A stretch of 64,000 bases of DNA from Tribonema minus (lineage: Eukaryota; Sar; Xanthophyceae; Tribonematales; Tribonemataceae), in assembly GCA_017506865.1 (NCBI GenBank), contig JAFCMP010000536.1, positions 310,001-374,000 on the forward strand, in the 5' to 3' direction. Shown piece after piece: positions 1-64,000 of the stretch. How positions within the stretch are numbered: position 1 is the stretch's first letter; every line of letters starts with the position of its first letter. The notes under the pieces were generated by a model that worked only from the letters and a program-made list of their open reading frames with translations, was not told the DNA's origin and made no database searches. The position numbers were made by a program, and so were the translations under genes.

Positions 1-27
1 CCCTCCTCATGTCCCTGTGGTCTACAG

Positions 28-3000
28 GTCCTGACCGGTTTGAGTCTACTTTGCAGTGGCAGCAAGAGCGACAAATTGGCGGTAGGTGCTATAGCGTGCT
101 GGTTTTGAGCATCGTCTTGATACTGTTCAGCTCATGAGTGCCTTTGGATCCACGAGGAGTAAGCGCTGAGCAATTGCTGTGGCCATTGCTGCTGATATCC
201 CTAGTCTTGTCTTAATTGCCGATGCTATCTTTGCAGTTGAGATGCTGGTGCTGGCAATGCATGAGGTGGCAGCAGAGGTCCATCAGCAGTCAGGCTGTCA
301 ACCCGTAGAGGTTGTACCTTTGAAAGAGCCCTCGGCACCCTTTGTGGCCGTGAAATTACATATGCACACTGTTGGAGCATGGAGCGGTTTCAAGATCTCA
401 CTTGGGTAAGATAGATTGAACTTCCGCACACTTCAGAGAGCATTGGTGCCTCAAATGAACAGCATGCAAAGTTCAACGTACAAGTTCAACATCAAGGACC
501 GCAGACCTGCGCTCTGATAGATGCATCTTGTCTGTATGGTGTATTGCTGGCTACGGTTACATGCACATTCGCTCTTGTGTTGACATTTATGCAGAGTTCC
601 GCTGCTCTTAATCAGCGTCCAAAGTCAAGGCTTTCTGCGGCAGACACTTTTAATTACACGTACAGATGCTCATTCACATTGTATGAACAGCTTTTTCTCA
701 TACTCGCTGGTGTCTTCGTGTTGCCTGGCCAGTTTGTGTTTGAACTGGTGGCGCCACCGGACAACAGCCAGCCGTCAGTACGCCAGATGGCGACGTGCCT
801 GAGCAATTTGATGATCGCCATAACCTCAATTGCCAACCAGGTGCGTGACTTCAAGAAGTAAAACACGAACCTAGCTGCTACATTCATGGAAACGAATCAA
901 AAGCTCGTAGAGCTCTAGGTGACAAGGAGTAGTTAGCCGCAAGTGTCTTTGACCAGTAACCGTGGTCGCCGCTGCTGCAGTAGGTAATTGGCTCCGAGTC
1001 GAACAGTGCCATCGTTTATACTGGGCATGCCGCTGCATTTTTTTTTTACACATTGAGCGCCATAGGCTGTCTGTTGTGGCATTGTGAACGTGCGACCATG
1101 CTTGTATCACAAGCTGCTTGTGTGCTTTGTCATTATTGCGCCAGAGTCAAGACCATATGCCAGAGCATGGCCTGTATTTTATACATATACTGTTATCGTT
1201 TTCCCAGCCTCAGCATCCGCCATTGAGTTTCATGTCCTGTGGTTCTGCCGCATTGCTTGAATTCGGGACCCAATCACGCCAAGGCAGGACCTGACAGACG
1301 CCATAGCTTGGGCAGCCCAGCGCACCGCGCTCAGGCTCTTTCAAAGTGTGCACGGCGTCAAGGGTGGCGTCTATGGAGACAAGAGCTTTATGGTCGGCGA
1401 AAAAGCTTTTGAGATGGTGCCGTGGCTTGAACTGCTGTCACTGGAGAAGTTAAATGCGGAACTCGGGGAGCTCAGGCTGCAGGTACGCAGATTTGCAGGC
1501 TGAACTGGAGGTGGATGCATCAGCAGAATTTGTGTACGGCTCGTACTGTAACGTACTCAGGTGGTGGCTGATAGCCCGTGTATTCTGATGATGTGCACAA
1601 GGCGTAGTTGTGATCATGAGTCAGTGGCGAGTCATCGGCTTCCATATTCCAGTGGTATATAATCGTGAAGCTCGTGTAAGTAGCTTGACATGCTATATAC
1701 TTCCGAAGTACCTATCATTAGATGTGACACACCTTGTGTGTTGCTGGACATTTGCACAGCAAGCACTGTGTGTCAAATACTCTTTGTCCAGCGGTCGCAC
1801 TTCACAAGTGGTGGTGGCGCTGCTCCTCAGGTGTTTGGCAGCGCCATGAGCGCCATGGCCGGAGAAGGGCAGCACCTGCTGAGCGACGCAGCATGGGATG
1901 ACGGCGATGACGAGGACATAGCAAGCGCACAGCAGCAGTTGGACGCAGGCAACAACTCAACAATCATCCTGGTGAGCCGGTCTGCAGCAGGAGAAGGTGG
2001 CAAACGTCGAGTACCGTTTGTCAATAATTAAGCACGTGCAAGGAAGACAGACGTCTGTTGAAATGAATGGGTGGGGGCGCATCATTGCGAGCTGGAAAAA
2101 AGGGTGAGCGGGTGGGTTGGTGGGGTGGGCTTTCGCATTCACAAACTCGCTCATGGGCCTAATTATGTCTGAAGTGGTGCTGGCCGCTTTGGAGAGGCAA
2201 CAATGAGTGAGTTCGGTCGTGTGCCTGACGATTGTCCAGCACACTGTGTAGTAGTTCAAGATGCTTGCATTTATGAAAGGTGGCTGACTTCTCACTGACC
2301 TGCTTGCATCCAATACTTGCATGCAGATACCCATGCAGCAGAAATCCACGACAGTGCCGCTTGCAGAGGAAGGCCTTCAGTACAAACAGGTATGTTAGGC
2401 AAACGCTAACATGTCCATGATATCACCGATAGTTGTGGCCTTGGTGGGCGACTCTTGACAGGTTCATTCTGCTTACTGAAAGCAGCCGCAGAACTGCTCA
2501 CGTACTCACGGGTGCGTCTTCTGCGCTCACTCAGTCGATGTCTCTACAGTCGCAACAGAGTGTTAGCCACATCAAAGGAGGCCAAGGTGGTTTGCAGTAC
2601 TTGCTGTCTGTTCATTATTTCATGCAGACATTTACAATCTTGTAAATCACTTGCTCCGTCAGCAAATCCAGCTCATTGGCGGATCTACAATCGCTGCACC
2701 GCTGTTCAAAGAGTTTTAACTCCTGACATTACCCCTGAGCCCTGTGGGGCGAGTCACAGCCAGCTCTGCCACACTTTTCAATGATTCTGCTGTAGATGTT
2801 CTATGTAATGCTTTGCACTTCAGGCTTTCATGCTGCTTACCGTCACTTTCGGGAAGGAGGGCCCATGCTCTCTGGCATGTTGCCCCCATGGGGCCATCAT
2901 TGATAACCCAATCCAGTGCATGCAACTGTCTAGGCAGCATCTGCTGTTTCAACAGTGGTAGCTAAAGTGCTGTGAACTCGTGAGGTTTCTATGAATACCT

Positions 3001-4476
3001 CGCGGGTGTATGCTGTAGTGTATTGGGTACGTGTCAGTCTGGCTGAGTGTGACTGAAATGCGGCGTGCTTCATATGTCTTTTGGCAAGCGCAGCTCACAG
3101 CCTCACACATTGTATTTTGTACGGTTTCAATGAAACTTTTCATCACAATGAGCACTGACCAAGGGTGGGTATGTCCTCTTCACCCTCGCATCTTCGTATC
3201 CCAGGCGTGTGCCATCAACGTAAAGGCGCTGAACCTGATTTACGACGACAACAGGATGCTAGCCAAGCAGCAACTCAGCAAGGAGGGCTGGCAGCTGCGC
3301 CAGTACCTTTATTGCGGCTGCCTCAGCGTACTTGTTGCCACCAACAATGAGACGAGTACGATACTCGTAGCATTTCGTGGCTCAGCAAGCAACCGTGACT
3401 GGTTTAGTAACCTCGTGGCCTCTGACCTTTCGCCAGTCAGGCCCCGGCTGTCCGCCCCCGGCTGGGCTGACACCGATGAAGCGGACGACTTCAAGGCCAA
3501 CAGCGGCGTGCAAGAGGATTTCCAAAGCGTGGTTATCGAGGAGCTGAATAGTTGTGTCAGCGCATATCTCAGCGAGGGGTTCTCTAAGGTGATTGTGACA
3601 GGCCACAGCAGAGGGGGCGCACATGCCACCCACTTCACCCTGTTGCTCGTGGGCAACGGGCTTGTTCAACCGCCGGACATTACGCTCATCACGTTCAACA
3701 GTTGTAGGGTGTTCAACGCAGCGCTGGCAAAGCAGTTCAACAAGCACCTGAAGATGCGGTATACCCGTATTGTTCAAGAAGGAGATGTGGTACCTCACCT
3801 GCCATTGAAGAAGTACGGTTACAAGCACTGCGGGGTCCTGATGTCTCAGGGCTCCCGCTTTACAGCTGCTATGCACCATGTCCCCGCGGGTGTTGTGGGT
3901 GTTGTACTCATACCTCTGTCACCCTTGGTGGGGCTTGCAGGCATGGCTATTATTGGGGCCGAGCAACTCAGGCGCCTTCACAGCCTTGACAATTTCAAGC
4001 ATTTTGCAGTACAGCAACAGTTTCTTGAAGTGTACCTATACTGCTCGTTAGCACCGAGAGGTGCGGCAGCACTCGCGGTGGCGCTGATGGTGGCGAGGGT
4101 GCATCAGGCAGCAAGGGGATGGGAGATGCTGGCTGTGAGCAGGAGCTGCGGAGTCGCGTGTGGTGAGGATACGGCTTTGGGCAGCAGCAGGGGATATTGG
4201 AACATGGGGATACGGATAGCATCAGGGCACACTGTAGATCGTTTGCTTGAACACGCAAGAAAGAGAACCTCGGCCAGGCACGTCAGCGGCGTGCTTAGGC
4301 AAGGAATCGAGGACCGGGCGCCTCTGGCCCAAATGTATACTAGAGGCATAACCGCGGTCCTCCGGCGTTTTCGCTCAAGAGATGGAGACATCGGCTACGA
4401 TAGGTGTGGCTCAGACTGGGTGCCGCTGTGTCTGCCCCCCATGAGTCTAGTACAAGCCTGCAACGCAGGGCTCTAA
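28..4476 (+). CDS. Class-3 (alpha/beta-hydrolase) lipase, 5' part outside the window
   Basis: Predicted acylglycerol or phospholipid hydrolase of the fungal/plant lipase class 3 family. My exons are <28-81, 733-840, 1288-1482, 1792-1971, 2327-2389 and 3205-4476; all junctions are GT-AG and phase 0. The last exon carries the hydrolase core: beta-strand plus nucleophile elbow GHSRGG (Ser codon 3607-3609), the acid in EGDVVPHLP (Asp codon 3784-3786) and a C-terminal His in HSLDNF (3979-3981). After the His the frame reads on through a 1.07-kb insertion to TAA at 4474. Without the insertion the frame would close a few residues later, at 5107-5109. A Gly/Leu-rich hydrophobic stretch lies between the Asp and the His. 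The exons before 3205 have no recognisable domain, and exons could be missing between 82 and 1287. Family assignment is secure; substrate is unknown. Confidence 0.8.
886..1013 (+). repeat. Dispersed intronic repeat, copy A
   Basis: This begins AAACGAATCAAAAGCTCGTA and continues GAGCTCTAGGTGACAAGG. It shares about 125 bp with copy B (8893-9024), including a CGTGGTCGCCGCTGCTGCAG block. It lies in an intron of the lipase gene. Read on the minus strand the conserved core is open in one frame (about LRLTIPCHLELYDLLIRF), the same in copies A, B and C. Confidence 0.75.
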
Positions 4477-5091
4477 GGGCCCGTCCGATTTTAGTTTTTT
4501 GCATTCTTATCCAACGCATCAAGCCCACCTTGGGGCTGCTATAAATACAAGATCATAAGTACTGCTCGTTAGCACCGAGAGGTGCGGCAGCACTCGCGGT
4601 GGCGCTGATGGTGGCGAGGGTGCATCAGGCAGCAAGGGGATGGGAGATGCTGGCTGTGAGCAGGAGCTGCGGAGTCGCGTGTGGTGAGGATACGGCTTTG
4701 GGCAGCAGCAGGGGATATTGGAACATGGGGATACGGATAGCATCAGGGCACACTGTAGATCGTTTGCTTGAACACGCAAGAAAGAGAACCTCGGCCAGGC
4801 ACGTCAGCGGCGTGCTTAGGCAAGGAATCGAGGACCGGGCGCCTCTGGCCCAAATGTATACTAGAGGCATAACCGCGGTCCTCCGGCGTTTTCGCTCAAG
4901 AGATGGAGACATCGGCTACGATAGGTGTGGCTCAGACTGGGTGCCGCTGTGTCTGCCCCCCATGAGTCTAGTACAAGCCTGCAACGCAGGGCTCTAAGGG
5001 CCCGTCCGATTTTAGTTTTTTGCATTCTTATCCAACGCATCAAGCCCACCTTGGGGCTGCTATAAATACAAGATCATAAGTACAGCAACAG
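4008..5091 (+). repeat. Insertion made of two tandem 521-bp units with 13-bp flanking direct repeat
   Basis: AGTACAGCAACAG occurs at 4008-4020 and again at 5079-5091. Between them are about 18 bp and then two copies of a 521-bp unit, 4039-4559 and 4560-5080, which look identical by eye. Each unit contains the same 132-codon reading frame, ending at 4476 and 4997. The 13-bp repeat looks like a target-site duplication, of a length typical for target-primed retrotransposition, but there is no poly(A), terminal inverted repeat or TG..CA end. A simple tandem duplication that also copied the exon edge is the alternative. The insertion lies in the last lipase exon and changes the encoded C-terminus. 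Confidence 0.75.
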
Positions 5092-6584
5092 ATTGAGACA
5101 GGCGCTTAAGCACACCCGTTATCGACAGAGCAGTGTACTTGTGCCCGTACGTGCCAGTGGTCGCACAGATTGCGCTGTCAACATGGACACCATGTTTTTC
5201 CTGACCTTAAAAGGTCAGGTATGTAAGTGGGGGGGGGGAGGGGGTGCAACGATGCATTCACGGAGATGTCATTAGGCGCCGTGTTGCTCGAGGTGCACAG
5301 GCTGTGAACACACAGAGTAGGAATATGTTGTGGCCACCGATCGTGTCCCATGTAAATCGTCACGGTGAATGTAACTGTACATTGGTGTCTGAGGCGTTGC
5401 CAAGTGGGTGTGATGTGAGTCACTGCATCTGTGCATTGTCTATGAGCCACTGCCATATGCATCTGCACATTCCATCATCAATTGCAGACTATCTGCTGAA
5501 GTCATGATGCTCTACGCCATGCTGGAGTTCACCATGCCATAAATTGGTTGCACTTACATCAAAAATGTTCTTTGACAGCTTTTGTTTCCCAACTTGAGCA
5601 TGATAATTGAAACTAGCATGTTGCACAGAACGTGTAATCATAAGTTTAGAAATATTGGCACAGCAAGTACATGGGAACATATGATTGCATCAGGTGCTGT
5701 CGCAATGCATGTGCATGTGGCGTCACCAGATGGTGTTAGGGCTCAGACTGCATATTGCTGAGCAGCGATATCGCATTTGTTGCCGCTTCCCTCACCAGCA
5801 CCTCATGGTGTATCACAGCAGATGCCCTGTGGCCAGCTGAACATGGCGTTGTCAAGTGCTACATACAGCTTTGATTGATCTAGAAACCAGAAATAAGTTT
5901 CTCCCACGTCTTAGGTACATGGGGGCCAGCTGTCCTTCCGTGACCAAAAGCAACTGGTAATGTGCAAAGATTGAGGTTTCATCGGCAAGGTATGTCCTTT
6001 CGCCAGTACTTGATCAATCTACTTCGAAGTATGTGATATAATGAGGTTGTTGCATCAAATCACTGCACAAACAACAGCCCTGTGCTTCTCATTTTGAAAC
6101 CGTCGTCCACTAAAATTGTCAAAAGAGCACCCCCTGAGATTGAGTGCTGCTGAGCACGTGTTTATGCATGTGAATGTGCGCTGCTAGTGCAGCACACAGC
6201 ATCAACTGCTCTAATGTGCAGATGACATGATGAGACACGCTCTCATATCGCATGCAACAATGACGTTCTTGACGATTTTCATCAAACGAATCGTCATGCC
6301 CAGGGGCAGCAGCAAGTCGTGAGCAGCGAACACAGCAGCTGGCCCTGCCGCCACTGTGTCAACAGCATCACGCTGTCGGCAGTGTGGCAGGCGTGAAATT
6401 GCTGATATCTTCAGTATTGATTCTGATCGCACCAACCACACGGGCACTGAGCACCCGATCAGCGCACACGCCTCCAAACATCAATAACTTCCGCAGCCCC
6501 CATCAAAGTCCCGACATCACACCCCCTTGAGTGCAACATGCACTCACACAGCACCCCCCCCCCCCCCACCCCCCTCCTGTTGTC
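5092..6584. other. Lipase-PRP4 convergent intergenic region
   Basis: No exon is supported here. The region holds the 3' flank of both convergent genes, a poly-G run at 5229-5237, the 12-bp palindrome TACTTCGAAGTA at 6020-6031 and a poly-C run around 6552-6565. Short ORFs are present but none has splice context or a recognisable motif. Confidence 0.5.
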
Positions 6585-9500
6585 CTAAAACTCATCCTCG
6601 TGCGCCCAAACCTTAACCGTCCTATCCAAGCCACACGTCACTAGCCGCGATTCGTCAGGCGACAGATCGCACGCGCTGACTCGGCCTTCGTGTCCGCTTA
6701 ATGAGCGCAGCAGGGCAAAGTCGCGGGTGCGCCACACGCGCGCGGTGCAGTCGAATGACGCGGTGGCGAGGGTTTCGCCGCTTTTGCCATATCTGAAATG
6801 GAGGGACGGGCAGGCGCGGGGGGGGGGGGAGGGGGCAGGGGGGGGGGGCAAAGCTGAGCAAATCCGTTGATGTGACTTGCAATAGCAGTTCGTGGGCGGG
6901 GGTCTTGAGATTATGGCTACATAGGGGTGCGTTGATATGGCAAAGAATAAGTGCACACTTTTTGTGCTGCACACCTGCTAGCGGTCGCCAAGTGCCATCT
7001 GTGAGGTCCAGAGCAGGGCATGTGCGAAGACATTGTGTCAAGACATTACACCAAGTGAGTTTGTGCTGGTGCTTGAATATTGTGGTCCGATGCGCAATTC
7101 TGGCATCTGCTCTGCTATATAGTCCACATTTAGAATTCTCACATCCGCTGCAACGTGCGTCAGCAGAGCCCTGTCAAATTACGTAGGGTACTTGGCTGGT
7201 GCAGCCAGGTGGAGCATGGTGCTCTGAAGTACATTTCTTCTTTTGTTGAAATACCTCGTCATCCATGAACTTCACTTCACTTCCAGCGCACCTGACGTCG
7301 GAGATGAGCACGGCGTGCACCAACTTAACCCTGCAATTAAAGCAGCGTGCATCAACATGCACAGACGAGGCAAAAATGCTCACTTCGGGTTAAGTTTAGG
7401 ATTATAACCTAACCCAATCCTAACCCTAACAATAAGCCGTAAACTTCACTTCACTTCACGTCCTCCAGCGCACCTGACGTCGGAGATGAGCGCAGCGTGC
7501 GCGGGCAGCGTGTATGGAGAGACTCAGATGATGCTCACTCAGGGTTAGATATAGGGTTATAACCTAACCTAACCCTAACCCTAACCCTAACCCTAACCAT
7601 GAGCCGTGAAGTTCACTTCACTTCGTCCGACGCACCTGACGTCGGAGATGAGCGCGGCGTGCGCGGGCAGCGTGTACGCGCACTCCTTCCTGCGCAAGTC
7701 CCACACGCGCACCGTGTGGTCGTCGCTGCCGGTGGCGAGCTCGTAGCCGTTGGGCGAGAAGGCGCACGCGGTGACGCGTTTCACGTGACCCGCCACGCTG
7801 TGCACGGCGCGCCCGCTGCGCAGGTCCCACACGCGCACGACGCCCGCAAAGTCGCCCGTCGCCGCCAGGGCTCCGTCGTCTGCGATCAAGTAGGAATAAG
7901 GCATGGGAAACGGTACCAAAATGAGGGATGGGGTCAGGGTCTGGGTTAAAGCACTCAAAGCGCTGTGCACGGCGCGCCCGCTGCGCAGGTCCCATACGCG
8001 CACCACGCCCGCAAAGTCGCCCGTCGCCGCCAGCGCACCGTCGTCTGCAACAGCGCAAGAATGAGGGGTAGAGTTGAGGTAGTGTTGACATTAGGGCCTA
8101 GGGGCAGGGTGTGAGCTCTTAACGTGCCCTGTGAGGCCGCCAGAACTCCGTCGTCTGCGATGGGGTAAGAATGAGGGTTAGAGGTAAGTCAGGGGTAGAT
8201 GTAGGGCCAGGGTCAAGGGTGTCAGTGCTTACCATGCCCCGTGAAGCCGCCAGCGCATTGTCATCTGCGACACGGTAATAATCAGGGTTAGAGGTAAGTC
8301 AGGGGTAGGTTTAGGGCTACAGTCAGGGTGTTAGCGTTTGATACGCCTTGTGACGCTGTGCACGGCGCCCGCCGCGCAGGTCCCACACGCGCACAACGCC
8401 TGCAAAGTCGCCTGTCGTATCAGCGCTCCGTCGTCTGCGCCGTTGTGCTAGGGTTAGAGTTAGGGTTGGGCGAGGGTAAGGTTAGCAGCTAGGGTAAGGT
8501 TAGGATTAAACTCAGGGCTAGGGTTAAGTTGGGTTGGGATTTACGGTTAGCTACGTAGGTCCAATACGCGCACGACCGCAAAGTCGCCTGTCGCATCAGT
8601 GCTCCGTCGTCTGCGCCGGGTAGATAGGTTTAGGGTCAAGACAGGGTTAGGTATTGGATTACGGTTGGGTTTAGGCTCCTTGTGGTGCCCGTCCTGCAGC
8701 AGCAGCAGCGCCGTGGACACTTCTGCTGCGGATCTGCTGCGTACTTCAAAACATGAACTTCAGACCACATGTGCTGTACATACACACCCTGAAAAGCGAT
8801 AACGTAGACCTCCTTGTGGTGCCCATCCTGCAGCAGCAGCTCGTAGCAAGCTTGAAAACAATGCTGCGTACTTCAAATCATGTACTTCAGACATAAAAAA
8901 ACGAATCAAAAAGATCGTTGAGCTCTAGGTGACAAGGGATGGTTAGCCGCAAGTACCTTCCACCAATAACCGTGGTCGCCGCTGCTGCAGCCATTGGCCA
9001 CGAGTCAAACAGTGCCACCATAACCACAGTTGACAAAAAGACTTCTGTGTGCAAGCTTTTTAGCGTTCGAGGCAAGGGTGTTCAGTATGGACAGGTCTCA
9101 CGTGTTCGGTAGGGCAGCTCCAGCTGGCAGCCCAACACAGAGGTTCATCAGCTTGCGACAGCGCTCTTGAATGCGTGTAGTGCAGAAGGTGATGAACAGG
9201 TTTTGAACCAATCCGTGTGGCGACACGGTGGCTCCATGTTGTTTAGCACGAGCTATCCGTAGCGTTCTCCTTTCCTCACCTACGAGCAGTAGCGTAGCAG
9301 GCGGAGCGCGTGTCAGGAGCCTTGTCTGGTCCCCTAGCTTCGCCGCGGTAGAGGTGTAAACCTCTCTAGCTCCATCTACCCAGTTCTCAGTCCGTCTCGG
9401 ATTGTGTCCGTCAGCAATGTTTAAAAATGAAACGTATGTGGTATGTAATAGCTTCGTTTTCCTCAACTTAATGATTATGCAGGGCACTGATAGTGCTCCC

Positions 9501-11678
9501 CTGCATAGGTGAACCATATACACTGATTCACATGATGCAAACTTTCCGTTACATCCTTCAACTTCAAGTTGAAGTTGAAGAAAATGAGTCGCACGTACGG
9601 TCAGATCACCCCAGAGTGGGGGTGAAAAGTCCCATTTGCATTTGCAGGGAGGTTCTTCGTACGCACCATATCCACAGCTTTGAGCCACACTACTTAGCTT
9701 AGGTTGTGGTGATTCTGATAAATGTTGTACTTCCGAAGTACATACTTTTACATACCTTGTCGTACTTACTTCTACATACCCTGAAAAGCGATAGCGTAGA
9801 CCTCCTTGTGCCCGTTCTGCAGCAGCAGCTGCGTACTTCAAACCATTACTTCAAATCATGAACTTCAAACTACATGCATTTCACATACACATTTCTGAAA
9901 TGCGATAGTGTACACCTCCTTGTGGTGACCGTCCTGCAGCAGCAGCTGTGCGTACTTTACATCATAACTTCAAACCATATATGCGTCGTACATACATACC
10001 TTGAAAAGCAATAGCGTACACCTCCTTGTGGTGCCCGTCTTGCAGCAGCAGCTGCGCGCCCGTCTCCACGTCCCACAGCCGCCACGTATGGTCATAGCTC
10101 GCCGTACCTACATACCGCCCGCACGGGTGAAACTCCACGCGCGCCAGCCTATCAGCGTGCCCCGTCAGTGTCTGCAGGCACTTCCCCTCCTGCGCATTGT
10201 CTCCGTTGGCGCCGCCGTTATTGTGGTTGCCCGCGGCTGCTGCTGCTGCTGCCGCTGCTCGGGCGTCCCAGATGCAGGCCGTCTGTGGCGTAGTGAGTAC
10301 ATGGTGCGGATGGCACATGATGAGTCGCTCGTTGCATGCGGCGAGTCACTTGCTGATGTGTCGCGAGGTGATTGCGGGTTGGCCGCATTTGATGCTCAGG
10401 TTTGATGTACGTGCAGTGTGTTGCACATTGCTGAGAGTTGAAAAGCGAGCACTCCTGTTGTGAAGCCGTGATCACTTCCTGGTAGCCACTTTCTATACCG
10501 CAGCTGCATCATGCTGCAGAGCGCATCTAAGACAGCTGCTGTAATACACTGCAATGTCACCTTCTTGCTTTCATTGTTGAAACTCATAGTGTGCAAGAGG
10601 CCCAATGCTGCCATCGCTAACGCGCAGCACGCACCAGATTGCTGCTTTTCAACATCACCAATGTTGCATGCATAGCCGCAGCAGCACGCAGCGAGCAACT
10701 AGTCGCATGACCAAGCAATCGCGCAGCCTACAACATGCCTATGGTACAGTCATTACGCACGGCATGCACGACGCACGCACCCACCTTGTCTGCGGCGGCC
10801 GTAACCAGCAGCGCGGGTCCCGCCTCTGTCAGCGCGCGCGGATGCCACGCAACGCCCGTCAACCTTTCCTTGTGCCCCCTAAACACTCCGCACGGCCGCA
10901 GATCCTTCATGTTCCACAGCTTTGCGACTCCGCTCCACGCCGCAGAGGCGACGAGGCTGCCGTCCGGGGAGACACGCACGGCGGATAGGGGGCGTTCGTC
11001 GCCGACCGCGCTGACGTTTATCACCAGGCCCTTCAATCGAGTGCACGCGGCGGCGGCGGCGGCGTCCTCGGCGCTGGCGACGGCGGAGTCGAGGCGGCGG
11101 CGCTTGGCGCGCGCAAGGCGCTGCGGCGCTGCTGCGAATGAATATGATGCAATGACCTCACGCGCCTCGATCAAGGGCGCTGCGGCAACGGTGTACACGA
11201 CCTCGGCTTTGCCCTCTTCCACCGCTGCTGCAGCTGCCTTGGCAGGTTCAGCTGCTGCGAGAAGGCTTGCCACGGCAGCGTCGCCCTCGCCGTCGAGTTG
11301 CAGCTGAGCCAGGTGCTCCCTGAGACGCTCTCTGACATCTGCGAGGGTCTCGCTAAACAGGCGGATCGGCTGTCCGAGCCTGCGTAGTGCCCGCGCGACC
11401 TCTTCCGGCAAAGTGGGGACAGCCATGGTGCGAGCGCGCCTGTGAGCCTCCACTTTGCGAAGCATCTCTGCATGCTTGTCCTGCTCCTCTCTGCTCGCAG
11501 CGGACAGCTCCATGACCTCCGTTTGGGCAATATCGTGAATGTTGATGTTGCCTGAGGCGCGAGCTTTTTCGACGGCGCTGGCACCCAGTGGCGGGACACC
11601 GGCAGCCGCAGAAGCAGCTGCAGCTGCAGAGGCAGCGGCAGCTGCTGCCGCATCGTCAACATCCATAGCTTCCGTCAT
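6585..11678 (-). CDS. PRP4: U4/U6 snRNP protein PRP4 (WD40 splicing factor)
   Basis: Core component of the U4/U6 and U4/U6.U5 tri-snRNP, acting in the nucleus with PRP3 and the cyclophilin. The exons (minus order) 11678-10785, 10282-10000, 7879-7636 and 6792-6585 join in frame to 542 aa, close to the family length of about 500. Residues 1-30 are Ala-rich. Residues 87-121 form the PRP4 splicing-factor motif (VPTLPEEVARALRRLGQPI and following). A basic nuclear-localisation-like stretch (RLARAKRRR) follows. From about residue 230 to the end there are seven WD40 repeats ending in clear W-D, e.g. SYDHTWRLWD and GSDDHTVRVWD. The start ATG 11676-11678 lies 269 bp from the divergent Nup107 start. All introns are GT-AG; the second (7880-9999) is unusually long at 2.1 kb and is filled with decayed copies of both neighbouring exon edges. 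An internal Ala run (residues about 302-310) is encoded by a GCN repeat. Confidence 0.93.
7261..7521 (-). repeat. Exon-edge ghosts: donor end of PRP4 exon 3, two copies
   Basis: The real exon end and donor are at 7636/7635. The same sequence (plus-strand GCACCTGACGTCGGAGATGA) recurs at about 7287 and 7470, roughly 183 and 161 bp apart. The copies carry upstream TTCACTTCACTTC and short telomere-type tracts that also precede the real junction. The copies keep the GTGC donor but decay away from it. Confidence 0.85.
7561..7598. repeat. Interstitial telomere-type repeat (CCCTAA)n
   Basis: About six CTAACC/CCCTAA units lie in a PRP4 intron. A decayed counterpart at 7410-7436 sits at the same place in the neighbouring tandem unit, so the tract is part of the duplicated unit. 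Strand G-rich form is TTAGGG. Confidence 0.85.
7965..8612 (-). repeat. Exon-edge ghosts: acceptor end of PRP4 exon 3, about five copies
   Basis: The acceptor of the real exon is at 7880-7881 (plus-strand CTCCGTCGTCTGCGATCAAG). Copies of this junction appear near 8040, 8150, 8262, 8432 and 8605. The copies at 7965-8047, 8352-8441 and 8556-8612 extend about 60-90 bp into the exon (the FAGVVRVWDLRSG part). The intervening DNA is rich in GGGTTAGGG-like words. Decay increases away from the real exon. Confidence 0.85.
8893..9024 (+). repeat. Dispersed intronic repeat, copy B
   Basis: This shows the AAACGAATCAAAAAGATCGT start, GAGCTCTAGGTGACAAGG and the CGTGGTCGCCGCTGCTGCAG block shared with copy A. 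It lies inside the long PRP4 intron, among exon-edge ghosts, opposite in orientation to the gene. Confidence 0.8.
9556..9580. repeat. Near-perfect palindrome, 12-bp arms
   Basis: The arms CTTCAACTTCAA and TTGAAGTTGAAG flank a single G. The same words (TTGAAGTTG/CAACTTCAA) are over-represented across introns of the window. Could extrude a hairpin; no function known. Confidence 0.7.
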
Positions 11679-11947
11679 TTGTCAGCTGCGCAATAGCTTG
11701 ATAAGATCGAGACAAGTGTTGTTAAGCCATGTCCCCCCTCTAGACTTCTCGAACGATCTTATCAAAGCATGCACCAGGATATGTCTTGCTGAGCTTGCAC
11801 GACTGCCTGCCAGACGCGACCGGAAAGCATCTGAGTGATTAGAACAGCCGTACACCAGCTATGCAGGACGGACCGTAGGAGCACCTGGCAAAGCGCCTCA
11901 CAAACCGCACGCGATCCAATTTTGCCAACGGCGAACGAGCTGGAGCC
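11679..11947. promoter_or_regulatory. Divergent PRP4-Nup107 promoter with 12-bp inverted repeat
   Basis: The two ATGs are 269 bp apart, head to head, so both promoters must lie here. An exact 12-bp inverted repeat, TTGATAAGATCG at 11698-11709 and CGATCTTATCAA at 11754-11765, has a 44-bp spacer. The arms contain GATAAG cores and lie near the middle of the region, a plausible shared regulator site. No TATA box is evident. Confidence 0.65.
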
Positions 11948-14900
11948 ATGGCGGGCCAGCCGGATTGGGACTTTTTGGCGCCGCCTCCAGACATGGAGCT
12001 GGATAATGATCTATTCGTGAGTTTCATGGCCGCGTGTGGTCATGTTTTTAGTTGGCAGGGTGCCGTCCTTGCGCTCTGAACATGTTACAAAAGATGCTTG
12101 CCATTGAACTTGACAGCCTTGCCGATCTGTTATGAAAACAAAAGCAAGACGTTTGGCAGAATTACTGTACTTAATTCAGGCATGCACTTCAGGCAGTTTT
12201 CAGCGTGTGTTCCAGGAAATTTTCAATTTCGCCTTCTTCTGCGCACTTTCTGGTGGTATGCGCATGCCAAATGAGCTAGTATATGCAATGGGATACATGT
12301 CAAGGTGTTGATCATCAATATCCAGAGACTTCACAGAATTTACATCGCTGAAGGCTTTGCCATTGTTCACGTCTTCAACGACCCACAGCCCTGTTGAGCT
12401 TCCGATACGTAGGCCTGTAACTCGGGCAGGGTGCTCATGAGACAGACAGCAGCTCTGGCACGGGGCTCACCTGCCCATCAGCATTAATCCTCTTGCGATG
12501 TGCCAGGCTCCTGTTGTCGCGCCACCCCATGTGGCGCATGCAGACCACACAATTTGTCAGCCCTTTCTGACCTTCAGGAAGCCTGCGGACGCTGCGTTTG
12601 CATCTGTCTGCTGCTGCCTCAGCTCTGTCAGGCTCACGGTTAGGGTTAGGGTTAGTGCTAGGCGATGCTGTGCTCTAACACATGTGCTGATTGCCCGCTG
12701 CTTGTTCTTACAGGGCGGAGTGTCTGCGGCGCCGGGTGCCAAGTTTGGCGAAGACGCCTTGAAGCGCGTCGAGGCAATGCTCAACGGCATGGGCGACACT
12801 GGCGAGGAGCCCGTGGAAGAGGATTCATGGCTGGGTCTGGGGGGGGGCGAGGGGCCCTTTGGGAGGGTCAGCTATGGGGCCTTGTCTACCTATGGAGGCA
12901 CGCCGATGCGTGCTGAGTCGGGGGGGCAGCGGTACCCCTATGCCAGCCCCCTGAATGAGCGCGTGGCGTTGCACCCGATGAGGGTGAGCACTGCTGTGCG
13001 TGGTCATGTTTTGGCGGTAATCGGTGTGCAGGTGCCCTTTGAAATTGTGTCCAGCCTTGTGGCTGTGTGAATTCATGGCAGTGCTACTGTATTGCTGGTG
13101 CGCAGCAAGCCGTTGCAGTCGCTTTGGCGTGCAGCAGCGTTCATTAGACCTGGTGGCTCCGATGCCTAAGTGGGGACTTGTGACATGATTTCAGTCTCTG
13201 ATGTACCAGCAGCCATGCACTGATAGCTGGTGAGCCGACCTGACGAATGCAGCTAGCTCGTTTTGAGTCCGGAACAGGTGAGGAGTAGGGTTAGGGGTAG
13301 GATCAAGGACGTGACTGTGGCTGCATTCTGCGCTCTTGTCGGATACCAGTAAGATTTCACAGTCTCTTGCAAGTGATGCCGATGAGCGATGCCTTCACCG
13401 CACCGCGCCTTCCCGCCCCCCCGCGCCCGTTGCGATGATGCTCAACAGGTGATGCAGGACGACGAGGACTACCTGATGAGCGACGCGGAGCCCGCCGCCA
13501 GCGACATCAGCGGCGGCGACAACGACAACGCATACCAGTCCACGCTCCAGCCCGCAATAGACTTCGGCGGGCAGAGCCCGCAGACGTTTGGCGCGCGCGT
13601 CAAAGTTCAACTTGCGGTTGGCGTCGCGCGCCGCGTCTTCTCCGAGGAGGTCTTGGTGCGCCCGGTGAATGCGCAGGCGGACACGGTGGCGGCGCTGCGC
13701 GATCGCGTCGTGCAGAAGCTGAGCAATGCTGCAATGATAAATGCCGTTCGCACAGCGGGGCCGCTGCGCCTGTTCATGGATGGCGTCGCGCTGCCCGATC
13801 AGCAGTATGTGGGGGTGGCGGGCATCGGGGCGACGACGACGGCGGCGCTCGTTGTGAGGCCGCAGGCGCTGGGGCCGCCGCCGGTGAGGGGGGAGGAGGA
13901 GGAAGGGACGCTGGTGAGTGCGGGCGCGCGTGGCGAAGTGCGGCGGTGTTGCGTGTCGCATAGTGTGCTCGAGGAAGAAATCTTGTTGCGTTAGGGATAA
14001 ACTTCAATATCACCACTTGAAGTTTGTGCTTGGTTTTAATTTTGATTGTGTAAGCGCCATCGCCGTGGTGTATCTGATGCACTCTCTCGCGACCAGCAGC
14101 AGTGCTGCTCAGAGGCATTCCATCTTGGCCCTACAGCAAGTGGTAGAACTGCAGCAGTGGCCGCTCGACAGGTTAGGCACAGTGCTTCTGCACCCTTGCC
14201 TTGCACCTGATGGCTGGACCTCTGCTTCGATGCATAGGACGTACAGGCAACGCGCAACATCAATCCCAAAGCAGGCTGACAGACCACTGCCTGAGCCCTG
14301 TCTGACCGCCCCATTTCCGCACCATTGTAATTGTACCAGGTCACCCACGGAGAGCGAGAACGCGACCAACACAAAGACAAGGCAGTGCTGGCAGAAGACA
14401 AGCCCTACACGGTGCTTGTGGAGGCTGATCTCAGGAGGCTGCGCCCGGAGGAGACTGCGTTTCACCGCCAGGAGGATGCCGCTGGCAGCGCCGCCGCCGC
14501 CACGGATGTGATTGAGAAGCACTGCGAGGCGTTGCGTGAGGCGGGGAAGCAGTTGGAGGAGAGGCTGCGCATGCACGCGGCGGCTGGAGGTGATTACAAC
14601 TGTCGCAGTGCTGTGCATGGCGGCGCGCGCGGCAGCTATTTGATGTTTTGGGCAATGTACTCGAAGCATCAGCTGCATTACAAGTCACACTCATGTAGTC
14701 ACACAAAGCTGACCCCCCCCTCCCCTCCATCCCCCCGCCCCCGCGCTGATCGCTGCCACAGCGTTCGGCGCTGACGCCGTCGCGGCCGCGCGCCGCGCAG
14801 CAGAGCGCCGCGCCTGGCTGCGTGCCGAGCGCGACACGTGGGACCTCGTGTCCGCGGCGGATGCGCAGCGCACGGAGGACGCGGCGCTGGCCGCAGCGCT

Positions 14901-17900
14901 GACGCAGGACTCCGACTCCGACTCGCCGCCGCCGCCGCTGGGCGTCGGCGCCAGCGACGCCGCTGTCGTCGCGCACCTGACGCGCACGACGCGCGAGCTG
15001 CGCTGGCTGAGCGCTGCGCGCGCGTGGGCGCAGTGCTGCTCCGCGCGGCGAAGCAGCGAAGACGACGGCGGCGGCGGCGGCGGCGCGGCACTGCCGCCGG
15101 AGCAGCGCGGCGCGTTCACCGCGTGGCCGCAGACGGAGCGGCGGCTGCGCAGCGGGCGGCGCACGGCGGCGACGGGGGAGGGCGTCGCGGGGCTGGAGCC
15201 GGACGCGCCGCTGCTGCGCGTGAGCGGCGGGTTCCGCGTGCTGGCGCTCGACGGCAGCGATCAGCGCGACGAGGAGGATCTGTTGAGGGGGGTGTGGGCG
15301 CTCGCGCGCGCGGGGGACAGGGCGGGGGCGGTGCGGCTGTGCTCGCGCTGGCGGTGCCGCTGGCGCGCCGCAAGCCTCAGCGGCGGGGAGATGAGGCCGC
15401 AGGTGAGCAGTTGAAAAGAGGGGTGTAACTGCCGTAACTGCTGTGTAACTGCTGCAGTGTGAGTGCTTAACGGCAAGGAGATACGGCCACAGGTGAGCTG
15501 CCTAAGAGGGGTGTAACTGCCGTAACTGCCGTGTAACTGCTGTGGTGAGACTGGTGCAGCGCTCAGCGGCCAGGGAATGAAGCGGCGGGGTGTGGCGTAC
15601 ACTTGCCTTGGTCGCAGTCACTGGAGGAAGGTGTAGTCCGAACCTGTGTAGCACACTAGTGTCAGGCGTGTCTTGTGCTTAGGGTCAGGGTTAGGGTCAA
15701 GGTTAGTGCAGCAGACATGACGTCGACGCGCTGAATTTAATGCTGAACAGGCATGTGTTGCAGCAGGTGACTGCGTTTCAGCGGGGAAGGCTACGAGCAG
15801 CGGTGTTTGAGCACTGCTGCAATCGTGAAGGAGGGGTGCTGCATTTGGCGTGCAGATGCCAGCAAGCTCTGTGTGCGTCCAGATGCATTCATGCGAAAAG
15901 TTGACCGCATATGTCATCTAAATACTCGAAAAGAATGACAAAGTTCATGTCAACTGAAAACAAAACTACTTTCCGTTCTCGCCATCTTAATGCGTCAACA
16001 GTTACCATAAGTGAAACCGTGACCTGTCATCACATCTCGCGTTGCAGGATGGAGCAGCAGACCCAGAGGCGGTGGTGCACGTGCCGTTCAGCAATCCGAA
16101 CCGTGCGCTGTGGCGCGATATGTGCCTGAAATTGGCAGTTACACTGCAAAACGGCGCCGTCAGCGGCGGCCCCACGTCGGAGGCCGTTGAGTACGAGAGC
16201 ACGTTGTATGCAATTCTGGGGGGAGACTATGACGCAGCGCTGGCATCACCGCTCAACCGCGACTGGGAGGGGCAGGTACGGCAAAGTTGAAGTTTAGTGA
16301 AAAACGAATCAAAAGGTCGTAGAGCTCTAGGTGACAAGGGATGGTTAGCCGTAAGTGTTGAGCTGCAAAGTCCGGCGTGTGCATTTGGACTGTGTACTTC
16401 ACCTGTTTGTGTGTGTAGGGGGGGGGGGGCAGTAAATTCTGGCGCTTGGTGCATTTTTTCTCTGTTGTGGCTTGGAGGCACAGCCATGGGGGGATAGAGC
16501 ACAGCACAGCTTGAGTTGCTTTGCGGGTCAACTGCTCGCCGATCAAGGGCATGTGGAGGAGCAGCGGTGCTGGAACACTCTTGCAATAGCAACTGTTTTG
16601 AGACTGTGGTCATGAGCAGGCTCATGGAAACGGTGTCTGGCCCTCTTCACTTAGTGCAATACGACGTTAATGCTGTGCTAGACAAGGCAGGGGGCGTCAT
16701 TTGCAGGCGTGCATTATCAGTAGTAGACGTAGCACATGAAGTATACTTCAGTATACTTTAACAGCATGCACCACTAGCTTAGCACGTTAACTCATAACAA
16801 ACCGCAGAAGTCCTTGTGCACCAAGCTTGTGAGAACTCGGTGCCTTCCGGAGCTCATGGCTGAGCTGCAAGTATTGCTACTTCAAGATACGAAAAAAGTG
16901 GATAATTACAAGATTGAGGTGCGCTGTCATTGGCGTGTGCTGTTCGCATCTAAGGTAGCGTGCTACCTTCGTACACAACCGTGCTCATGCAAGACGTTTT
17001 TGCAGTTACTGGTCCCGACCTGGATGTCAAGTGGGGCACTGTGCCTAGCATAACCATTGTGATGGGGTGAATAATGCGTCAGTACAGTAGCACAATGCTG
17101 CAGGCGGGTTGCACCAGCGCTGCTGCGAGCGGTAGCCAAGCACTTGCAGCTCACCTGCCATTGCTGGAGCGCTGCAGCAATCCCCCTCCCCCTCCCTGCC
17201 CTAACTGCTGCTATGGTGCTGCACGGGCGCCGCCAATTCTTGCCAGCAGTAAATGTCATATTGCAGCAGATTCATGAACCAATGTTGTGCCCAGACAGCT
17301 CTCGCGATCAGCGTTACCCCCTAAAAGCTGCACAGGCTCCTAACTTACCCCGCCACCCCCCCATTACCCCGCGCTGCCTGCGGCAGCTCTGGTGCCGCGC
17401 ATGCGCCGCCGTCGACGCCGCGGAGGAGGCCGCCATCGCGCAGCACCGCTCAGCGCAGGCGGCGGAGTCGGCGCTGTACGCCGGCGTGGACGCGCTGCCG
17501 CGGCAGCGCGCCGTCGCGGCGCGCCTCGCGCGCTTCGCGGAGCCGCTGCGCACAGTGCTCAGCCGCGCGGCGGAGTGGAGCGCTGCTGCCGCTGCCGCTG
17601 CTGCTGGTGCTGCTGCGGAGGCGGCGCCGCCAGGGCCGCTCGTGGCGCTGCGCAGGCTGCAGGAGGCGCTGCTGCTGGGCAACGCGGAGCTGGCGCGCGT
17701 CATTGTTGAAGTTGTGACTCCAGCGGTGAAGTTGGCGGGGGAGAGGGGGTCGGGGCGAAGGGGGGCGGGGGCGGGGGCGGCTCCGGAGCTGCTGAGGTTC
17801 GCCGCGCATTTTGTGCTGCACGCACGGAGGCTGTTTCCGGGGGTATTTGATGAGGGCGAGGCGCTTGCGGAGTGGGACGGGGACGGGGGGGGGGAGCAGG

Positions 17901-20900
17901 GGCTGCGCGCGCGGGCGTGGCAGTGCTCGCAGGAGCTGCTGTGCGCATACATTGAGCACCTCAGGTGGGCCGAGCTGGCTAATGTGCAGCTGCTGAGACG
18001 TTACTTCATGGATACTTTAATTCAAGCGCATGACATGATCCATCATGCTACATGGTTGTGATTTACCTCGGTGAAAACTGCGAAGACGAAAGTGTCAGTG
18101 CCCTCAAGGCTGCGTGCACTGCATACATACATACGGACGTCTCAGGCACCTCAAGCCGGGCTGCAGTTCAGGCCTATACTTCATCTGCTGTTAAGGACGC
18201 CAGTCATCAAGTCATCATGAAAGGTAGCAATTAATGTGTGGATGAAGGCGCTGGTGCTCACAGATTAATCAGGCCAGTCAATGAGTGCGGGGTGATGACA
18301 CTGTCCTCAGGCCCAATCTCGAGATGCTGTTCCATGTACAGCGCATGGCATTCACATATGACTTGTTCACGGGCATGCGTCAACTCATTGCTTGTGCAAG
18401 CTGCTGGTGGCCACCACTGTAGTTGAATCCTCATGCATCAAGAACAACCTCAGATTGGGCAACCTTAGCAACAGGTTGGCTGTGGGGAGTTGGCGGTATT
18501 GCAGAGTGTGATGCGCTGGTTGGCAACTGAGCCTCCCTTTGGGCGTTGAGTGCAGCATAATGTGCGCAATCTGAGAGACGGGCTTCTCCGCGCTCCAAGC
18601 CAATCTCAGTAATTACAACATTAAAGTCATAGAAGTGTGTCATAACGTGCAACTTCAAAAGTAGCACCATAGCCAATGCGACCCGTCCAATACCACACGT
18701 ACCCATGCCCCGCTCCTCGTCTGCCGCATACATGCATACATACATACTGCAGCCGCCAGCCCGGAGACGAGGCGTTAATCGCGCTATACGCCAGCCGCGT
18801 GGAGCCGGAGGAGCTGAGACGTGCCACATACGCGTCGTTCCTGAGGCGTGTTACGGACGACGGAGCGCGCGCCGTGTGTTACGACGAGGGGACCAAGTAC
18901 TTTGCCAGTGAGCTGCCAGCGATGCTCAGGTAAAGGCGTTGTTTTCCTGCTGTCACTGCAGCTGCGGCTGTGGCCGCACAGAGTGAAGAGCTGAGCACTG
19001 CTATGCTTGCGCTGGCAGCAGCGCTCAGCCTTTCTTGAATGTTTTGGGGCACAGTATCTGTTGAGCAACGTTGGAAGGCTCTGGGACATGTGTTGATGCA
19101 ACTGCCAGCAGAGAGTCCTGGGTGCTTTGGTATGTTGAGCCTCTACGCCAAAACGCCCGCAAGTTGCCTTCACCACTGCCTGCAACATTCGTTGACTCCC
19201 CACGCTCAGCGCGTCAGCGGCTCGAGTGCCCGCCACTGTCACAGCGCTCGCCAGACCAGAACGTCATCAGGCCATCGCAGAAGCTCAAGTCGTTGATGCA
19301 ACGAGACCTGTACCTCTCAAACTCATTGCACCAACTTTTCTCGCATCTTCAACTCCAACTTCAACAGGCAAGTGGTGCGCGAGACGCGCCTCAGCGAGCC
19401 CTTGCCCCCGCCCGCTGACGGCGAGGACGTGAGCAGCGGCGATATGGTCAAGATGAACACGCTGCGCTGGCTGCAGGTCTCCGAGAAGCACGATCTGGCC
19501 GCTGTGGAGGAGGCCTGCGCCCTCATTCGGCAGTTCGTGCTGCAACCGTACGGGGCCGGGGTCACTGCTGCTGACAGGTATGTAAGGATAGTGGCTACAG
19601 TTGGTGGTGTTGAGGACAGAAAGTGTGCTGTGATGTCACATGCCGGAGTGCTCTTTTGTCCAGACTTTGAAGCAGAAGTTTTGACTGCCTTGCTGGATGT
19701 ACATCGACGCTGAATGCGCCGTAAATGGAATTGGGAGTGCAAAGGTGCTGCTGCTGCGGCGACAAAGCTCCGCGCTTCAGGGCACCCTGCAGGGCCTGTG
19801 TTACAAGCGATACAGAGCTGGAAGAGCCACACTGTGTGGGCGCTGTACAGTGCAGTGCAGTAGTCTTGTTGCATCCAGACCTTTTTGGGTGTTTCTGGGT
19901 GTTCCCTGCCTCTGGCATGTTGTTGCCCCCACCTTTGAACGGCTACATACACACTGCTGCTGTGTTCGAGCACATTGACTTCTGTGCATTACCAAGGCCC
20001 CCATATTTAGAGCTTCGTCTGCGTTGCTGTATGCTGCAGCAGTGCTCCGCCCGAGCACGCCGGCGACGACAGGCGCATGGCAGCAGTGGAGCGGCTGCTC
20101 AGCAGTGGCGAATTCATGGCGCCCGCGGATGAACTTGACGACAGTCTGCTGCAGCTGACTGATGCTGGCGAGATGCAGGAGCGCATCGCCGCAGAGGAGG
20201 CGCGCAGGGAGTACAGGTGTGTACCACGCGTGTACTGCGATTGGTCGCAATATTGGGAGCGCCACCAGCTGCGTGTGTGCGTGACGATGCAACGGTCGCT
20301 CTAGGTGTGACTAGGAAGTCTGATGCGCCACAAAGCCAGATGTTGGTGCATTTAACGATGTTGATGCATTGACTGTACTGCGGACTTTAACCAGCAGAGA
20401 CGTGGGAGGCATGCATAGCTTGCCGCTGTTGCTATTGGGTTCAGTTAAAGCATACGCATTGCCTAAGCCGCCCTCGTCAATGCTTCACACCGATACAGGC
20501 GTGTATTACATGCATGGGCTAATCGATGCTTACGCGGGCTATGTTGCCAGATTTGTCAATGTGAGATGAGGGTTCAGGTGTGTGCGCTAAGCATTCCATT
20601 GGCCGCACATACTCCTTCCCTTCATCAAGCAAGTACATTGCCATTACGCTCAGCAGCAGCACCATCATTGCTCAGCCGTGCCGCCCAAACGCCGCCGCTG
20701 CTGTCAGGTGCTGGCACAAGCTGGTGGACGCGCACGTCGCCTTCCGCCAGTGGCAGATGGCCATGGCCGCCGTCAACCTTAACAGGGACGACGAGGACCT
20801 ACTCATCGCCGCCAGCGACGCAGCCTCCGCCGCACAAGACCGGCTGCTCGCCGTACTCCTCTACCCAGGGGGGTGGCTGGCCCCCGTGTCCCCCACCCCG

Positions 20901-21239
20901 CCAGCGGGAACGGAGGCGGCGGCGCGGGCGGCGGAGCTCGCGGCGGCGCGCGCCGCGTGCGTGCCGCGCTGCGCGTCCGACCTGTGGACCGTGTGCCACA
21001 AGACGGGGGTGGGTATGAGGGAGGCGGGCTGGGTGGCGCGCGGCGACGGCGCGGGCGCGCTGAGCGCGGAGCGCTGGCTCGATGCGGCGAAGGACGTGAG
21101 CGCGACCGTCGCGGACGAGCTCGCGGGGCTCGAGGGGCTGTTCTCGGGGGCGCAGGTGCGCGCGCTGCTGCGCGGCGTGCACGCGTCGTCCATGGAGCTG
21201 CTGCGGTGCCAGGAGCAGGCGCTCAACCCGCTGCACTAG
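11948..21239 (+). CDS. NUP107: Nuclear pore complex protein Nup107/Nup84
   Basis: Scaffold nucleoporin of the Y (Nup107-160) complex on both faces of the nuclear pore. I join 11 exons: 11948-12016, 12714-12983, 13449-13913, 14340-14589, 14762-15402, 16048-16275, 17387-17964, 18753-18929, 19368-19577, 20073-20216 and 20708-21239. All junctions keep frame, giving 1187 aa, longer than the ~925 aa of the human protein because of Ala/Gly-rich insertions. The N-terminus (GQPDWDFLAPPPDMELDNDL) is acidic and disordered. The Nup84/107 family signature VWALARAGDRAGAVRLC..RWRAASLSGGE is encoded at about 15290-15393, followed by FSNPNRALWRDMCLKLA and the helical C-terminal repeats. The C-terminus ends MELLRCQEQALNPLH. 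All introns are GT-AG. The fifth intron carries exon-edge ghosts and the sixth carries dispersed repeat C. Length and low-complexity inserts are unusual; family assignment is firm. Confidence 0.9.
15463..15590 (+). repeat. Exon-edge ghosts: donor end of Nup107 exon 5
   Basis: The exon 5 end GGGGAGATGAGGCCGCAG and donor GTGAGC (15403) are followed by GTGTAACTGCCGTAACTGC. The whole unit recurs from about 15463 (AAGGAGATACGGCCACAG|GTGAGC) with the same TAACTGC tail, and again more weakly near 15565. Confidence 0.8.
16299..16360 (+). repeat. Dispersed intronic repeat, copy C
   Basis: This holds AAAAACGAATCAAAAGGTCG, GAGCTCTAGGTGACAAGGGA and TGGTTAGCCGTAAGTG, in a Nup107 intron (16276-17386). It matches only the first ~60 bp of copies A and B. 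Confidence 0.8.
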
Positions 21240-22300
21240 GGGGGTTTGGCGGGTAGCATGAGAGCGGACGCAGCGATAGCCTGGCGGTTTCGGCTGGCTG
21301 GCGCAGGCGACGCTGTTGCTGCCATTGCAGCGAGCTCAGTGATGCATCCCTGCTCAGCGGCATTGGCGGCGCATGGGGGCGAAGCAGGAATTAGGCGTAG
21401 GGCGCTGTTGTGCTGGCAAGACGTATCGCGCTTCGACATGTCGGACATGAACAGCGCGACACAGCGGCATCAACGCCACTTGCCTACAAGCCCTCGTATG
21501 GACGCACTCCACCACTGGTGTCAAGTGTCAGTGACAGCACCCATGCGCTCTGCCATCACGTCCTCCATACAGCAACGGCTCAGGTTGCCACCCTTGCAGC
21601 TGTGCGCAGACGCCCAGACGCAAATGGCGACCTTGCAGGCACTGCACTTGCATTTGATAGGCATGCAGCGGTGATGCCACTCACAGCGGACCACTTGAAT
21701 CCCTGAAGAGATCGAGTTGACGCCACCTGCTGTGTTGACCTGCCCCAATGCTGTGGCTTGGCCTGAAGTCATGCACGAATAATGTCCATGCTGCCTTGGT
21801 ACTCTGTTTCCATACGTCGGCTATCTGGTGGATACATGCGGATGTTCAAGCTCATGCGGATGCCCCCATGCACAAACTAGCATATACATTGCATATGGTC
21901 GATTGGATGCACTGCGCTTTGCTGAAAGCGGTCAACGCATGGCAGAAAACCGGTGGCACAGTGGCACACAATGTCAACGTCATGCACGATTTAAACTCGG
22001 CTTCATGTCATGCTTTGTGGCTCACATGTAAGGCTCGCATCGTAAGTATGGCAGCACCAGCTGCCATTTTAAAAAAATGAACGAAGTTTCTGACGAAAAA
22101 ACCGTTGATCGTAAACATATATGATTATGGTCACACTTGGGGTCTTGGCAGCATGCATGATCATCATTGTGCCTGTCGGACGGTGAGTGACCCCAGACAT
22201 CTATGTACGACAGAACAGACTGTGTGCACAGCACCCCGAAGCGTCACAACCTAGCTAGGGTTTGACTCCAGCCGAAAATTCAGTGACCAAGTCTCCAAGC
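21240..22300. other. Nup107-DOMON intergenic region
   Basis: About 1.06 kb with no supported exon. It includes the Nup107 3' flank and the promoter of the downstream gene. Short ORFs (for example 21246-21674) have no motif or splice context. No TATA box or clear repeat stands out. Confidence 0.5.
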
Positions 22301-25300
22301 ATGAGGGCGGCAGCGGTAGCAGCTCTGGCCCTGGTGGGACTGGCAAGATCTGCCTATGGAGATATTCCACAAGTCCCGATTGGATGCGTGCAGGGCGCGC
22401 CTGGCGGTGCGTGAAACATGCATTCGTGCGAGTGCGTTGACGCAGGTTGACTGCAAAGTCAGATGTATGTCCACCTTGCTGGCCCTGCTGATATCGGTGC
22501 TGCGCAGTCTAGTGGTTTTGAAGTCAATCGTACGTAGTGTGGCCTTGAAAGTGTTGCAACCATAGGTCTCTGGCACACACGAGCAATGATGTTTTGTTCT
22601 CAACATTGTCCCTGCGCTGATTGTTGTTGTGTGTTGTCTGTCGTGCTGCAGGCGAGTTTCAGTATGCGTTCTCACCGCCCCAGACACGGGTTACGATGAA
22701 ATATGCTGTGGTCACGCAAGGCGGACAAGACTGGCTGAAAGTCTCAGTTCAGTACCGAGGAGTGGGCTGGGTCGGCTGGGGAATCAGCCCAGATGCTGGC
22801 CGTATGCCCGGCTCGACAGCAGGTGACCCTTAAACTGCAGTTTGGATTCAACGCCACAGCGCTGCTGCGTGCTCTATGTCAGATTGCAATATCGGGTCAT
22901 TCCCGCGGTGTTTGGGGCCTAACGCCGCTTTCCGTTCGACGTTCATGACACAGGCAACCAGGAACATGATTTCATTAGTGTTTTGTTGACCACCCAGCAT
23001 TGCTTGGCTCGTATGATGGCGGTGCTGTTGCTTCTAAATTGGAGTTCAAATTGGTGTGGCGAGCCCGCACTGTGCCTTGAAGGTCATCATCAAGTCGCTC
23101 TCTGCACGAAGGTCTTCATCAGTGTAGATGCATGACTCTGTTCCAGAGTGCTTGGCAAGTATGTAGTTGGATCAGGCGGACCAGGCATTCTTGTGGCAAT
23201 AAGCACCAACAGTGAGCCCTCTTTTGGCCAAGATATCACTTCAACAGACTCATTCTGTGGTGAACTGTAAAGCACTGCTTCCCAGCGTGTGTGTCCTTCC
23301 AAGCAACCAGCCGCCTTGCTTACACTCACCGCGAGCTGAGTTCACGCACACTGGCGCATTCACCGCAACGTCGACTACCTGTTCAAAGCACGCCCATTGC
23401 GTATTCGCTGCTAACCCTAACTCTACCCCTACCCCAAGTGCGGGCAGCCGCGTGCATGTATCACAAAGTTGTGCTGCGCACCACGGCTGTGCAATCAGCG
23501 CATGGAGTCAGCAGCAACATCTGTTCCCTTTGCACGCCACTGCCTCGTAAGTGCCAGCACGGAAAAGCGACCTTGCTTCACAAGCGCGAAGAGGTCTGTC
23601 CAAGCTTTGACTATGGCAGCAGCTGCCTCTCTGCGCGCTGCGTAAAGCACACGCGCTTTCATGCAACCCGCTTTGCCGATGAGACCACCCTGCCAACGTG
23701 AACACAACACATCACAACCATCTCACCCGCAAAACAGATGGCTGGAAAACTTCAACTAGTGCAACACGGTGCTGATAACTTCAACTTCTATGGTATGGCA
23801 TTGCTCCGCGTGCAGTCATCGGCGTGCCGGCGGATGCCCTCCCCGCGAGCGTCCAGACCTACAACCTCAACGACTACAAATCGGTCGTGCCAGCGGACAT
23901 TCAGGACCTCGCGCCCGGCGCCGCCGTGACGCAGGCCGACGGCATCACAACGCTCAGCTTCCTGAAACCGCTGACCGGCGCCGACGGGGTCACCCTCACG
24001 CCTGACGCCCCGCAGACGCACATCATCGCGTGGGGCGAGAGCAACGTGCTGGCGCACCACGAGGGCCGCACGCGCATTAACCTGACGCTGACGGGGTGCA
24101 CTGCATCGCTCGGCGCGGCTCCGGACGCGGTTGACGTGCCCGTTGGTGCTGGTGGCGGAGGTGGCAGCGCTCCTCTGGAGTCGACAAAGCCCGCGGTGGA
24201 GCCCGAGGAGCCCACGAGCGCCGCCGATGGTGGAGGTGTGCTCTTCAGTATAGTTGTTGTTGTTGTTGTGTGATGTGACAAGAGTGTGTGTGTGATGTTG
24301 TGGTGCGCGCTTCCATGGTGAGGATTCAGGTGAGGGTCAGGGTTAGGGTGTAATATGGATGGCAACGGCTGCGTGCGGTGCGTACACAACCTGTGAGCCA
24401 TATACGCTCTGACGGCGCGTGATCGACGACTCTCGCGGCGAACGGCGCACACACCGCCCAGGCAAGGATGGCAGCGATGCATGCAGTGCACCGCGCGCGC
24501 ACACACACACACATGTACATGCTTCAACGCGTACATACCTACCCTGATGCGCTGACGCCGCGCCTCCATCACACAGCGTACCGTGTGCACCGCTCAGCGG
24601 CGACGAGGACCTAGGGTTAGGGTTAGGACACACACACACAAACACACACACAGAGAGAGAGAGACAGAGTTTCAGCGCATACATACATACCCTGATGCGC
24701 TGACGCCGCAATTTCGTCACACTGTACTCGCCGCTTACGCAGGTGAGGACGACAGCGGCGACGAGGCGGCAGGGGGCGATGCTGCGGCGGGCGGCGCGGC
24801 GGGGGCAGCGGCCAGCGCTTCCTGCACCTCCATCCCCGGCTTTGACTTCTCGCAGTCGCTCAACGCCAAGGCCAAGATGTACTGGTCGCTGGTGACAGTT
24901 GACGGCGTGGACTCCGTTAAGATGCGCGTTGTGTACGATGGAAACGGCTGGGTGGGGTGGGGTACCTCGCCCGATGGGCAGATGGTGGGGGGGACGGCGA
25001 TTATTGCGGTGCCCGCTACAGGTGCGTGCGCGTGGATGGCCTTGAAGCATGTATTGAAGCTTCTATAATGGATGTAAGCAGTATGATGCCTTGAAGTAGT
25101 TCACTTCACTTCTCGCTCAACGCAAAATACCCTGAGGTTCGCGGCGAGCTTGCCATCATACCAAATTTTCACCTTGTGCTTGTGCTGTATTTGTCACAAC
25201 GAGTGCCTCATGCTCCTCGCCGACCACACCAAATGACATGACCATACTATTTTTTGTCTCAAACGGAAGCTGACTCATGTTGGTTCGGCATCCTTAGTGC

Positions 25301-25757
25301 ACTTGGTGGAAATCAGTGCGTTAGATGTCGCTGCGGTTGTGCTGCTTCTGATAGGGAGCTCTGCTGTGAAAGGAGCACCACTTGGCTCGCAAAGTGACGT
25401 GATGCATTGATGTAGAATCTGGCTGCAAGGCTGTTGCCTTGCGGTTGATTTGACTGGAAACATCCGGTCGAGTGTCTTGTGACACGTGTCAGCCTCTCCT
25501 TCCTGTTTCAAGTTCTTGCCATTTGAGATTCGGTTCCTGTGACATGTGGTTTTCACTGAAACTTTTCAGGGGCGCTGCAGGCATGCATTGTGTCCAGGCT
25601 GTGTCTTCATGTGTGCTATAACATGTGTGCTGCCAGGTGTTGATGCACGCTATATCGAATCACCAGTAGACTTCACTGCCAGCATTAGAGTTGCTTCAGC
25701 GTTTATTGCAGCTTATGTTATGTTAGCGCTCAGTCTTCCACATGCTCACTGCCGCAT

Positions 25758-25788
<31 letters not shown>

Positions 25789-27681
25789 CCAGGGTCCGTG
25801 GCAGAGTACGATCTCAATGGCGAGCGCGTGGCCCAGGTCGTGGCGAAGGACCCCTCTACCTACACCTTCACCAGCGCATCCATAACCCCAACTCCAACTT
25901 CAACAACTCTCGACTTCGTCCGCCCCCTGGCGGGCACCGCCCCGGGCGACTTTGTCCTCACCCCTGGAACCCCCCAGAAGATCCTGTGGGCCTACGGACC
26001 CCCCGAGCTCGCCCAACACATCAACTACGATAACCCGGCGGTGGATCTGGGTGCGTGCGCCGCCGGCAGCACCGCCAGCGGCAGCAGCAGCGGGCTGAGC
26101 ACGGCGCAGACGCACGGGCTGCTGATGACGCTCGCGTTCGTGGGGCTCATGCCGCTGGCGATCGCTGTCGCGCGCTATGGCCGCAGGTCCAAGCACTGGC
26201 TCGCGCTGCACGCGCTGCTGCAGGTGAGGCGGTTTCGCGCTGCTTGTGTAACCGTCGCGGACTGCTGCTGGCAGTTTCGCTGCGTTTGTAACTGCCGCGG
26301 GGACTGTGCTGCGCGCTGCTGCAGGTGAGGCGCGCTGCAGGGGCGGTTTCACCGCGTGTGTAACTGTCGCGGACTGACGTTGCGTCATCGTCGACTATGT
26401 GGGCGAAGATCACTTTGCCGATCCGCACACATCTCAAACCAATATTGGGAAACATAAATCTGACCGAACTGCGTCAGAGCTCTGCACGCTTGCACGCCCC
26501 CTCAACCTCAACCCTAACCCTACATTGTGCCCTCCCTTGTTTTGCAACCCCCCGCAGTTCTGCTCGGTGATCCTCGTGGCCGTCGCCTTCGGCATCATTG
26601 TGGACTACGTAGGCGAAGACCACTTTGCCGACACGCACGGCCGCGTAGGCCTCTTTCTAGTGTGCGCGGTCTTCCTACAGGTCATTGTGGCAGTGTTCAG
26701 GCCGCACCCCCCTAAACCCCCTAGCACCCCCAGCGTCATGGCCTCGCCCCCCGCCCCCGTCGCTGACGCCGGGACAACGTCGAGCACTGCAGCTGTTGCT
26801 AATGGCAGCGCCGTCAAGGCTGAGAAGGGCACGCGCAAGAGCGTCCTGCGCTGGATCTGGGAGATTGGGCACAAGGTGCTCGGCGTCGGCATGGTCGCGC
26901 TTGGCTACTACAACATCCACGAGGTGCGTGGAAATTGAATTCATCGTGGGTGAACTTCATGCATGAATAGTTCTGTACATGTAGTACTCGGCGTCGGCAT
27001 GGTCGCGCTCAACTACACATCCACGAGGTGCGCGAATTTGAGTTCGTGGTGAATGAACCTTACGAATGGGTGCCATGCCTTTCACAGTCGTGCATGGATG
27101 TAGTGCTCGGCGTCGGCATGGTCGCGCTCGGGCACTTCAACACATTCACGAGGTGTGTGAGTTTAAATTCACTGCGGATGTTATTCTTGAATGAACTTTC
27201 CAATTTTCACATCGAGCGTGGATAAAGTGCTTCGCGTCGGCATGGTCGCGGTCGGCTGTTACAACATTCACGAGGTGCGTGAGTTCGTTGTTGATCAGTC
27301 TCGAGGACAATGTATGCATCTCGTATGGCTCAACTTTGGCCCCTGGTCTCTATGACTCGACCAGACATGCCACGCAGCAACCAAGACCCGTGCACTTGTT
27401 GCTGCAAGGCCATCACCTATTTACTGTCCGATTCTTTTACTACATTTACTATTCTGTTACGATTCTCACCTTCCCCACCCCCACCCCCCCCACCCTTACC
27501 CCCCGCGCACCCCCCCCCTCTACAGGGCCTCGAGTACCCCGAGTCAGAGGTGTCATCCAACCTCTCCGACATCCTCATTGGCGTCGCATGCGGCACTGCC
27601 GGCCTATTCCTCATCTTGGAGGGCATGAAGTTTGCCAAGCCCACCTGGTTCCGGCCCAAGCCCGCCGCGCAGAGCCCCTAA
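22301..27681 (+). CDS. Secreted/membrane two-DOMON cytochrome b561 (ferric-reductase-like)
   Basis: Predicted trans-membrane electron-transfer protein: extracytoplasmic DOMON heme or ligand domains feeding a b561 core. Exons 22301-22406, 22652-22822, 23816-24235, 24743-25021, 25793-26223, 26558-26923 and 27526-27681 join in frame to 642 aa. Residues 1-20 are a signal peptide (MRAAAVAALALVGLARSAYG). Two DOMON domains follow, each split over two exons and each with the GWVGWGxSPD..M core (encoded at about 22766-22815 and 24943-24990). A Gly/Glu-rich linker separates them. The b561 part starts at about residue 437 with HGLLMTLAFVGLMPLAIAV, then the LHALLQ His, THGRVGLFL and GHKVLGVGMVALGYYNI, giving the four conserved heme-ligand His positions and five hydrophobic segments. 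The tail is short and basic. Introns carry donor-side, acceptor-side and internal exon ghosts. Confidence 0.9.
24527..24742 (+). repeat. Exon-edge ghosts: acceptor side of DOMON exon 4
   Basis: About 70 bp before the real acceptor (24742), CATACCCTGATGCGCTGACG begins a stretch ending at the exon start GTGAGGACGACAGCGGCGAC. A decayed copy spans 24527-24612, ending CAGCGGCGACGAGGAC, and is followed by a TTAGGG tract and AC/AG microsatellite (24627-24668). Confidence 0.75.
25758..25790 (+). repeat. 28-C homopolymer at a splice acceptor
   Basis: 28 C, one T and four C lead directly to the AG of the 25793 acceptor of the DOMON gene, acting as an extreme polypyrimidine tract. Similar C-runs precede acceptors at 45423, 47137 and 27526. 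Length may be unstable or mis-assembled. Confidence 0.8.
26290..26430 (+). repeat. Exon ghosts from DOMON/b561 exons 5 and 6
   Basis: Around 26306-26330 there is a copy of the exon-5 end (GCGCTGCTGCAG|GTGAGG) and its intron tail TGTAAC.GTCGCGGACT. At 26387-26430 a decayed copy of an internal piece of exon 6 (GACTATGTGGGCGAAGATCA) lies 170 bp upstream of the original. So ghosts derive from both flanking exons and are not limited to junctions. Confidence 0.8.
26985..27280 (+). repeat. Exon-edge ghosts: donor end of b561 exon 6, three copies
   Basis: The exon end GTCGGCATGGTCGCGCTTGG..CATCCACGAG|GTGCGTG is at 26877-26930. It recurs at 26985-27034, 27101-27163 and 27226-27280, each with the CACGAG|GTG(C/T)G(C/T)G junction and a GAATTTGAGTTC-like tail. 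The spacing is about 115-125 bp. The copies keep a usable donor, so alternative 5' splice sites exist. Confidence 0.9.
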
Positions 27682-30600
27682 AGGGGTATGTATCGCAAGG
27701 GGTTGGCTGAACGATACCCTACATGCCCCGCCCTGCGCCACCTGGGGCAAGACGCCGCAAAGCAGCCGGTTATGCCGTACCATAACGCGCGTTGCACCGG
27801 CGCCGTGTTTTCCGCGATGCGCGTCCGCACACGCGTGCTCTGCCCCCCAACCCCCCCCCCTTTGCATGCAAGAGTTCCGACGGTACCACCGTCACCCTGC
27901 ATGCAAGAGCCCTGACAGGATGCGCGCTAGTGAAGGCTCTGAGAGTGACTGACACGGCGCGCGAAGGAAGTTGTTGAGTAACGCCTGCGCGCACTAACAC
28001 TTAAGAAGTTGCAGTGGGGGCTGGCATGTGAGCAAGCTTTCCCGTACCTTAGCCCTCCCCAATTTCTCTAGCCCCCCCCACCCCCCCTCCCCCCCTCCCT
28101 TCACTTCCATGCGGCCTTACACGATGGCGCAGTGTCCTCCGTGCTACAGCTTGTCAGTGAGAGCGCTGGCCGTATGATTGAAGAGCGCTGCTTCGTAGCA
28201 GTTTGTGCTGCTCGGCAGCGCGTCAGACGCGGCCTCAGTGCTCAGCAATGCCGCGTTGCAGCAGCAGCAGCACCGTGCTGCCGAGAGGGGAGCGCTACGC
28301 GCAGCGCCGTGAGACACGCGTGGCTAAAAACCCTAACCCTAATTCGCAGGCTGCTTCCAGCAGCACAGCTCAGCAGCAGTAGCAGCAGCAGCAGCCGCTG
28401 TCTTGTGCAGTGGCTGCTGGCAGTTTGTTTGTGCTTGTCGCGACCCCCCCTCTCCCCCCTACGGTGTGAAACTCCCATTCTCTTCTTTCGCGACGCAGAC
28501 GTGATACACGATGCTGTACAAACAACCCATGAATCTGGCTGAGTTTATTTGCCCCCCGCTGACCTGCTCATTTGCTGCCTGCATACTTGCGGTTGAATCT
28601 GTTGTTAAAACATCTTTCATGTTTTTCTTTTTTTAATTCTAGGCGCATTCTTTAAAATATGTTTTTTCATAAGTATTTATAAATGATATAAGTTGTGTGA
28701 ATGTCACACCACCTGTTGAAGTTGTGAATGTCACCCACGAGCATTTGTGCTATTTCTATCCGTACTTGCACTTGTTTTCGTAATTGCCTGTGCATAAATG
28801 CAAGCGGATGGCATGTGCTGACAACGCAACCACTGTCCGTGTACCCTGCATACCCGCCATACTGTCCATCTGCCTACCCTGCAGTGACAGCGCTTATCAG
28901 CAAAAGCTTTAGTGTCTCAGCGCCTACAGTTTCTAGTTTACGCTGAGACTGCAGTCCTGCCAACGGCGGGTGCGCTGCCGCACACATGCTCTGCTGAACT
29001 GTGAAATCTCAATTGAGCGCCGACAGCGTTCCTGTGCTAACCCTAACCCTAACTATGAGTGGTGATGAGCAAATGAGCTACTTCAAGAAGTAGGCACATT
29101 CTGAAGTTACCGCAGTGCGTCGCGAACGCTGCAGCACCTGACAGTCTTTTGCCTTTTGTCTACTCGTTCCGTAACAAGCCTTGACCACCATGCATCTCCA
29201 GTCCGACGCACTCTTTGAAAGTTGTGTGGTGCTGACAGATTGTCTTGGTAAAGAAAGGGGACGGTTTGTACACTTCTGCGGGTTAGGAAGTGATACTTCG
29301 AAATACAGGGTACTTTTATTATATTCCACTTGTGGCTGTGGAAATGCCATGTTGTAGGTGTGTCGCCTTGTTCTCACTCTTGGATGTAGCATGTAAAGCT
29401 TGCACGCCACACCCCGCCCCCCACATCACCCCCAACAAAGCACCCGCAAGCGACTGTCCCCCACATACTAGCAGGGATACCAAACAAAGCTACAAGACTC
29501 TCCCCCCACAGACAGACCCGTCTTAGGGCCACCCAGCTCCACGCAGACTCCATCTCAAAGTTTTCATGCAGGCCAAGGTCACCATAATGGGCCCTGAACT
29601 GGAGATTGTGGCTATCTACGTGAACCCCGATATCATAAAGATAAGCAGAGGGAGTCACTGGGCGCCAGGCGCTGACGCTAGAAAGAAAGGCTATATAACT
29701 AAGCAAAGCATCGCCTCCTTGATGAGCGGGACGGTGGTTTACCGGGCCTCCCATATCACCCCCAACAAAGCATCCGCAAGCGACTGTCCCCCACACACTA
29801 GCAGGGATACCAAACAAAGCTGCAAGACTCTCCCCCCACAGACAGACCCTTCTAAGGGCCACCCAGCTCCACGCAGACTCCATCTCAAAGTTTTCATGCA
29901 GGCCAAGGTCACCATGATGGGCCCTGAACTGGAGATTGTGGCTATCTACGTGAACCCCGATATCATAGAGATAAGCAGAGGGAGTCACTGGGCGCCAGGC
30001 GCTGACGCTAGAGAGAAAGGCTATATAACTAAGTAAAGCATCGCCTCCTTGATGAGCGAGGTCACGGCTCACCGCAGGCTGCAAGCCTGACAAGATATTG
30101 CCATTTACAGCTGCGAGTAACTTGTGGTTGGTGCCGTGGCGTGCAGCCGACTCCGCTTGCTCTCCAAGCACGCTAAGCCGCTGCCTGTCCCTCCTCCGCA
30201 CGCCAGCCAGGGCTTCCGAGACACCACCACACGTTTGAAGTTCTCTCGAAGGAGCTACGCACGCTGGCATCACCTGAGGGCCGCTGGTGCTAGCTCCTGC
30301 AAGCCCTGCAGCCCAGCCCACCCACCAAACCAGCCGCATTCGCTGCCACGCCTTTCGGCGTTAACGAGCTTGGGACGCTGTACATGTTTTGGAGTATTGT
30401 GCATGAAAAGAAGAGGTGTTTTGGTCTGTTTTCATCGTCACTTCGAAAGACCACCCGATGGTGAAATTGTCATATGCAGCTGAACTTGCTGGCAGATGAC
30501 CTTGCCCATGCACTCAAGCGAAGAGCAAAGCAGCTCGCCATTTGGATGACACGAGTCAGCTCTTGTACGATAAACACATGGGTCATAGCCTCGCCCAAAC

Positions 30601-30819
30601 ACCAAATTCCCACGACTAACAAACACGCAGTCTGCATGGCATATCAATGCGCAGGCTCGTAATCATAAGGTTAGCTCCATTGGGTAAATACGGGCAGCTC
30701 GTGCAGCCATGCAAACAATGCATCTCAGCGACCGCCCGCGCGCGCCACCGCCACTGTAGTTTGTGCTAACGAAAAAAAGCGCCAGCCGCAGGCTGCGCCC
30801 CAGCCTCAGACTCGGACGG
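27682..30819. other. Convergent intergenic region between the b561 and RhoGEF genes
   Basis: 3.1 kb with no supported conserved gene. It contains C-rich tracts (27843-27860, 28073-28101), a GCA-type repeat (28259-28272, 28373-28395), an AT-rich patch at 28620-28690 unlike the surroundings, two short TTAGGG-type tracts (28329-28343, 29037-29052) and the 330-bp tandem repeat described separately. Confidence 0.5.
29421..30057. repeat. Tandem 330-bp duplication with a long open frame
   Basis: Units start at 29421 and 29751 (CCAYATCACCCCCAACAAAG), 330 bp apart, a multiple of three, with about ten differences. The minus strand is open for 321 codons (30339-29374) through both units, encoding a 110-residue repeat with GIHVDSHNLQFRAH-like text. 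The plus strand is also mostly open (ATG 29566). I recognise no family and see no splice context; it may be a coding repeat or a chance open frame. Confidence 0.7.
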
Positions 30820-31121
30820 TCACAAGTCACAGTCGGAGTCCTCTGGCGTGTTGGTCTGCGACTCGCGCCGCCGCGGCGGCGGCGCGCGCAGCACCAGCAC
30901 CGGCACCCCCTCCGGCGCGCCGCGCCGCGCGTCTATCAGCATGAGCGCCTCCGCCACGCAGTGCACGCGGCGCCCATCCACCTCCGCCAACACGTCACCA
31001 GCCTCGAGGCCGTCCGCGCTGCACGGCCGCAGCGGCGCTGCTGCCGCCGCAGACGCCGCCGCTGTCGCCGCCGCAGCAGACGCCTCGCCGCCGCCGCCGT
31101 GGCCCCCTACCCTGCGCAGCT

Positions 31122-31152
<31 letters not shown>

Positions 31153-34100
31153 TAGATGCGGTGGCAGCCTCACAATGACGCGGCCGTGCGCTTCGGCGAG
31201 CAGCGCCGGCGCCGCGGCGGCGTCGCCGCGCAGTGCGAGCCGCACCTCCGCGCGCGGCGCCTCCACCGTGCCCAGCGACTTGCGTGCGGGCGGCGGCGCG
31301 CCGCCGCTGCGCCACGCCTGGAACAGCGCGCGCGCGGAAGTGTCGCGCCGCTCGTGCGCCGCGCGGTGCGCGCCGCCGCCGGTCGGCGACGCTCTGCCGC
31401 TGCCGCCACCGCCGCCCCGCCGCGACGCGCCGCCGAGGCTCTCGTTGAGCAGGTCCGACATGCTGCTGCTGCGGCTGCTGCTGGCGCTGGGGGCGACGGC
31501 GGCGGCGCTGCTGCGGCGGTGCGCGCCGCTGGAGCTGGAGCGGCGCCGCGCGGGCGGCGACGCGGCGCCGCGTCGCCGCATGGAGGCGTCGATGCCCTGG
31601 TGGGGGGGAGTGTCACCGGTGTGAAGTGAGGGGTTGGGTGTGTGTGTTGAAGTTGTGACTCTGTGCGTGTGGCATTTTCTATCTAGGGCGCGCATGGGCT
31701 CACAGAGGTTTTGCGTGCAGGAAGGCTCGGCAAAAGGGCGACTTTGAACTGTCTTGATTCAGAAGCATGCAACTTGTGTAAGTGGCATCGCAGGTGTGCT
31801 TGCCCCAGAGCCCGACATCCCAGAGCTCGAAATGAAAATGCCCTAATTATCGTCAGGCTTTCAACGCCGCAAGCGAAAATTGAGTTGATGTATTCTGCAT
31901 GTGCCGGTGGTGACTTGCAAGCAGGTGCGCTTACTCCAGAGCAGAGTGCATTTAGTCACTTGTAATTTGCAAGTGGCTGTGCTCACTTCAGAGTCCGAGA
32001 CAGAAATGCCCTGGTTGTCATCCGGCGAAAACAATTCCGTGGTCGGCCCGTCTTCCGATGACAGAGCGCGCTCATCCTCTGCTGCGGGCGAGCGGCGCAG
32101 GCCGCGGGTGCTCGCATCGGGGGCGTCGCTTGTTGAAGTTGAAGCGAGAGAGCCGCCTCCTTTGGAGGGCAGCAGGCGCCCGCTGCGGTTGAAACTGCGC
32201 GTGTGGCGAGAGGACAGTTTCGGCGAATGGGGGAGCTGTGTGAGACAGACATGCGCTGTTGACACGTAGTGAGAGGTGCTGAGCGCTGGCATCGCTTAGG
32301 GTTCGGACAGGGTTTGGGCTAGGGTTAGGGTTAGGGTTAGTGCTGGGGTTACGCGCACGCGGAAAGTTGCCCGACCGAGCCAGCCACTACCACGTGGTGA
32401 CAACACGGCAGTTCCACAACAGTTACTCACAACGGCATTATTGCTACTTGGTGACCCTGCCATAGTCACAGATGTGAACAAACACATCACGACAGTAACC
32501 CTACTTGGCGCAAAACTCAACCCTACCTACACCAATCACTCACCGGCTGCCCAGGTCCGAAAAGAAGGAGGCGACGCTCCGCTGCGGCGTCCCCCTGTCC
32601 GACCCCTCCCCCTCCCCCCGCGCCCAACCCCCCCCAAAAGCCCCCGGCAGACTCCCCCTGCCCCTCGGCCGCACCTCCGCGGCTCCGATAGGCACAGCGG
32701 ACGCACGCCGCGGGTGGCGCCGCCCCCTGTCCCCCCCCCCTAGCGTGGGGGTATCGGGTAGCGCGGTTGTGGAGCCCCCTGTGCCCGCGCAGAGAGCTGA
32801 GCGGTGTGGCGGGGAGGCCCACTCGGAGGCCGAGTGGCAGCGCTCGGGGGAGTCGGGGTCGCTGTCGGCGGCAGCAGCGCTCGGCGGCGCGGCGCTTTGT
32901 CGCCGCCTGCGTGCGCGGGGGATCGGCGTAGGTGCGTGAGATGCGCTGGAATTTTAGATATATGTATGTACCATTGATAGGCGGGTTAAGGGGAGGACCA
33001 GGGTTTTGAGACGCGTATGTATCGTTGTAAGGAGGGTCAGGGGTGGCAAGCGTGCTCTGCCGCCGCCTGCAAGCGCGCGGGGGGATTGGGGTTGCGTAGG
33101 TGCGTGAGATGCGTTTCGAGACTTGTACTGCTGCTAGGAGGGTTAGGGGCAGGCATGCGGCGGTGCGTGAGATGCGTTTCCAGACATGTACCGTTGTTGG
33201 GAGGGTAGGCGGCGGGCGGCGCGGTGGCTGGCATGCCGTAGGAACGTGAGATGCGTTTCAACACATGTACCATGGCTTGCATGCGTTTGTTTTGTGTTTT
33301 TTGGCGGTGTTGCGTGGTTGTACTTCAATAATGAGCCTTGGTGGAGTGTGCGAGCTTCGTATAGCCCGACATATATGTTAATACATGTTGGTATGCGCAG
33401 AGCTGAAAATAACGTGTTGCTGCCACTCAGGTTAGTGGCCGCCCCAGACTTCATGGTGGCAGCCAGGTTTCAGCAGAGCTCAGCAGCGGAGCATTAGGGT
33501 TTAGGTTTAGGTTTAGAGGTCGGTTTAGGGTTCACTCCTACCCATGCAAACCCGCACGTGCAGAGACGCTTGCTTCCGCTCTAAGAAAAGTAAAAAAGCA
33601 TGCAACAGGCTCAAAGTTGACGCATTAGTCACCCATGCTCAGTTCAAATCTGCAGCAGCGGATGCCGCAGCTGACACCAACATCAGCATGTGTTGAAGTA
33701 CAACATTTGGAGATGGAACTGCACATAGCACCGCGTCACATTCACATCTATCACGAAATGCAGTAGCGGTAGCATCCACATCCATCACAAAATGCAGTAG
33801 CGGCAGCACAATGCAGCATAAACGAAAATGATGCAATGTCTCACCCTGCGCTCACGACGGGCGAAGGCGGCGCGCTGCTGCCGTCGGTGACGCTCCTCAG
33901 CCGCGCGCGCACATGCTGCAGCTCGCACGGGTCCGGCGGCCCCGGCGCCGGCGCGCGCGGCTTCTCAAACATGGCGCGCAGCTTGGTCACCTCGCCCTGC
34001 CGCTGCGCCACGACGCGCCAGCTCGTGTGCTTGGCGCCGCTGCCGCCGCCGCCGCCGCCGCGCGCCGCCAGCTGCACCTCGTCGTCGCTGTCGTCGGGCG

Positions 34101-37100
34101 ACGCCGGCGACCGGAAGCCCTGCGGCGACGCTGCGGCGGCAGCGGACTCGTCGTTGCTGCTCACGTGCTGCGCGCTGCTGCTGCTGCCCGGCGTGGCGGA
34201 CTCCGTGGGCACGCCGCTGCCGCCGCCGCCGCCCTTGTGCCTGCGCGCTGCGGCGGCGCCGCCGTCGCCGCCCGCCGCCGCCGCTGTCAGCGCAGCAGCG
34301 GCAGCGGCGGCGGCGAAGCCCCCGGCGTCAGCACGCAGCGGCGCGCCGTCCGCGGAGGCGCGGCCGCGGATCGGCGACGGCGAGCGCGCCGCAGTGCCGT
34401 CCAGCGCCGGCAGCAGCAGCGGCGACAGCGCCAGCGAGTGGCGCGAGCCACTGCCGCCGCCGCTGTCAACAGCGCTGCTGCCGCCGCCGCCCAGCGAGGC
34501 GCGCTGCGAGCTGTTGCGCTGGTGGTCCGCGGCGCGCGGCGGCGGCGACGCGCTCGACCCCCGTATCCTGCTCCCCCCAGGGCTGGTGCCCCTGACGGGG
34601 GAGGGCGGCGGCCGCGCGCGCTGCTGCTGCTGCGCGGCGGCGGCAGCATCCGCGGCGCCGGCAGCAGCGGCGCCGGTGGCAGCGGCGGAGGGCTCGCTGC
34701 GCACGCTGAAGACGCCATAGCGCAGCGACCCCTCGGGGAGGCCGCTGAGGGAGATCTCGTGCATCTCCGTCGTGCGCCCAGCGTCGTCCGGGACCCACAC
34801 CTGCACCGTCTGCGCCGCCGCGTAGCTGCTGCGCCGCGTCAGCGCCGGCGGCCTCGGGCTGCCGCCAGCGCCGGCGCCGCCGCCGCCTGGCCCCTCCAGC
34901 GACGTCTTGCGCTGCCGCTGCGGCGTCGCCGCCGCCGCCGCCGCCGCTGACGCTGCTGGCAGCGGCGACTGGCTGCTGCCAGGGCTCGCCAACGTCGCCG
35001 CCGCTGCCGCAGCTGTTACTGCGGGTGCGTCCGTATCTGCGGCGGATTCAGCGGACTCGGGGAGGGCTGCCATGGGCGTGGAAGGGGCGGTGGCGGCCTG
35101 TGAGGAGGAGGAGAGGGCGCGCAGCGCGTGCTCCGCGGAGCGGCGCTGGTGCGCGTCGGGGCTGCTGAGCGATGCTGACAGGAGGCGGTGCCCCCCCTCC
35201 TCGCTGTTGCGGCGCATGGCGGCCTGAGAAAGAGGGCAGGGGGGGGGGGGGCGGGGGGGGGGCGTCTGTGCAGTCAGCGGCGTCGGTAAATGGGGTCGTG
35301 CTGGGGGGGTCAGCAGCGTTGCATCGGGGCATGCCGCAATGCTGTGTACATGGTGTTCGAGAGGGATGCTGGAAGGCCGCAGGGCATGCCATGAAAGGCA
35401 CTTGCAGTACTAATTGAGGTGTACTTGTAATGCTTGATGGACTTCTAGCGCGCCACGTGGTCTTATCTTGCGCATATTTCGATGACGTGCATCTGATGCT
35501 GAAGAGCAGGTTGCCTTTCGCGCAATACAGGCAGAAGATTAGGGCCGGGACGCTAACCCTACCAGTAGCCCTAAGGCAAAAAGCACTGGCAACAGGCGGC
35601 CCGGCCCAGCATTGACCTGGCCGGGGTTAGGGTTAGGGCTAGGGTTTGGGGTTCATCAACGGTGAAACAAAGATCTGCGATGTGGACACTGGTTGGCCAG
35701 CTCTACAGGGCCAATTTGCTGGCATTGAATGGTGATCTCGCTCCGCCAACGATGGGCAGCACAGTACAAACTTTTTGGATTTGGGTAAAGGTCACCTGAT
35801 TCTAAGCATACCCTAAATATAACCCTAACCCTTGCCCTGCACCACGCTGGTCATGACGGCAACGCGAAAGTCGCGCAGACTGTAAACTCGAACCCAGATA
35901 TTAACTGCTGGCTCTATGGCACCACGCCCACAAAACTGTTATCTTTCCGGCTTGATTCATCCCCCATGTCGTCTTAGGGTTACCATCAGGGACTAAATTA
36001 GCGTTAGAATCAAGACCACACGTAGGGTTATCCATGTAGGTTTTGCTGACCCCGTTCTTTTGCGGCAACGCAAAGCACTCGCTGAAGGCATTGAGCCACC
36101 ACTCTGCTCTTGTGTAGTCCACATCTTTAAATACATGCATACATGTATACATACCTACATGCTTGCATGCCTACATACCATATTGCCCCTGAGCGATTGC
36201 TGAAGGCGTCGAGCCTCTCTTGTTTTAGTGTGTGCACATACCTAGGGTGAGGATGAGGGTTAGAGCTAATGTATACATGCATGCCTACATACCCCTGCTG
36301 AGCAACGCGAAGTACTTGCTGAAGGCGTGGAGCCACTGCCGCTTTTGCGCGCTCCGTGTGCGTATATATGTGTGCGTATATATTTGAAGTATATGCATGC
36401 ATGCGTACATACTTGAAGTATATACTTGAACTACGTTATGTACGTGCTGGAATACCTACTTACCTCATTGCCCCTGCTGAGCGATGCGAAGCACTCGCTG
36501 AAGGCGTCGAGCCACTCCTGCTTGGCACGTGCCGTGTCGGCCAGCACAATGAAGGATTTGCCGGCGTGGTTGACGAGGACAAAGCCCACGTCGCTGTCAT
36601 AGTCTAGCACCATGCACTGTCGAGGGGGGGGGGGGGGGGAGGGGCACGGACTGGAGCTGAGCAGTGGTGCATATTTGATATCAGATCATATGTATGACAT
36701 CAGCTAATGCCCATGTTGCTGTCGTAATCCAGCACCACGCAGCTGAGCACTGTGACACAGGTACATTCAGGTCGTGTGTTAGGGATGAGGGCGCGGGGGG
36801 AGGGGGGGGGGAAGATGAAGCTGAGCGCTGTGACAAAGGTAAAATCAGGCCGTGTGTGCGCGGTGTCAGGGCTCAGCAGATACCTGGTTGAGACTTTCGT
36901 ACTTCATATATGAAGTAAATAAATATCATGTGGCAAAAGGCATCAGCTGCTATTGGCTGATGTGTTGACCTTTCCGAGCGCCAGGCGCTGTTGAGGCAAC
37001 CAAACAGACAGCAGCGCGCAATTCAAACAGAAGCAGCGCTCGTCTACAATGTTCCACAAGCTGACTGCAATGTCTTGCCCTACCTAGGGTCCGGGTCGGG

Positions 37101-40100
37101 GGGCCTGATGCCAGATTACCCTACCCCCTGCTTTCAACACTTAAATCGGAAAACTGCCCTGTGTGCTCTGACATCGACACAACGGTATACGCGGTTGGGC
37201 CACGGGCTGGCACCAACATACAGTATGATAGTGATGAGTATTTGTGCATGCTGCCAGCAGGGACGGCGTGCAATTGGCAAGCTCAATAGGAGCATACGTG
37301 ACATGTACGACGTGGTGGAGAATAGGGTTTCCGCCCCTCAAGCGGAAGTAAATGAAGCACCGAAAACTGAAGTACCAAACATCACCTTTTGGCGACGTCT
37401 CTTGAGAGCGATTATCATTGAGGCACTTGCACATTGTCACATGACGCGTAAATTCTGTACCATAAGCCTTGATATCAATCATCTGGGCTTTTTGGCGCCC
37501 TGAGCAAGAATTACCGTACCAAACATACACGTCCACTAACCTCATCCAGCGGTATCTTCTTGTGAGCCTTGTATCGCTGCCTGGTCTTGTCCAGAAGCAT
37601 GCCTCGAAGCGTCTCTGTTCCATACAGCACCATGTCGTTGAACAGCACAAACTTGTACTTGCGGGGGCCGCCGTTGCAGACCTTGCGCAGCGACCCCTCC
37701 TTTACCTGCCGTCAGTTACAGGAGCGTGGTCGCGCCGCATTGCATTAGACATGAGGACTGCGCACAGCAGAACGTACAGCGCTGCGCAACGGATCCTTTG
37801 ATCGACTGCAGTCACAGCAGCCTCAGGGGACGGCATGCTGGGCAGGGTAAGTGTTTTGGAGATGTCACGCATTGAAGTTGACAACAGTTGACGCACCACA
37901 GGGAAAACGCGCGCATGGCGCTGGTGGTCAGGCTGCTCACGTTCATGGCAGAGTACAAGTCAGAGTCAACAGAGCGAGAGTTGGAGTCACCAGCGATGGT
38001 CCACGCACAGTCTTACATACCTACCCTCAATGTTGTATGTATGAAAAACGAATCACAAAGATCGTTGAGCTCTAGGTGACAAGGTATGGCTAGCCGCAAG
38101 TGTGTTCAAAGAGTTGATTACACCATCGAAGGACATCTCTCCTCCAGACGAGCACTGCAGGGGGGCGTGCTGATCGCTGCCACAACACTAGCAGTGCACC
38201 AGATAGCGGCTGGCGGTGAGATAGCGGCTGGCAGTGAGACAGTTCTCCTTGAACTGCTGATCACTGCCACAACACAGTGCTCACCAGATAGCGGCTCGCT
38301 GTGACAAAGTCTCCTTGAACTGCTGATCACTGCCACAACACTGCTGCCAACACAGCGGCACTCACCAGATAGCGGCTGGCGGTGACAAAATTCTCCTTGA
38401 ACTGCTCCTGCACATCCAGCACTTTCTGGCGGCGGTCGTGGTCGCGCGCGTTCTCGTTGAGCCGTGTTGCGACCACTGTTATCTGTGCATACATGAGAAC
38501 AGATGGCACCACTGTTACTGACCATATAAGTAGTACGGGGCTGTTGTCTGCACGGCCACAAGAGCAAACGGCACTATGCGCGTTCTTGTTGAGCCGTGTT
38601 GTGCCCACTAATATCTGCATACATGAGAGCAAATGGCGCCGCTGTTATCTTTGCTGTTGTCTCCACGGGCACAAGAACAGACGGCACTATGTACTGCTAT
38701 CTGTGCAGACATTTATAAGAGTTACCTTTTGCAATGAACAGGAGCAAAAGGCACTACTGTGTTCTGCACAGACACCAGAGCAAATGGCACTACAGTCATG
38801 TTCATGCAGCAATCTTTTGCAACGAAGTCGATCTGAGGGCCTCATATTTCTACTTCAAGTACGTGCCTGATTTGAAGTATGCATATCAGTGCTCCGCTTC
38901 TTACCCTCGTTGACACTGCTGAAAAAGCACCCTCAAAACTGACTCACCTCCGCTGAGGCCATGCTGACGTCAGCGTAGTCACATCAGTCCTCCATGTTCT
39001 GACGTCGCGAACGGCGTTAATAAGCACCTTCAACCTCTGCCAAGGCAGCTCAAACACTGTATGTTGCATTTCTAGAGCTCCTCTGACAAGGCAGTGCAAA
39101 CAATGTATTTGTGGCATTTCAAAACCTAGTACTTCGAAGTAGGATTATTTGCACCCACTGATGCTGTAGCACAGTGAATGCACATGATTCATTGCACCCA
39201 CTGGCTCACCTCTGATAACGCCATGCTGATGTTTGCATAGTCCGGATGCGTCTCCTTGGTGTGCTTCAGCAGCTCCGCGAGCAGCAGCTTGTAGCGCGGC
39301 ACACGCTGCACGGGCTGCGGCAGCGATCAGCATATGGTGGCAGTGATCAGCAAGCAGTGGCAGTGAGCAATGTGTGTTGGTATGCATCAGCTCAGCAAGC
39401 ATCCCGGCTGTGGCAATAGTCAGCATATGGTAAGTATGGTGGCAGTATCAGCATGTGGTGGCAGTGATCAGCATATGATGTCAGTGATCAGCATGTGGTG
39501 GCGGCGAACAGCACGTGGTGGCAGTGATCAATACGTGGGTTGTTGCAGCAATCAGCTCGTGGTGGCAGCGACCAGCACGTGGTGGCAGCGACCAGCACGT
39601 GGTGGCAGCGATCAGCACGTGGTGGCAACGATCAGGTCGGAGGATAAGACACATATGCAAATAGGCGTGGGGCAGGTGCAAGCAGATCTGATGCTTGATC
39701 AAAGGCGTACCGTATAGTGTGAGCATTATTATAGTATACTTCGAAGTATACAGTATATATAGTGCAGGGACGTACATGTCTGCTGTGAAGGCTGGTCCAC
39801 AGTTCACAATGACGGCATTGCCAATGTGCTGTGATCCCAAGTCTAACCCTAGCTCTAAGGTGGACGTGGCCAGCCCGACTTGACACAATTGCATCAGTGC
39901 TCAACACACTCAGCAGCGCTCTCCGAGAGTCGTCATGCCACCCTTGCACGAGGCAGCCACACAGTCAATGTTACATGGAACCTCGCTGCAAATGCACGCT
40001 GTATTAAAAACAGCAACACATAGCATGGTACCGTGACGCTGCAGCTATCAACATGCAGCAGCGCCCTGCGCGCGACTGTCGTTTTGTGGTAGTCTCATGA

Positions 40101-42629
40101 AAGGATTAGAAATTGGAGGTTAGGTTAGGGTCAGGCTACCCTAACCCCAGCATTCCGCCCTCAAGCCAACATCATACGTTGGCTGCTACATCCTACCGTC
40201 ATTGTCCCACTGACACCTGTTGGCGATCAGTTTTCACAGCGCCACAAGCGCCGAGCACTGAGCACCAGTTGAAGTTCATCGACACTGAGGCACTCGTCTG
40301 CGTGACAACCTGCTGCTGTGAACCTGCAGCAGCGGACAGGTGCAACAGCGCTCCACATCCCCCCCTATGCGTGCCCCTGCCGTGCTACGCCTCACGCCCA
40401 CGGAAACGATAAGCGCCCTGCATGCGTTTTGCGGCTCTCACTCACTCACTCGAACCCTGCGTCTACTGTGTAGGGCTCCTGACCTCTGTAGCGTCCGCAT
40501 GGAGGCCTTCAAGCACCAACTCATGTATTCTATCGAGTATATTTCTGACGCACTTTTTTTGCAACTGTATGCATATATACCTGTATGAGGTAGCTGCGTA
40601 AGTCCAGCCCCCTGCACGCCTCCTGCAGCTTGCACGCCCTCACAAAGGCCCTGAACCCTGACCTTGTCTAGATCTCACTATCTTCGATGACCATTTACTC
40701 AGCATGTTCAATGACCATCCTTATATTCTTCAAGTAGATGAGATGTAGGTATGTGCATACATACCTGTATGAGATAGCTGCGGAGGTCTAGCCCCCTGCA
40801 CGCCTCCTGCAGCTCGCACGCCCTTACAAACGCCCTGAACTCGCCCGATCCCTCCAGCAGCCGCACACGCTTCATGGCCTCGTCATAGTTGACAATGTAC
40901 ATGCTGTACATCTTGAAGAAGCTCGCCGACTGCGCATACATACATACCACATAAGGCAATAATGTGTGAAGAAGTGAAGCGAGTATGAGTCTCATTCGAC
41001 AAGGCAGATTTGAGCAGAGCTGTCCTCTACTCACCAGCGCACAGTTGCCATTTGGCCACGCATGCTCCTTGTATTCACAGCATTACTGTGGTTATGACCA
41101 TTGCACTTTGAAGTATTGGGATATCAGCGCACAATGCACATGCCAAGCCGATCATCATCGGAGTGATTGCTGCAGTGGGTGCATATGGTGCATTGCGGGC
41201 TTGATCCTTCGTCACTCGCAATATATTTGGACGCCCGTAAAAAGAGTCACATCCTTCAGCTGCTGCATGCGGCTGTCAACTTGGCGCATGACACCTTGGT
41301 CATCTGAGCATTGCAGTCCACCACATGTTGACCAACAGAGCTGGTGCTACAGGCAACATAGCCGATGTTTCACAGAATACCCTCAATGATTGTTGTCCCA
41401 GTATGTTTTGCGCTCGACCGTAATGCTCGCCTTTCTTGTCAAGAGGCGAATGAGAGCCTTGACATCTTGAGGCTGAGAAGTGACCTATAGCATACATGCA
41501 CACTGCTCGACACACTTGTGACGCGCATGGGTCAATGTAAAAATTGTGCGACAAGCAGTCGCGAGCATGGGTGTTGGTGGCGGTGATGCTGCAGCCGCAA
41601 TTGCAGCTTCAACTTTGATGTCAATGAGATTGTCCGTACTGTCTGGAGCCACAGCAGAGCGGCATAGGCTAATCAAAGGCTATCACAATGGAGTTGCTGC
41701 AGAGCAGGCTATGCTTAGCGAAGCCTATCACAAGGTTCGACACAGAGCACGCGCGCATGTGCAGAATCCACAGGTGTATGTACATACATGCATACATACC
41801 TCCTTGAACACTATCCCCAGCCTCTTTTTCTGCGCGTGCTCCGCCTGCAGCGACTGCAGAAACTGCTCATTGAACGCCAGCAGCTGCTCCAGGTTTGAGA
41901 ATATCCGCGCCAGGTCGCCTGAGCACGTGGTGAAGTTGCATGAGATGTTGAAGTTGGAAATCACATGCAGAAATGTGAGTCTTCTGTGGTTATTACTTGT
42001 GGTGAGTGATACTTCTAGGTGGGAGGGCACAGAGGCGCATGGAAGACTTTGCAGCATGCAGGCACAGCTGCACCATTTGGCAGATGGGATGAATGAGTTC
42101 TGATCTCAACACATGCATGAGGCGATGACTGCTCTACATCTTGCGGTGCCAAAAGGTCACAGCCACTTCCATGCGAAAAATACAGGAGGAATTCAGAAAG
42201 GACAACGTGACAGGCCAGACCTGGCCCTAATGCAACATCGGGCAACATGCATTTCGAAGTTGACGAACCTGCAGTGATAGGCTGCTTGTCCTTGCCATCG
42301 TTGAGCCACGCACGCAAGGGATTGACGAAAACCTTCATAAGCACCCGCAAGTGCTTCACATACGTCTCCTCCGAGTTGACGATCTCATCCAACACCTGCG
42401 CCAGTTGCAGCAGACGCATGTCGGGTGAATCGAGCCATCCACAGCGGGGTTTGATAGGTCTCTTTCAAAGCCTCGAAGTCGAACAAGCCACTGGCTCTGG
42501 CTCGTTGTGCTGCAAACTTACCTGGCTCCTGTGCGTAACGACCTTAGCCCTTGCCGCTGCGGCTGCATGCGACCCCGCCCTGTGCAGCAGCCCCCCGCCT
42601 CCAGATGTGGAAGCCTCTGCAGTGCTCAT
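30820..42629 (-). CDS. Rho guanine-nucleotide exchange factor: DH-PH domains with C-terminal PDZ-like domain
   Basis: Predicted GEF for Rho-family GTPases acting at membranes and the actin cytoskeleton. Twelve exons (minus order): 42629-42522, 42395-42269, 41918-41800, 40929-40765, 39314-39210, 38482-38366, 37705-37541, 36616-36464, 35223-33845, 32906-32544, 32278-31987 and 31596-30820. All junctions keep frame, giving 1289 aa. The DH domain spans about residues 37-247: CR1 VLDEIVNSEETYVKHL, then CRGLDLRSYLIQ joined to PVQRVPRYKLLLAELLKHT (CR3). The PH domain spans about 248-353: VKEGSLRKVCNGGPRKYKFV, VLFNDMVLYG and the final Trp helix KQEWLDAFSECF. A ~680-residue Ser/Ala/Gly/Pro low-complexity region follows. 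Near the C-terminus GLEAGDVLAEVDGRRV resembles the second half of a PDZ fold. The start ATG lies 228 bp from the divergent protease start. Introns are rich in exon-edge ghosts. DH-PH is certain; the PDZ call is moderate and the exact exon 11 acceptor was chosen by frame. Confidence 0.88.
31793..31860 (-). repeat. Exon-edge ghost: donor end of RhoGEF exon 11
   Basis: The plus-strand pattern CAGAG(T/C)CCGA..GAAATGCCCT at 31980-32020, the real exon end, is echoed at 31793-31860, about 190 bp into the intron. Confidence 0.65.
33045..33260 (-). repeat. Exon-edge ghosts: acceptor side of RhoGEF exon 10
   Basis: The acceptor region (plus GCCGCCTGCGTGCGCGGGGG, then TAGGTGCGTGAGATGCG) at 32901-32945 recurs at 33058-33112, and the GTGCGTGAGATGCGTTTC part recurs again near 33163 and 33243. 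Each copy is followed by an ACATGTACC/GGAGGGTTAGG-type spacer. Confidence 0.75.
36048..36345 (-). repeat. Exon-edge ghosts: donor end of RhoGEF exon 8 (PH), three copies
   Basis: The end of exon 8 (plus GCCCCTGCTGAGCGATGCGA, then GCACTCGCTGAAGGCGTCGA) at 36464-36520 recurs at about 36290, 36181 and 36055. The copies are separated by TACATAC-rich DNA and are progressively decayed. A further copy of the other edge of this exon lies at 36701-36745. Confidence 0.85.
36701..36745 (-). repeat. Exon-edge ghost: acceptor side of RhoGEF exon 8
   Basis: Plus-strand GCTGTC.TA.TC.AGCACCA.GCA matches the first ~35 bp of the exon (36585-36618), including the acceptor. Confidence 0.75.
38041..38106 (+). 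repeat. Dispersed intronic repeat, copy D
   Basis: This holds AAAAACGAATCACAAAGATC, GAGCTCTAGGTGACAAGGTA and TGGCTAGCCGCAAGTGTG. It lies in the RhoGEF intron between exons 6 and 7, opposite in orientation to the gene. Confidence 0.8.
38150..38345 (-). repeat. Exon-edge ghosts: donor end of RhoGEF exon 6
   Basis: The exon end (plus CACCAGATAGCGGCTGGCGG, then TGACAAAATTCTCCTTGAAC) at 38363-38405 recurs at about 38277-38320 and 38196-38260. The last is an internal double copy of AGATAGCGGCTGGC. Spacers contain GCTGATCRCTGCCACAACAC, the inverse of the 39314-39640 array motif. Confidence 0.85.
38946..38984 (-). repeat. Exon-edge ghost: donor end of RhoGEF exon 5
   Basis: The exon 5 end (plus CTCACCTCTGATAACGCCAT..GATGTTTGCATAGTC at 39205-39242) is echoed at 38942-38982 as CTCACCTCCGCTGAGGCCAT..GACGTCAGCGTAGTC. 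The copy keeps the GTGAG donor. Confidence 0.8.
39314..39640. repeat. Minisatellite with GTGGCAGYGATCAGCAYGTG unit
   Basis: Roughly 20-24-bp units repeat across the start of the RhoGEF intron upstream of exon 5. The most regular part is 39545-39635. The unit derives from the acceptor flank CGGCAGCGATCAG of exon 5, so this looks like an acceptor-side ghost that became a minisatellite. Confidence 0.75.
39734..39751. repeat. Perfect 18-bp palindrome GTATACTTCGAAGTATAC
   Basis: This belongs to a set of TACTTC(C)GAAGTA palindromes also at 1698-1710, 6020-6031, 9727-9741 and 39130-39141, all non-coding. Confidence 0.8.
40581..40660 (-). repeat. Exon-edge ghost: long copy of RhoGEF exon 4 end
   Basis: A copy of the last ~70 bp of exon 4 (residues FRAFVRAC.LQEACRGLDLRS) keeps its frame and a GTATAT donor, about 185 bp downstream of the real donor (40764). 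It differs by few substitutions, so it is among the youngest ghosts. It lacks an upstream acceptor in phase, so use as a cassette exon is unlikely. Confidence 0.85.
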
Positions 42630-42857
42630 GGTAGTTGTTCGCGCAGAGCTTGCCTGACTCCTGGGGTGGGCGTCAACACACGCTCGACCACTTGAGCTTG
42701 CCTACTTCTACCATTAGCCAGCTCGACGCCATGAGGATGGCGTTGCTGCGCTACACCTCTGCGCGTGTCGAGCATTTAAAACAAAGTTACACACAAACGG
42801 TTACTTTTGGCAGTTGGCACTTCAACAATCACACCCGTGTGAAAGAGGACAGGAGGT
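42630..42857. promoter_or_regulatory. Divergent promoter of RhoGEF and aspartic protease genes
   Basis: The two ATGs are 228 bp apart head to head. A TTTAAAA stretch at 42776-42782, about 80 bp before the protease ATG, is the only TATA-like element. No inverted repeat like that of the PRP4-Nup107 promoter was seen. Confidence 0.55.
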
Positions 42858-45800
42858 ATGCGGATATGTTTCGCGCTTTGGGCGCTTTGGGCGAGCTGCC
42901 CAGCGCGATGCCTGGCTGCTGGCACAAGCTATCAAGCGAAGGTGACGTTGAAAAGCGTGGGACTGCACTATGCTGCCTCATTACAGCTGGACAACAACGC
43001 CACCAACTTCATGAGCGTGATACTCGACACAGGTATGCTGCAAAGCATGGTGCTGCAATGCAGCAAGTGTCCTACGCAGCACTTATGATATGCAAGATGT
43101 TACAATCGTGCATCGATATGTTGTCAATCTTCGCAATCATGTTCTCTTAGGTCGCGTCACACTTCAACAAACTGCAAACCTATCAACAGCACCAAGCCAA
43201 CCTATTCGATCGGTTCTGCACTATTTCCACAGGCACATCCCCTGTGGTGCTGCGGAGGTGCCCCGCAACAGGCCAGGCGACAGAGGGCCTGCCCTGCTAC
43301 ACGGCTGAATGGGAGACGACCACTTTGAAGGACTGTTTGGGTGTTGAAGTTGATGGCGATGACATTAGCTTCTTCAACCCGCATGTGCTCAATATGACCG
43401 TGAGCCTCAACGCAGCGAAGGTTCAAGGTGAGTGGCATCTCGCGCTCATAAACGCAGCTTCCAGCTTGCCATCGTGTGTGCATGTCATGTGCAATGACGT
43501 CGCTCTGAACGGCAACTGAGGTCACGTGCTGTCAGGGAGTACAGACAGGAAGATTGGCGAAGCCGCATCAAGTCTCTGTGTAGCCAAATCCACCACACTG
43601 TTGCGCGATTCCACGCACCTGGACTGTAGCGATCATCAACAGGCTGCGTATGCCTGCACCTTCTTGTTGTGCCACACCGGCACCGCACTTGGCGCATGAA
43701 TTCACCCGAGCGCCGCACTTCACGCATGAATGTCACCCAAGCACCGCACTTCACGAATGAAATTCACCCCCGGACACCGCACTTCACACATGAATTCACC
43801 CACGCACCGCACTTCACCACGCATGAATTTCACCCACGAGCACCGCACTTCACACGCATGACAATTCACCCCCCAGCACCGCACTTCACGCATGAATCCA
43901 CCCTTACGTTCAATCCACTTTGCGCGCGCACGCGCGCGCGCAGGCAACGTCGCCGCCGTCACCCAGAACACCACCGTCATCGGCGCGGAGTCCATCGCCT
44001 ACGTCAACGCCGACCCCGCCGCCGCCTTCATCGACACGGACCTCATAGGCGGGTGGATGGGGCTGCGCGTGCCTGCGCCGAGCGTGTGCCAGCAGTTCGG
44101 CGACGCCACCGGCTTCAGCCGCATACTGGCGGCGGGCAGCGCGCCGGACCGCGCGTGGTTCGCGCTAGACTTCAACGCGCCGCCCGCGGAGAGCTACCTC
44201 AGCCTCGGTGGCGTGAGCGGTGAGTGTTGTTGAACTCGTGGAGCGTCTCTCTTGAGGTTTGCGCTGGACTTCAACGCGCCGCCCGCGGAGAGCTTCCTAG
44301 GGCTCGGCGGAGCGGTGGGTGTTGAACTTGGTTGTTGTAGAGCGTCGCTCTTGAAGTTGCGCCGAAGCGCGCGTGGGTCGCGCTCGACTTCAACGCGCCG
44401 CCTCAAAGAGCTACCTTGGCTCGGTGGCGTGAGCGGTGAGTGTTGTTGAAGTCGCGGAGTGTCTCTCTTGAAGTTGGCGGAGCGCGCGTGGTTCGCGCTG
44501 GATTTCAACGCGCGTTGAAGTCCAGCGTAAACCTCAAGAGAGATGCTCCACAACTTCAACAGCACTCACCGCTCACGCCGCCGAGCCCGAGGAAGCGCTC
44601 CGCGGGCGGTGCGTTGAAGTCGAGCGCGAACCACGCGCGCTCCGGCGTCTCTCTTACACCAGGTGAAAGAGCAGCGATCCGCAACTTCGCCAACAACTTC
44701 CACGCTCACCGCTCACGCCACCACGCCCCAGAAAGCTCTCCGCGGGCGGCGCCGCCCGCGGAGAGCTTCCTGGGGCTCGGCGGTGTGAGCGGTGAGAGTT
44801 GAACCTGTTGCGGAGCGTTGCTCTTGAGGTTGCGCCGGAGCTCGCGTGGTTTGCGCTCTCGCTTCAATGCGCCGCCCGCAGAGAGCTGCGTCGGCTTGGC
44901 GGCTTGAGCGACGAGGTATTTGGAGGTTGGGGAGTGTCTCTCTTGAGGTTGCTGGAGCATGTTGAAGTGTTGGGCCGAGGACTGGCGCTCAGAACGAAGG
45001 TGATGCGTTCTGCACAGCAGTATATATCATGCATGCTGGTCCTCATAGCGCTAAACCTGCTATGCAGCCATGAATGTGCAAAGCCTCGTGGCCTGAAAGA
45101 GTCGGTCAGTGTGAATTCATCATGCTGTCCTTGTTGCCGGACACCAAACGTGTGATTGCCGGACACCAAACGTGTGATTTTGTGTGCCACTGAAGGCACC
45201 AAAACGCCCGTACCGTCCTGAACTACCAACCCGCAAGCTGCACAGGCTGCCTCACCACAACGCTCAGCGTCCTTACGCCCAAACTCTACACACATGCCAC
45301 GTGGCCGTACATGCTTCACCTCTCACGGCACTTCATCCTAACCCCCCCCTCCGCCCCTCACCTCTCACATGCACTTCATCATACCCCTCCCCCCCCCTTC
45401 CCCCCGCCCCCCCCCCCCTCAGACGCCTACGTCGACACCCTCCAATGGGGCGAGTACCCCGCCTTCCCCCTCGTCAACTCCTCCGAGCCCTACTCCCTCA
45501 CCCTGTTCGACCCCCAGATCTGCGGCGCCGCCGCCGCCCCCCCCAGCGCGCGCGCGATACACGCCGTTCTCGACACCGGCGCCTCCTGCCTCACCCTCCC
45601 CGCTGAGCTCTTCGACTCCGTAACCGCCTGGGCGCCCGTCATGGAGAGGCCGTGCCCCCAGGATGCGGGGGAGGGGGAGCAGCGCTGCCGCGTGTCGGAG
45701 GCGGCGGTCGCGGCGGGGCTGCCGGCGCTGTCGTTCGCGCTCGCGCAGGGCGGCGCGCGCGTCGCGCTGCCGCTCGCGGCGCTGCTGCTGCCGCCGGACG

Positions 45801-46960
45801 CCGCCGCCGCCGCATCGGCAGCAGGGAGCAACAGGAGAGCGCGCGCTCGGCCCGCTGCTGCAGTGTTCCGTGAAAACGTCAACAGTGAAGTTGGTGACCG
45901 CGGCGAGAGGCGGCGCGCGGCAGTGGACGGGAGCGAGGCAGGCGGCGGCACTGCAGCGGCAGCAGGGGGGGCGGGCGCTGGAGCTGTTGCCGCCTCCGGC
46001 CGCAGCGCAGCGGTGAGCGAGGTGGGAGGGGGGGGGGCAGCAGCAGCAGCGGCGGCAGTGGCGGGGGGCGGGGAGGCGAGCCGCGCGCTGTGCATGCGCC
46101 GCGGCGCCGCACTGCTGTCGGGCGACGGCCACTACTACACGCAGCCTGGCGTGGAGGTGGTGCTGGGGACGCTGGCGGTGAGGGGGCTGTATACGGTGGT
46201 GGACGCGGGGGCGGGGCGCGTGGGGCTGGCTAGTAAAGTGAGGGTCGCGTCCAGCGATGCCACGTGCTCGGCGGTGCTGCAGGTGAGTGGTAATCCTATA
46301 CTTTGAAATATGTGATTCAAGTATGCAGTGTATGATGTGGGCGCGGGGCGCGTGGGGCTCGCCAGCAAGGCGGGGGTCGCGTCGAGCGATGCCACGTGCT
46401 CGGCGGTGCTGCAGGTGAGCATGAAGCACTGTCACCACACACACTAGATGTCTTGTTTTGAAACTTAAATGCTTGAGGTACTATGTTACATATATACAGT
46501 GGCGCGTGGGACTGACCATCAAGACGGGGGTCGCGTTGAGCGATGCCATGTGTTCGGCGGATACCAAACGTTTGTATGCTTGGTAATACGTGTGTGCGGA
46601 ACAGGGAAGATTATGCTGGAACCCTTCTGCGCGTGGCATTGCCTGGCGCTGTGTAGTACATTGGTTTTATGCTGTAGCATGCTGCAGCGGACCATGCAGC
46701 ACACCACTCTCGTCTCCTATGCATTCACTGCATGGGGGGGGGGGGGTATGTATGTATGCGTTCTAACACATGTACCACCATCCTTCCCCCCGGGCCCCCC
46801 GTCGGTGCATTGGAGTTGCACAGCCTTCACCAGCATGACTTCCGCCAACAAGTGCAGATAAACACAGCACATGCCCTTTCTCACACTTTGTTACGCATCT
46901 GCGCCGGCAATACAACGCAGCTAGTACACCCAACTCAATTCTGTGGGCCACATTCCCCCC

Positions 46961-46991
<31 letters not shown>

Positions 46992-47547
46992 ACTCGGTAC
47001 CGCACTGCCCCACGGCCTCCCCCTACGTGGCAGCCACCAACACGCACTGCGCAAACATATCAGCACACTATGCTCGATTCTCTTCCCACGTGCCCCCCCC
47101 CCCCCCCCCCCCCTTTGCCCCACCCTTCAACTGCAGTGCCCCGCGGCCTCCCGCTACGTGGCGGCCACCAACATGTGCGCCCCTCCCGCGTGCGGCGCGT
47201 ACCTCGCGTACGCCACCGCGGACGACGGCACGCGCTGCGCGCTCGCGCCCGCCTTCGTCGCCGTCCTCTGGACCCTGTGCGTGCTATTCGTGACGCTGGA
47301 CCTCGCGGCGGTGCTCATCGCGCGCTACCTCGGCGTCACGGCGCTCGCGCTGCGCGGCGCGCGCCCGCACGGCTGGTCGTACCGCGCCGGCCAGGCGCTC
47401 ATGGGCGCGCTGGAGGAGGCGTGGCGCGTGCTCACGTCGCTGGCGCGGCGCGGCGGCGGCGCCGTGGCGGCGGCGGCGGGCGGCGGCGGCGGTGCGGCGG
47501 CGCCGGCGCAGGCTGCGGCGCCGCCGCACCAGGACCACGTTGATTGA
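42858..47547 (+). CDS. Membrane-anchored pepsin-like (A1) aspartic protease
   Basis: Predicted secretory-pathway or cell-surface aspartic endopeptidase. Exons 42858-43032, 43233-43427, 43944-44219, 45423-46282 and 47137-47547 join in frame to 638 aa. Residues 1-21 are a signal peptide (MRICFALWALWASCPARCLA). The first catalytic motif DTGTSPVVL (Asp57) is split by intron 1, in DTG. The second is AVLDTGASCLTLP (Asp266). The C-lobe strand motif VEVVLGTLAVRGLYTVVD follows after a ~140-residue Ala/Gly/Arg-rich insertion between the lobe halves, which is unusual. The last exon has a CxxxC-rich segment and one transmembrane helix at about residues 540-565 (FVAVLWTLCVLFVTLDLAAV), giving a type-I topology like BACE-type enzymes. 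The C-terminal tail is Ala/Gly-rich and ends HQDHVD. This 3' end is triplicated downstream, and introns 3 and 4 carry dense ghosts. Confidence 0.88.
43676..43910 (+). repeat. ~30-bp minisatellite in protease intron 2
   Basis: About seven to eight units of GCACCGCACTTCACGCATGA plus ATTCACCCAC, 28-34 bp each, with drift in the last third. The array lies ~35 bp before the acceptor at 43942-43943. Confidence 0.85.
44255..44915. repeat. Exon-edge ghosts of protease exon 3, direct and inverted
   Basis: The exon 3 end (GACTTCAACGCGCCGCCCGC, then GGAGAGCTACCTCAGCCTCGG) and donor GTGAGT recur directly at about 44265, 44385, 44495, 44753 and 44850. They recur inverted at about 44520-44640 and 44700-44752. 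The inverted and direct copies meet at 44752/44753 in a near-perfect ~40-bp palindrome (GCGGGCGGC|GCCGCCCGC). A TTCAACGCGCGTTGAA palindrome at 44505-44520 marks another turn-around. Donor sequence is kept in most copies. Confidence 0.9.
46327..46560 (+). repeat. Exon-edge ghosts: donor end of protease exon 4, two copies
   Basis: The exon end (GGGCGCGTGGGGCTGGCTAG..GCGGTGCTGCAG|GTGAG, 46213-46287) recurs at 46327-46417 with an almost intact junction, and at 46497-46562 without it. Confidence 0.9.
46985..47060 (+). repeat. Exon-edge ghost: acceptor side of protease exon 5
   Basis: The exon 5 start (TGCCCCGCGGCCTCCCGCTA..GCCACCAACATGTGCG, 47137-47180) is echoed at about 47004-47050 (TGCCCCACGGCCTCCCCCTA). 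Both copies are preceded by a C-run of about 20. Confidence 0.85.
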
Positions 47548-47760
47548 GGGAGACGGCGTGGCGACGGCGGCGGTGCGGCGGCGGCGGCGCGGCGGCGGCG
47601 GTGGCGCATGCTGCGGCGCCGCCGCACCAGGACCACGTCGATTGAGGGAGGCGCGGTGGCGGTGGCGGCGGGCGGCGGCGGTGGCGCGGCGGCGGCGGCG
47701 CGGCGGCAGCGGCGGCTCAACAGCGGCGTCGCCGCACCAGGACCATGTCGATTGAGGGAA
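47502..47760 (+). repeat. Triplicated 3' end of the protease gene with stop codon
   Basis: The C-terminal coding sequence CGCCGCACCAGGACCACGTT and GATTGAGGGAG (stop at 47545-47547) recurs at about 47620-47652 and 47727-47757. Each copy is preceded by a GGC/GCG-rich stretch of variable length. The same duplication process thus acts on a terminal exon with no splice donor. Confidence 0.88.
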
Positions 47761-50099
47761 CTGCAGCAGCAGCGGGGTGTTGAAGCTTTTGCTGGCAATA
47801 TGCAGCGGTCGCAGGCGGCGGCGGTATCGTTGCAGGCACGAGCTGCGCCGCGCCAGATTCGATGCGCTGCGGGCACTGCAGGCCATGTGCTTCAAAGTCA
47901 GGCATTGCTGGTGTCAAGAAGCGGCGGCAACAGGGCAGCAACAGCAACGGCGGCGGCAGCGGCGGGGGTTGGGCAGGAAGCGGGCTCAGCTTTGCCGCAA
48001 GGATGCGCATTGGCGGCACTGGGCCTTGGGCCGTGTAGCCATGCTTGGTGCGTGGATGATCGGCTGCATGCGGCGCTGGTGTACGCGCAGCCGAGCAGCA
48101 CGTCAGAGGCTGCCACACGCTTACGCAGTGGCCGGCTTTAGGTTTGCGTAGCCCTACCCCTAGGACGCAATGGCCTTGCGACGGCAGCGCCACCATGCAT
48201 CATCGCTGCAGCGCTGCTCAGTAAGCACTGCCACAGCATTCCGCGTCACTGTTGTGGCATGGCGCTGCGACGGCATCGCCACGTGCGCGGTGCAGTGATG
48301 ATGCGTGAGGGCAGCGGCACCTGAGCAGCGGTGGCGTTGCACGTGTCATACAGTGCCGGCCGCGTTCGAAGCAGCTACCCAAGCAGTGATATGCACATCA
48401 GCATGAGCAGTGCGACTGCGAGTCAGCGTTGCGGTGCGCTACCTGGGGTTGGCAGGAACTCAGGCAGCGGGGGTTGGGCGAAATGCATGCTGCGCCGCCG
48501 GTGCACACAGGCTAGGTCACCATGACGAATGCTTTCAGCTTTTGCCCGTTGTGCAGGCTGAGTTGAGCACTGCCATGAGGTGCAACCGCGCTGCTGCGGC
48601 CCAGTCTAGTCGCATCTACATTTCAGCAGCGTCTTGCTGGGTGAGCAGGGCTGCGCTGCACGCGCGCAGCTCGACCCTTTCGTAGTGGCCCAATCATATT
48701 GCAGCCTGGGCTGTACTGGTGCTTGCCCGGCAGTGTTGCTTTGGTAGACCACAAGATGCTGGCGCATAGTATGTGTCAAGGCTGGCTACCAAGCAATAAA
48801 TCCACAACACAGGCGTTTGTCACAGTTGTGATTGCTGTATTCCTTCTGTTGCATTGAAGCGGAATGAGGTGTGCACAAGCAATGGTCCATACCTGCTGCC
48901 TGCTTCCGGCTTCATGTTAAAAGCCTGATCCACTGCCTACTTGTTTCTTGATTTATAAGCAATCATCCATTGATGATGACGCATGATGATGATGCTCAGA
49001 GGACGTTGCTCATTGCATCCTCATAGGTGGGGCTGAGCATCGAGCACACTAAGCTGAAGCTTTTGACCTTGTTGTTGGCTTCCGTTGTACTCATCTTACC
49101 GGCTGCCATAGTGATAGCAACACATGGCTTACATTGAGTGCTGCTTCCTCAGCGCATTCAGCAATCAACAGACGCCAGGCCTGCTGGTCAGGCTCTTGTG
49201 TACACAATTATGCGAAAGCGTGGGGCGGACACATGTGGACATGCTGGCATCAAAATCATCTGGTGGTCAGCGGGGGGGGGGAAGGTACATGGCAGAGTAT
49301 ACACATCTACCCATGGCAGCATGACATGCGCTTGGAAAAAACCAGCAGAGCATACACGCAGCGCAAAGGAGGGGATAACAAGAGCGCAACAGTTGGACGT
49401 CTGTTGGATCGCACAAGTATATTATGCACACCGCCGTCGTCTTGTGACAGCGCACATACGGTGACGCACAGCGACGTGTGCACCTGTCGCATGAAGCAGC
49501 GCTGCTACTCATGTATGAACCGTACTCAACATGGAGAAACAACCGTCAGCCAGGGGGCGCAATCAACGAAGCCAACTACTTGCAACAAAGACAACTCGGA
49601 CGTAGGCGATGCCTGAATATGGCCTCACAGCAAATCATTCATTCAATACGCGTACGCTGATGGACAAACGCGAACGCGAATCGCGGCAGTCCGGTCGTGA
49701 CGACCATGCGCCAGCGGCAGACGGGCCTTCGGATAGAAGGGGGCGCAAAAACCCCTGGGCGCCTACAAACCATTACTAGAAGGGTTTTGGAAAGGGCGGG
49801 AGGCTGGGAAGCAGTGCTCAGTATTACTGCCAGCGCACGCTCTGCCCGAAGGCATTCGCACAGGCGTGGCAGCAGATGGAGGTAAACAGGCGGCGCAGCT
49901 CGTGACAGCGCTCAACCTGCCTGCAAACTCGCGCGTTGTCGTGCTATGGCGCACCTGCGTGCGCCAATCCCCCCGAACTGGGGCCAGAGCAGGGCACAGA
50001 CGGATATCATGGCGCATCGACGCGTGGCGGATGCTCAGCTCTGCTACTGGGTAGGTACGTACGTATGCTGAGTCGAGGATGCGGAGAGTGTGCGGATGC
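47761..50099. other. Convergent intergenic region, protease to unknown gene
   Basis: No exon is supported over about 2.3 kb. The sequence is of mixed composition, with remnants of the GC-rich protease tail up to about 48160. Short ORFs at 49124-49660 and 49763-50389 lack motifs. Both flanking genes end here. Confidence 0.45.
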
Positions 50100-53000
50100 T
50101 CAGTTGCTGACAGTGGACTCGGGAGAGCGCGAGCGCACGCGAATGTCCGCGCCAGGGGACTTGCTGCGGCTTCGGGGCTGCCTCTCGTTGGCGATAGAAG
50201 ATGGCGAAAGGAGGAGCACGTCGAGGTCCTGTGCAAGTGGGTGGAGGGGAGGATGAGAGGGATGGGGGTGGGGGGGGGGTGAGGACGAGGGGGGGGGGGG
50301 TGTGTGTGATATATGTTGGTTGCGTGACTGGCTGCAGTTGCTTGCCTGCATTGAGAAATGTCAACGATGGGGATGGAACTTGGGCACACATTGCTGCATT
50401 GTCAATTGTGTTCCTTGTCAAGCGACTCGAAGGAGGCGGTGCCGTATGTCAGTACATCAAGGTGTTACGGTCGCATCTACATGGCGCCACGCACTGACAA
50501 AACGCTCATGCATCTCAGCACAGGTGCGCCCATCTTCTCTCCTCCAAACGCACCGACCTAAGCAGTACCCCATACTAGAAGCAGCGCTCGCTCATACACA
50601 ACGCACACGTCCGCGCTTCACTTTGACAGCAGCGAGGCACCCTCTCTCACTTCAGCACGAGGGGGCCTGCAGACCGGAACGCGCGGCGCCACCGTGCGTC
50701 GCACGCGCTCTTGGGCGAGCGCTGCTGCCTTCTGCTCGAGTTCGACACCCTTGTGCTTCTTGGGGCGGTTAGGGTCAAATAGCGCACCGACGGCGTTGAA
50801 CGCGTCGCCGGTGGCTTTGAGCGCGTCGCCGCACCCCTTGAAGACTCCAGTTTCAACGGAGAACGGAAGGGGGGAGGAGGGTATGTTAGGGGGGGGGGGG
50901 GGGGGGGGGGTATGTAGGGGAGGGGGGGGAGGGGGAGTAGAGGTGGGGCAGGGGCAGGCAGGGTATGTCACGTCGGCAAGCTGAGCACTGACACTGACCG
51001 ACGCTGCGCAACGGCGAGCACTGCTCAACTGTTGACATACTTCGAAATATTGAAGATAAAAACCTGTCAGATACAGATACAGTAGCAGCACGTCACTACC
51101 TCCGGGCATTCTACTCTGGCGCACTGCGGCGCCTGCAGACAGATGCTCTGGTGGAGAAGCGCAGGTGTGCTAGTATGAATTCAGCTTGCACGTGCCGCAT
51201 CAGCGCTACCTGAATACCTGACAGGAGGTATGTAAGGGATTTGATACATACCTGCAACATGGCTTATCATACATACCTCTGAGGAAGTCCGCGAAGGCGT
51301 CGCCGCACATGCCACAACCGGCCATGGCCACGTCGTCGTCGTCATCGTCGTACAGGTGCTGTGAAGGACGCAGAGGACAAAAGCGCGCAAAGGGTGGGTA
51401 TGTTATGATATGCATTAGTTGGGGCACGTCGCACTGCAGCTCAGGCTCATCAGCCCTGCTTCCATACCAGAATGTCAGCAACCTAGCAATTTGTACTCGC
51501 AAACAGGAGACTGACGCACGTGATTTTACGGCACATCATGGGACAATCCAACTGCGGCACTCGCAAAGCAACTTGAGGTGGAGCTTGAAGTGGAGCGGCG
51601 GCGCTCATACAAATGGCACTCAGCTGCACTGTTGTATGGTAGGCCGCACAGCCCACCGCAGCATGGCTGCGCCGCAATGTCACACGACGGTCCTGATCGA
51701 GATGATGATGCATGCAGTGCTCAGCTCTTACCATGTGACGACGGTCGGCGGCGGCAGCGGCGGCGGCATCCTCGTCAACGACGACGGAGAACGTGAAGGC
51801 GGTGGCGGCGGCGGCGGCGCTGCTGTCGCCGTCGGCAACGGCTGCGGCGACCGCAGCGGCGGCGTCGGCGTCGGCGGCAGCGGCAGTGGCGTCCTCGTCG
51901 GCGGCAACGGAGGAAGTAAAGGCGGCGGCGGCGGCGGCGGCGCTGTCGGCGTCGGCAAAGGCTACGTCGACCGCAGTAGTGGCGTCGGTGGCGGCGGCAG
52001 CAGAGGTGGCATCCTCATCATCAGCGATGGAGGAAGTAAAGGCGGCGGTGGCGGCGCTGTCGGTGCTGTCGTCATCGGCGGCGGCGGCAGCGGAGGCGGC
52101 TTCCTCGTCAGTGGCGACGGAGGACGCAAAGGCGGCGGTGGCGGCGGCGATGTCCTCGTGGCACAGGGGACGGTCCTGGCCACGCTCGGCCGGCATGTCG
52201 ACTTGAAGTGTGGACGGCACCTTGGCTGGGGTGCTGCCGATGGCGGGGGACATCACGCCGTCATCGCTGGCCGCGACCGTGACGCTGGACGCCTCGAGGT
52301 CGTCTTGAGAGAGGCGGCGGTCCTCGACAATTTCGCTCTTCATGCTGAAAATCGGCAGCAGCTTCGCATTGTTGACGACGCTGTCAGCTGCTGCTGCTCC
52401 AGCTTCAGCATCAAGCGTCGTTGCGGCGGCCTCCACGTCGTGTGCTTGGCGCAGGTAGTAGTGGCTGTCGTGCACTATCTCGCTCGACGTCTCAAACGTA
52501 GCGCGCTGTTGCTGTGCCTGGTGCACCTGCTGCTGCTCACACACCTCTGTGCCATCGCTGCTGTGGCATAAAGCGACCAGTACTTCTGTCGTCAGGAGGC
52601 GAGGGGGGACAAGCTCGACAGGCGGCACCGGAGGCTCCTGGGTCTCGGTGAGCAGCAGTGCTTGCTGCTGTCGCTGCTGCTGGGCCGTGTCTTGCTGGTG
52701 GTGGTGGTGCTGCTGCTTCTGCTGCTGCTGCTGCTCGTCGCCGTCCTGCAGCAGCAGAGCAGGATCCTGCAGAGGCGCAGTCTCGGAAAGCTGCGTGACC
52801 ACGAGGGACTCCACCTGGACCTGCCGCTCTTGAGCTTGGGGCTCGTCGTGCTCAGGGCGCGTGGGGGCCGCGGCGATGGCGTTCTTCTGCTGCTGTGGTC
52901 CTGGGATGAGCCAGGCCACCTGCTGCACATCGGCGTGCGTGGCGTTGCGGGCATGGTGCTCTAGCTGCGCTTTCGCGCTCTGCGTAGCGCCCACTGCTGC

Positions 53001-53204
53001 ACCCACCACCACGCCGGCGGTAAGGTTGTACACGGTGCCCGCGATGAAGCGGACCCCGCGGATGGCGAACATAGTCGCCGTTGCTGTTGCTTGCTGCTGT
53101 CCTGCTGCTCTCTGCTGCTGCGGTTGCTGCTCTGTCTCGTGGGTAGTGACTGTGTGTGAGGTCGAGAGCTTGGGCTGCACGATGCAGCCCAAGCTGTCCG
53201 GCAA
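50100..53204 (-). CDS. Unknown low-complexity protein, four exons
   Basis: I recognise no family. Exons (minus order) 53204-51732, 51358-51277, 50844-50651 and 50228-50100 join in frame to 625 aa; three introns are GT-AG. A later ATG at 53070-53072 would give MFAIRGVRFIAGTVYNLTAG at the N-terminus, a more plausible start directly before a hydrophobic segment (about residues 50-75 of the long form). Then come a Gln/His-rich region and about four acidic Ala-rich repeats of ~36 residues around AAFTSSVADDEDA. The C-terminal exons carry DDDDDDVAMAGCGMCGDAFA, a charged segment with FKGCGDALKATGDAFNAVGA, and a Ser/Arg tail with SRSKSPGADIRVRSRSPES, resembling phosphorylatable SR-like motifs. Membrane or nuclear role cannot be decided. 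The acceptor at 50845 (GAG) is weak. Confidence 0.65.
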
Positions 53205-55470
53205 GCATCTCTTCGCAGATCAGCAGAGCGGTTATTTTCACCGGCTTTCCGGTGGGGATACGCTGCTGAGCAACAGATGTGTCTGGCCTAGGCGTCAAAC
53301 CTAGATCCAGCAGCACGCACCACGCACGAGCTCGGAGAGACTAGCGCCAACGACATGTCTCGCGGGGTCGCGATGATGGACACGGGGGCAAAGGAAGCAG
53401 AGAGGGGGAGTGGTGGTGGGTGTGTGTTCGCGTTCTGTGTGTGTGCCAGACCTGTGTTTCTGACATGACATGACCATGGCGAGGCAGGATTTTGATGGCG
53501 GGGGGGGGGCAGCGGCGTGTGATGCAGGCGCCCGGCCGGCGAAGCTGTTGCCAGCAGCTACATTCTAGGTGAGGCGGTCAAGCAGTGCGGAGGTGTCTCC
53601 AAATTTAGTGATACGACAGCATGCTCCATGCTACTGCTGACGTGCTAGCAGAGGATGTGCTTGCCGTGTGCCAAAGGTGGAGCGCGGGAGCGGGTAATGC
53701 ACGAAGAAGCCGCCGTGCATGTGCATGACTTCCCTACGCTTCGACGTTTAAAAGTGTCAATCCAAAGACATGGACGATGCTGCTGCACATAATGAAAGCG
53801 ATCAACAGCAGTGGATTTGATGGGACATGTGACCCCCTTGATTCGAACCTTGCAACCAACTTCAAGTGCTACTGCCGTACAGAGACGTTACACCTATCTT
53901 TGGGAGGCCTCGAGGGATGCCACAGGTGAGGCACAGTGGCATGAATCGATGCCAACAGCGGTCTGGTAAGGTTTTCACATTCTCGGCTCCTCATAGTTCT
54001 GATTTCACTTTTGCTAGACATCCATTTATTCTCCAACAATGTCAGGCTTTGATGGCAAACAGCCGGCACCAAGCCTTCGATTATGCTTATTGCTGCTGTA
54101 AATGGAACGAGGATCTGTGGCAGATGGCATTTTCAGACTGCCACCATGCAGTGATGCATCTCTAGTCCCCTGTGTAGACCCCTTGTGTGCTCAGTCAATC
54201 AGTCACAGCAGCCTTTATTTATTACAACAATGCACAGGAAGGAAAAACTAGTGTCAGGGAAAGGAAAGTCATGTTGTGAGCGCCACACATGCTATTCTTA
54301 TCGGCCTTGTCGCGTATATGCATCGCGCGGTCCTTTTTCGTACATTGATCTCCCACCAACAGAGCGTGTGCGCACAGTGCATCCTATGCTGCGGGCAGCT
54401 TCAACCCGCTGTTCCTCTCTGCATGTGTGCCACGCTGCAGTGCGGTACGCACCTGAGCAGAGAGGTCTCTTAGTTTGCTGATAGGTCATGGCAGTGCTCA
54501 GAGCATACTCGAGTACTCGAGCGAGACAATGATAGCGTGCGCGCGCCACTGCAAAGATTTGAAGCGCAAGTGGTGTCAAGTGTGACAATACGGTCATTCT
54601 TGCCATGAGGTGTGGCGCATATTCCAATTGTCCGCTCATGAAAGATGCGCGAAAGGCCTTGCGGGGATCCCACACTAATCGTGCTGCACAGGTATCTGAC
54701 AGCGGCTGCAGTTCATGATGCAGGCGGCAGTGCACAACACGATGAACACACAGGCAGCAGTGCTCTGATGATCGATGGCGTTCCTCACAGATCACGCTCG
54801 CAACTCACTTGACTTGGTCTTTCGGCTGTGGTATTGCCATTGTTCGCCAGGCCAGCAACGCAACGATGCAAGCGTATGCATACGCAGCAACAGAGGGAGG
54901 GGGGTGGACGACCATGGAAGCGCTCTCCCAATGGACATGCTGCTGAGCAATGATGGCGCTGCTGCTGAGCGTTGGCACTGTGGAGCAACGGGCACTGCGC
55001 ATACACAAGGGCGTACCTGGTGCTGCTGACGTACCAGGTAGGCAATGAAGTGCGGTTCTGAACGCTTAAAACATAGTTATGAGGTCCAGTCAAGGGGAGG
55101 TTGCGCGGCCAGCAGCAGTAAAACTGGCCTTGAGAGCCTTCACACCTAGGTCTCATAATAAAGTTCACATCCAGCAGCTTACTTTGAATGATGGCAGACC
55201 CGACGCGCTGGGGCAGCAGCACTGCGTCCTACTCACCGTCGCCAGATGTGGATGCATAAGCTGCACTGCCTGGTTTGAGTTGACAGTGCAATGAACTCTC
55301 TGCGGACAAGAAGCTGCATGTTCATCATGAAGACTAGGTATGCTCGTGTTTCGTCGACATTCTGTCATGCCTATCATCATATACATGTAGTCTGGTACTG
55401 CAGAGGAATTTGTATATATGGCGCTAGAACACGTAGCTGAGCCTCGGGGCACATTGATGTACCTCAATGA
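53205..55470. other. Upstream region with no supported gene
   Basis: This begins with the promoter of the unknown minus-strand gene. Between 53.8 and 55.1 kb a few splice-like junctions occur (for example CAG|GTGAGG at 53926 and CAG|GTAGGC at 55036), but no chain of exons in frame could be built. Confidence 0.4.
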
Positions 55471-56085
55471 AGTTGAGCACTGCCAAGTCGTGCAGCTATG
55501 CACTCGTGAACCTTAGCACCTCATATCTCAGCGCGACATACAGCATAATCATTCATGAACACATGCGCCATCAACTGGCGTTTGCGCGCCTCGATCCCAC
55601 CACCTCAACGTGATGATGGACGTCGAACGCCGTGAAGTGGGCAGATGGCAGTTCTCAGCACTTCTCACTGTTTCCCGGCACTTCTTCGTAGCCTCACATA
55701 CGCTGAAGTTTACACTTCCAGCAAGTGGTCATACTTGAAGCACTTCCACTGCGCATTAATTTACTATTTGTGCGCGCGTTGCCTTGAACGGCAACGTTGT
55801 GGGGTATGTAGCCGCAGGTCTTGGCATCGTGTGCCTGTATACATACATACCTACACCCCCTACGCACCTGACCCTACGGTCAAGTACCCAAAGAAGTTGG
55901 GTGCTGCCGGGAAGTGCAGCAATGCACTCGTGAACCCTTGCGTCTCATGTCTCAGCGCGGTGTACAGCATATCCATTCATGAACACGCTCGCCATCAAAT
56001 AATTTTGCGCACCTCGATCCCACCACCTCAACTGCAGTGGTGGGACATCGGACACCGTGAAGTATGGCAGTCCCACCATCTGCAC
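55471..56085. repeat. Direct duplication of ~175 bp, spacing ~425 bp
   Basis: Copies lie at about 55471-55650 and 55893-56080 (GCAGCWATGCACTCGTGAAC, CTCGATCCCACCACCTCAAC, CGCCGTGAAGT). On the minus strand the right-hand copy is open and reads MVGLPYFTVSDVPPLQLRWW, while the left copy has stops. It could be a real exon with a ghost, but no gene model could be completed. Confidence 0.65.
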
Positions 56086-56397
56086 GCGCTGCTTGGTAGC
56101 TTCATGTACACTGAAAGAATGTGGTTGGTATCTGAGCACTGCGTGTCAGTAAGTCTTTTGGGCGCACATCACTTTTGAACGATGGCAAATTTTCTCAGCC
56201 ACAGGTCCTGGCATTACCCGCATGGTCGCATACACATACATTGATACATACATACCTGCATACCCTGTGCACTATGTCATGCGCGCCGCATTTGCCAGGT
56301 CACCTTCTAAAGTCAAGCACTCAGCGGCGGCCAGTGGTCTCTGCCGCTCATGGCAGGGCGGAAGCATTAGTGGCAGCATCAGCGGTCAACGCATGGA

Positions 56398-56870
56398 GAT
56401 CCTGCTGGAGACGCTGCTGAGCGATGCTGGTCGTGGCGTGGAGCGCTGCTGGACATGCAGCTGAGCAATGCTGGAGGCCCTGCTGAGCAATGCTGCAGGC
56501 GCTGCTGAGCGATGCTGGACACGCTGCTGGGCGATGATGGAGGCGCTGCTGAGCATTGCTGGAGGTGCTGGTGAGCGATGCTTGCTGAGCGATGCTGGAA
56601 GCGCTGCTGACCAATGCTGGACGTTCAGCTGAGCAATGACGGAGGCGCTGCTGAGCAGTGCTGCAGACGGTGATGAGAGATGCTGAGGGTGGTGCTGAGC
56701 GATGCTGAAGGCGCTGCTGAGCAATGCCTCAGGCACTGCTTGCTGAGCGATGCTGGAAGCGCTGCTGAGCGATGCTGGATGTTCAGCTGAGCACTGCTGG
56801 CGCTGCTGAGCTATGCTGGATATGCTGAGCGATGCTGGAGGTGCTGCTGAGCGATGCGGGCGATGCACCT
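56398..56870. repeat. 22-bp minisatellite GCGCTGCTGAGCGATGCTGGAG, array 1
   Basis: About 20 diverged units, starting after a leader GCATGGAGATCCTGCTGGAG that is shared with the array at 59.4 kb. Confidence 0.85.
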
Positions 56871-57104
56871 GAGGAGCGGTGCTGGAGGCGCCGCCGAGCC
56901 CCGGTTCCTAACCCGTATTTTTTGAAGTAGTGTGCTGCGGAACGGTGCTGTGGGTGTGCAAGTTGCCCCTCGTAATGACTTTGACCTGCACGATGATGCT
57001 TATTGCAATTGACAGAGACTGCGACGTGTACTGCAATTATTGCTGGTTATGACAGCAGGGCGTGCAGCCGCGAGACGCGCTGGCGGCCCAAATGTGTTTG
57101 GCAC

Positions 57105-57540
57105 AATCCTCGTCTTTGCGGGGCACCGACTGGTTGGTGTTGCACCCTCTGACCAAGGGGGTCTACAAGGGGGTCCAGACCCCCTCGCTCTGACACTCAA
57201 GTGCTATTCACCACCACGAGCACAGACAGCCGCATGTGTACCACAACTCGGCACGCGCCGGCTATATCATCGGCAGAGAAGTCGGCGGCAGCCACAGGAC
57301 CAACGCGGTGCGGCGTTTCAGGGGAAGCTATAGGCACCAGACTGCCCGTACGAGCTCTGGAACCGTGTGAATTTCATAGTCGACGGCGAAGTAGATGAGG
57401 AATGTGAGGTCGAGTTTTCACACGCGGCTTGCCTAGGGGTTGCCCCTGTGGGGCGCAACCGTGTCATCGCTGCGTGCAAATTCGCTGGCGCGCGCCCGCC
57501 GCCGTGCCTCGATGGTCAGCACGGCAACATTCACTGGTGA
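57105..57540 (+). pseudogene. Decayed inverted copy of the 58.3-58.7 kb ORF
   Basis: Aligns with the minus strand of 58285-58660 over most of its length: GGCACCGACTGGTTG, GGCGCCGGCTATATC, CACAGGACCAACGCGGTGCG, GTAGATGAGGAATG and CGGCTTGCCTAGGGGTTGCC. The matching reading passes through several frames here with a stop, so it is broken relative to its partner. Called broken only in comparison with that partner. Confidence 0.6.
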
Positions 57541-58156
57541 CACACACTTTGACTTTTTACAGGTGTTGGTGCGGACACTTTAAGTGTCACTTGGTTCTCC
57601 CTGTATTCGCGCAAGCGGCAGCAAAAGCAGTGCTCATAAACAGGATGCACGGCGCAGCGCGAGCAGTGCCCGCTTGGCCATGTTGAAGTTGCGTGTAGGT
57701 GGGACGGAAGCGTGCGTGCCGCACTTTTGCATCGTGTTGAAGTTCCATGTAGGGACTGCTCTGACCCCTGATGCATGACTTGCATTGCAGCGTGGGACTG
57801 CGGGTGCCTGCGCGGTGTGCCCATGAACTTCAAGTTGACGCCCTGCATGTCCTCGTTGGTTACGACGCGGTGAAACTGGTAGCAGCAGACAAACAGGTGC
57901 ACCGCTCAGCGGGAGCAGCGCTCAGTGAGTCATGTTGAAGTTTCATGTAGTTCGGGGACTGCTGTGACCTCAATGCGTGATGTGCGTGATCACCAGCCCG
58001 TGACCGCAACCCGTGACCAATATGTATGAGAAACTTGAGAGTGCTTCGGTGTGCCAGCCATACGCCTGACGTTCAGCATGCCGCTGAAGCTGACGTAACA
58101 TGCAGTGCGGCTGCAGCAGCTGCTGCATTGTGTGCCCGCGGCACAGCTGTTGTACC

Positions 58157-58669
58157 TCAAGTAATCACTTGAACAGGCGCCTCACTCCAACCCTGCCCTT
58201 CTCTTGTGTTGCCCTGCATGCGGCGCCTGCTGTGCTGCACCTGCTGCGCCGCGATGGGTACAGTCACCTCGGGAGGTGAGCTCGTACGGCCGAGGCACGG
58301 AGGCGGGCGCACGCCGGCGGTCGTGCACGCGTCGTTGACACGGTTGCGCCCCACAGGGGCAACCCCTAGGCAGGCCGCGTGTGAAAACTCGACCTTGCAT
58401 TCCTCATCTACTTGGTCGTCGAATGAGAATGTGACTCGGTTCCAGAGCTCGTGCGGGGCAGTCTTGAGCCAATGCTTGACCCTGAATCGCCGCACCGCGT
58501 TGGTCCTGTGGCTGTCGCCGACCACTCTGCCGGTGATATAGCCGGCGCCTGCCAAGTCGTGGTAGACGTACGGGAGTCTGCGCTTGTGGTGGCGAATGGC
58601 AGTATGTAGAGTGTCCAAAGGTGCAACGTCAACCAGTCGGTGCCACAAGGAAAGGTATCTGGCAAACAC
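58157..58669 (-). CDS. ORF of unknown family, possible exon or mobile-element fragment
   Basis: 170 open codons with no recognised domain. It is Arg/His-rich at the start, and the best-conserved part versus the inverted copy at 57.1-57.5 kb is GAGYITGRVVGDSHRTNAVR to VEFSHAACLGVAPVGRNRV. A CAG at 58658-58660 (minus) could be a splice acceptor and a GCAG|GTGCAG near 58230 a donor. A further exon-like block on the same strand, 57891-57781 (FHRVVTNEDMQGVNLKFMGT), may belong to it. Whether this is a gene, a captured exon or a repeat cannot be told from sequence alone. Confidence 0.4.
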   Translation of the reverse strand: MFARYLSLWHRLVDVAPLDTLHTAIRHHKRRLPYVYHDLAGAGYITGRVVGDSHRTNAVRRFRVKHWLKTAPHELWNRVTFSFDDQVDEECKVEFSHAACLGVAPVGRNRVNDACTTAGVRPPPCLGRTSSPPEVTVPIAAQQVQHSRRRMQGNTREGQGWSEAPVQVIT

Positions 58670-58724
58670 CGGAAAGCATAATCAGACATTGGCAAGCTGA
58701 ACTTCGGATGGTGAGCTCAAATAG

Positions 58725-58763
58725 CTCCGTGTGTGTTTGTGTGTTTGTGTGTGTGTGTGTGTG
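58725..58763 (+). repeat. (GT)n microsatellite
   Basis: GTGTGTTT then repeated GT, about 38 bp, in non-coding DNA. Confidence 0.9.
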
Positions 58764-59264
58764 TCATATGTGCGCATGCGCGCGCGCTTTTGCATGGCAA
58801 TGCAGCAGACTGACAATGTAACTGACACAAAAGTGCGCCGCACAGTATGCATCACCTCTGATGAGAGAGCTCTCCGTGACAACAGGTCACAAGTCCGCCA
58901 GTGCGACACCGCAAGGCAGGTAGCACAAGGCGAAACCAAATGGATGTCACGCCAGACAATTGTAACCAGACATGCTGCTGACAGCAAGAACAGGGGTTCT
59001 GAAGAACATGTACACAGGCTGACTCTCAAATGGTAAGCTTAAGAGAGCTCATGCTGGTAATGCACAAGACAGCACTCTCGCTGGTATGTTCGATCGCTAC
59101 ATGAAACGCGTCTTGATGCAAAAGCAAGGCTCATGTCAGACAACGAATGTTGTGATGTGTATTTTTCTTTGAAGTAGATGTGCGCCTACTGCCCTCTTAC
59201 ATCCCATGCACTTGACTCTGCACATGGTGTATCGCATTTGCTGGGGTCGGCTCCCAAATGTGCA

Positions 59265-59760
59265 TGGCAGAGGAGCCAGAGCTTATCGCCATGCACGATG
59301 CAGCGCAAGCATCACTGGCAGCCTCACCGCTCAACGCAATGGAGATCCTGCTGGAAACAGCGCTGAACGGTGCTGGATACGTGACATGGGCTCCTGGAGA
59401 TGCAGCTGAGCAATGCTGCCATTGCTGGATGTGCTGCTGAGAAATGCTGGATGTGCTGCCGAGCGATGCTGCGAACACTGCTGAGAAATGCTGGAGGTGC
59501 CTCTGAACGGTACTGAACGTGCTTTTGGCAATGCTGGACGCGCTGCGGCACGATGGTGGACGCACAGCTGACTGATAATGGAGGTGCAGCGGAGCAATGC
59601 TGGAGGTGCTGCTGAGCAGATACCGCGGAGCGGTGCTGAAAAATGCTGCGTAGCGATGCTGGAGGCGCTGCTGAGCGATGATCGGGCGACGCTTGAGGTG
59701 CTTCTGAGCGATGCTAGATGCACTGATGAGCAATGCTGGACGCGCTGCTGATATATGGTA
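59265..59760. repeat. Leader plus 22-bp minisatellite, array 2
   Basis: The leader 59265-59355 is open and exon-like on the plus strand (EEPELIAMHDAAQASLAASP and NAMEILLETAL), preceded by CAG. From about 59355 it turns into the same TGCTGAGCGATGCTGGAGGCG unit as at 56.4-56.9 kb. The leader there (56340-56410) is a decayed copy, so the two regions are duplicates that each expanded or inherited an array. Confidence 0.75.
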
Positions 59761-60315
59761 GGTGTGCAGCTCAGCAATGGAGGCGCAGCAGATGCAGCTG
59801 CACTGCCGTGCCTGATGATGTGGCATTGAGCTTTGGTTGCAGGCGGCAGGGCATCACAGTGCATGACCCAGGAGACAAAGACAGGGCAATACTGTACCAG
59901 CGAGTCACAATGCCGGATCTGTTTACAAAGCAGAGATGTGTAGGGCATGCAGCAAATGGACGCTGCGTGAAGCCCATTTCCTGGGCGTTGCTGCAGCGCC
60001 CCACGTTGCAACGTGCACCGTTGTTGCACGCACTCAAGCCTGCTGAGCGCTGTCACTGTCCCCGTATATACGTATGCCCTCGACGCACTAGTGCGGTGCT
60101 GACATGCAGGTCATCCCATCCGCCCCGTACCAGTTCCAGCTCATCTTGTCAAAAAAATACACTACACTGTACTGGATATGGGATGCATAGGGCCGAGTTG
60201 CCGAAACGCAACCACCCTCTGCAGAGCACCAAGCTGCCGTCGCATCTGCTCGCAACTGCTGCTTATCACATCAACATCAATGGTCGTACTTCAACTTCAA
60301 AATGCATTTCGGCTC

Positions 60316-62714
60316 CTAGCCCAGGTAGAAGCCCAGCGCGAATCCCGCGCCGAAAGAACCCCCCGCCGGCAGGTTGGCCTTGAGAACCTTACGCGCCTTC
60401 TTCCACAGCATCTTTGCATCCTCCTGAGCGTAGAGGACGGCAGGCAAGTCGATGAGCACTGACAAAAGGGAGCAGCAGCGATGAACATCATGCCATGTCT
60501 CGGAGCTGTCAGTGTGGAAGGGCGGCAAGTGCAAGCACTTGAAGTTGACACAGAGGAGCGTCACAGCTCTGACTGTGCACTGCAGCAGGCGTGGAAGATA
60601 GATGGCAGTTTGGCATGATGTTGTTCCAATGATCACAAACTTCTGTAGCTATCTGCGCACCTGCTGCGTATAGTGGTGCGGATCATGAGGCAGCGAATGA
60701 ATGCTACCGGCTTGTCACCAGAACACCAGCTCGTTCACAGCTGATGGGCTCCCCAGCGCGCATTTTGAGAAGTGCATCACCCATAGCATTGTGCCTGCTT
60801 GAGGTGCAAGTACTGTAGTAGAGAATCACACGTGGGCACACCATTTGCACACTGCCATCTCCAAACCTGCTTGCTTGCAAGTACAATTGACCTAGAGCTC
60901 TACGATCTTTTGATTCGTTTTCATAGCTACCTACCTCCCCACAAACTAGCCACATGAATGCATATATGCCCCCATGCAACAGCCACGCTCAGCAGCCAAT
61001 CTTGTCAACGACCCCGCTGCCATCCTGCCCTATGGCCTGCACCGAGTAAGGTTTAGTTGCACACATCTGTGAGTTGCACACATCTGTCAAGGCTGTTTAG
61101 CATCTACCTGCCAAATCTTGAATGGGTACCTACATACGTGTATGCATTTCTCTCCTTTGTACACACTTAATAGGCTCCTGTACCTTGTCAAAGACCCCGC
61201 TCCCGTCCTGGTCTATCGCCTGAACCGCCTTGTCCTTGACTTGCGCCCAGCTGATGTTGACGTAGCCAAAGTGGTTGGCGAGCTGCGCGGCCACAAAGCC
61301 CGTGCCTATCACGAACGCCGCCACCTTCCCGACCTGTAGGGGCAAGTTTGGGGGGGGAGGGGAGCTGTGCTGAGCACTCGACACAACATCCTCCATCAAA
61401 ACGCGAACACTTAATGAGCTTGGCCCTTTTCATTCGAGTCCGTTTAGCCAAAGGTAATGAGCAGTCGTATTTTTGAGGTGGGCGAGGTTTATGTTCAGCC
61501 AGATAGAAGTAGTTATATTAGTTGGGTCAATTATCAGAGGTTTGCGAGCATTCCGCTCAGCCAGAAGCGGTGTGCAAGTCCAAGTTTGAAGGTAGGCCAG
61601 CTGCAAAGGGAGGAGCACAATGCATGGCGCTGCACAGCGTTCAAGGACACGGATCGGGCCAACCCCCTAATCCTCATCCTGAATTGGCAGCGATTGATAG
61701 CCTGCCCCAGGACAGCATCGCCTTGTTCTACTGCAGGCCTGGTGGACGGTGGCATACTCCAAAGCGTACACAACAAGTGCCTGTTAGTGTGGTGTGTCGA
61801 GCACCTCCCTTGCATCAATTTGCGGTGCTGCCGTGTATATTAGCTCAAAACTGCACTGGCGATGTGAGGATTGGAATAGGGGGGTAGTATTAGGGCTAGC
61901 CACCAGGCCAGAATCACTGGCACAAGCAGGAGAAAGGGCTGCTAGGGTTGCTGCCATGTTGTCCCCTGCAACACTGTGTCAGTGCATATGCAACTTCTGT
62001 GTCGGTGCTCTGAGCCTCGGTCAGCCACCCTAGATGTCAAATAGACTGCGGGGCTGCAGTGGTGGTGGTGTTACTGTCACCGGTCTGACACAATCGATCC
62101 GCTCTTTTTAACTTGCCTGAAGTGTGGGTATGCGAGTGCAAGTCTACGGATGTGCTCAAGCTCTATAAACCCCCAGTAGAGAGCACCGCCACAGCAGCAC
62201 CTGTCGCTGTCGACTGCCGTAACACCTACCTCGGCGCGCAGGCAACATGAAACCACTTTGACTTTTTTAGCACACATGTTCATAAATATATGCACATCAA
62301 GCACGTGTAGACTTGGAGTATTCATTGCACTGGTAGTACAATTGCAACATGGTAGTAGACGCGAGCACTCGCCTTCTTGACTGCATAGCCAGAGCACGCG
62401 CCCAGCACGCCGCCAAACCCAATCTGCCCAATCTGGTCCGAATATCTGTCAATCAGCGCCGTCACAGCGTCATCGCCGTCGTCGCTGTCCAGCGACTTCT
62501 TGCGCCCCCCGTCCCCCCTCGCTGGTGCCCCTGGAAACAGTCGTGAACGCCATTCGTTGGGGTCAGGGGTGTCGCTGCCGCTGCTGCGAGCGCAGGCTGC
62601 GCGGGTGGGCGCGGTGAGGGCGCCTCCGCAGAGCGCTGCTCCGCACACCAGTAGCTGGAGATTTCGACTGGCGCCTCGGGGTGCGCCTGCGCGCTGCGCA
62701 TGTCTGCGGCGCAT
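60316..62714 (-). CDS. FUN14 domain family protein
   Basis: Small membrane protein family of mitochondria or chloroplasts; animal FUNDC1 is a mitophagy receptor, while roles in protists are not established. Exons (minus order) 62714-62373, 61333-61184 and 60423-60316 join in frame to 199 aa. Residues 1-45 are Arg/Ala-rich with few acids, fitting an organelle transit peptide. The FUN14 domain follows: IGQIGFGGVLGACSGYAVKK | VGKVAAFVIGTGFVAAQLA | EDAKMLWKKARKV.. and the closing GGSFGAGFALGFYLG, with hydrophobic Gly-patterned helices. The first intron appears to use a GC donor (AAGAAG|GCGAGT), because only this joins KK to VGKVAAF as in the family. A ghost of the exon 2 end lies at 60998-61034. 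No LC3-type motif was confirmed. Confidence 0.88.
60870..60924 (-). repeat. Dispersed intronic repeat, copy E (inverted)
   Basis: The reverse strand reads AAAACGAATCAAAAGATCGT and AGAGCTCTAGGT. It lies in the FUN14 second intron. The match is limited to about 35-50 bp. Confidence 0.75.
60998..61034 (-). repeat. Exon-edge ghost: donor end of FUN14 exon 2
   Basis: Plus CTTGTCAACGACCCCGCTGC, then CATCCTGCCC..GGCCTG, mirrors the real exon end at 61184-61225 (CTTGTCAAAGACCCCGCTCC). The copy lies about 150 bp into the intron. Confidence 0.85.
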
Positions 62715-63477
62715 GGCGGCAAGTGTGTGTGTGGTGTGTCAGCCGTGAACTTACTTCGATGTGTTTCCATTCCTGAGGTTGGGCAAAAGTGAGCGTATGC
62801 ATGACATTGTTGGAGGTGACAGCGCCCACTACTATGTGCACTTTAGATCAAGACGTCCGCATCGCCCAGGTTACCAAAAATCTTTGTGATGCAGGCGCCT
62901 TTGTAGGCGGCGGTAGTGTCGCACAGACAATTTATGAAGTTCCTGCTGGACAGTTTGAGATACGATGCCGTCAAACAAGGCATGCTTGCACCTCCAGTGT
63001 CGTGGCCGTTTGATGCAACCTTTGTATAGCTTGACCGCTCCTGTACATTGCTACACTCTCAGCTGGAAGACATCACTTCTGCGCCTAACATCAAAAATGT
63101 CATCATGACAGTTCGCCACTCACAGCAATCTGCTGGCCCCCAGGCATGGTTCCAGCACGCCTGATCTATAGAAGGAGATGCGGACTGACCGCGACGCCAT
63201 GCTGGCCCCACCTCGTGTCCAACAACACAACACAACTTGAGTTCAAAGTTCAACACATAGTTGAAGTACTCCGAGTTCATAGACAGGAATCAGGGCCGCG
63301 GTGCACGCGCTGAGCTCGGGAAGGGCTCGGATCCTGGCTTGCAGTACCATCAGCACGCGTTCAGCCTGCACCGTTGGCGACAGGTTGTTGCCGTGATGGC
63401 GTCGTATACAGCAGCAGGCAATCCATTTTCGAACAGGATCTGAAGTGACCAGCGTTTGAAGCTGTCTGAGCGCGAGC
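62715..63477. promoter_or_regulatory. Divergent FUN14 / 63.5-kb gene upstream region
   Basis: 763 bp between head-to-head starts. No repeat or TATA element is convincing. A short ORF at 62789-63013 lacks motifs. The region could also hold a 5' exon of the downstream gene. Confidence 0.4.
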
Positions 63478-64000
63478 ATGGGCAACAGCAGCGCAGGCTG
63501 CGCCACGCTTCCGCAGTATCTGCCGGATCTGCACTTCAGGAAGGGAAAGAAGGCCAGCGGATGCTCCTGTCCGCTTGCAAATGGAGCGGGGACATGGGAG
63601 GGCATGGTCGGCCATCCCGACTTCCGGTCCTACATGCTGCAGCACTTGCTGAATGATGCCTTCATCCTCTCGATCCTGGACCATGGCACTGTGGATCCAG
63701 CTACACAGGCAGTTGCTTCCATCCCCTACTTCAGACACCTCGCTGCCGGGGAGAGAGCCGCGCAGGCTCAGAGGCTCGAAGCCTGGCGACACCTGAGCGA
63801 AGCCGGCCTGGAGCACTTGAGCGCATCGGAGTCAGAGGCGAAGCAACACGCCTGCATGGAATCCGCCTTCGATGAGCTGCAGCTGGCGCGCGCGCCGACG
63901 ACGGCGGGCTTCCTGCCCGTGCTGCAGCGGCGCCTCTGCGCGCTACGCGAGCTCGGCCCGCAGATCGCCGCCGAGCGCCACAGCCGCTGCAGGCCGTACC
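63478..64000 (+). CDS. Start of a predicted N-myristoylated protein, cut by the window end
   Basis: Open from ATG 63478 through 174 codons to the last base, with no stop. The N-terminus MGNSSAGCATLP fits an N-myristoylation site (Gly2, small residue at position 6) with a nearby Cys for palmitoylation, suggesting membrane association. The rest is helical and charged (HPDFRSYMLQHLLNDAFILS, AAGERAAQAQRLEAWRHLSE, PVLQRRLCALRELGPQIA). I recognise no family. GC-rich codon use in the second half resembles the confirmed exons. It could be a first exon or, less likely, an internal one. Confidence 0.6.
   Translation, partial: MGNSSAGCATLPQYLPDLHFRKGKKASGCSCPLANGAGTWEGMVGHPDFRSYMLQHLLNDAFILSILDHGTVDPATQAVASIPYFRHLAAGERAAQAQRLEAWRHLSEAGLEHLSASESEAKQHACMESAFDELQLARAPTTAGFLPVLQRRLCALRELGPQIAAERHSRCRPY

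Follow-up and report, generated by a model that had tools for sequence, protein, structure and literature searches.

The window analyzed here is a 64-kb stretch of DNA from the alga Tribonema minus. It contains six genes whose names, proposed in a first-pass annotation, are backed by Pfam. The PRP4 gene (U4/U6 snRNP) lies on the minus strand at 6585..11666, with exons at 11666-10785, 10282-10000, 7879-7636, and 6792-6585 that give a model of 538 residues plus a stop; 504 homologues were found at E ≤ 0.001, of which the best 120 were listed. The Nup84/107 gene model (13452..21239, plus strand) has its Pfam match in the last exon, and its upstream exons were joined by a home-made HMM gene finder with a training set without exons under 60 bp. 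The DOMON-cytochrome b561 gene follows at 23857..27681 (plus strand), with an uncertain 5ʹ end. The RhoGEF gene model lies at 30820..41918 on the minus strand. Its Pfam support covers the joined exons 41918-41800, 40929-40765, 38482-38366, and 36616-36464, and because the joined whole reads with five stops, the model is unsure below about 35.2 kb. The aspartic protease gene (43944..47547, plus strand; Pfam Asp, E 3.1e-5) has exons at 43944-44219, 45423-46282, and 47137-47547 and a 5ʹ end left undefined in the model; a PDB search with its ORF gave no match. The FUN14 gene lies at 60316..62532 on the minus strand (Pfam FUN14, E 2.4e-27), with exon borders set partly by eye. A gene at 50618-53072, once considered as FUN14, was rejected as it had no Pfam match. 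An Rfam scan of the window at gathering scores also returned no match. The window further carries several minisatellites with units of ~20–31 bp, in introns and between genes, and a tandem pair of 527 bp, 99.8% identical, at 4039-5086.

All results concern this one window and its 54 exon edges, with exon models built without RNA. Among 25 modelled introns, two donor and three acceptor positions departed from GT/AG. Some borders are therefore estimates that may be off by a few bases; this affects the boundary-cluster counts, the intron-coverage figure, the site scores, and the decay-by-distance test given below.

Introns in the window carry decaying tandem copies of the adjoining exon end together with its splice site. 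We itemized 37 such copies (ghosts) at a score of at least 20, 25 donor-side and 12 acceptor-side, within 12 of 24 introns. Copies of this kind occur in all six named genes and, as first proposed, on both sides of introns. The copies are arranged head-to-tail, with a unit that spans the exon–intron boundary; in most, an exonic and an intronic portion are joined within a single unit, and a few are an exonic piece alone. Spacing to the next copy or exon was 67–184 bp for 31 of the 37 (105–135 bp for 17), and the other six had larger gaps (210–989 bp).

The PRP4 copies, all on the minus strand, are of the edges of exons 2 and 3. Alignment placed two donor-side ghosts of the exon 2 end plus intron start at 9952-9855 and 9833-9741, and two more lie at 8841-8752 and 8711-8676; this distal pair (8676..8841) is ~0.9 kb past the first two, with a dispersed repeat between. 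A genome search with 10000-10300 gave no second long match beyond its own locus. Acceptor-side ghosts of the exon 3 start were found at 8615-8550, 8439-8334, 8176-8121, and 8066-7961, with a fifth visible in the alignment near 8290-8230, and donor-side ghosts of the exon 3 end at 7514-7429 and 7318-7263. For Nup107 the earlier claim held for a single clear donor-side ghost (15466-15529, plus strand, from the exon ending at 15402), and the acceptor-side match scored just 22. The DOMON-b561 intron at 26224-26557 (plus strand) contains a donor-side ghost at 26264-26375 and an exon-internal piece at 26382-26428, which corresponds to +34..+81 in the exon that follows. The exon ending at 26923 has three donor-side ghosts, at 26984-27058, 27103-27189, and 27214-27281.

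RhoGEF, on the minus strand, has a donor-side ghost of the exon ending at 40765 (40570..40721), acceptor-side ghosts of the exon starting at 38482 (38647-38578 and, weaker, 38796-38753), and donor-side ghosts of the exons ending at 38366 (38324-38270 and 38269-38173) and 36464 (36359-36273, 36225-36141, and 36121-36046). In the aspartic protease gene (plus strand), five donor-side ghosts of the exon ending at 44219 occupy 44261..44950, an array with an internal fold-back at 44510-44647. The exon ending at 46282 has donor-side ghosts at 46323-46419 and 46501-46560, and the exon starting at 47137 has an acceptor-side ghost at 46963..47052. At 47336..47759, the stop-codon end of the CDS is present in tandem copies together with the sequence after it; like the exon-internal piece, these had been noted at first pass and proved real. 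FUN14 has a donor-side ghost of the exon ending at 61184, at 61001..61044 on the minus strand (84% over 44 bp, spacing 183 bp).

Comparison of introns with their own and with foreign exons, suggested with the first-pass annotation, was carried out in the window: each of 50 exon edges (the FUN14 gene at 60316-62532 was left out) was also matched against the introns of the window's other genes. Own-intron scores reached 56, and foreign-intron scores never exceeded 28. Fourteen of the 50 edges (nine donor, five acceptor) beat all foreign introns by more than 3: three in PRP4, two in DOMON-b561, six in RhoGEF, and three in the aspartic protease gene. None of the 12 Nup107 edges and none of the six edges of the unnamed gene at 50618-53072 passed. 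Scores above 28, a maximum obtained with shorter queries than those used for itemizing, were held by 30 of the 37 copies (23/25 donor-side, 7/12 acceptor-side). One of 50 edges scored high in an antisense control, its source being the array with the fold-back, and local repeats up to 3 kb apart in the window were direct in 83 cases versus inverted in seven. Chance is ruled out for most copies.

We then considered how the copies diverge, in a count restricted to copies that score at least 28 and lie outside the RhoGEF arrays, FUN14, and the gene at 50618. Mismatches between copies and exon at codon positions 1, 2, and 3 were 31/387, 22/387, and 86/383, and divergence was higher in the intronic portion of the unit (118/596, 19.8%) than in its exonic portion (139/1157, 12.0%). 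Selection maintains the exon copy, and the other copies decay; the third-position excess and the faster intronic divergence fit one constrained copy with decaying ghosts. At positions 1 and 2 together, mismatch (53/774, 6.8%) falls short of the ~10% per lineage that the intronic portion implies, and pure neutral decay is therefore approximate only. Of 14 donor copies, 12 kept GT, and three of four acceptor copies kept AG (RhoGEF arrays and FUN14 left out). Among 17 donor-side copies, the highest-scoring GT at any position in the unit reached 7.6–11.7 in 14; the median for authentic sites is 9.5. Judged by sequence, most tested copies retain a recognizable putative splice site. The original proposal of repeated short tandem duplication across exon–intron boundaries, on both sides and with latent splice sites, is supported. 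That donor-side copies start at an exonic AG looked plausible by eye and failed once homology starts were aligned.

Two further parts of that proposal did not stand. Decay was said to grow with distance, yet the nearest copy was the most similar in only five of eight arrays (eight of the ten aligned, the shortest pieces from PRP4 and the aspartic protease gene being left out), so the trend is not general. In these eight, copies differ from the exon by 10–42% and from each other by 19–44%; distances are roughly star-like, with ghosts about equally far from the exon and each other. A few third-position states are common to the PRP4 donor-side ghosts and absent from the exon. Both observations bear on whether internal copies evolve in concert, one of the criteria for the mirages discussed below. 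The copies were also taken as the main source of intron DNA, whereas recognizable copies make up 1,857 of 22,304 intron bp (8.3%) in six genes, computed without the gene at 50618.

Duplication clusters, counted with minisatellite stretches excluded (TRF period mostly under 60), were concentrated on exon edges. Thirteen of 24 lay on edges versus a mean of 6.22 in circular shifts, none of 1,000 of which matched; this control lets clusters land within exons, which lowers its mean somewhat, and the clusters are long. For clusters with a minimum spacing of at most 200 bp the count was 12/18 versus 4.32 (matched by 1/1,000 shifts), and at a stricter cut-off of E ≤ 1e-6, 11 of 20 were at boundaries. 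It is possible, though we doubt it, that this reflects plain survivorship, in which duplication is even across the genome, exonic duplicates are eliminated, and edge duplicates are recognized most readily. Direct repeats do occur elsewhere, as four intergenic, three intronic, and three exonic clusters and as the minisatellites in introns and between genes, and the edge enrichment is just 2- to 3-fold. Against this, boundary matches exceeded the circular shifts, and the 18 clusters whose minimum spacing is ≤200 bp all fell outside the 27.9 kb of annotated intergenic DNA, where the four clusters have spacings of 253–521 bp. Furthermore, simulated neutral duplications were detected almost as well as edge ones, in 39/39 versus 40/40 cases at 7% per lineage and 33/37 versus 39/41 at 16%. 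Exon conservation does not explain the edge excess at these simulated ages, though some real ghosts are older.

It is unlikely that splicing and translation include the copies as alternative or repeated exons. The kept GT or AG, the coding-like character of the ghosts, and the low mismatch at codon positions 1 and 2 are what such exons would show, and the gene finder called 7955-8044, 44732-44791, and 46322-46414 as exons. However, the PRP4 homologues inspected by eye pass through the copied segment a single time, one-base gaps or truncated edges occur in several ghosts, and the intronic portion of the unit is free to diverge. Very unlikely is the Rogers model, in which an exon segment bearing AGGT is duplicated in tandem in the genome and gives rise to an intron, a process described as prevalent. 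As here, the duplicated segment includes a splice boundary, near splice signals; that process makes a new intron, whereas the algal arrays enlarge existing ones. The model predicts an intron whose start duplicates the downstream exon and whose end duplicates the upstream exon. This order was absent from the algal arrays, in whose donor-side copies upstream exon end, donor, and intron start are repeated within a longer intron. Assembly error or collapsed haplotypes can be dismissed as highly improbable: tandem repeats are difficult to assemble and the 527-bp pair is nearly identical, but copies in the eight arrays stand 10–42% from the exon and 19–44% from each other, on a 1.89 Mb contig.

The arrays probably belong to the type called "mirages" in amphioxus, that is, minisatellite-like tandem duplications, here with a unit of ~70–190 bp straddling the exon–intron junction. 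The mirage accounts consulted, which concern lancelets, describe mirages at 5ʹ or 3ʹ sites in the globin genes BflGb6 and BflGb9, Adh3, PGBD5, and troponin C, with units of 150–160 bp (globins), 60 and 108 bp (PGBD5), and 10–72 bp (Adh3). According to these accounts, many but not all copies carry AG/GT signals, splicing is normal, copy number varies among haplotypes or cells, BflGb6 copies are 81–100% identical, and PGBD5 repeats are also imperfect. Head-to-tail units across the boundary, on either side and carrying splice signals, are common to both systems, and this kind of structure was already known. Unlike amphioxus, the host is not a chordate but an alga probably related to brown algae; it has 13 clusters across the 54 edges of a 64-kb window, and its copies are more decayed than the BflGb6 copies described. 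The novelty lies in the lineage, which is closest to brown algae and allies, and in the array density.

Such mirage-type arrays could arise when a tandem duplication spans the junction. The array would then grow in register via slippage or unequal exchange; the splice site beside the full exon would stay in use, and all other copies, being intronic, would be tolerated. The edge excess may stem from targeted breakage or copying there or from better retention of such duplications. We raise only tentatively that a duplication process in this algal lineage is aimed at splice junctions, e.g., through repair or replication slippage at transcribed exon–intron borders, and is a leading, continuing, genome-wide route of intron growth that seeds spare splice sites able to become new exons or introns. 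The arrays show one way in which introns can enlarge and accumulate spare splice sites, and they open to study the question of whether junctions are prone to duplication or simply tolerate it. Their density in an alga distant from lancelets suggests that junction-spanning tandem duplication may be general and, if so, a general route to intron lengthening and a supply of latent splice sites. Introners and other transposon-made introns also add intron DNA. Introner-like sharing of one sequence among genes was not seen when edges were compared with other genes' introns in this window; introners spread into many genes, whereas each algal copy resembles its own gene rather than the window's other genes.

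The assembly totals 158.18 Mb in 554 contigs, and the window (positions 310001-374000 of a 1.89-Mb contig) has a G+C content of 51-70% in 2-kb steps. The gene models and the intergenic annotation are our own, and genes could be missed in the 27.9 kb called intergenic. Gene names are backed by Pfam, though the domain matches in Nup107 and RhoGEF span only part of the model, with the remaining exons joined by our own modeling. Encoded on the minus strand, PRP4 comprises four exons separated by three GT-AG introns; its reconstructed protein has 504 homologues at E ≤ 0.001. Among the 120 matches listed, the top one is an unnamed protein (62% identity), and five of the best seven are named, coming from three brown algae, Phaeothamnion, and Vaucheria (51-56%). 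These matches make a photosynthetic stramenopile close to brown algae the probable source of the DNA.

Introns in this window contain head-to-tail copies of the neighboring exon edge together with its splice site, which we call ghosts, and at several edges the units keep a near-constant register. In PRP4, the 2120-bp intron contains four copies of the exon 2 end (three also include the donor and the start of the intron) and, after these, no fewer than four of the exon 3 start together with the acceptor; in the following intron the exon 3 end is present in two copies. The DOMON-b561 intron at 26924-27525 holds three copies of the upstream exon end, the two introns of the aspartic protease gene have five and two donor-side copies, and RhoGEF introns have copies on both sides. 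With longer queries (score ≥20), copies were detected in 12 of 24 introns, 25 of them on the donor side and 12 on the acceptor side, bearing out the first-pass annotation, which had described such copies on both sides.

We compared 50 edges of 25 introns with their own intron and with introns of other genes in the window, using six models (five named genes and an unnamed gene at 50618-53072). Fourteen edges (nine donor, five acceptor) outscored the best foreign intron by a margin above 3 score units; scores against the own intron reached 56, and those against foreign introns did not exceed 28. Nup107 and the unnamed gene contributed no edge to this set. Own-edge matches in the window are thus more numerous than chance would give. 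The reverse-complement control gave a single high score, 50, from an array with a fold-back. Thirty of the 37 copies scored above 28, though with longer queries than in the edge test.

Local direct repeats with a spacing of 60-700 bp, excluding simple minisatellites, formed 24 clusters. Of these, 13 lay on exon-intron boundaries, 3 within introns, 3 within exons, and 4 in intergenic DNA, and the remaining one was at a stop-codon end (11, 2, 2, 4, and 1 of 20, respectively, at a stricter threshold). Circular shifts placed 6.22 ± 1.86 clusters on boundaries and never reached 13 in 1,000 trials, a control mean that is somewhat low because placements may land in exons, where selection would purge them. 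With a minimum spacing of ≤200 bp, 12 of 18 clusters were on boundaries (shifts, 4.32 ± 1.72; 1 of 1,000 reached it), and none lay in the 27.9 kb of home-annotated intergenic DNA, since the four intergenic clusters have spacings of 253-521 bp. A scan of 60-bp windows for nearby direct matches (score ≥24) agreed in direction, with such a match for 25.0% of boundary windows (n = 216), compared with 14.6% in exons (n = 1098), 16.0% in introns (n = 2154), and 7.9% between genes (n = 2652); the corresponding figures for inverted matches were 1.9%, 6.8%, 2.8%, and 0.0%. Among higher-complexity windows, direct matches were found for 28.6% of 35, 3.4% of 59, 8.2% of 547, and 4.4% of 723, in the same order. 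Simulated duplications at 7-16% divergence per lineage were detected nearly equally with or without exon constraint, so detectability does not account for most of the boundary excess, although the ages of some ghosts exceed those simulated. Boundary enrichment is two- to three-fold, in one window with home-made gene models.

Copies differed from the exon at 12.0% of 1157 aligned exonic bases, and at 19.8% of 596 bases in their intronic part. Exonic mismatches at codon positions 1, 2, and 3 numbered 31/387, 22/387, and 86/383, with the RhoGEF arrays and FUN14 left out. Third positions would drift in exon and ghost alike, and first and second positions in the ghost only, so a third-position excess is expected of a constrained exon beside drifting copies. 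The pattern is broadly what such constraint would produce, although the fit is imperfect, as positions 1 and 2 together mismatch at 6.8%, whereas the intronic part would predict about 10%. Ghost-ghost distances were similar to ghost-exon distances in eight arrays, and the nearest ghost was the most similar in only five of these, so that the greater decay with distance described in the first-pass annotation is not general.

Judged from the sequence, this anatomy fits a founder tandem duplication spanning the junction, after which the array would grow in a minisatellite-like manner. As the splice site adjoining the full exon would still yield the correct message, the extra copies would be intronic and tolerated. 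One lead to why junctions might be favored is the density of TTAGGG/CCCTAA hexamers (e.g., 7563-7598 and 32297-32351), with 37 in 23.1 kb of introns, 11 in 27.9 kb of intergenic DNA, and 4 in 13.0 kb of exons, so that the hexamers are about four times denser in introns than in the DNA between genes (1.60 vs 0.39 per kb) or in exons. Telomere-like repeats at interstitial sites can be a sign of break repair.

This type of array is already known as a kind, from an earlier account in an amphioxus globin paper (PMC3087553) and from 60- and 108-bp repeats across splice sites in lancelet PGBD5, in a report that also cites Adh and troponin C (PMC3902484). Other work covers a single potato duplication crossing an intron-exon boundary (PMC4974935), intron gain in review (PMC3443670), and introners (PMC9860276). 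The literature searched, judged mostly from listings and with most subscription journals outside its coverage, showed no such array outside cephalochordates. Recognizable copies account for 8.3% of the intron sequence of six genes (1857 of 22304 bases, in a search that began 20 bases in from the edge concerned). Older copies may be beyond recognition, but this share does not establish the copies as the main source of intron DNA that had been suggested.

The window also holds other repeats. A dispersed family has five pieces (890-1011, 8897-9017, 16300-16358, 38042-38106, and 60890-60924), three of them in introns, with one copy between donor-side PRP4 ghosts. A 527-bp tandem pair at 4039-5086 (99.8% identical) overlaps a Lipase_3-domain ORF in its 3' part; it either arose by duplication very recently or is due to the assembly. 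Another pair (29411-30058; spacing 330 bp, 96% identical) lies in DNA without a gene in our annotation. Inverted repeats of ~310 bp at 57202-57511 and 58601-58291, 84% identical and ~0.8 kb apart, may be the termini of a mobile element, and two related minisatellites with 22-bp units occur ~3 kb apart at 56403-56899 and 59423-59751.
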